Shown in pieces: positions 1 to 26,258 of a stretch of 26,258 bases of DNA. Origin of the DNA: a virus; IMG/VR virus record IMGVR_UViG_3300044630_004638, positions 1-26,258 of that record; one strand, given 5' to 3'. How positions within the stretch are numbered: the first letter of the stretch is position 1; every line of letters begins with the position of its first letter. A program made the position numbers and the translations under genes. The notes under the pieces are model-generated. The model was not told the origin of the DNA, did not search any database, and saw nothing but the letters and a program-made list of their open reading frames with translations.

Positions 1-1692
1 CTTGCTACCCCTGTTCTCGCTGGTCTTGGCACTACTACTAAGCAGTTTTCTAGCTGTGTACTTATTTCTAGTGATGATACATTGGACAGTATTTTTGCCG
101 CCGGCGAAATGATGGCAAAGTATGCTAGCAAACGTGCTGGCATTGGATTAGAGATTGGTCGCATTCGTCCACTGGGTGCACCTATTCGTAACGGTGAAAT
201 TAAACATACTGGTATGATTCCTTTCTTAAAGAAATGGTTTGGTGATCTACGTAGTTGTAGTCAAGGTGGTGTACGTAATGCAAGTTGCACAGTTACATTC
301 CCAGTATGGCACTATCAGTTTGAAGATTTGATTGTGTTAAAGAACAACCAAGGTACAGAAGAAACACGTGTGCGTCAAATGGATTACAGTGTTGTAGTTA
401 ACAAGATGTTTTTTAATCGTTTCGCTAAAAATGAAAATATCACATTGTTTGATCCACATGATGTACCGGATTTGTATGAAGCATACTATAGAGATAGTGA
501 AGAATTTGAAAAACTTTATACAATGTATGAAAGTAAGCGTGGCATTAAAAAGAAAACTTTGCCAGCAGTTGAAATATTTAAAAATGGAATACTAAAAGAA
601 CGTACTGATACAGGTCGTATCTATCTAGTATTCATTGATAACGTAATTAATCAGGGTCCGTTTGATACTAAACTAGATCCGATTTATCAGAGTAACCTTT
701 GCCAAGAAATACTATTACCTACTAAACCTTTTCAACGTATTGAAGACGAGGCAGGGCGCATTGCACTATGTACATTAGGCAGTGTGAACTGGGGTGCGTT
801 TAAGACGCCCCAAGAAATGCGTAAGGCATGTAGGGTATTAGTCAGAAGTTTAAGTAATCTCCTTAGCTATCAAGACTTCCTCAGTATACAGAGTAAGTTA
901 GCTAACTTAGATTTCGAACCTCTTGGTGTAGGGATTACCAATTTAGCTTACTGGCATGCAAAGCGTAGTTTTAAATACGGCGAGCCAGAAGCATTAGCAG
1001 AAGTAAAGCGTTGGATGGAACATCAAGCATACTATCTAACAGAAACAAGCGTAGAACTAGCACAAGAACGTGGTGCGTGTCAACGTAGTCAACACACATT
1101 TTATGGTCAGGGTGTATTTCCCTGGGAACGTAGAAGTGAAGGTGTTAATGAATTGACAGACTTTAGTCCTAGTATGGATTGGGAAAGTCTACGTGAAAAA
1201 TTATTGAAGTATGGCATTCGCAATGCAACTTTAATGGCCGTGGCACCGGTCGAATCCAGCTCAGTTGTGTTAAACTCCACCAACGGAATTGAAATGCCGA
1301 TGGAATTGATTTCTGTGAAGGAATCAAAGGCTGGTTCGTTTGTACAAGTCGTGCCAGAGTACAAACGTTTAAAGAATCGCTATCAATTGATGTGGGATCA
1401 AAAGGATTGTGTAGAGTATTTGAAAACATCAGCAGTGTTAGCAGTATATATTGACCAAAGTTTAAGTACTAATACATTCTACAATCCCGCATACTTTGCT
1501 GAAGGTAAAGTACCCGGAACATTGATTGCTAAGAATTTAATGCTTGCATATAAATGGGGCATCAAAACTATCTATTATAGTTTAATTAACAAAGTAGGTA
1601 GTAAGGCAGCATTACAAGAAGATAACATTATTCCTTTTGTAAAGCAAGATATCATTGAAGATGAAGAATATTGTGAGAGTTGTGTATTATGA
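1..1692 (+). CDS. nrdA: Ribonucleoside-diphosphate reductase class Ia, large (alpha) subunit, 5' truncated by window
   Basis: Catalytic subunit that reduces ribonucleoside diphosphates to deoxyribonucleotides for phage DNA synthesis. The reading frame is open from base 1, and the first codons already read as NrdA (TPVLAGLGTTTKQFSSC). The gene therefore enters from the left; about 200 N-terminal residues, by comparison with E. coli NrdA, lie outside, and 563 codons are visible. The SSC cysteine (visible codon 19) matches the first redox cysteine. NLCQE (codons 231-236) carries the Asn, radical Cys and Glu of the active site. ALCTLGSVNWGAF carries the partner cysteine. TIYYSL holds the two radical-transfer tyrosines. 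The tail EYCESCVL has the CxxC pair that is re-reduced by glutaredoxin, which is encoded 1.4 kb downstream. The stop overlaps the nrdB start (ATGA). Assignment is secure; nothing can be said about the N-terminal ATP cone. Confidence 0.97.
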   Translation, partial: LATPVLAGLGTTTKQFSSCVLISSDDTLDSIFAAGEMMAKYASKRAGIGLEIGRIRPLGAPIRNGEIKHTGMIPFLKKWFGDLRSCSQGGVRNASCTVTFPVWHYQFEDLIVLKNNQGTEETRVRQMDYSVVVNKMFFNRFAKNENITLFDPHDVPDLYEAYYRDSEEFEKLYTMYESKRGIKKKTLPAVEIFKNGILKERTDTGRIYLVFIDNVINQGPFDTKLDPIYQSNLCQEILLPTKPFQRIEDEAGRIALCTLGSVNWGAFKTPQEMRKACRVLVRSLSNLLSYQDFLSIQSKLANLDFEPLGVGITNLAYWHAKRSFKYGEPEALAEVKRWMEHQAYYLTETSVELAQERGACQRSQHTFYGQGVFPWERRSEGVNELTDFSPSMDWESLREKLLKYGIRNATLMAVAPVESSSVVLNSTNGIEMPMELISVKESKAGSFVQVVPEYKRLKNRYQLMWDQKDCVEYLKTSAVLAVYIDQSLSTNTFYNPAYFAEGKVPGTLIAKNLMLAYKWGIKTIYYSLINKVGSKAALQEDNIIPFVKQDIIEDEEYCESCVL

Positions 1693-2801
1693 GTAAAGAC
1701 CAATATAACCTGAGTAAACAGACTAACTATCTAAAACGTACAATGTTTTTAGATCCAGAAGGTCCTGTAACTGTACAACGATTTGAAGAAGTCAAGTACC
1801 CAAGACTAGCTAAGTATGAAGAAACAGCACGTGGCTTCTTTTGGGTGCCAGAAGAAATTAGTTTAACTAAAGATAAGATTGACCACAAGGATAGCAGTGA
1901 TGCAATTAAACATATCTTTACTAGCAACTTGTTAAGACAAACTGCACTTGATAGTATTCAAGGACGTGCGCCAAGTCAAGTATTCAGTCCAGTTATCTCT
2001 ATTCCTGAATTAGAAGCATTAGTTAGTAATTGGAGTTTCTTTGAGACTAACATTCATAGCAAGAGCTATAGTCATATCATTCGCAATGTCTATGGTGTGC
2101 CCAAAGAAGAATTTAATAAAATTCACGATACTAAAGAAATAGTAGAAATGTCTAGTAGTGTAGGTAAATATTATGATGAACTACACAGAATAAATTGTCA
2201 TAAAGAATTAAGTAGTGAAATGACAGGTATGGTTCGTGAAGAGGTACATATCAAAGCAATTTGGATGGCACTAAACGCTAGCTATGCATTAGAAGCATTA
2301 CGTTTCATGGTTAGTTTTGCAACTAGTCTTGCTATGGTAGAAAACAAGATTTACATTGGTAACGGAAACATTATCAGTTTGATATTACAAGACGAATTGT
2401 TGCATACAGAATGGACAGCTTGGTTAATTAATAACGTAGTTAAAGATGATCCTAGATTCGTAAAAGCAAAACAAGAATGTGAACGTGAAGTCTATGCTAT
2501 GTACTTAGATGTTATTCGTGAAGAAAAAGAATGGGCAGACTATCTATTCAGTAAGGGTGTTGTTATTGGATTGAACGCCGATATTCTTAAAGATTTCGTA
2601 GACTATACTGCTTTTAATAGACTTAAAGATATCGGTATCAAGTATAACGAAAATCATCCAAAGAATTCACCTATTCCTTGGTTCAACAAACATGTGAATA
2701 TCAACAAAAAGCAATCAGCATTGCAAGAAACAGAATCAACTAACTACGTTATTGGCGTTATGTCAGATGTAGTTGACTACGAAGAACTACCGGTATTATA
2801 A
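1689..2801 (+). CDS. nrdB: Ribonucleoside-diphosphate reductase class Ia, small (beta) subunit
   Basis: Diiron-tyrosyl radical subunit that partners NrdA. I start it at ATG 1689, in a 4-base ATGA overlap with nrdA, rather than at the TTG nine bases earlier; this gives 370 aa. The expected diiron ligands and radical residue are present: D88 in LDSIQGRAPS, E119, H123 and Y127 in FETNIHSKSY, E202 in ALEALRFMVSF, and E236 and H239 in LQDELLHTEW. The radical tyrosine is kept, so this reads as a classical radical enzyme. The C-terminal acidic tail ending DYEELPVL is the usual NrdA-docking peptide. One oddity: there is one extra residue between E119 and H123 (ExxxH, where E. coli and T4 have ExxH). 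Identity is secure, and the length is close to the usual 375-390. Confidence 0.96.
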   Translation: MSKDQYNLSKQTNYLKRTMFLDPEGPVTVQRFEEVKYPRLAKYEETARGFFWVPEEISLTKDKIDHKDSSDAIKHIFTSNLLRQTALDSIQGRAPSQVFSPVISIPELEALVSNWSFFETNIHSKSYSHIIRNVYGVPKEEFNKIHDTKEIVEMSSSVGKYYDELHRINCHKELSSEMTGMVREEVHIKAIWMALNASYALEALRFMVSFATSLAMVENKIYIGNGNIISLILQDELLHTEWTAWLINNVVKDDPRFVKAKQECEREVYAMYLDVIREEKEWADYLFSKGVVIGLNADILKDFVDYTAFNRLKDIGIKYNENHPKNSPIPWFNKHVNINKKQSALQETESTNYVIGVMSDVVDYEELPVL

Positions 2802-2810
2802 AGGAATAAC

Positions 2811-3098
2811 ATGACAACTCAAACACTTACAGAAGAACAAAAACAACGATTAGAAGAAGCAAAACTAACAACCGATTATATTATCAAAGAATCCGCAAAA
2901 CGTGGACACGAGCAAGCAAGAGATGTAGCCAAAAACGTTATGGCTAAGTTTGAGCAAATTGAAATGAAAGAACGTTGTCTAAGAGTAAAATTCTTAGATT
3001 GGCTATCAGATAAATTATTAGCATGGAGCAAAAAAGTACATGAAATGTCAGTTAAGATTGACAGCCCGTGCGTCATTAAATTACCAGAAAAGAAATAA
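2811..3098 (+). CDS. Small helical phage protein of unknown function
   Basis: A 95-aa protein preceded by an AAAGGA ribosome binding site 9 nt after nrdB stops, so probably in the same operon. The sequence is rich in Lys, Glu, Gln and Ala and should be almost wholly alpha-helical. Residues 1-35 form a charged helix, and residues 55-80 (FLDWLSDKLLAWSKKV) form a second, amphipathic helix. There are two cysteines and no signal peptide or membrane segment. I do not recognise a family. Its place between ribonucleotide reductase and glutaredoxin hints at a link with nucleotide metabolism, but position is the only evidence. Confidence 0.8.
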   Translation: MTTQTLTEEQKQRLEEAKLTTDYIIKESAKRGHEQARDVAKNVMAKFEQIEMKERCLRVKFLDWLSDKLLAWSKKVHEMSVKIDSPCVIKLPEKK

Positions 3099-3109
3099 GG
3101 AGAAAAAAT

Positions 3110-3340
3110 ATGAAAGCTATCGTATGGAGTAAGTACCACTGCCCGTATTGCGACCAAGCAAAGGCATTACTAACACAAAAGGGTATCTCTTTTGAAGAAC
3201 GCAAAATTGGTGATGGATACACCCGTGAAGAATTATTAGAGGCAGTTCCAACCGCCCGCACAGTACCGCAAATCTTCTTAGATGGAGAATTAATCGGTGG
3301 GTTCAATGAACTCAAAACAAAATTAACAGAAAGCGTTTAA
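3110..3340 (+). CDS. Glutaredoxin
   Basis: A 76-aa thioredoxin-fold redox protein, a usual minimal length for phage glutaredoxins. The active site CPYC lies at residues 11-14 after a first beta strand (AIVWSKYH). TVPQIF near residue 55 provides the cis-proline. GGFNEL near residue 65 is the glutathione-binding GG-containing loop. It most likely re-reduces the C-terminal CxxC of the NrdA encoded upstream, as the T4 NrdC-type protein does. A strong AAGGAG site precedes the ATG. The stop TAA shares its last A with the ATG of the next gene (TAATG), so the two are translationally coupled. Confidence 0.93.
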   Translation: MKAIVWSKYHCPYCDQAKALLTQKGISFEERKIGDGYTREELLEAVPTARTVPQIFLDGELIGGFNELKTKLTESV

Positions 3341-3633
3341 TGGATACAGGAAAAACATATACAATTAAATTGAACTCGGGTGAAGAATTAATTGCCAAAG
3401 TAATTAACACAAATTCAGACTATATTGAAGTAACAAACCCGGTCAGTATCGCACCTACACAGCAAGGAATGCAAATGGTTCCGAGCATGTTCACAGCAGA
3501 TATTAACCAAGAAATTAGAATAAATAGAAGTAGTATTTCACTTTATGCATACACAGAACAAAGTGTCGCAGATAAGTACTTAGAAGCAACAACAGGTATT
3601 AAAGTGCCTGATAAGAAGATTATTTTAGGATAA
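3340..3633 (+). CDS. Sm-like (LSm/Hfq-fold) phage protein
   Basis: A 97-aa protein that fits the Sm fold. It opens with a beta strand and a turn (TYTIKLNSGEELIAKV) of the kind seen in Sm1 motifs, followed by DYIEVTNPVSIAP as a second strand pair. A polar insert follows, and residues 60-72 (EIRINRSSISLYAY) form the Sm2-like last strands. Sm-like proteins of probable cyanophage origin have been structurally described, and this sequence has the same general pattern. That would suggest a ring-forming RNA-binding protein, but RNA binding is inferred from the fold. It starts at the TAATG overlap with glutaredoxin. The C-terminal 20 residues (after VADKYLEATTG) lie outside the Sm core. Confidence 0.65.
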   Translation: MDTGKTYTIKLNSGEELIAKVINTNSDYIEVTNPVSIAPTQQGMQMVPSMFTADINQEIRINRSSISLYAYTEQSVADKYLEATTGIKVPDKKIILG

Positions 3634-3638
3634 AATAA

Positions 3639-3920
3639 ATGTCTAATTTGAGTCGTGTAGGGGATAAAAATCAAGTAGGTGGCGCAATTATGCGCGGAGC
3701 CTCTACCGTCTTAGCAAATGGCATAAATGTAGGACTACATGTTAGTCAAATCACTCCTCACGCTCCGTGGGGAAATCCGCACCCACCGCATGCCGCAGCC
3801 AAAACTACTTCAGGTAGTCCAACTGTTTTTGCGGAGGGAGTCCCTGTTTTGCGTGTTGGCTCAGGTAATAGTTGTGGCCACAGTATTATACAAGGCAGCC
3901 CTGATATTCAAGTCCCATGA
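3639..3920 (+). CDS. PAAR-repeat protein, membrane-piercing spike tip
   Basis: A 93-aa PAAR protein that sharpens the tip of a contractile tail spike, the role played by T4 gp5.4. It opens SRVGDKNQVGGAIMRGAS, the typical first PAAR strand. H34, H41, H48, H51, C79 and H81 supply enough ligands for the family's 3His-1Cys zinc site, and the ending GHSIIQGSPDIQV is characteristic of PAAR. A weak AGGA site lies about 9 nt before the ATG. The stop overlaps the next start (ATGA), tying it to the large probable structural gene downstream. An ORF in another frame across 3739-3942 is a shadow of this gene. Confidence 0.92.
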   Translation: MSNLSRVGDKNQVGGAIMRGASTVLANGINVGLHVSQITPHAPWGNPHPPHAAAKTTSGSPTVFAEGVPVLRVGSGNSCGHSIIQGSPDIQVP

Positions 3921-5953
3921 GTTTAACTCCATTAAAGATTAACACACTAGGGTCATTCCTACAAAATCAAGGTTTAAGAATAAACCCGACAGCAGTAAAC
4001 TATATGGGTACTAGCACCTCTAATGCAAGTTACACACCCGGAGTAGTTGTATCAACAACAGTATTGTCAACTATCACTACATGCTTAAATCTTGCATATA
4101 ATTTATTATCTGCATCATCTATAACAAGTACAGTATACAATAATTTAATTAGTATAGGTAGCACTACAATTCCTGCATTAGGTAATAGTAAACCCAGTAC
4201 ATACACACTTAGTTATACCGGAGATATTACTAGACATGGATTTTTACGCTTAATTCCATTACAAGCATATACAGAATTTTACGTTAACAATGGTAGTTAT
4301 AGTGATTTTGTAAGTACGTTTAATACTTGTAATGGAAAAAAATCACTTGTCAATGGTATAATAAAACCTTTAGCAAAGAGTAGAACATTTTTAAATGGTA
4401 TCTATAGTAACATGAATGACTTAATTACATCAGATATCACCGGTGTCAATTTGAGCACATTTTATTGGGGACAGGATTTAATTGCATCCGGACGTGCAAT
4501 AGATTTAAAGAACATTGCTACTTTTGGTAATCCATCAGTATTATTAAAAACTCTTAGTAAAAATAATGCAATGACACAGGCATTGAATACATTTTTATAT
4601 GATGCTGGATTTACTAGCGCATCCCTAGATAATTTATTAAATGATAATGAACCTATTACATTAGAGCAAGAAAAAACGCTTTATGATATGTTCACTTTAA
4701 TAACTGGTAGTGATTTATCTGATATTTGTACAATATTAAATTGTCAAACCCCTAACTTAGATACATTAGCAGATTTATTAAACATTAAAAAACTATTTCC
4801 TAATAGTTTTAGATCACTTACGTTTCCCAAATATAACAGTAAAACTTTACCTACTAATAGTAAAACATATTATCTGATATACTCTGAAGATTCTGTTAAC
4901 AGAATTACAGGAATTGGTGTGGGTGATAGATTGAATAGTATGTTACCTTTAGACATTGCTTATAGTTGTGATGCATTTAGTATAGCGATGCTACAGATAA
5001 AAAATATTCAAAATATGAATATTGAAAAGTTTAGTCAAGTAGTAACAAATATAGAAAACGTAAATGGTCTAGGAGTAAATGGTACCAATGTTCCAGTTGA
5101 TGTTGCATCTGCAACATACGCTTATGATCAATTTGCTAAAGGATCTGGACCAGATAATACATATACTATGTGTGATTTCTTTGGAAGTATGACCGATTTA
5201 CATTATAGTTGGACTTCTTTAGAACAACAAATTCAAGCATTACAATCTTCAGCATTAGTTGCGGCTTACAATAACATTTATTCCTTATTAATTGGTCCTG
5301 GCCCATACACAACATTGCAAGATTTAATTAATATTGCAAATAATGAAATTGACAATATAATGACAGCTAATGCATCCAAAGCAAGTTTATTGAATGCTAC
5401 ATATGATAGCTTTGGTACAAAATTAACTAAAGAAAAAAATGCTAGGTCACTAGCATTACCTACTTTAAATTTTCTAACCTCTGATACAACCGACACTTAT
5501 TTGTTTGTAACTAGTTTAGATAATTACGGGGTTGATACTGAACCATGTGAGACATGTGCAGTTTTAACAAGTATCGCAGATACAACTTTATTAGGAGGAA
5601 ATAGTTTAATAGCGTCAATGCGTGAAGCAAGAAACGCAAAAAGGTTAGGTTATATGGGTGGAACATTAGATAATGAAATTGACACTGTTCCGTTAGTATT
5701 ACCTAGAGCAACCGGGTCTACGACAAACGTGTCACCTATTCCTGGTTATAATAATTGTAGCACCCTAGGTAAAATACCTATTATTACAGGCGCCGCTACT
5801 GTTCCGGGAAGTCTTGCAGGCTCTCCTGAAACGACATTAATACCGTCTAATTTAGCAATTTTAGTAGAACCAAATTGCCAATCAGTATTAGTGCCCAAAC
5901 AAGCAGTTGAAGATGTTATTCTTTGTAACTGTGATTGCTGGGAAAACCTATGA
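3917..5953 (+). CDS. Large probable virion structural protein (baseplate or tail)
   Basis: A 678-aa protein coupled by ATGA to the PAAR gene. I do not recognise a named domain. The composition (very rich in Ser, Thr, Asn, Leu and Ile; few charged residues) is that of a phage tail or baseplate protein. There is no signal peptide or clear membrane segment. The C-terminal part is unusual: CETCAVL near residue 545 and a terminal CNCDCW cluster give several cysteines, which could bind metal or form crosslinks. Before that is a Pro/Gly/Thr-rich stretch (residues 590-650). PAAR proteins are often encoded next to the spike or an effector they carry, so a spike-associated or delivered protein is an alternative. 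A virion role is inferred from context. Confidence 0.7.
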   Translation: MSLTPLKINTLGSFLQNQGLRINPTAVNYMGTSTSNASYTPGVVVSTTVLSTITTCLNLAYNLLSASSITSTVYNNLISIGSTTIPALGNSKPSTYTLSYTGDITRHGFLRLIPLQAYTEFYVNNGSYSDFVSTFNTCNGKKSLVNGIIKPLAKSRTFLNGIYSNMNDLITSDITGVNLSTFYWGQDLIASGRAIDLKNIATFGNPSVLLKTLSKNNAMTQALNTFLYDAGFTSASLDNLLNDNEPITLEQEKTLYDMFTLITGSDLSDICTILNCQTPNLDTLADLLNIKKLFPNSFRSLTFPKYNSKTLPTNSKTYYLIYSEDSVNRITGIGVGDRLNSMLPLDIAYSCDAFSIAMLQIKNIQNMNIEKFSQVVTNIENVNGLGVNGTNVPVDVASATYAYDQFAKGSGPDNTYTMCDFFGSMTDLHYSWTSLEQQIQALQSSALVAAYNNIYSLLIGPGPYTTLQDLINIANNEIDNIMTANASKASLLNATYDSFGTKLTKEKNARSLALPTLNFLTSDTTDTYLFVTSLDNYGVDTEPCETCAVLTSIADTTLLGGNSLIASMREARNAKRLGYMGGTLDNEIDTVPLVLPRATGSTTNVSPIPGYNNCSTLGKIPIITGAATVPGSLAGSPETTLIPSNLAILVEPNCQSVLVPKQAVEDVILCNCDCWENL

Positions 5954-5998
5954 TTAGTAAGTAATCTTACCCAAATCATTAGTGCTTAAACCAAGATG

Positions 5999-6022
5999 GT
6001 TGTACAATGTAAATTGTATAAC
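5999..6022 (+). terminator. Ten-base-pair hairpin with GUAA tetraloop, possible weak terminator
   Basis: GTTGTACAAT and ATTGTATAAC form a 10-bp stem (one G-U pair) closed by a GTAA loop of the GNRA type. A short TCTTTCT run follows. It lies between the structural gene and the cell wall hydrolase gene, 21 nt before the latter's start. It could attenuate read-through or protect the mRNA end. The U-run is poor, so termination is a guess. Confidence 0.4.
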
Positions 6023-6042
6023 TCTTTCTGAAAGGAGTAATT

Positions 6043-6573
6043 ATGAAGCACATCGTACTTAAATTTATCAAGGTATATTTTTTTATACCATTAGTCTTAT
6101 TATCTGTATTCGTAGCAGGTCATACTGATCCGGCGGAATTAGATAAGAATAGAAAAAAAGATGTTCAGTTAAAAGAAATACATTGCATGGCAGAAAATAT
6201 TTTCTATGAAGCACGTAACGAACCTCATGCAGGTCAAGCTGCCGTTGCACGTGTAGTAGTTAACAGAGTAAAATATGGATTTGCTAATACACCATGTAAA
6301 GTTATATATCAAGTAACAGAAAGAGATAATGGATCTAAAATATGTCAGTTTAGTTGGGTATGTGAGGGTAAGAGTAAACCCAATAAACATGATCCTAGTT
6401 ATCTGAAAGCGTTACAGATATCATATCAAGTATTAGTATTTGATGCTTATAAAGATGTAGTACCAAAATCAACACTATTCTTTCATAACCTAAGTGTTTC
6501 GCCAAATTGGCCGTATCATAAAGCAAAACAAATAGGAAATCATATTTTTTACACAAAAGCCAAAGTGCGTTGA
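6043..6573 (+). CDS. Cell wall hydrolase, SleB/CwlJ family (probable endolysin)
   Basis: A 176-aa peptidoglycan hydrolase. Residues 5-26 form one long hydrophobic segment after MKH, a signal peptide or signal-anchor, so the enzyme can reach the periplasm by the host Sec route. The catalytic domain spans residues 45-175. AENIFYEARNEP (50-61) contains the candidate catalytic glutamates E51 and E56, GQAAVARVVVNRV follows, CQFSWVCEG lies at 101-109, and IGNHIFY is at the end; all are typical of the Hydrolase_2/SleB family. In tailed phages this family acts as the lysin. A good site (AAAGGAG) lies 7 nt upstream. No holin is obvious beside it, although the next gene encodes a small membrane peptide. 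Confidence 0.9.
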   Translation: MKHIVLKFIKVYFFIPLVLLSVFVAGHTDPAELDKNRKKDVQLKEIHCMAENIFYEARNEPHAGQAAVARVVVNRVKYGFANTPCKVIYQVTERDNGSKICQFSWVCEGKSKPNKHDPSYLKALQISYQVLVFDAYKDVVPKSTLFFHNLSVSPNWPYHKAKQIGNHIFYTKAKVR

Positions 6574-6591
6574 TAATGACAAAATACTGCG

Positions 6592-6599
6592 TATAAGTA
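6592..6599 (+). promoter_or_regulatory. T4-type late promoter-like element TATAAGTA
   Basis: TATAAGTA matches the T4 late consensus TATAAATA at 7 of 8 positions and lies 17 nt after the hydrolase stop. With T4 spacing, transcription would begin near 6605, giving a leader of about 20 nt with AAGGAGG before the ATG at 6625. Called from pattern and position only. Confidence 0.45.
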
Positions 6600-6624
6600 A
6601 ATATGTCTTTAAGGAGGACATATT
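6600..6624 (+). repeat. Inverted repeat placing the Shine-Dalgarno in a hairpin loop
   Basis: AATATGTC (6600-6607) and GACATATT (6617-6624) are perfect complements, 8 bp. The 9-nt loop plus the first stem base hold AAGGAGG, and the stem ends directly at the ATG at 6625. A transcript coming from upstream could fold here. One starting at the adjacent late-like element (about 6605) would lose most of the left arm. Confidence 0.55.
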
Positions 6625-6738
6625 ATGTTAGAAACAGTATTTTGGTTAGCATTGGGAGCTTTTATTGGATGGAACTTCCCACAACCACAATTTGCTAAAA
6701 ATTTTCAAGAAAAAATAATGATGATTGTACGTAAATAA
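6625..6738 (+). CDS. 37-aa single-pass membrane peptide
   Basis: A short gene with an almost perfect ribosome binding site (AAGGAGG, 7 nt before the ATG). It encodes MLETVFWLALGAFIGW, then NFPQPQFAKNFQEKI and a basic end (VRK). Residues 3-16 are hydrophobic and could insert into the membrane, with an amphipathic Gln/Lys-rich tail. Peptides of this look (a short hydrophobic helix ending GAFIGW, then a PQP-containing segment) are common small membrane proteins of T4-like marine phages, from memory. Function is unknown. Its position after the lysin makes a lysis accessory or host-envelope role imaginable. The strong site and the intact frame support a real gene. Confidence 0.75.
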   Translation: MLETVFWLALGAFIGWNFPQPQFAKNFQEKIMMIVRK

Positions 6739-6743
6739 TGTGA

Positions 6744-6828
6744 TTGGGTGATCTTGAGAAAAAAATAGTCATAGCTGAATTTTAGATATATATTATTATG
6801 TCAGATTTAACTATTCAAGATCACCTAA
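6744..6828 (+). repeat. Long inverted repeat enclosing the start of the FkbM gene
   Basis: Positions 6744-6757 (TTGGGTGATCTTGA) and 6815-6828 (TCAAGATCACCTAA) pair over 14 bp with a single G-U. They surround a 57-nt loop that contains the ATG at 6798. The right arm lies within codons 6-11 of the FkbM gene. This is the longest stem noticed in the window and suggests start-codon control. Confidence 0.6.
6785..6792 (+). promoter_or_regulatory. Weak late promoter-like element GATATATA before the FkbM gene
   Basis: GATATATA differs from the relaxed late motif NATAAATA at one defined position. It ends 5 nt before the ATG at 6798, the same spacing as the element at 16760-16767. No Shine-Dalgarno is present. 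AT-rich sequence makes chance matches likely, so confidence is low. Confidence 0.3.
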
Positions 6829-7640
6829 AAACATTCGAAGACCAATTATTTGTAACTGAAACAAAAGTTGGGAATATGGTCGTTTATAAAAACGACACTA
6901 TAGTAAGCAACTCGCTTACCCTGTATGGGGAATATGCTGAGGCTGAAATAGAAATTTTATCCAGATATTTAGATGAAACATCAACATATGTTGATGTAGG
7001 AACTAACGTCGGATACCATGCAATAGCAATAAACAAAAAAGCGGGTTGCCCTGTAATTGGCTTTGAACCACATCCAAATCACTTTGTAGTTGCCGCATTA
7101 AATTGTAACGAAAAGAATATCCAATTAGTTCATTCGGCAGTGGGAAATAAAAAAGGTATAATTGTACTCAAAAACTTTGATCCTGCACAAGAAGGTAACT
7201 TTGGCGATCTATGTGCTATCGACGGTGGGGGTGTTGAAGTCAACCTTGTAAAATTAGATGATGTTAAATTACCAGCTTGTACTGTTATTAAAATTGATGT
7301 TGAAGGTTATGAACTTGAGGTACTAAAAGGTGCTAGCAAAGTTATCAAACAACATAGACCTGTTATAATGTATGAAGCGATTGACATTAAAGATTGGGAA
7401 GAATGTCACAAATTTATGACTGCTAAAAAATATAAACAATATTGGATCGCAGTTAAAAATAAACCAGTAGCACCCACATTTAAAGAAACTGATATTGATC
7501 CATTTAATAATACTGGAGTAACCAATATTTTATGTGTGCCGGAAGAAAAAGAACAACCTGCTGATTTAGTTGAAGTAACACCCGGTGAACAATTTGCTGA
7601 TTGTTTAAAAAGAATGATGGGATATAAACTTGTATTCTAA
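6798..7640 (+). CDS. FkbM-family SAM-dependent methyltransferase
   Basis: A 280-aa methyltransferase. TYVDVGTNVGYHAI (63-76) is the SAM-binding motif I. GFEPHPNHF (88-96) holds the acidic motif II residue, with the EPHP form usual in FkbM proteins. KIDVEGYELEVLKGA (165-179) is the IDVEG(Y/F)E signature of the family. FkbM members O-methylate hydroxyl groups on sugars or small molecules. The substrate here is unknown; a glycan or the product of the neighbouring enzymes is possible. No Shine-Dalgarno precedes the ATG, and the start lies inside a large inverted repeat. Its stop shares a base with the next start (TAATG). Confidence 0.88.
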   Translation: MSDLTIQDHLKTFEDQLFVTETKVGNMVVYKNDTIVSNSLTLYGEYAEAEIEILSRYLDETSTYVDVGTNVGYHAIAINKKAGCPVIGFEPHPNHFVVAALNCNEKNIQLVHSAVGNKKGIIVLKNFDPAQEGNFGDLCAIDGGGVEVNLVKLDDVKLPACTVIKIDVEGYELEVLKGASKVIKQHRPVIMYEAIDIKDWEECHKFMTAKKYKQYWIAVKNKPVAPTFKETDIDPFNNTGVTNILCVPEEKEQPADLVEVTPGEQFADCLKRMMGYKLVF

Positions 7641-8467
7641 TGAAAGTCATATTAAACACAGTAATAAATTTACCTCTGGATCATTATCCCTATAGACATG
7701 ATTCTATGGTTCCAAATACTGTTACGCAGTTTTACGGAACAGATTCTCAACAACTACTTGAACGTAATTTAAAATATAGAACTAATTGGATTTACTCTGA
7801 TAAAGAAGTAACTTATCATTTTAATAGTGATGGGCTACGTATGAAAAAGAATCTTACGGAAATAGATGATAACTATATTCTGTTTAGTGGTACTAGTTAT
7901 ACATTTGCTGTAGGTTTACCTGAAGAGGATAGGTTCAGTAATACTGTAGCAAAAGAACTTAATTTAGATTTTGTAAATTGTTCCTCACCACTAAACAGTA
8001 TCAAAACACAAACTATTAATTTTTTTAATCTAATTAATAGTGGTTATAAATTACCAAAAATATTTGTGTTAGAATATCCTCCTTGCGAAGTATATTCTTT
8101 TTATACTAATGATAATTTTGTGTTATTTTATCGCAAACATATGCCGGATGAAACTTATTCTGAGCATATGAATTTGTATGATAAAATGAAAAATTTAGAT
8201 TTTTTATATCAAGAAGCAATTACTTATCAAAATATGATTCGTTCAGTATGTAAAAGGTTAAATATAAAATTAATAGAAATTAGCTTAGAGCGTGAAGATA
8301 TTTTCACAAAACAACATGTACCTAATTTAGTTAATATTAATATTAATAGTGATGATATAAACTTTTGCTATGCTAGAGATTATAGATTAGTTGGTGATAG
8401 ATATATAGGTCATCCGGGCATAGGAATACATAACAATATTCACGATATAATACTAGAATCATTATGA
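7640..8467 (+). CDS. SGNH/GDSL-like hydrolase
   Basis: A 275-aa protein with the layout of SGNH esterases found in surface-glycan loci. NSDGLRM (62-68) matches the N-terminal 'NSxGfR' motif that often precedes block I. YILFSGTSYTFAVGL (79-93) matches block I, with S86 as nucleophile and Thr where GDS has Asp. Near the C-terminus, HPGIGIHNNIHD, preceded by DRY, gives the block V His. Such enzymes remove or transfer O-acyl groups. The central part is poorly conserved, and I cannot point to the Gly and Asn of blocks II and III with confidence. It is coupled to both neighbours (TAATG and ATGA). An inactive relative is possible. Confidence 0.6.
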   Translation: MKVILNTVINLPLDHYPYRHDSMVPNTVTQFYGTDSQQLLERNLKYRTNWIYSDKEVTYHFNSDGLRMKKNLTEIDDNYILFSGTSYTFAVGLPEEDRFSNTVAKELNLDFVNCSSPLNSIKTQTINFFNLINSGYKLPKIFVLEYPPCEVYSFYTNDNFVLFYRKHMPDETYSEHMNLYDKMKNLDFLYQEAITYQNMIRSVCKRLNIKLIEISLEREDIFTKQHVPNLVNININSDDINFCYARDYRLVGDRYIGHPGIGIHNNIHDIILESL

Positions 8468-9108
8468 GTAGCTTAATCTTATATACATCCGGAAGCACTA
8501 AAGAACCAAAAGAAGTGATACACTCTTGGGAGAATATATACCGTTATGCTCATAATAGTATAGATGAGATGCAATTATCTAATAAAGATATAGTATTGAA
8601 TGTGTTTCCTGCTAATGTAATTGCAAATTATACAATAACAGCTTTACCTGCGCAATTAGCAGGTGCAAAACTTATATCAGCAAATTTTGACCCCTACACT
8701 TATATCAAATTGTTTAATAAATATAGACCCACAGTTATATCTTTAATTCCCAGACATTACGAATTATTAAAACATACTAGAGAATTTAATAATTTAAATA
8801 TGAGTTGTGTTAGATATATGGTTACTGGAAGTAGTACAATTACGCAAGAGATGATTGATGATTTTAGAAATAAAGGTGTTAATTTAGTAGCTAATTGGTA
8901 TGGAATGACAGAAATGCCACCGCCAATTTTTATTGGATATAATAGCCCACAGTTTGACTTTACTAGCAAACATCATATTGAATTCACTGACGAAGGTGAA
9001 TGTATTATTAATGGGTTTAGCACAGGAGATATCTTTGATGTGACTAACAAAGTTTTTTTAAGAAGAAAGAATTTACCAAATGGATCAACTTGGAAAAACA
9101 ATTTTTAA
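8464..9108 (+). CDS. Reduced ANL-superfamily adenylating enzyme (AMP-binding core)
   Basis: Only 214 aa, against 450-600 for usual acyl-CoA synthetases or NRPS adenylation domains. It begins directly at the phosphate-binding A3 motif (LYTSGSTKEPKEV, 6-18). It then has a recognisable A5 motif, WYGMTE (145-150), and the A7-like STGD (186-189). It stops around where the hinge motif A8 would be (FLRRKN), so the N-terminal subdomain and the C-terminal domain with the A10 lysine are missing. In A3, Lys and Glu replace usual glycines. It may still bind an acyl-adenylate, act with a partner in trans, or be degenerate. The intact frame and ATGA coupling argue against simple decay. The 3' end overlaps the next gene by 29 bp in another frame. 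Confidence 0.75.
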   Translation: MSSLILYTSGSTKEPKEVIHSWENIYRYAHNSIDEMQLSNKDIVLNVFPANVIANYTITALPAQLAGAKLISANFDPYTYIKLFNKYRPTVISLIPRHYELLKHTREFNNLNMSCVRYMVTGSSTITQEMIDDFRNKGVNLVANWYGMTEMPPPIFIGYNSPQFDFTSKHHIEFTDEGECIINGFSTGDIFDVTNKVFLRRKNLPNGSTWKNNF

Positions 9109-9655
9109 ACAACTAACAAATGATGACATTCCTCTGATAGAAGAATTTTGCATAGAATGTTCTAAATTGGGGTATGAAAATAACATATCATTAGAAGCGA
9201 TGAAGTTTGACAGTGCTATTTTCTTTGGAGCATTTAAAAATAACCAATTGTTCTCATTAGCAGGAGTTCACAAGTTCCCTGAAATTAATGACCATGCTTA
9301 TAGATGTTTATTTAGAGGAGCCCAGTTACCGGGGCACACACCTAAATGGAGCATGAATCTATTTGAAAGTGGTATACATTTTAGTCAATTTATGTATATG
9401 CAAATAAAACATATACTAACGTTTGACGAATCTGCTGAATTTTATATTACAACTAATATTGATAATTTAAAAGCAGGAGCAAGTACTAGATTACATAAAA
9501 CAATGATGCCTAGGATGGCGGAAAAAGGTTATTGGAATCTAGTAAATGCTAATATGTTATTATACAGTACACAACAAAGTGTATGGAAAATAAATGTTAA
9601 TAACTATATAAAAGACAGAGAAATCTATTTAGATAAATTAAATCAAATTATATGA
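9080..9655 (+). CDS. Unassigned 191-aa protein, possibly acyltransferase-like
   Basis: A soluble mixed alpha/beta protein. The first half (IFKQLTNDDIPLIEEFC, then IFFGAFKNNQLFSLAGVH) has the rhythm of a GNAT acyltransferase: a helix after the first strand, then a beta hairpin with a Gly turn. I see no clear acetyl-CoA Q/RxxGxG/A loop, so this is only a suggestion. FRGAQLPGHTP (residues 75-85) and the later TTNIDNLKAGAS segment look like active-site loops. If it is an acyltransferase, the preceding adenylating gene, which it overlaps by 29 bp, would make sense as a partner. The last 18 bases overlap the end of the convergent halogenase gene. Confidence 0.6.
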   Translation: MDQLGKTIFKQLTNDDIPLIEEFCIECSKLGYENNISLEAMKFDSAIFFGAFKNNQLFSLAGVHKFPEINDHAYRCLFRGAQLPGHTPKWSMNLFESGIHFSQFMYMQIKHILTFDESAEFYITTNIDNLKAGASTRLHKTMMPRMAEKGYWNLVNANMLLYSTQQSVWKINVNNYIKDREIYLDKLNQII

Positions 9656-10813
9656 TTTAGCTTTTGCTAGTATTCGGTATGAATACTCTGGAAAAGTCCA
9701 TTTTTCATTTGGAACTTTTAATGTTGTTTTATTCCCAAACATATTCCAATAGTCATTATTATATGGACCGTTTGGATAATACATCCCTACATAATATGCA
9801 GTTTCTTTGTAAATTTTGTTCCAAAGTTTATTAAATTTTCTCTCAGCATTAATATCACCTGCTAATTTTTCTACTAACTTCATTGGCGCTAGTATCAAAA
9901 ATAATCCTGTTGATTCTAACGGATCTAAAAATCCAGAACTTAATCCCAAACTAACTACATTCTTTTTCCATGGTGCATTATTGAATCCATTATTAAATGG
10001 TACTACAAATATTTTATCTTGTTCTATTCCCGGAGCACGTTCAATTAATTCTTGTTTTGCCTCTTCAATCGTTAAATGGTCTTTGTTAAATACATATCCA
10101 TTTCCTGTTCTATGTTGTAAAGAAATTCTCCATCGCCAACCTTTCGTCATACCAAAAGTTTCAGTATAAGGTAATGGCTTTTCATTTTCTAAATATTTTC
10201 CAGGTCCTGCAACTGCACAATTATTAACTAATAAATCATGCTTTACGTAGTTTGCTCCTAATGAGTTTCTTATAATTGATTTAAAGCCAGTACAATCAAT
10301 GTATAAATCTGCGGTATATTTACCTTTTAATCCTACTACTTCTTTTACACCATCATCATCTACTATTACATTTGCAACTTCATCAATGATATGTTTTACG
10401 CCATTTGGAATGGCTGATATGTCTCTGCATAAAATTCCCAATTTATTAGCATCTAAATGATATGCGTGGCTATGTTTTTTGGGATTGATAGTATATTCAT
10501 TCATATGAAAATCTTGTAGTTTTTCCTCACTCTCATCCTCACAAAATCTATGTATCCAAGTGTTACCTTCTTTGTTCCATCCAGTATGTTTGATGCAATA
10601 CTTGCGTACAGCACCACAATAGTCAAATAAATTTTGCTCGGTAATACCGACATGTTCTATAAAATCGTTAATTGTTGGCCAAGTACTTTCACCCACACCT
10701 ATAATTGGTATTTTATCACTTTCAATTAAGGTTATATCAAATTTTTTATTTTGTGCAAAATGCGCGGCTACCATCCACCCTGCGCTACCCCCACCTACTA
10801 TTAATATTTTCAT
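9638..10813 (-). CDS. Flavin-dependent halogenase, tryptophan halogenase family
   Basis: A 391-aa enzyme of the FADH2-dependent halogenase family, which uses O2 and halide to halogenate (usually aromatic) carbon. The N-terminal ILIVGGGSAGWMVA (3-16) is the dinucleotide fold with the family's GxGxxGW form. GVGESTWPT (39-47) follows. GWRWRI (225-230) matches the GWxWxIP signature except for Ser in place of Pro. K71 aligns with the catalytic lysine (K79 in PrnA), and E300 in GFLDPLESTG (294-303) aligns with the catalytic glutamate. It is shorter than PrnA (538 aa), like the known marine viral halogenase VirX1 of a cyanophage. The substrate is unknown and there is no flavin reductase in the window, so the host would supply FADH2. 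It starts by ATGA coupling to the upstream oxygenase gene. Confidence 0.9.
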   Translation of the reverse strand: MKILIVGGGSAGWMVAAHFAQNKKFDITLIESDKIPIIGVGESTWPTINDFIEHVGITEQNLFDYCGAVRKYCIKHTGWNKEGNTWIHRFCEDESEEKLQDFHMNEYTINPKKHSHAYHLDANKLGILCRDISAIPNGVKHIIDEVANVIVDDDGVKEVVGLKGKYTADLYIDCTGFKSIIRNSLGANYVKHDLLVNNCAVAGPGKYLENEKPLPYTETFGMTKGWRWRISLQHRTGNGYVFNKDHLTIEEAKQELIERAPGIEQDKIFVVPFNNGFNNAPWKKNVVSLGLSSGFLDPLESTGLFLILAPMKLVEKLAGDINAERKFNKLWNKIYKETAYYVGMYYPNGPYNNDYWNMFGNKTTLKVPNEKWTFPEYSYRILAKAKSYNLI

Positions 10814-12024
10814 AATTGTATCTCGTTGTTAATTAGTTCTTTAATTCTTCCAATTGGAATTTTGAATAACAGATGAATTCTATCAGAATCACCTTGATTA
10901 TCCGTACCGTGCAATCTATTAGTATTAACTAGATATGCTTTGCCTATCTCTAATACATATTTATTTTGTTCAAATACGAAATAACTTTCTTGGTTAACTT
11001 CAATAGGAATATGTATTCTAATATTTATATAATTGTCTGTGTGCAAATGTATTTTGCTGTTTGGAGGATGAGCAGTTATTACAAGTTCTTCTATAAAAGG
11101 TAGTTTTTCTATTAATTTTTCTGCAAACCCGAAATATAGTTTAGTTTTGTTCGTGGCATATGGTAATTTAGCATCCGGGGGGATAGTTTTGTCATTGAAC
11201 ACCGGAGATGGTATATCAATATTTTTTAAATTAGTTTGTACTGCGTATCCATAAATACCCACACTATCATCATATCCCGGAGGATATGATTTTGGATCTT
11301 TTGACAAATCTTTTTTTGGCGCTCCCCATTTTAAATATTCATAATTGTTTTTGACTATTTTATAATAATCTGTCAATTCGGTTAAATTAAACTTGAACTT
11401 TGGTAATTCAAAAATATCAAAATCAATTTTTGTTGGATCTAAAATATAGTCATTATTTAAAATTTGGTCAACGTCTTCTTTTTTAATTTTAAAAATAAGA
11501 TGTACACGATCATTGTCTCCAAAATTCTCAGTGCCATGTTCAATCGTTGTGTTAATTAAATATGCTTTACCTACTTCTAAACAATATTTTTTATTACCAA
11601 ATACAAAATAACTATTATCATTTGTTATTATAGGTATATGTATTTTTACAAATTCATCATTGTCTATATGCTGTTGAATTACAGTTCCAGGAGGATGTGC
11701 GCTAATAACAGTTTGTCTTACACTAGGAAATGAGTCAATGATTAACTTACCCATTCCAAAATATAAATCGGTTATTGTGTCAAAAAACCCGGTTACTTCC
11801 TCGTCATGTTTAATATCGTAAGGCGGACAAGGTAAGTTTGGGTTTTTTAAGTTACTTTGTATGGCCCAACTATAGATCCTATCAACTAAATGATCTTTTG
11901 TGTCAATGTTATTAGGTGTCCATTTTAACTGTTGAAAATTATTTACGATTTGATTATAGTATTCTAGTAAATGTTTTTGTGACACGTGTACGTTTGGCAA
12001 TTCTTTAATGTCAAAATTTAACAT
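10810..12024 (-). CDS. Tandem Fe(II)/2-oxoglutarate oxygenase-like protein (two fused domains)
   Basis: A 404-aa protein made of two similar halves of about 200 residues, each starting FDI.ELP and each with a double-stranded beta-helix of the aspartyl/asparaginyl hydroxylase-like type. Half one: H119 and D121 (QQHIDND), H163 (IEHGTEN) and R173 (NDRVHL). Half two: H328 and D330 (HLHTDNY), H372 (LHGTDN) and R382 (SDRIHL). HxD...H is the iron triad, and the Arg would bind 2-oxoglutarate. Both sites look complete, so both may be active. Shared stretches such as Q(S/T)NLKN and AHPP also align between halves. A strong ribosome site (AGGGAGG, 5 nt upstream) marks this start. Substrate unknown. Confidence 0.85.
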   Translation of the reverse strand: MLNFDIKELPNVHVSQKHLLEYYNQIVNNFQQLKWTPNNIDTKDHLVDRIYSWAIQSNLKNPNLPCPPYDIKHDEEVTGFFDTITDLYFGMGKLIIDSFPSVRQTVISAHPPGTVIQQHIDNDEFVKIHIPIITNDNSYFVFGNKKYCLEVGKAYLINTTIEHGTENFGDNDRVHLIFKIKKEDVDQILNNDYILDPTKIDFDIFELPKFKFNLTELTDYYKIVKNNYEYLKWGAPKKDLSKDPKSYPPGYDDSVGIYGYAVQTNLKNIDIPSPVFNDKTIPPDAKLPYATNKTKLYFGFAEKLIEKLPFIEELVITAHPPNSKIHLHTDNYINIRIHIPIEVNQESYFVFEQNKYVLEIGKAYLVNTNRLHGTDNQGDSDRIHLLFKIPIGRIKELINNEIQL

Positions 12025-12461
12025 TTAACCTCCCTTAACATACTAAAAACATGTTTGTTTGAGTGGTCTGATGGTACAGGTAATTTATTCATATAATCTT
12101 CTATCGCACCCGACCTTGAACTACCCTTCACACAATACAAATAAACCGTAGAATTAACATCAATGTTATCAATAAATTCAACTAACGTTTCTGCTTGTTG
12201 GTTATTCATTGCAATAGCATTTATAGTAATGGTAGTATTATTATAATATGGTATTGTTTTAGGACCTGTATGTTCTACATCATCAAAATAAAGATTAATT
12301 ACATTTTTGTGATTCTCTTTGAAATAAGGAATAGAATGTATTGACCCTGAGGAATTTATACAAATAAACGAATACGGATAACTATCAACGTTATCGTCAT
12401 TGATATTCATTTCAGTCATTAAAGTTTTAAACTTTTCTTGTGATAATCTTATAATGTTCAT
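12018..12461 (-). CDS. Cys-based (dual-specificity-like) phosphatase
   Basis: A 147-aa protein with a CX5R phosphate-binding loop: VYLYCVKGSSRSGA, C110 to R116, followed by Ser and Gly as in dual-specificity phosphatases. The residue before Cys is Tyr where most have His. LYFDD near 58-61 supplies a plausible general-acid aspartate. The family removes phosphate from Ser/Thr/Tyr, nucleotides or lipids. It sits between oxygenase genes and overlaps the upstream gene by 35 bp, so it is probably co-expressed. The start follows a weak GGA; the alternative Met15 (12419) has no visible ribosome site. A phosphate-binding but inactive protein cannot be ruled out. Confidence 0.65.
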   Translation of the reverse strand: MNIIRLSQEKFKTLMTEMNINDDNVDSYPYSFICINSSGSIHSIPYFKENHKNVINLYFDDVEHTGPKTIPYYNNTTITINAIAMNNQQAETLVEFIDNIDVNSTVYLYCVKGSSRSGAIEDYMNKLPVPSDHSNKHVFSMLREVKC

Positions 12462-13107
12462 TTAATTTTTCCACATCTTCTGTCCATATTTTACCGTATA
12501 GATGAATTCGGTAACTATTTCCTTTATTCTCAACACTATGAGGCAAAGTTGTATTTACCAAATAAGCATATCCAGGCTCCATATGTATTTCTTCACCATC
12601 GATGATCCACGTGCTGTTATCATTTGTAATAATAGGAATATGTATTCTAATTTTGTCAGGTGAGTCTTGATGAGTAATTAATTTTGTACCAGGGGCATGT
12701 TCTGTCACTAACCATTTTTTACTACGCACCGGTAGATTTTTTATTAACTCTAACGCATACCCATCAAAACATTTTCTAGGGTTCAACTTGTCATTGTCAT
12801 TATCCTGATATTCCGGTTTTGCACAACCATGTTCAAATGGCTTGGGACCAACATCACTGTTGTTCCAACACAATGTATAATATGCAGTTGAATCTGGTAG
12901 TATATGTCCTGTTACACCGGTTGGGTCGCTAATAGGAAATTGCCATATATGATGATTTTCTCCTATAATAAATTTCCAATCTTTATAATTTTTTTCTAAA
13001 TCATAATACCAAGTAAGTAATTTATCAATATCTACTGAGAAAAGTTTTACAACCTTAAAACCTAAATCTAATGGATTGTGGGCTTCTATATAACGTTTCA
13101 TTTTCAT
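12427..13107 (-). CDS. Fe(II)/2-oxoglutarate oxygenase-like protein
   Basis: A 226-aa member of the local hydroxylase family. H146 and D148 (THQDSP), H190 (LPHSVEN) and R200 (YRIHL) give the iron triad and the 2-oxoglutarate arginine. Between them is the shared IRIHIPI strand, then an 'F/W..dg' turn and GYAYLVNT. The N-terminal 120 residues are a specific cap, which includes an HGCAKPEY segment and several cysteines (C80, C95, C113). It is closest in pattern to the two halves of the tandem gene downstream. ATGA overlap with the upstream oxygenase gene; 35-bp overlap with the phosphatase-like gene. Substrate unknown. Confidence 0.85.
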   Translation of the reverse strand: MKMKRYIEAHNPLDLGFKVVKLFSVDIDKLLTWYYDLEKNYKDWKFIIGENHHIWQFPISDPTGVTGHILPDSTAYYTLCWNNSDVGPKPFEHGCAKPEYQDNDNDKLNPRKCFDGYALELIKNLPVRSKKWLVTEHAPGTKLITHQDSPDKIRIHIPIITNDNSTWIIDGEEIHMEPGYAYLVNTTLPHSVENKGNSYRIHLYGKIWTEDVEKLNEHYKIITRKV

Positions 13108-13850
13108 AATTTTAAAATGTCAAATATCTTATCTTCATGTATATCTGCAATAATATTAGCTCTAGTAGTTGGCCCAAAGTTTGTTGTACCGTGTATGATT
13201 TTAGTATTAATTAAATATATTGAACCTGGCTCAAATTTATATTCTCTATCATAATTTTCACCCCAGTAAAATTTACTATTATCAATTGTCATGGGTATGT
13301 GAAGTCTAGCCATATATCCATCTGTGTGTAAGGGAATAACATGTCCGGTTAAATGTTCTGTTATTCTAGGATTGAATATATACGGCGTTAGCCACTTAGT
13401 TATATTTTCCCACTCCCCGAACATATATTGGTTTAAGTAAATATTATTTAAATAATTAAAATCTTTGATTAAGTCTCCCGCATCATTATAATATATTCTA
13501 AGTTCTGGAAAATAATCTAAGTTTGCTGCCCATGCCGGAGGTAAAGGAACATCTTGTTTGTTAAACCAGGTTAGACTATATGAATTTTGAAGTAACATAT
13601 ATTCATTTTTTAGAATCCATTGGTAGTTGTTTGTATCTGTAGTAAATTTATTGTTTACTGATTCTTTGATATATTTGGTACAAGTTCTAAAATTAAATTT
13701 TAGATGTTCTAAATTTTTTGATACAGAGAAATACCATTCTCTCAATTTCTTAACATCTATCTTTTTGTTCAGTTTGATTACGTCCCATTCATTGGTTAAT
13801 ATAAAATCTTTGGTAATGGCATCTGTATTATAATTTTCTATTAATCTCAT
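13104..13850 (-). CDS. Fe(II)/2-oxoglutarate oxygenase-like protein
   Basis: A 248-aa paralogue of its neighbours. H175 and D177 (PLHTDGY), H220 (IIHGTTN) and R230 (TTRANI) form the expected triad and co-substrate arginine, with the shared strands ARLHIPM and SIYLINT between them. The N-terminal region (1-60) resembles that of the next gene (13847-14557): both begin with an acidic ENYN/KNYD start, an EWD or DWD.I.LN segment and a WY helix. That suggests these two duplicated from each other recently. ATGA overlaps on both sides. A hydroxylase role is inferred from the fold. Confidence 0.84.
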   Translation of the reverse strand: MRLIENYNTDAITKDFILTNEWDVIKLNKKIDVKKLREWYFSVSKNLEHLKFNFRTCTKYIKESVNNKFTTDTNNYQWILKNEYMLLQNSYSLTWFNKQDVPLPPAWAANLDYFPELRIYYNDAGDLIKDFNYLNNIYLNQYMFGEWENITKWLTPYIFNPRITEHLTGHVIPLHTDGYMARLHIPMTIDNSKFYWGENYDREYKFEPGSIYLINTKIIHGTTNFGPTTRANIIADIHEDKIFDILKL

Positions 13851-14557
13851 AATCTAATTATTTTTTGAATTTGTTCTGGTAATATTCTAGTAATTATGTG
13901 ACTACGTTTTTGATCGCCTTCATTGGTAGTACCGTGCCAATGTCCTGTATTTAATATATAAATATGTCCCAGTTTCATATGATAGTTTCTTTCTTTGTTC
14001 TCACCAAAATGAAACAAAGCATTTTCATGGGTTTCTACTGGTATATGTAACTTTAATACTTTGCTATCTATATGTTGACGAATATACATATTGGGATGAT
14101 GAGTAGTAATAATAGTTTGGCGAAAGCTATCTTCCCCTAATACATCTATCATATCATTTAAATATCCTGCACGAAACTTAGTCATTATCTTAGCATCATC
14201 AATAAAAGTTTCATAGTTTACTTCCGGAAATATATCTAAATTCGCTTGTACTGGTGGAGGTAAAGGCTCATATCTTTCTTTAGGCCACGCTAATGTTATC
14301 CCGTCTATTGGGCCACAATAATAACCACAGTAGCCTTCTTCAACCATTCTTTTGCTTATTGACAGTTCAAGTTTTTCAGGAAATTTGTTAAACGCAAATC
14401 GCATGTGTTGAAAATCTTCACATAATTGTTTATACCAATTAGTAAGTTTTTCTTCATCTAGTGTATAATTTAACTCAATTAAATCCCAATCATTTGTATC
14501 GTATAATAAGTGATTAGTAATTAAATCAGGGTCGTAGTTTTTAATAATTTTATTCAT
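13847..14557 (-). CDS. Fe(II)/2-oxoglutarate oxygenase-like protein
   Basis: A 236-aa paralogue. H162 and D164 (RQHIDSK), H208 (HWHGTTN) and R218 (QKRSHI) make the iron triad and 2-oxoglutarate Arg, with LKLHIPV and HIYILNT as the core strands. The Pro-rich PLPPPVQANLDIFPE segment (98-112) corresponds to VPLPPAWAANLDYFPE in the next gene, showing close kinship. The start directly follows the upstream stop (TAA then ATG), with GGGA about 8 nt before. An AATAAATA late-like element lies 19 nt upstream inside the preceding gene and could give this part of the operon its own transcript. Confidence 0.85.
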   Translation of the reverse strand: MNKIIKNYDPDLITNHLLYDTNDWDLIELNYTLDEEKLTNWYKQLCEDFQHMRFAFNKFPEKLELSISKRMVEEGYCGYYCGPIDGITLAWPKERYEPLPPPVQANLDIFPEVNYETFIDDAKIMTKFRAGYLNDMIDVLGEDSFRQTIITTHHPNMYIRQHIDSKVLKLHIPVETHENALFHFGENKERNYHMKLGHIYILNTGHWHGTTNEGDQKRSHIITRILPEQIQKIIRL

Positions 14558-16039
14558 TTAGATTCCCATATTGATATATTTATTTCTGCTAGAATATCTA
14601 GGGTGTGTGGTGGCAATTTTATATCTTACACGATTTTGCAAATCTCTAGCCATATAGTCTTGCCCATACAATACTAAATCATCTTTAATCAAACTTTCAA
14701 ACTTTAAATATTTTTCTTCTAATACTTCAGGTTCAATATTCCAATGTAATTGCAAACTTGCCCAAATATTTGTAGTCCACAATACATTTATCCCTGATGA
14801 TTTGTTAATTATATCAAATAATTTTTCTGGTTCGTTAACAATGTCTATAACATGAAATTCATGTTTCAATAGTTTATAACGGTCCCATAATTGTTTAAAT
14901 GCTTCTTTACCTTCAAACTCTTTTGTAATTTCTAGTTCCCAAAATTCAGAATAGTTACCTCGGTATGCACTACTGAAATTATACTTCAAGTCGTGTTCAA
15001 TCAACCATTTATCAAAATCAAGACCATCCCATGATTCTAATAAGTGTTTTTTAAAATTAACACTTGATTCGCACCAATCAAAATAATGAACAGTTGTATT
15101 CTCATGGAATTGATTATTACGTAATAATGCTAATGGTTTAAAACCTGCAGCCGCACAAAACAAATTATCTATTGGCCCAGTAGAACGTATTCCTTCAGCA
15201 CTTAGTCTTTCTGTATTGAATGCATACACACGGTCTTTTTCAATCATTTCTTGATACGCAAGTTTTCTCATCCAAGCTCTAGTTGAATAATTGATTAGTT
15301 TATCTACTTCTGATTCATCTTGTAAATTGTTCCATACTTTTTCTAATTGTTCTGTATCTTCATATGGATATAAGAAACATTTACACTCACGCATTTCTAT
15401 ATCAAGATTATCAATTTGTATATTGTTTCTTAGTGCTAAATCAATCCAATTAGCACCATCTTCTGTGTAAGATGGATAAACGACACCTTCTTTAGAAACA
15501 ATATGTTCTGGTGTATATTCTGCTGTTATTTTATTTTCAGATACTTTGTAATTTTGATAGCATGGTTTACGATCCCAAAAGAATCCGTTTTCTAAATATT
15601 CAGGTCTTCCTAACTCGTCCCAAGTTTTTAAATTAACTATAAGTAATTGACGATGTAATCCAGGATAACGGTCCTTACGTGCTATGACATGACCTATAAC
15701 AAATTTATCAGGATTGTTTTCAAAATATTTAATAGATAACCCTACAATATGTGCAAGGCGCAAACTCATCATACCTTGTGCTTGAATAATACATATATGG
15801 TCACCGTTATCTAAACTGTTAGTTAAGATTTCTTTAACACTCTCACTATATCCGCGATACTTTCCATAACCCATTTTTAAACATTGGTTAATCATCCAGA
15901 ATGTCATGTCATGGCTATGCTTTCGTATAAAATCACTAGGTATATCACGTGAAATATCTAGCATTCCGTGACCAACATTTTTGTGTATTGTTTGGTCATC
16001 TAAGTATCTGTCATAAGTTATGCTATTCCAATCACGCAT
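14558..16039 (-). CDS. Unassigned 493-aa protein, two-domain appearance
   Basis: I do not recognise the family. I start it at the second of two adjacent ATGs (16039) because AGGA lies 6 nt before. The longer frame to 16111 adds a false hydrophobic N-terminus that lies entirely over the end of the upstream gene. Residues 1-200 (numbering from 16039) include GDHICIIQAQGMM and a VIARKDRYPGLHRQLLIVN segment, with the look of an alpha/beta enzyme. The middle has ECKCFLYPYED. The second half has TTVHYFDWCESSVNFKKHL followed by SWDGLDF, which looks like the end of a Rossmann strand with an acidic residue, as in some nucleotide- or SAM-binding proteins. Embedded in the oxygenase operon, it may act on the same substrate. 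Soluble, no signal peptide. Confidence 0.8.
   Translation of the reverse strand: MRDWNSITYDRYLDDQTIHKNVGHGMLDISRDIPSDFIRKHSHDMTFWMINQCLKMGYGKYRGYSESVKEILTNSLDNGDHICIIQAQGMMSLRLAHIVGLSIKYFENNPDKFVIGHVIARKDRYPGLHRQLLIVNLKTWDELGRPEYLENGFFWDRKPCYQNYKVSENKITAEYTPEHIVSKEGVVYPSYTEDGANWIDLALRNNIQIDNLDIEMRECKCFLYPYEDTEQLEKVWNNLQDESEVDKLINYSTRAWMRKLAYQEMIEKDRVYAFNTERLSAEGIRSTGPIDNLFCAAAGFKPLALLRNNQFHENTTVHYFDWCESSVNFKKHLLESWDGLDFDKWLIEHDLKYNFSSAYRGNYSEFWELEITKEFEGKEAFKQLWDRYKLLKHEFHVIDIVNEPEKLFDIINKSSGINVLWTTNIWASLQLHWNIEPEVLEEKYLKFESLIKDDLVLYGQDYMARDLQNRVRYKIATTHPRYSSRNKYINMGI
14577..14584 (-). promoter_or_regulatory. Possible intragenic late promoter AATAAATA
   Basis: AATAAATA on the minus strand near the 3' end of the 493-aa gene. 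T4 spacing predicts a start near 14571 and a 14-nt leader with GGGA before the ATG at 14557. The same 8-mer arises by chance from Asn-Lys-Tyr codons (as it does here), so the support is positional only. Confidence 0.25.
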
Positions 16040-16754
16040 CATTTTTCCTATTTGTATAATAGCTACTACGTAATACATAAAAGAAATCACGTATCCTATG
16101 ACCCATTTCATAATGAATTATCATATGAATTCTTGGTTTGTCACTATTATTATATACACTGTGTTTGTTTGATATATCCATTAGAAAAGCTCCGCCCTCA
16201 TCTTCAAATGGAACTACACCGTGATTTTCAAATATAAATTCACAACCTTCAGGATTGTTTAAACTGATATTACAAACACTTAATCTTTTTTGGTCACTAG
16301 GTCTATCTTGGTGCGGTAGTATGTAACCACCTGGTTCTAATAACATTAGTCTAACACGATTTAAATACTCAGCAGGCCATACATCAGTTAAGAATTTTTT
16401 AATAGTGGGTACTTCATCAGCTACCCATGTCCAATCTAATTTTTCTAATGTTTCATTTCTATCTTCACCGTAAGTGTTTAAACTTTGTGTATCCTCATTA
16501 AGTCCGTGTATAGTTAAACTTTTCCAGCCCATACCATAGTCATCACGATGCACATGAAATTTGTCAATGAGTTTTTCTGATTCACTGTGCATTTGTTTCC
16601 ATGGTTGGTTATCTAAAGCACTTAGTTTAAAATAGGGCCATTGACTTTCTGTTATTAACCATTTTGGGTCAAAGAAGTCTGGATATTTATGTGTGAATTG
16701 GTTCTTTTTATTTTCAGTTATGAAATTTGTTAATTCATGAGGGTATTGATTCAT
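16032..16754 (-). CDS. Fe(II)/2-oxoglutarate oxygenase, aspartyl/asparaginyl beta-hydroxylase-like
   Basis: A 240-aa protein, first gene of the leftward operon. It represents a different branch from the HGT-type paralogues downstream. MLLEPGGYILPHQDRP (137-152) contains H148 and D150. FLMDISNKHSVYNNS (190-204) contains H198. KPRIHMIIH has R208. It also carries a GCEFIFE strand and a GGAF turn. This arrangement matches aspartyl/asparaginyl beta-hydroxylase-like proteins, which hydroxylate Asp/Asn side chains or related small molecules. The start at 16754 has no ribosome site and follows an AATAAATA late-like element by 5 nt, so the message may be leaderless. The C-terminus overlaps the next start by 8 bp. 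Confidence 0.85.
   Translation of the reverse strand: MNQYPHELTNFITENKKNQFTHKYPDFFDPKWLITESQWPYFKLSALDNQPWKQMHSESEKLIDKFHVHRDDYGMGWKSLTIHGLNEDTQSLNTYGEDRNETLEKLDWTWVADEVPTIKKFLTDVWPAEYLNRVRLMLLEPGGYILPHQDRPSDQKRLSVCNISLNNPEGCEFIFENHGVVPFEDEGGAFLMDISNKHSVYNNSDKPRIHMIIHYEMGHRIRDFFYVLRSSYYTNRKNDA
16046..16049 (-). promoter_or_regulatory. Ribosome binding site that sets the start of the 493-aa gene
   Basis: AGGA on the minus strand lies 3 nt before ATG 16042 and 6 nt before ATG 16039. The second is better spaced. No site precedes the longer candidate start at 16111, which would also force an 80-bp overlap. Confidence 0.5.
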
Positions 16755-16759
16755 CTATA

Positions 16760-16767
16760 TATTTATT
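16760..16767 (-). promoter_or_regulatory. Late promoter-like AATAAATA driving the leftward oxygenase-halogenase operon
   Basis: AATAAATA fits the relaxed NATAAATA late motif of T4-like phages. Its last base lies 5 nt before the ATG at 16754, so with T4 spacing the first transcribed base would be the A of that start codon. It lies in the only non-coding gap between the divergent operons. Confidence 0.6.
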
Positions 16768-16784
16768 GGCAATGAATTAGTCCC

Positions 16785-16792
16785 TATAAATA
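16785..16792 (+). promoter_or_regulatory. Late promoter TATAAATA driving the rightward radical SAM operon
   Basis: An exact match to the T4 late consensus, with only 4 nt between it and the ATG at 16797. The predicted transcript start falls on or one base from the start codon, and no Shine-Dalgarno is present. Its partner on the other strand lies 17 bp away. Confidence 0.65.
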
Positions 16793-16796
16793 TATC

Positions 16797-17837
16797 ATGC
16801 GTTGTAAGTACTTAGACCACCAAGTTTGTATTAGAACTTCAGGAGAATTTAGGCTATGTTGTTCTAGTCTTGAACCAAGCCATGAATACAATATTAAAAC
16901 ACACACTATAGAAGAATGGTTAAACAGTGACATACATAAAAAAACTAAAGAGTCCATAGAAAATGGTGTTTTGCCAGATAGTTGCATCCGTTGTAGGACA
17001 AATGAATTAGCAGGAATACAAAGTATGAGACAGAGACCTAGAGTATATGGTCCTGGATTAAGTCATTTAGATATACGTTTTAGTAACAAATGTAATTTAC
17101 AATGCGTAATGTGTTCACCTATGAGTTCTAGCTCACTTATGATTGAGCATCAAAAATTAGGTAGTAAAAGTCCATGGGGTATTATTGAAGTAGACGAATT
17201 CAATTGGTACAACGAAGATATTGCGCTTGAGTTAGCTAGTACACCTACATTAAAGGAAGTGTATCTTACTGGTGGTGAACCACTTATGGTGCGTGGTCTA
17301 GATAAATTTATTAACAAGTTAAACAGAAACGTAGAATTAAGGTTCAATACTAACGGCACAATTAATAATCCAAAACTTTATAAACTATTAAGTGAATTTG
17401 ATAGAGTTCAGTTAGCATTTTCAATAGATGGTTTAGGTAAGGTCAATGATTATATACGTCACGGAAGCTCATGGAACCAAGTAGAGGATAATTTATTGTT
17501 AGCTAAGACTTATAATTTTAATGTAACAATAACACCAACAACTCAAATTTACAATTATCCATACTTATCAGACTTGTGGAATTATTGTGACAAGCATGAT
17601 ATCGTTCATTATGATTCTATATTAATGACACCTGAATATTTAGATATACGTAACATGCCAGACAAGATGCGAGAGAAATACACATTACCGCAACACAAAA
17701 CATATTTAGAAGATAATCACAGTGATAACGAACTAATTAAGCGTTTCATTGATGTTACTAAAACATTAGACAACAGCAGAAATGTTGACATACGTGACTA
17801 TCTTCCGGAGCTAGTTGAATTTTATGATTTTAATTAA
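16797..17837 (+). CDS. Radical SAM protein with N-terminal SPASM/twitch-like Cys domain
   Basis: A 346-aa radical SAM enzyme. C99, C103 and C106 (NKCNLQCVMCSP) bind the SAM-cleaving 4Fe-4S cluster, and LTGGEP (157-162) is the SAM amino-group motif. Before the barrel is a Cys-rich region: C3, C11, C21-C22 (GEFRLCC), and C63/C66 (SCIRCRTNE). This resembles a SPASM/twitch auxiliary-cluster domain, which normally sits at the C-terminus. The same order occurs in the gene at 23048-24337. Such enzymes often modify peptides or proteins. The start is fixed by alignment of the Cys domain to residue 1, yet no ribosome site precedes it. Confidence 0.85.
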   Translation: MRCKYLDHQVCIRTSGEFRLCCSSLEPSHEYNIKTHTIEEWLNSDIHKKTKESIENGVLPDSCIRCRTNELAGIQSMRQRPRVYGPGLSHLDIRFSNKCNLQCVMCSPMSSSSLMIEHQKLGSKSPWGIIEVDEFNWYNEDIALELASTPTLKEVYLTGGEPLMVRGLDKFINKLNRNVELRFNTNGTINNPKLYKLLSEFDRVQLAFSIDGLGKVNDYIRHGSSWNQVEDNLLLAKTYNFNVTITPTTQIYNYPYLSDLWNYCDKHDIVHYDSILMTPEYLDIRNMPDKMREKYTLPQHKTYLEDNHSDNELIKRFIDVTKTLDNSRNVDIRDYLPELVEFYDFN

Positions 17838-18273
17838 AGAAAATTTAGAAAAACGAAGAAAAGTATACAAAGAGAATAACAAGTATATAAAAATTTGGGA
17901 CGATATACAACCAAGTTGGATATCTAATCATGTTAAATTATTACGTGAATATTGTCCTGAATTAATTAATGATTATAGTGATAATTGGATTAGTTACAAT
18001 GAGATTGAAGGTACTCCCGTAAGTAAATTAGAACACAGTAACGAATTGATCGATAAAGTATATGAATTCTGCTTAGGTTCATTACTAAAAACTAAACCCT
18101 ATGTTCACGGAGACTGGGTTGTATCTAACATAATTATGAAACCTGATAATAGTTTTTATTTGATTGATTGGGATAACATCGGTGTATATTCTGAAATAGA
18201 AGTTATAACTAAGTTACACAATGACTTGCATTCAAGTTTTGGAGATAAATTTTATGACGCCACAGGCATTTAG
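17824..18273 (+). CDS. Reduced aminoglycoside/choline-kinase-like phosphotransferase
   Basis: Only 149 aa, about half the length of a usual APH-type kinase. I start at ATG 17824 rather than at a TTG nine bases earlier. YVHGDWVVSNIIM (93-105) matches the APH catalytic loop HGDxxxxN, with D97 as base and N102. LIDWDN (113-118) matches the metal-binding IDWD motif. A short N-terminal strand pair with KYIKIW (20-25) may keep the ATP-binding lysine. The alpha-helical substrate-binding lobe is largely absent. The target could be a small metabolite or sugar made by this locus. The overlaps with both neighbours (14 and 20 bp) show tight co-translation. Activity is inferred from the motifs. Confidence 0.75.
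   Translation: MILIKENLEKRRKVYKENNKYIKIWDDIQPSWISNHVKLLREYCPELINDYSDNWISYNEIEGTPVSKLEHSNELIDKVYEFCLGSLLKTKPYVHGDWVVSNIIMKPDNSFYLIDWDNIGVYSEIEVITKLHNDLHSSFGDKFYDATGI
18241..18244 (+). promoter_or_regulatory. Ribosome binding site that sets the start of the first propeller gene
   Basis: GGAG lies 9 nt before ATG 18254. The longer candidate start at 18221 has no such site and would add 11 residues that read as an out-of-frame shadow of the kinase-like gene. Confidence 0.5.
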
Positions 18274-19477
18274 TTACGGTACATTGGGTTCAAATAACAT
18301 GGTTTATTTAGCACCATATGGCTTAAACGAATCGATAAACTATATGCTAAAGATTGACCCCAATACATATCAAACAACACGTATATATTTGGATGTAGAT
18401 ACTTCTTTTGAAAAATACACTACGGGAATATTACATAAAAATAAATTATATTTTCTACCCTACAACGAAAGCAAAATACTTATTGTAGATTGCAATACTG
18501 ATGAAGTGTTATACATTAATTTAGGTCTAACTCATCGAGGAAAATATAATACTGCACATGTCTATAATGATAAAATTATTGCATTACCCTACGGAACTGA
18601 TGATGAATATGATTATTGTTTAATATTAGATACGATCACCCAAACATTCATCTTAAAAAATATAGTATGCCCGATAAACGACAGAAAAAAATGGCATACT
18701 ACGCAGTTATTAGAAAATAAAATATACGGAGTTCCTAGAGGTGAGAATTTTAAAAAGCCTTATTTTTCATATATGATTGAGTTTGATTGTGACAGTTATG
18801 ATTACGCATTAACAGATTGGAGTGAGTTGTGGTCTGACATAGATAATCAACCGCACATATCTAATAAGAAATTTACAACACTGGCTAAAAATAATAATAA
18901 ACTCTATGCCCCTCCTTATAGCGAAAATAATAATTTTGATTTGTTAGCTAAATTTGATAAGACTTGGACCTTTGAGCATACACATTTAACAAAAACCAGT
19001 CGTAAGTATTATGGGCACACTGTAGCAAATAATGGTAAGATATATTTTCCTCCTGCAGGGCACGAAGAAAATTGGAGTGAAATGTTAGTTATTGATAGTA
19101 ATACTGACATATGGTATACAATTGACTTAAAGATTGGTAAAGAGAGTAAAAAGTATTTTAGTGGCGTAGAATATAATAGTAAAATATATTATATACCAAG
19201 AGGTGGTTGTGTATGCGAACCCGAAGAATCATGGAAAAAATTTGGGGACTTAGCTGAAGTATTAGTTATAGATACTGAAACGGATAACCATTATACTATA
19301 GATATTTCACACTATTTCATTGACAATACTACAATTGAGAAGTATAATCAATGTTTATTAGTTAATGATAAAATATTTGCATTCCCGTATGGAGAGTCAG
19401 ATAACTTCCATACTATGTTAGTATTTGATACAGTAACAGAACAAATAGTTAAAACTATGAATTTGAATGAAGTATAA
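18254..19477 (+). CDS. Eight-repeat beta-propeller-like (Kelch-like) protein
   Basis: A 407-aa protein built of about eight repeats beginning near residues 15, 62, 105, 155, 215, 261, 308 and 371. The repeat core is N.KIY..PYG followed after 8-15 residues by .LVIDT.T, for example KIIALPYG...CLILDTIT and KIFAFPYGES...MLVFDTVT. Repeats of 43-60 residues with this strand pattern indicate a beta-propeller resembling Kelch or YncE types. No catalytic motif or signal peptide is seen. Propellers commonly bind proteins, peptides or sugars, so a substrate-binding or scaffold role is possible, as is a receptor-binding role. The next gene is a paralogue. Confidence 0.75.
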   Translation: MTPQAFSYGTLGSNNMVYLAPYGLNESINYMLKIDPNTYQTTRIYLDVDTSFEKYTTGILHKNKLYFLPYNESKILIVDCNTDEVLYINLGLTHRGKYNTAHVYNDKIIALPYGTDDEYDYCLILDTITQTFILKNIVCPINDRKKWHTTQLLENKIYGVPRGENFKKPYFSYMIEFDCDSYDYALTDWSELWSDIDNQPHISNKKFTTLAKNNNKLYAPPYSENNNFDLLAKFDKTWTFEHTHLTKTSRKYYGHTVANNGKIYFPPAGHEENWSEMLVIDSNTDIWYTIDLKIGKESKKYFSGVEYNSKIYYIPRGGCVCEPEESWKKFGDLAEVLVIDTETDNHYTIDISHYFIDNTTIEKYNQCLLVNDKIFAFPYGESDNFHTMLVFDTVTEQIVKTMNLNEV

Positions 19478-20606
19478 AGCGTTTCAAGATTGGTACCGTG
19501 AAGGGAACATTAAGCATCTATTGTTGTACAAACACAATGGATATTTAATCAGCCCTCCGTTTGCTACGGAAAGATGCCCTGAGTATAATAAGATTATGAA
19601 ATACGACGGCACAGTGAGTTATATTGATACAGATATTCCACCGTGTGTTAGCAAAACTAACTCTGTTGTTGAAGTTGATGGATCAAGTTGGTTTATACCC
19701 TATGGCATATACGATGAGTTTAATTGTGTACTACAATTAATCGATGACACTCCTATTAACCATATAATTGAGTCAATGGGCAAAGGTCAATTTTACAGCG
19801 GTGCAAGTGACGGGAAACAAGCATTTAGTTTTCCTTTAGGATATAGTGGAACACAATATGCATTGCATATCAACGATAATATACCTAGATTGATACCGTT
19901 TGAACATACTGTTCCTAAAGCACACATGGGTACAGTTTACTGTAACAGTAAATTTTGGTCAATGCCTAGGGGAGATGAACCTGGCTACACTGACTTGATG
20001 AGTTTTGACGGTGAAAACTTTGAATACTATTCAATCCCGGTAAACTCTATAATCACTAGAAAATATACTGATTTGGTAAGTGTTGGCAACACTCTCTATT
20101 CATTGCCTTTTGGTGAGACAGCAGGACTAAATGAAGTGGTAGAGTTTGATACTGAAACAAAGCAGATTCATTTGCATAAATTAGATGTTCCTGATTTTGC
20201 TAAGAAATATAACTGTATGGTATTGAATGGTAATCATATCATAGGGTTGCCTTACGGTGATGAATATTGTGAGGATAGTAATTGGGGTATTGTGTTCAAC
20301 GTAGTTACTAAAGAAAGCAAATGTTTTGATATTGGTATTACCCACGGTGGCAAATATAGATATCGAAGCGGTATTACATATTACAATACAGCAGTTTTCT
20401 TTCCCGGTGGCACACCACAATGCCCTATAATTGCAGTTAGTACTGCGGGAGATATAGTACACCGACAACATTATCCTAACTTAATGTTTGGTCGACCTAT
20501 CATACATAACCAAAAGATTCATGTTATTGCATATGATATTCATACAGAACAGCAGTATCTATATATGTTTGACGAAGCATGGACAGAGACGGTGATTGAA
20601 TTATGA
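19467..20606 (+). CDS. Second eight-repeat beta-propeller-like protein
   Basis: A 379-aa paralogue of the preceding protein. Repeats start near residues 24, 71, 116, 159, 207, 255, 306 and 347; clear ones are SSWFIPYG, KFWSMPRGD, TLYSLPFGE and HIIGLPYGD. The first and last repeats are more diverged, as is usual where a propeller closes its ring with strands from both ends. It overlaps the previous gene by 11 bp and the next by 4 bp (ATGA). Two full propellers in series suggest duplication followed by specialisation, perhaps to bind two partners. No enzyme motif seen. Confidence 0.75.
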   Translation: MKYKAFQDWYREGNIKHLLLYKHNGYLISPPFATERCPEYNKIMKYDGTVSYIDTDIPPCVSKTNSVVEVDGSSWFIPYGIYDEFNCVLQLIDDTPINHIIESMGKGQFYSGASDGKQAFSFPLGYSGTQYALHINDNIPRLIPFEHTVPKAHMGTVYCNSKFWSMPRGDEPGYTDLMSFDGENFEYYSIPVNSIITRKYTDLVSVGNTLYSLPFGETAGLNEVVEFDTETKQIHLHKLDVPDFAKKYNCMVLNGNHIIGLPYGDEYCEDSNWGIVFNVVTKESKCFDIGITHGGKYRYRSGITYYNTAVFFPGGTPQCPIIAVSTAGDIVHRQHYPNLMFGRPIIHNQKIHVIAYDIHTEQQYLYMFDEAWTETVIEL

Positions 20607-21511
20607 AACATTTATATGATAATTATTTTATTAAGCCCGCTAATAGCATTATCCATGATCCATTTAGATTACATCTATTAGAATCTAATATCGTCACTGA
20701 TGTTATTAGTATGAAGAAAAAAGTAGATGTTCAGGATGAGTTTCCTGAAGTTTATACACAATGGATTAAAAGTTCTAAATTGAATAATTTATTGGGTTTA
20801 GAATCATTTCCATATCGTCATGTTAGTTTAGGTGTAACACAAGCAATTGATGATTTTCTTTTGTATTGTTTAAAAGAAAAACTAAGACTACGAATTTATA
20901 AAGGTGAATATCCTTATATCAATCAAATTGTCAATGAAGATTTAATCTTTATTGAAGATGAAAAACTATGTACAGGAGATGCTGTACTGATAAGCGCACC
21001 ATTCAGTGCTACAGGTGAACTACATCCTAAATGGTGCGAAACAATTAAAATATGTAATGAACTTAGCATTCCAATGTTTGTTGATTGTGCGTTCTTTGGT
21101 ACATGTTATGATTTAACTATATCATTAGATGAACCTTGCATTGATACAGTAGCATTCAGTCCTACGAAGGGATTGAACACTGGATATTTTCGCACAGGAT
21201 TAGCTTACACTAAACGAGGGTATCGTAAGACTACGTTTGAAACACTAACTAAATGGCATCATGGCATACATTTTCATACAGCTATGGCTATGAACATTAT
21301 GCAAAAATATGATCCTGATACTGTTCCTAATATCTATAGGTCTGTGCAAGAACAAATATGTTCACATTATGGTCTCACTCCAAGCAAGACTGTACATCTA
21401 GCACTAGGTGGTGAGGGCTGGGAGTATTTTACTAGAGACGGTGTATGTAATAGAATTGGGTTGCGTATCCCAATCGCAGAATATTATGCTGGTAAAGATT
21501 TACGCAAATAA
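20603..21511 (+). CDS. PLP-dependent aminotransferase-like protein (fold type I)
   Basis: A 302-aa protein related to class I/II aminotransferases. MFVDCAFFGT (158-167) supplies the PLP-pyridine aspartate D161 after a strand. AFSPTKGLNTGYFRTG (184-199) supplies the Schiff-base lysine K189, with the usual S..KG...G.R.G context. VSLGVTQAIDDFLLY (75-89) matches the G-(V/N)T-A helix that holds the cofactor phosphate. At about 100 residues shorter than typical members, it has a reduced C-terminal small domain, but ends GLRIPIAEYY, which could retain the carboxylate-binding Arg (GLRI). Substrate unknown; amino-group transfer or loss is likely. Its last 28 bases overlap the end of the convergent radical SAM gene. 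Confidence 0.8.
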   Translation: MKHLYDNYFIKPANSIIHDPFRLHLLESNIVTDVISMKKKVDVQDEFPEVYTQWIKSSKLNNLLGLESFPYRHVSLGVTQAIDDFLLYCLKEKLRLRIYKGEYPYINQIVNEDLIFIEDEKLCTGDAVLISAPFSATGELHPKWCETIKICNELSIPMFVDCAFFGTCYDLTISLDEPCIDTVAFSPTKGLNTGYFRTGLAYTKRGYRKTTFETLTKWHHGIHFHTAMAMNIMQKYDPDTVPNIYRSVQEQICSHYGLTPSKTVHLALGGEGWEYFTRDGVCNRIGLRIPIAEYYAGKDLRK

Positions 21512-22398
21512 ATGTCACTGAGACAATTACAAGATTCTTTTTGACATACAATAGTATTTGTGGGTAACGTAAAGTTAGTTATAGTCCCTATACTTCCACC
21601 TTGCTCACAGTTTGCTCGTACAATATTTCCATAAAAATCTACGTTAATCATATCTAATCCTGCATGGCATTCCCAACCTTTATGCCTATTTAATTTATTC
21701 AGTATTAGTTTATTTGCAGTAGTATATTCACTATCAAATAATATATCTCCACGATGCACTTTACTGTCATCTACTTTTCTAAAATATGGCCAATTTTCTA
21801 AAAACTTTTTCTGTTCAACCGTATATTCAGATGGTTTATTTGTCATGTTATTAATGTCTGAAGTTTTGTCTAGTATTACTTTGGGCCAGATAGTTAACGA
21901 ACTATTCTCATAAAGATGTTTAGCTATACTAACCATCTCATCAAAGTTTTCAGCACTTATCATTAAATTGACAATAACTGGGCCAGTCATTACTTTACTA
22001 ATGTTTATAAAATGTTCAATATTTGCATACTCTTTGTGATAGCTTAACATTAAGCCATCTGTATACTGATTAATTTCTTTGAAATATTCTATATCACGTG
22101 ACCCATTAGATAAAAAACTAAAACTGTTATTATAACTCTTTGCTGTTTGTGCAAACTCTAAAAAATGTTTCCAATAAGTAGGCTCACCGCCCGATATACG
22201 AAAACATATATCTTTAAAAGGTATTTGCTTATTAATTTCTTTTACAAAGTTTTTAACATTGTCAATATCAGGCCAACCACTTGACCCGTCATGAAACATA
22301 CTTGGGCAATAGCTACAACGATAGTTACATTTGTTGCTTAGATCCCATGTAATTAAGAACCAATTTTCTTTTAGTTTGTCAACATATTCTATCTTCAT
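21484..22398 (-). CDS. Radical SAM protein with C-terminal Cys cluster
   Basis: A 304-aa radical SAM enzyme. C24, C28 and C31 (NKCNYRCSYCPSM) bind the 4Fe-4S cluster, and RISGGEPTYW near residue 70 is the GGEP motif. The C-terminal 65 residues hold at least five cysteines: WECHAG, RANCEQGG, VCQKESCNC. This is the pattern of a SPASM or twitch auxiliary-cluster domain, including the 'D..GNI.R' turn (DFYGNIVRANC). Such enzymes frequently act on peptides or proteins. It is the last gene of the leftward operon, with ATGA coupling to the oxygenase-like gene before it. Target unknown. Confidence 0.87.
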   Translation of the reverse strand: MKIEYVDKLKENWFLITWDLSNKCNYRCSYCPSMFHDGSSGWPDIDNVKNFVKEINKQIPFKDICFRISGGEPTYWKHFLEFAQTAKSYNNSFSFLSNGSRDIEYFKEINQYTDGLMLSYHKEYANIEHFINISKVMTGPVIVNLMISAENFDEMVSIAKHLYENSSLTIWPKVILDKTSDINNMTNKPSEYTVEQKKFLENWPYFRKVDDSKVHRGDILFDSEYTTANKLILNKLNRHKGWECHAGLDMINVDFYGNIVRANCEQGGSIGTITNFTLPTNTIVCQKESCNCLSDIYLRKSLPA

Positions 22399-23051
22399 TG
22401 TGCCATTGAATGTTTAATCAATAAATCATGTGTGCGTTGATTTAATTTAACTGTTAGTATCAAACTGTATAGATTATCACTGAAGCTAAACACACTATGA
22501 TTCAATTGAAAATTTACAAAGTATAAATGATTTCGTTCTGGTCTAAATGGTTGGTCGTGTAACATTTGTACATAATTAAAGTCACTACAGTTTCCAAACA
22601 CTAATAACAATCTAACATATTCGGGTGCAACACCCGCAAAATCTCTGTGTGGTGGAAAGAATCCTCCCTTGTCTACTCGCAATAAGTGTACACGTCCAAT
22701 ATCAGGCGCAAATATATCTACTAATCTAGCTAACTCTGGAATCGTGTGATAAACTTCAGTTGGTGTTGTGAAGTTTTCTTCCTTCATTTCAACATCATGG
22801 TAACGTTGCATATAACCAAAACTATTTAAATGATAGTTATCCATTACATCACCTGTGTGACTAGTTAATGGTAGTCCCCAACGATTGTTCACTGTGTCTT
22901 TCTTAGCGTTGTATGGACACCAATTGTCATTGAATTCTTTTAATTGTTCTTTGACTTCATGTTCATTAATATACAAATTCATCTTGGCATAGCTACCTAG
23001 ATTACATAAGCTAGTCCATAACATTTGTCTTTCAATTTCTTCTTGTGTCAT
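22395..23051 (-). CDS. Divergent Fe(II)/2-oxoglutarate oxygenase-like protein
   Basis: A 218-aa protein with the same beta-helix pattern as the oxygenases at 10.8-16.8 kb. FFPPHRDFAG (131-140) supplies H135 and D137. HLYFVNFQLNHSVFSFSDN (175-193) supplies H185 after the strand that reads AYLVNT in its relatives. The co-substrate arginine expected about 10 residues later is not seen (NLYSLILT), so it may use another Arg, bind a different co-substrate, or be altered in activity. It lies between two radical SAM genes with ATGA overlaps on both sides. Assignment to the superfamily is likely; 2-oxoglutarate use is less sure. Confidence 0.65.
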   Translation of the reverse strand: MTQEEIERQMLWTSLCNLGSYAKMNLYINEHEVKEQLKEFNDNWCPYNAKKDTVNNRWGLPLTSHTGDVMDNYHLNSFGYMQRYHDVEMKEENFTTPTEVYHTIPELARLVDIFAPDIGRVHLLRVDKGGFFPPHRDFAGVAPEYVRLLLVFGNCSDFNYVQMLHDQPFRPERNHLYFVNFQLNHSVFSFSDNLYSLILTVKLNQRTHDLLIKHSMAQ

Positions 23052-24337
23052 AAGTTTCTCAATTCTGTAAATGTTTCTCTAAAATTTGTGCCACGAGTTT
23101 TATCTGTGACTTCTAAATATTCTATTGCTTGTGGGAGTTTATGACTCCAGTCTTCTGATTGAATATAGTTAATCATACCCAACCAACGTTTACGTCCGTA
23201 TATGTCATTATCAAATTGTGTGTTATTATAACTATCTAAAAATTGCGTTAAGTTTTTAACTGCCACATCTTTAAACTCTTTGGGTAATACACGCATGTTT
23301 AAATAGCTTGGATAGCATACTAGGTGCATGCCAGTCACTCCACCGGAACCCTCACTCATGTGAATCTTTTTATAGTTCTGACTTAATTTCCAATGTGCTA
23401 ACTCATGCATTGTCGTGATATTTAATAATTGCACCGCACACGCAATATTAACTATGATATTGTCCGGAGTATCGTCTAATCGTTGTAGACTGTTAAGCAT
23501 ATCATTCCATTTACTAGGGTAACGTATGTATTCATTGCGTTCAGCTACACTATCAATACTGATATTGAATCTAACTTCTTTAAAGTGATTCCATAACTCA
23601 AATATTTTTTCAGATAGTTCTAGTCCATTGCTATTATAGCGTAAAATACAATTACTGCTATTACCACTTTCTATCATAAACTCTAATATTTTATAGTGTT
23701 CTGGAATTAATAATGGTTCACCACCTGCAAAATACATCTCTTTAATGTTGTGTGCTTGATTACGCATTGTATCTAAAAATGATCCTTTTTGATACCATGT
23801 ATAATCCATTTTTCTATCCCAGTGTTGGTCATTTTTTAACTCAAAGATTTTATATTGTGGATATTGTATCTTCCAGTCTTTAATCCAACTACTACTGTCA
23901 TGTGGACTACACATTACGCATTTTAATTGACACAAATTACCTAATCGCAAATCAAAGTAATTAATATTCAGTGGAGCAGTACCGTCGGGTTGTGTGTTGG
24001 GAATCAGTGTACTCAAGTCAATGCGTTTATTCCACTCAATCGTTTCCCATTCACGTTTGCTTGGGATACCTTGTGCTTCTTCATTGTAGCACTTCATGCA
24101 CGATTGTGGTTTTTCACCATTCATCATTTTAACACGAACATCTTTCATGTAACTACTGTTCCATACTTCTTCCATAGTATGATGACGTAAGTTCATTTTA
24201 ATACCATCGTGTGTTACTAATCCTGCTTCTTTGTTCTCATCTTCTCCTGATCCACTAGCGTTTGCGGTGGCACATAATCTAACATCTCCGTTAGGTCGGG
24301 TAGCGATATGCATCCAAGGTAATGGGCACCATGTCAT
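23048..24337 (-). CDS. Radical SAM protein with N-terminal SPASM/twitch-like Cys domain
   Basis: A 429-aa enzyme. MTWCPLPWMHIATRPNGDV with C4, then C22 (RLCA) and C80/C83 (SCMKCYNEE), forms an N-terminal auxiliary-cluster-like domain with the 'C..PW....PNGdv..C' start typical of SPASM segments. The radical SAM core follows: C136, C140 and C143 (LCQLKCVMCSP), and FAGGEPLL further on. The domain order and the MC-SP cluster end match the gene at 16797-17837, so the two are paralogues in different operons. ATGA couplings link it to both neighbours. Likely a peptide- or protein-modifying enzyme by family; no substrate shown. Confidence 0.86.
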   Translation of the reverse strand: MTWCPLPWMHIATRPNGDVRLCATANASGSGEDENKEAGLVTHDGIKMNLRHHTMEEVWNSSYMKDVRVKMMNGEKPQSCMKCYNEEAQGIPSKREWETIEWNKRIDLSTLIPNTQPDGTAPLNINYFDLRLGNLCQLKCVMCSPHDSSSWIKDWKIQYPQYKIFELKNDQHWDRKMDYTWYQKGSFLDTMRNQAHNIKEMYFAGGEPLLIPEHYKILEFMIESGNSSNCILRYNSNGLELSEKIFELWNHFKEVRFNISIDSVAERNEYIRYPSKWNDMLNSLQRLDDTPDNIIVNIACAVQLLNITTMHELAHWKLSQNYKKIHMSEGSGGVTGMHLVCYPSYLNMRVLPKEFKDVAVKNLTQFLDSYNNTQFDNDIYGRKRWLGMINYIQSEDWSHKLPQAIEYLEVTDKTRGTNFRETFTELRNL

Positions 24338-25326
24338 GTTCGTTCAACCCACTGTGCGTTAAGTTTATCAAACGATCCGCAGTGTTTACTACAAATCTTT
24401 AATCCACATGTAGTCCAAGATTTTTCAATACTAGCAAAATATCCACTGTCAAATATTTCTTCTAATGTTTGTTTTGTAAGGCTAGGCCAATAACCAATAG
24501 TATCTAAATATTCATATCGTATTGGTGATGATGGTTGATCATGTTTAATGTTTATCCAACAACACGGAGTTACTGTTCCATCTGCGCTTACATATATTTG
24601 ATTATATTCAAGCACCTTACAATTTATTTTTGGTAGCACTTCTAGTTCAGATTGCTTGATTTTTGGAATCATGTTTTTACTATTCAAGGTTGGATACAAT
24701 ATGTTTATTGTCTTTCCCTCATCATTAAGAACATTTAATTTACCATTTCTAAATCTACTTGTGTGTTTAACTGTAAATTCACCGAACCCAAGTTCTTTAC
24801 TAAGTTTCCTACAATCTTCAACTTGGTGTTCATTGTGTTGAAATACAATCATATCCCACCTAGCATTACCACCGTGGTTAATAAATGTTTTTGCATTTTT
24901 TATTATTTTGTTAAAGTCTGTATTAATCCGATATAAACTATGTGTGTCAACTAATCCATCTATTCCAAATATAACACTTACATTTAATTCTGCTAAATCT
25001 TTCCACCATTTATCGTTCCGTCCACTACCATTTGTATGCATGTTTAGTGTTATAGTTTGATTATTTTCTCTAAGATATCTAAAAATTTCTGTAGTATCCT
25101 TAGCAATAATAGGATCACCTAAATTTCCGCACATATATAAATTGTTTAATTGTTTTATAAAATCTACAGGAAACCATTCTTTAAATTGTTCAAGTGTGAT
25201 TTCAGTAAGTTCAATAAATGGATTAAGTATCCCACCTTGCATGTTACGAGCACACATGGGACATTTTGCTTGACACTTGTTAGTTATTTCTAAATGTACG
25301 GATTTGATATCACTTAATGAATACAT
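24334..25326 (-). CDS. Radical SAM protein with C-terminal SPASM-like domain
   Basis: A 330-aa enzyme. C18, C22 and C25 (NKCQAKCPMCARN) bind the SAM-cleaving cluster. MCGNLGDPI near residue 64 stands where others have GGEP, an altered form seen in several SPASM proteins. The C-terminal region has NCKVLEYNQIYVSADG, TPCCWIN and a last group TTCGLKICSKHCG, giving about six cysteines for an auxiliary cluster. It is the conventional order, unlike the gene downstream. AAGG lies 9 nt before the ATG. It overlaps the upstream gene by 17 bp and couples to the next by ATGA. Confidence 0.86.
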   Translation of the reverse strand: MYSLSDIKSVHLEITNKCQAKCPMCARNMQGGILNPFIELTEITLEQFKEWFPVDFIKQLNNLYMCGNLGDPIIAKDTTEIFRYLRENNQTITLNMHTNGSGRNDKWWKDLAELNVSVIFGIDGLVDTHSLYRINTDFNKIIKNAKTFINHGGNARWDMIVFQHNEHQVEDCRKLSKELGFGEFTVKHTSRFRNGKLNVLNDEGKTINILYPTLNSKNMIPKIKQSELEVLPKINCKVLEYNQIYVSADGTVTPCCWINIKHDQPSSPIRYEYLDTIGYWPSLTKQTLEEIFDSGYFASIEKSWTTCGLKICSKHCGSFDKLNAQWVERT

Positions 25327-26209
25327 TCATTTTTGCCTTTTCTAATAAATTTGGAATCATATCTGTTGTAAAATATGTTGTTTTAATTTCAATAATGTTT
25401 TTATATGTAGCTAATAATCTAGTCCAGTTACTACGTTCACTCACCGACAATTCATCCCAACCGGTTGGCATAATCAATTTGCCTACTAAAAGATATCCTA
25501 TAGCCATATTCAAATCAAATTTACTATTCGGTACATTTTTCTTATACCACTTTACAAATTTGTTCATTCTATAAAACGGGCTTGGGCTTGGAGGTCTAAA
25601 CACCATATATCCACCTGAATTAATTATAGTCTCGGGTTGTAATTCACCGTTTGTTATAGCTTCAATATCATTATCCGATTGTAATTCTAACCAATGCTTT
25701 CCCTTATGTGAATAATTAATACACAAGTCACCAAAATTTCTGTCCGGTGTAAAAAACAAATAATCTTCTGGTTCTAATAGAATTTCTTCACCATCAGTAA
25801 ATTCAAAGTAAGCATTGATGCGAGGATCTTGATTTATTTGTACTTTATATTGCTCATAAGCATGTATTGCATCATTTAATTCAATCCATAAATTATCTTT
25901 TATTGGAGAGCAATGAAGTTTGTTTAAGTCTGAATTCTTATCAATATGTTCTAACTTCATAGAATAGTTAACATTGATTTTGTCAATTGTGTTATTAATT
26001 CTAATTATTATTTCATTCTCATCTTCCTTAGTAATATAAAAACTAGTGTCACTATGGAACTCAGTATTTTTATCAATTTGTGCTTTGATGAGATTATAAA
26101 ATTTATGTGCGGCATCCCATTCATATATCAAATAACTTAACGTAATGGTATCATTTCCATCACTGAATACCACTTGAATGCACGGATTGTTATTATACTG
26201 TTCTATCAT
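25310..26209 (-). CDS. Unassigned 299-aa protein, first gene of the leftward radical SAM operon
   Basis: I do not recognise the family. The N-terminal 130 residues are rich in strands and charged residues, with regular alternation such as TITLSYLIYEWDAAHKF and IIIRINN. The middle contains EFTDGEEILLEPEDYLFFTP and NFGDLCINYSHKGKHWLEL, which could be a second beta domain. The C-terminal third is helical (WYKKNVPNSKFDLNMAIGYLL, broken into shorter helices). DLCINYSHKGKH could hold a metal or phosphate site, but this is unproven. No ribosome site is visible before the ATG. Its overlap with a radical SAM gene suggests a partner or substrate-handling role. It is too large for a usual RiPP precursor. 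Confidence 0.75.
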   Translation of the reverse strand: MIEQYNNNPCIQVVFSDGNDTITLSYLIYEWDAAHKFYNLIKAQIDKNTEFHSDTSFYITKEDENEIIIRINNTIDKINVNYSMKLEHIDKNSDLNKLHCSPIKDNLWIELNDAIHAYEQYKVQINQDPRINAYFEFTDGEEILLEPEDYLFFTPDRNFGDLCINYSHKGKHWLELQSDNDIEAITNGELQPETIINSGGYMVFRPPSPSPFYRMNKFVKWYKKNVPNSKFDLNMAIGYLLVGKLIMPTGWDELSVSERSNWTRLLATYKNIIEIKTTYFTTDMIPNLLEKAKMNVFIK

Positions 26210-26258
26210 AAATTTTTTGTTTTGGTAATTTAACTTCAGTGGGAGACCCGCAATAAGG

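Follow-up and report, generated by a model that had tools for sequence, protein, structure and literature searches.

A syntenic block of radical SAM enzymes, 2OG oxygenases and propeller-like proteins in jumbo T4-like phages

The window, the whole 26,258-nucleotide stretch of viral record IMGVR_UViG_3300044630_004638 that we analysed, carries a block of tailoring-enzyme genes shared by dozens of contigs that come from uncultured phages in many metagenomes. It is very probably one functional unit. We tentatively read it as a single late-expressed, virus-borne modification pathway, a cassette of jumbo T4-like phages that acts most likely on a phage-made protein. A sequence-only reading of this DNA had proposed a dedicated pathway with no known product. 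The pathway is now supported by synteny, co-occurrence, catalytic motifs, block relocation and common late-promoter-like spacers, and the description 'no known product' stands.

Results

Within the window the island (6798-26209) holds 22 genes with 42 bp of non-coding DNA in total (Table 1). Most starts had been thought to overlap the preceding gene, and 19 of the 21 junctions do overlap. The island extends past the window, as seen in contig G035; its further part adds two radical SAMs, one methyltransferase-like gene and one SGNH-like gene. Pelagibacter phage Mosig carries a relative of a 37-aa ORF (6625-6738) that lies upstream of the island.

The syntenic core consists of the two propeller-like proteins, the kinase-like o22, the radical SAM enzymes o26, o28 and o29, the oxygenases o16, o20 and o27, o19, and a methyltransferase-like gene outside the window. 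To this are added variable extras: halogenase, ANL, GNAT, PTP-like, PLP, SGNH and FkbM proteins and further radical SAMs. The FkbM, SGNH, halogenase and PLP proteins and o30 are accessory rather than core.

Table 1. Island genes and the divergent spacer, with the evidence for each assignment and occurrence among viral loci.
Feature	Position	Strand	Evidence	Occurrence
o9, FkbM methyltransferase, accessory, island edge	6798..7640	+	PF05050 E 7e-17	4/24 clustered contigs
o10, SGNH-like hydrolase, accessory	7640..8467	+	no Pfam match; profile match 99% to second island SGNH-like family	
o11, minimal ANL adenylating enzyme	8464..9108	+	PF00501 E 5e-23; A3 and A5 motifs	20/31 loci
o12, GNAT-fold acyltransferase	9080..9655	+	AF2 pLDDT 90; PDB GNAT matches E 5e-7	26/33 loci
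o13, short flavin-dependent halogenase	9638..10813	-	PF04820 E 1e-78	23/34 loci
o14, tandem 2OG oxygenase, two domains	10810..12024	-	PF05118 in two stretches; two HxD..H	30/34 loci
o15, dual-specificity-phosphatase-like	12018..12461	-	CX5R kept in 16/16; weak Pfam	24/34 loci
o16, 2OG oxygenase, core	12427..13107	-	PF05118 E 1.5e-11	34/34 loci
o17, 2OG oxygenase	13104..13850	-	PF05118 E 0.002, below cut-off; HxD..H	11/34 loci
o18, 2OG oxygenase	13847..14557	-	PF05118 E 1.5e-7	29/34 loci
o19, core protein, weakly GT-A-like and methyltransferase-like	14558..16039	-	AF2 pLDDT 74.5; weak Foldseek matches	31/37 loci
o20, 2OG oxygenase, core	16032..16754	-	PF05118 E 1.7e-9	34/39 loci
bidirectional o20/o21 spacer	16755..16796	.	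late-promoter-like TATAAATA at 16785-16792 (+) and AATAAATA at 16767-16760 (-)	
o21, N_Twi radical SAM	16797..17837	+	NF033640 244 bits, cut-off 170	33/39 loci
o22, C-lobe-only kinase-like, core	17824..18273	+	HGD....N motif; RIO1 E 1e-4	42/42 loci
o23, seven-bladed-propeller-like, core	18221..19477	+	invariant Lys per predicted blade	anchor of 46 loci
o24, second propeller-like, core	19467..20606	+	hhalign to o23 99%, E 6e-18	46/46 loci
o25, PLP-enzyme-like, accessory	20603..21511	+	SPTKG...R motif; Pfam E 0.08	6/44 loci
o26, radical SAM, weakly viperin-like, core	21484..22398	-	PF04055	44/44 loci
o27, 2OG-like oxygenase, core	22395..23051	-	HxD..H in 20/20 family members; hhalign to o20 70% probability, E 4e-5	44/44 loci
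o28, N_Twi radical SAM, N-terminal SPASM, core	23048..24337	-	NF033640 404 bits	42/42 loci
o29, radical SAM, C-terminal SPASM, core	24334..25326	-	PF04055, PF13186	34/36 loci
o30, accessory protein	25310..26209	-		8/35 loci

The enzyme inventory of the sequence-only reading held overall, its PLP and SGNH calls resting on motifs or profile similarity; o12 and o19 are members that it had not listed. All four of its radical SAM enzymes (o21, o26, o28 and o29) contain CxxxCxxC. SPASM/twitch enzymes are present, with Pfam SPASM in o28 and o29, and o21 and o28 exceed the cut-off of NCBIfam N_Twi_rSAM (NF033640). We rejected o26 as a prokaryotic viperin, as it scored 47 bits against the NCBIfam cut-off of 180. 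Part of o26 matches PADLOC pVip (E 2e-15), and the PADLOC screen returned nothing beyond such partial, weak viperin-like matches.

Each of the seven 2OG domains counted in six genes (two in o14, one each in o16, o17, o18, o20 and o27) has HxD...H. Pfam Asp_Arg_Hydrox is above cut-off in o14, o16, o18 and o20; o17 falls under it (18.2 versus 22.6 bits), and o27, for which the Pfam search gave no match, is 2OG-like by its motif and by weak profile similarity to o20. The equivalent of o14 in G001 is two separate genes. The halogenase signature of o13 is complete (FAD GxGxxG, WxWxI, conserved Lys71 and Glu300 positions), as expected for the flavin halogenase named earlier. The 'reduced' ANL enzyme proved truly minimal, its family measuring 210-224 aa across 20 loci with no C-terminal domain. 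The FkbM motif of o9 and the CX5R of the PTP-like o15 agree with the calls made for them.

The kinase-like protein and two propellers of the earlier account correspond to o22, which has the HGD motif, and to o23 and o24, which hhalign matched to each other. Invariant or near-invariant Lys/Arg residues recur at a spacing of 43-63 aa in o23 and 43-49 aa in o24, predicting a ring of seven conserved Lys/Arg in each. The propeller-like proteins are the sole universal non-enzymes of the block. The start codon of o19 was placed at the conserved M25, and a fold search with its AF2 model found glycosyltransferase and methyltransferase resemblance, both weak.

The idea of one pathway had been said to fail if related phages carried these genes singly and scattered. 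It survived a census of 46 non-redundant viral loci anchored on o23, in which each gene's denominator was the loci with a long enough contig. Under that count o22, o24, o26, o28, o16 and o27 were always present, with strand almost always kept, and core order and strand were conserved at 40-75% identity. The methyltransferase-like family outside the window (c15) occurred in 42 of the 46. Catalytic motifs were conserved in the 2OG, radical SAM, kinase, PTP and ANL families of the carrying loci, and the accessory-gene set varied from locus to locus. As the loci share ancestry, these per-locus counts are not independent. Distance-matrix correlations between core genes (mirror-tree test) were moderate, mostly 0.3-0.7, and so are not usable as proof of co-inheritance; they suggest that core genes have been exchanged individually. 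Relatives of o28/o29 lacked a propeller within 10 kb in three loci (L092, L099 and L100).

Nothing in cultured phages matched o23, o19 or o7, and o16 and o28 each had two weak partial matches there. The o23 propeller and o19 had no matches in 50,697 phage records and none in 84,980 prokaryote genomes, where each scan used two short peptide patterns that distant homologues may escape.

The carriers are jumbo T4-like phages, and gp23 was found in three carrying contigs. In G007, G014, G013 and G017 the block adjoins the c31-c33/c60 genes. In the 260-kb G001 those genes lie at 167-171 kb and the block at 29-46 kb, beside PAAR and endolysin genes. The presence of two sites indicates that the block has moved as a unit. 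At one site, related backbones carry the block in 3 of 45 cases and other contents in 42, so that, taking both observations together, it behaves as a cassette. In several phages it adjoins tail-fibre-like and giant virion-type genes, and glycosyltransferase-like genes stand beside some copies.

TAAATA motifs pointing to o21, o22 or o23 occur in 27 of 34 homologous spacers, against 3.2 in shuffles, and virion-type genes of the same phages are preceded, at 15-37 bp, by similar motifs. The late promoter reported for S-PM2 is NATAAATA (PMC2984593). Many of the TAAATA motifs lie 4-7 nt before the start codon, an uncommon spacing where a promoter is followed by an RBS. On these motifs, the block is probably expressed late in infection.

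Discussion

We favour, tentatively, a phage-made protein as the substrate. Two divergent operons would fire from a common late promoter along with the virion genes, as their motifs suggest. The radical SAM enzymes would install C-centred changes and the oxygenases would hydroxylate, while accessory enzymes may halogenate, acylate, phosphorylate or methylate. All would act on one common soluble substrate, held by the propellers with their predicted seven-Lys/Arg ring. The likeliest candidates are a tail adhesin or the propellers themselves, and the modification would alter receptor binding.

The glycosyltransferase-like flanks and the weakly GT-like o19 suit glycans and count against a phage-protein substrate. 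The block might instead remodel a glycan of the host cell surface, or a precursor of that glycan, giving superinfection exclusion resembling serotype conversion. FkbM, SGNH and GNAT proteins fit this, as does the likeness of the island region to the pelagimyophage host-recognition cluster, whose glycosyltransferases are proposed to change the host surface (PMC7029224). However, core families have no conserved hydrophobic segment, and membrane proteins, flippases, polymerases and sugar-nucleotide enzymes are all missing from the core; most of the block is radical SAM and Asp/Asn-hydroxylase-type enzymes, and the predicted late expression comes late for exclusion. We regard this explanation as unlikely. 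Somewhat harder to credit is a diffusible product, either a small molecule or a peptide, set free at lysis. The enzyme mix is that of natural-product tailoring, with ANL, GNAT and PLP proteins and conserved halogenase catalytic positions, and the accessory genes vary like those of biosynthetic clusters. But there was no ORF under 110 aa, and thus no candidate precursor peptide, within the core of nearly all contigs, and a search of 12 records for carrier proteins (PF00550) gave one match, in G007, outside the island. The block in the window has no assembly-line or transporter gene, and its ANL enzyme lacks the C-terminal domain. The earlier suggestion of a small molecule or of protein, peptide or glycan modification is thus narrowed: neither a RiPP encoded with its own separate precursor gene nor an assembly line based on carrier proteins is now likely, and small molecule, protein, peptide and glycan stay as alternatives.

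That there is no pathway, just a hypervariable island collecting unrelated auxiliary genes, is very improbable and already largely refuted. The same site does hold other contents in most related phages, and single families are found elsewhere, but the core genes occur in 34/34 to 46/46 loci with order and strand kept, and at two sites. Phage DNA hypermodification features 2OG, radical SAM, GT-like, kinase-like and PLP enzymes, all types present here. Against a role in modifying phage DNA or nucleotides, TET/JBP searches of 12 carrying contigs gave no match above cut-off, the block in the window has no base-modification gene, and expression is predicted to be late. We give this role hardly any weight.

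Like the pelagimyophage cluster, the block is part of a variable island beside virion-type genes of a T4-like phage. The pelagimyophage cluster itself, in T4-like marine phages, is large and variable and adjoins tail and structural genes; its description mentions radical SAM cassettes, and pelagimyophages have an Asp/Asn hydroxylase among their core genes (PMC7029224). That cluster, placed between the VrlC gene and gp14, is described as non-syntenic and glycosyltransferase-rich (PMC7029224), whereas the block is syntenic, sits at two positions in jumbo phages and combines propellers with radical SAM and 2OG enzymes. TARA_ERS488813_N000010 is another T4-like marine phage rich in radical SAMs, with 12 genes; the available part of its description reads them as Fe-S metabolism and describes no conserved cluster (PMC5332604). 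The halogenase o13 belongs to the phage flavin-dependent family of VirX1 and the cyanophage PrnA-type enzymes (E 6.5e-39 to the VirX1 PDB entry), but is shorter (391 aa versus a 531-aa chain), lies inside a conserved cluster and shares 27-35% identity with cultured-phage halogenases among the matches listed.

Radical SAM RiPP and natural-product clusters resemble the block in pairing multiple SPASM/twitch radical SAMs with oxygenases and group-transfer enzymes, arranged as divergent operons. The block differs from them in being viral, in having two propellers and a kinase C-lobe in its core, and in lacking a precursor gene, carrier domain, protease and transporter. We are aware of no phage tailoring pathway like this one, long, syntenic and multi-step, and found none in the literature searched.

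It is possible, though we are doubtful, that radical SAM and 2OG enzymes with two Lys-ring propellers form a virus-only machine with no cellular counterpart. Its product would be a kind of post-translationally remodelled virion protein not seen before, or else a novel polymer or cofactor, and exchangeable accessory enzymes would tune the chemistry. The phages invest about 20 kb in the block, and its enzyme types call for iron, SAM, 2-oxoglutarate, oxygen, FAD and ATP. Among its genes are new radical SAM enzymes, 2OG oxygenases and halogenases. A product would make it a natural-product pathway borne by a virus; decoration of virion proteins would add a chemical layer of host recognition that is invisible in gene sequence.

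Results

The block had been read from sequence alone as one dedicated tailoring pathway, and this idea was put to its own test by asking whether its genes lie scattered singly in relatives. The opposite was seen: block genes co-occur in 46 non-redundant loci. These were reduced from 81, the earlier set plus loci anchored on the propeller o23, for which viral contigs gave 94 relatives and 80 loci were kept. Counting only loci whose contig reaches far enough, the kinase-like o22 (42/42), the second propeller o24 (46/46), the radical SAM proteins o26 (44/44) and o28 (42/42) and the 2OG oxygenases o27 (44/44) and o16 (34/34) were always present, and the radical SAM proteins o29 (34/36) and o21 (33/39), the oxygenase o20 (34/39) and the core protein o19 (31/37) mostly so. 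Strand and order of these recurrent genes were almost always kept, and a methyltransferase-like family lay directly outside the window edge in 42/46 loci. Accessory genes varied: halogenase 23/34, PTP-like 24/34, ANL 20/31, GNAT 26/33, PLP 6/44 and o30 8/35. By eye, we identified a 192-aa tail-fibre-like protein within the block in 8/46 loci and an asparagine-synthase-like protein (GGVDT motif) in 5/46. L092, L099, L100 and L089 hold o28/o29-type radical SAM pairs with no propeller within 10 kb, which suggests related yet different islands.

Features of the window and their coordinates
Feature	Position	Strand	Remarks
Small ORF, 37 aa	6625-6738	+	between endolysin and FkbM genes; strong Shine-Dalgarno, one hydrophobic stretch
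Block, 22 genes	6798-26209
Halogenase, 391 aa	9638-10813
Spacer between o20 and o21	16755-16796	both	late-promoter-like motifs TATAAATA on +, AATAAATA on -

The linear IMG/VR record of 26,258 bases opens with 6.6 kb of phage backbone (nrdA, nrdB, glutaredoxin, PAAR, a cell-wall hydrolase and a 678-aa protein with no known relatives among cultured phages). The dense packing claimed for the block held, with overlaps at 19/21 junctions and 42 non-coding bases. The island extends past the end of the window, as the near-identical contig G035 (L169:7926-12332) carries further island genes: radical SAM c20, methyltransferase-like c15, SGNH-like c149 and radical SAM c17.

All the enzyme types named in the sequence-only reading were found. 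The HxD...H motif is in every one of the seven 2OG domains (six genes), CxxxCxxC in each of the four radical SAM proteins, two with SPASM domains, and o13 retains the conserved Lys, Glu and WxWxI of flavin halogenases. Some assignments are weak: the oxygenase o17 and PTP-like o15 score below Pfam cut-offs, PLP-like o25 is assigned by motif only, SGNH-like o10 lacks a Pfam match, and o27 was assigned by motif and a distant profile match. Two important proteins had gone unnamed, o12, with a GNAT fold (AF2 pLDDT 90), and o19, conserved and about 493 aa counted from its conserved start, whose family was not recognised and which weakly resembles glycosyltransferase and methyltransferase. The halogenase is shorter than solved tryptophan halogenases (mostly 500-550 aa), the C-terminal region being absent, which makes free tryptophan an unlikely substrate.

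The propellers are distant homologues (hhalign 99%). Invariant or nearly invariant residues are regularly spaced in o23 (K65, K108, K157, K217, K262, K311, K374) and o24 (K63, K106, K151, K199, K247, K296, R343), accompanied by P(Y/R)G loops. We therefore read each as seven predicted blades with a basic ring that would fit an anionic ligand.

TAAATA points towards o21/o22/o23 in 27/34 homologous divergent spacers (3.2 in shuffled spacers) and towards o20 in 15/34 (4.9 in shuffled spacers), where shuffles preserved single-base composition only and the 34 loci have common ancestry. A start codon lies very near many of these motifs. Late expression of the block is nevertheless likely, given this excess, similar motifs upstream of several of the virion-type genes that these phages carry, and the S-PM2 late promoter, reported as NATAAATA (PMC2984593).

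Discussion

Capsid proteins of the carriers G001 and G017 share 65-71% identity with capsid proteins of jumbo phages, including Vibrio phage 2.275, PA5oct, GAP32, CBB and Phosso. In G007, G014, G013 and G017 the genes c31-c32-c33, mostly with c60, are followed by the block, on the side where giant virion-type proteins of 4-5 kilo-residues lie. In the 260-kb contig G001 the two are apart: c31-c33 occupy 167-171 kb, and the block, at 29-46 kb, neighbours endolysin, o7 and PAAR as it does in the window. Among 45 c31-c33 loci with at least 5 kb downstream, 3 hold the block; something else occupies the remaining 42, frequently distant radical SAM, ANL or GNAT genes. With two genomic positions and this occupancy, the block is an exchangeable cassette within a variable region similar to the published host-recognition cluster of pelagimyophages (PMC7029224). 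Giant proteins (about 3,900-5,400 aa; c53 and a counterpart in G001: L162-L163 in G007, L170 in G014, L175 in G017, G001:117559) flank the island on one side or sit elsewhere in the same phages; they are possible virion adhesins and candidate substrates.

Several kinds of pathway are unlikely. A precursor peptide has no space within the window block and was absent from nearly all relatives; the 37-aa ORF has a relative in Pelagibacter phage Mosig (a hypothetical protein, 51% identical), so it probably encodes no precursor but a small phage membrane protein. No carrier protein was found inside the island; an acyl-carrier-like protein (L257, G007:42542-42736) lies outside it in one carrier phage. 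TET/JBP enzymes gave no match above cut-off, PADLOC only partial, viperin-like matches, and the core families no conserved hydrophobic segment. The core is soluble enzymes and two propeller-like proteins. Late timing, virion-gene neighbours and the lack of precursor, carrier or membrane genes make a phage-made protein the most likely substrate. Remodelling of a host glycan is a serious rival to which we give perhaps one chance in four, and a diffusible product, also serious, seems slightly less probable still.

In the proposed mechanism, two operons would be expressed late in infection alongside virion genes. A shared soluble substrate, bound or presented by the propellers, would be modified by the radical SAM and 2OG enzymes, and accessory enzymes would attach halogen, acyl, phosphate or methyl groups.

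Parts of this inventory have precedents: VirX1 is one of the known phage halogenases, and a T4-like marine genome has 12 radical SAM genes (PMC5332604). Among 50,697 cultured-phage records, o23 and o19 had no match and o28 only two, weak and partial; two short peptide patterns each for o23 and o19, run against 84,980 prokaryote genomes, also gave none. Our literature search found the conserved block in no published description. We class it as a probable modification island in a phage region of host-recognition type, and there is a considerable chance that it performs a categorically new kind of chemistry.
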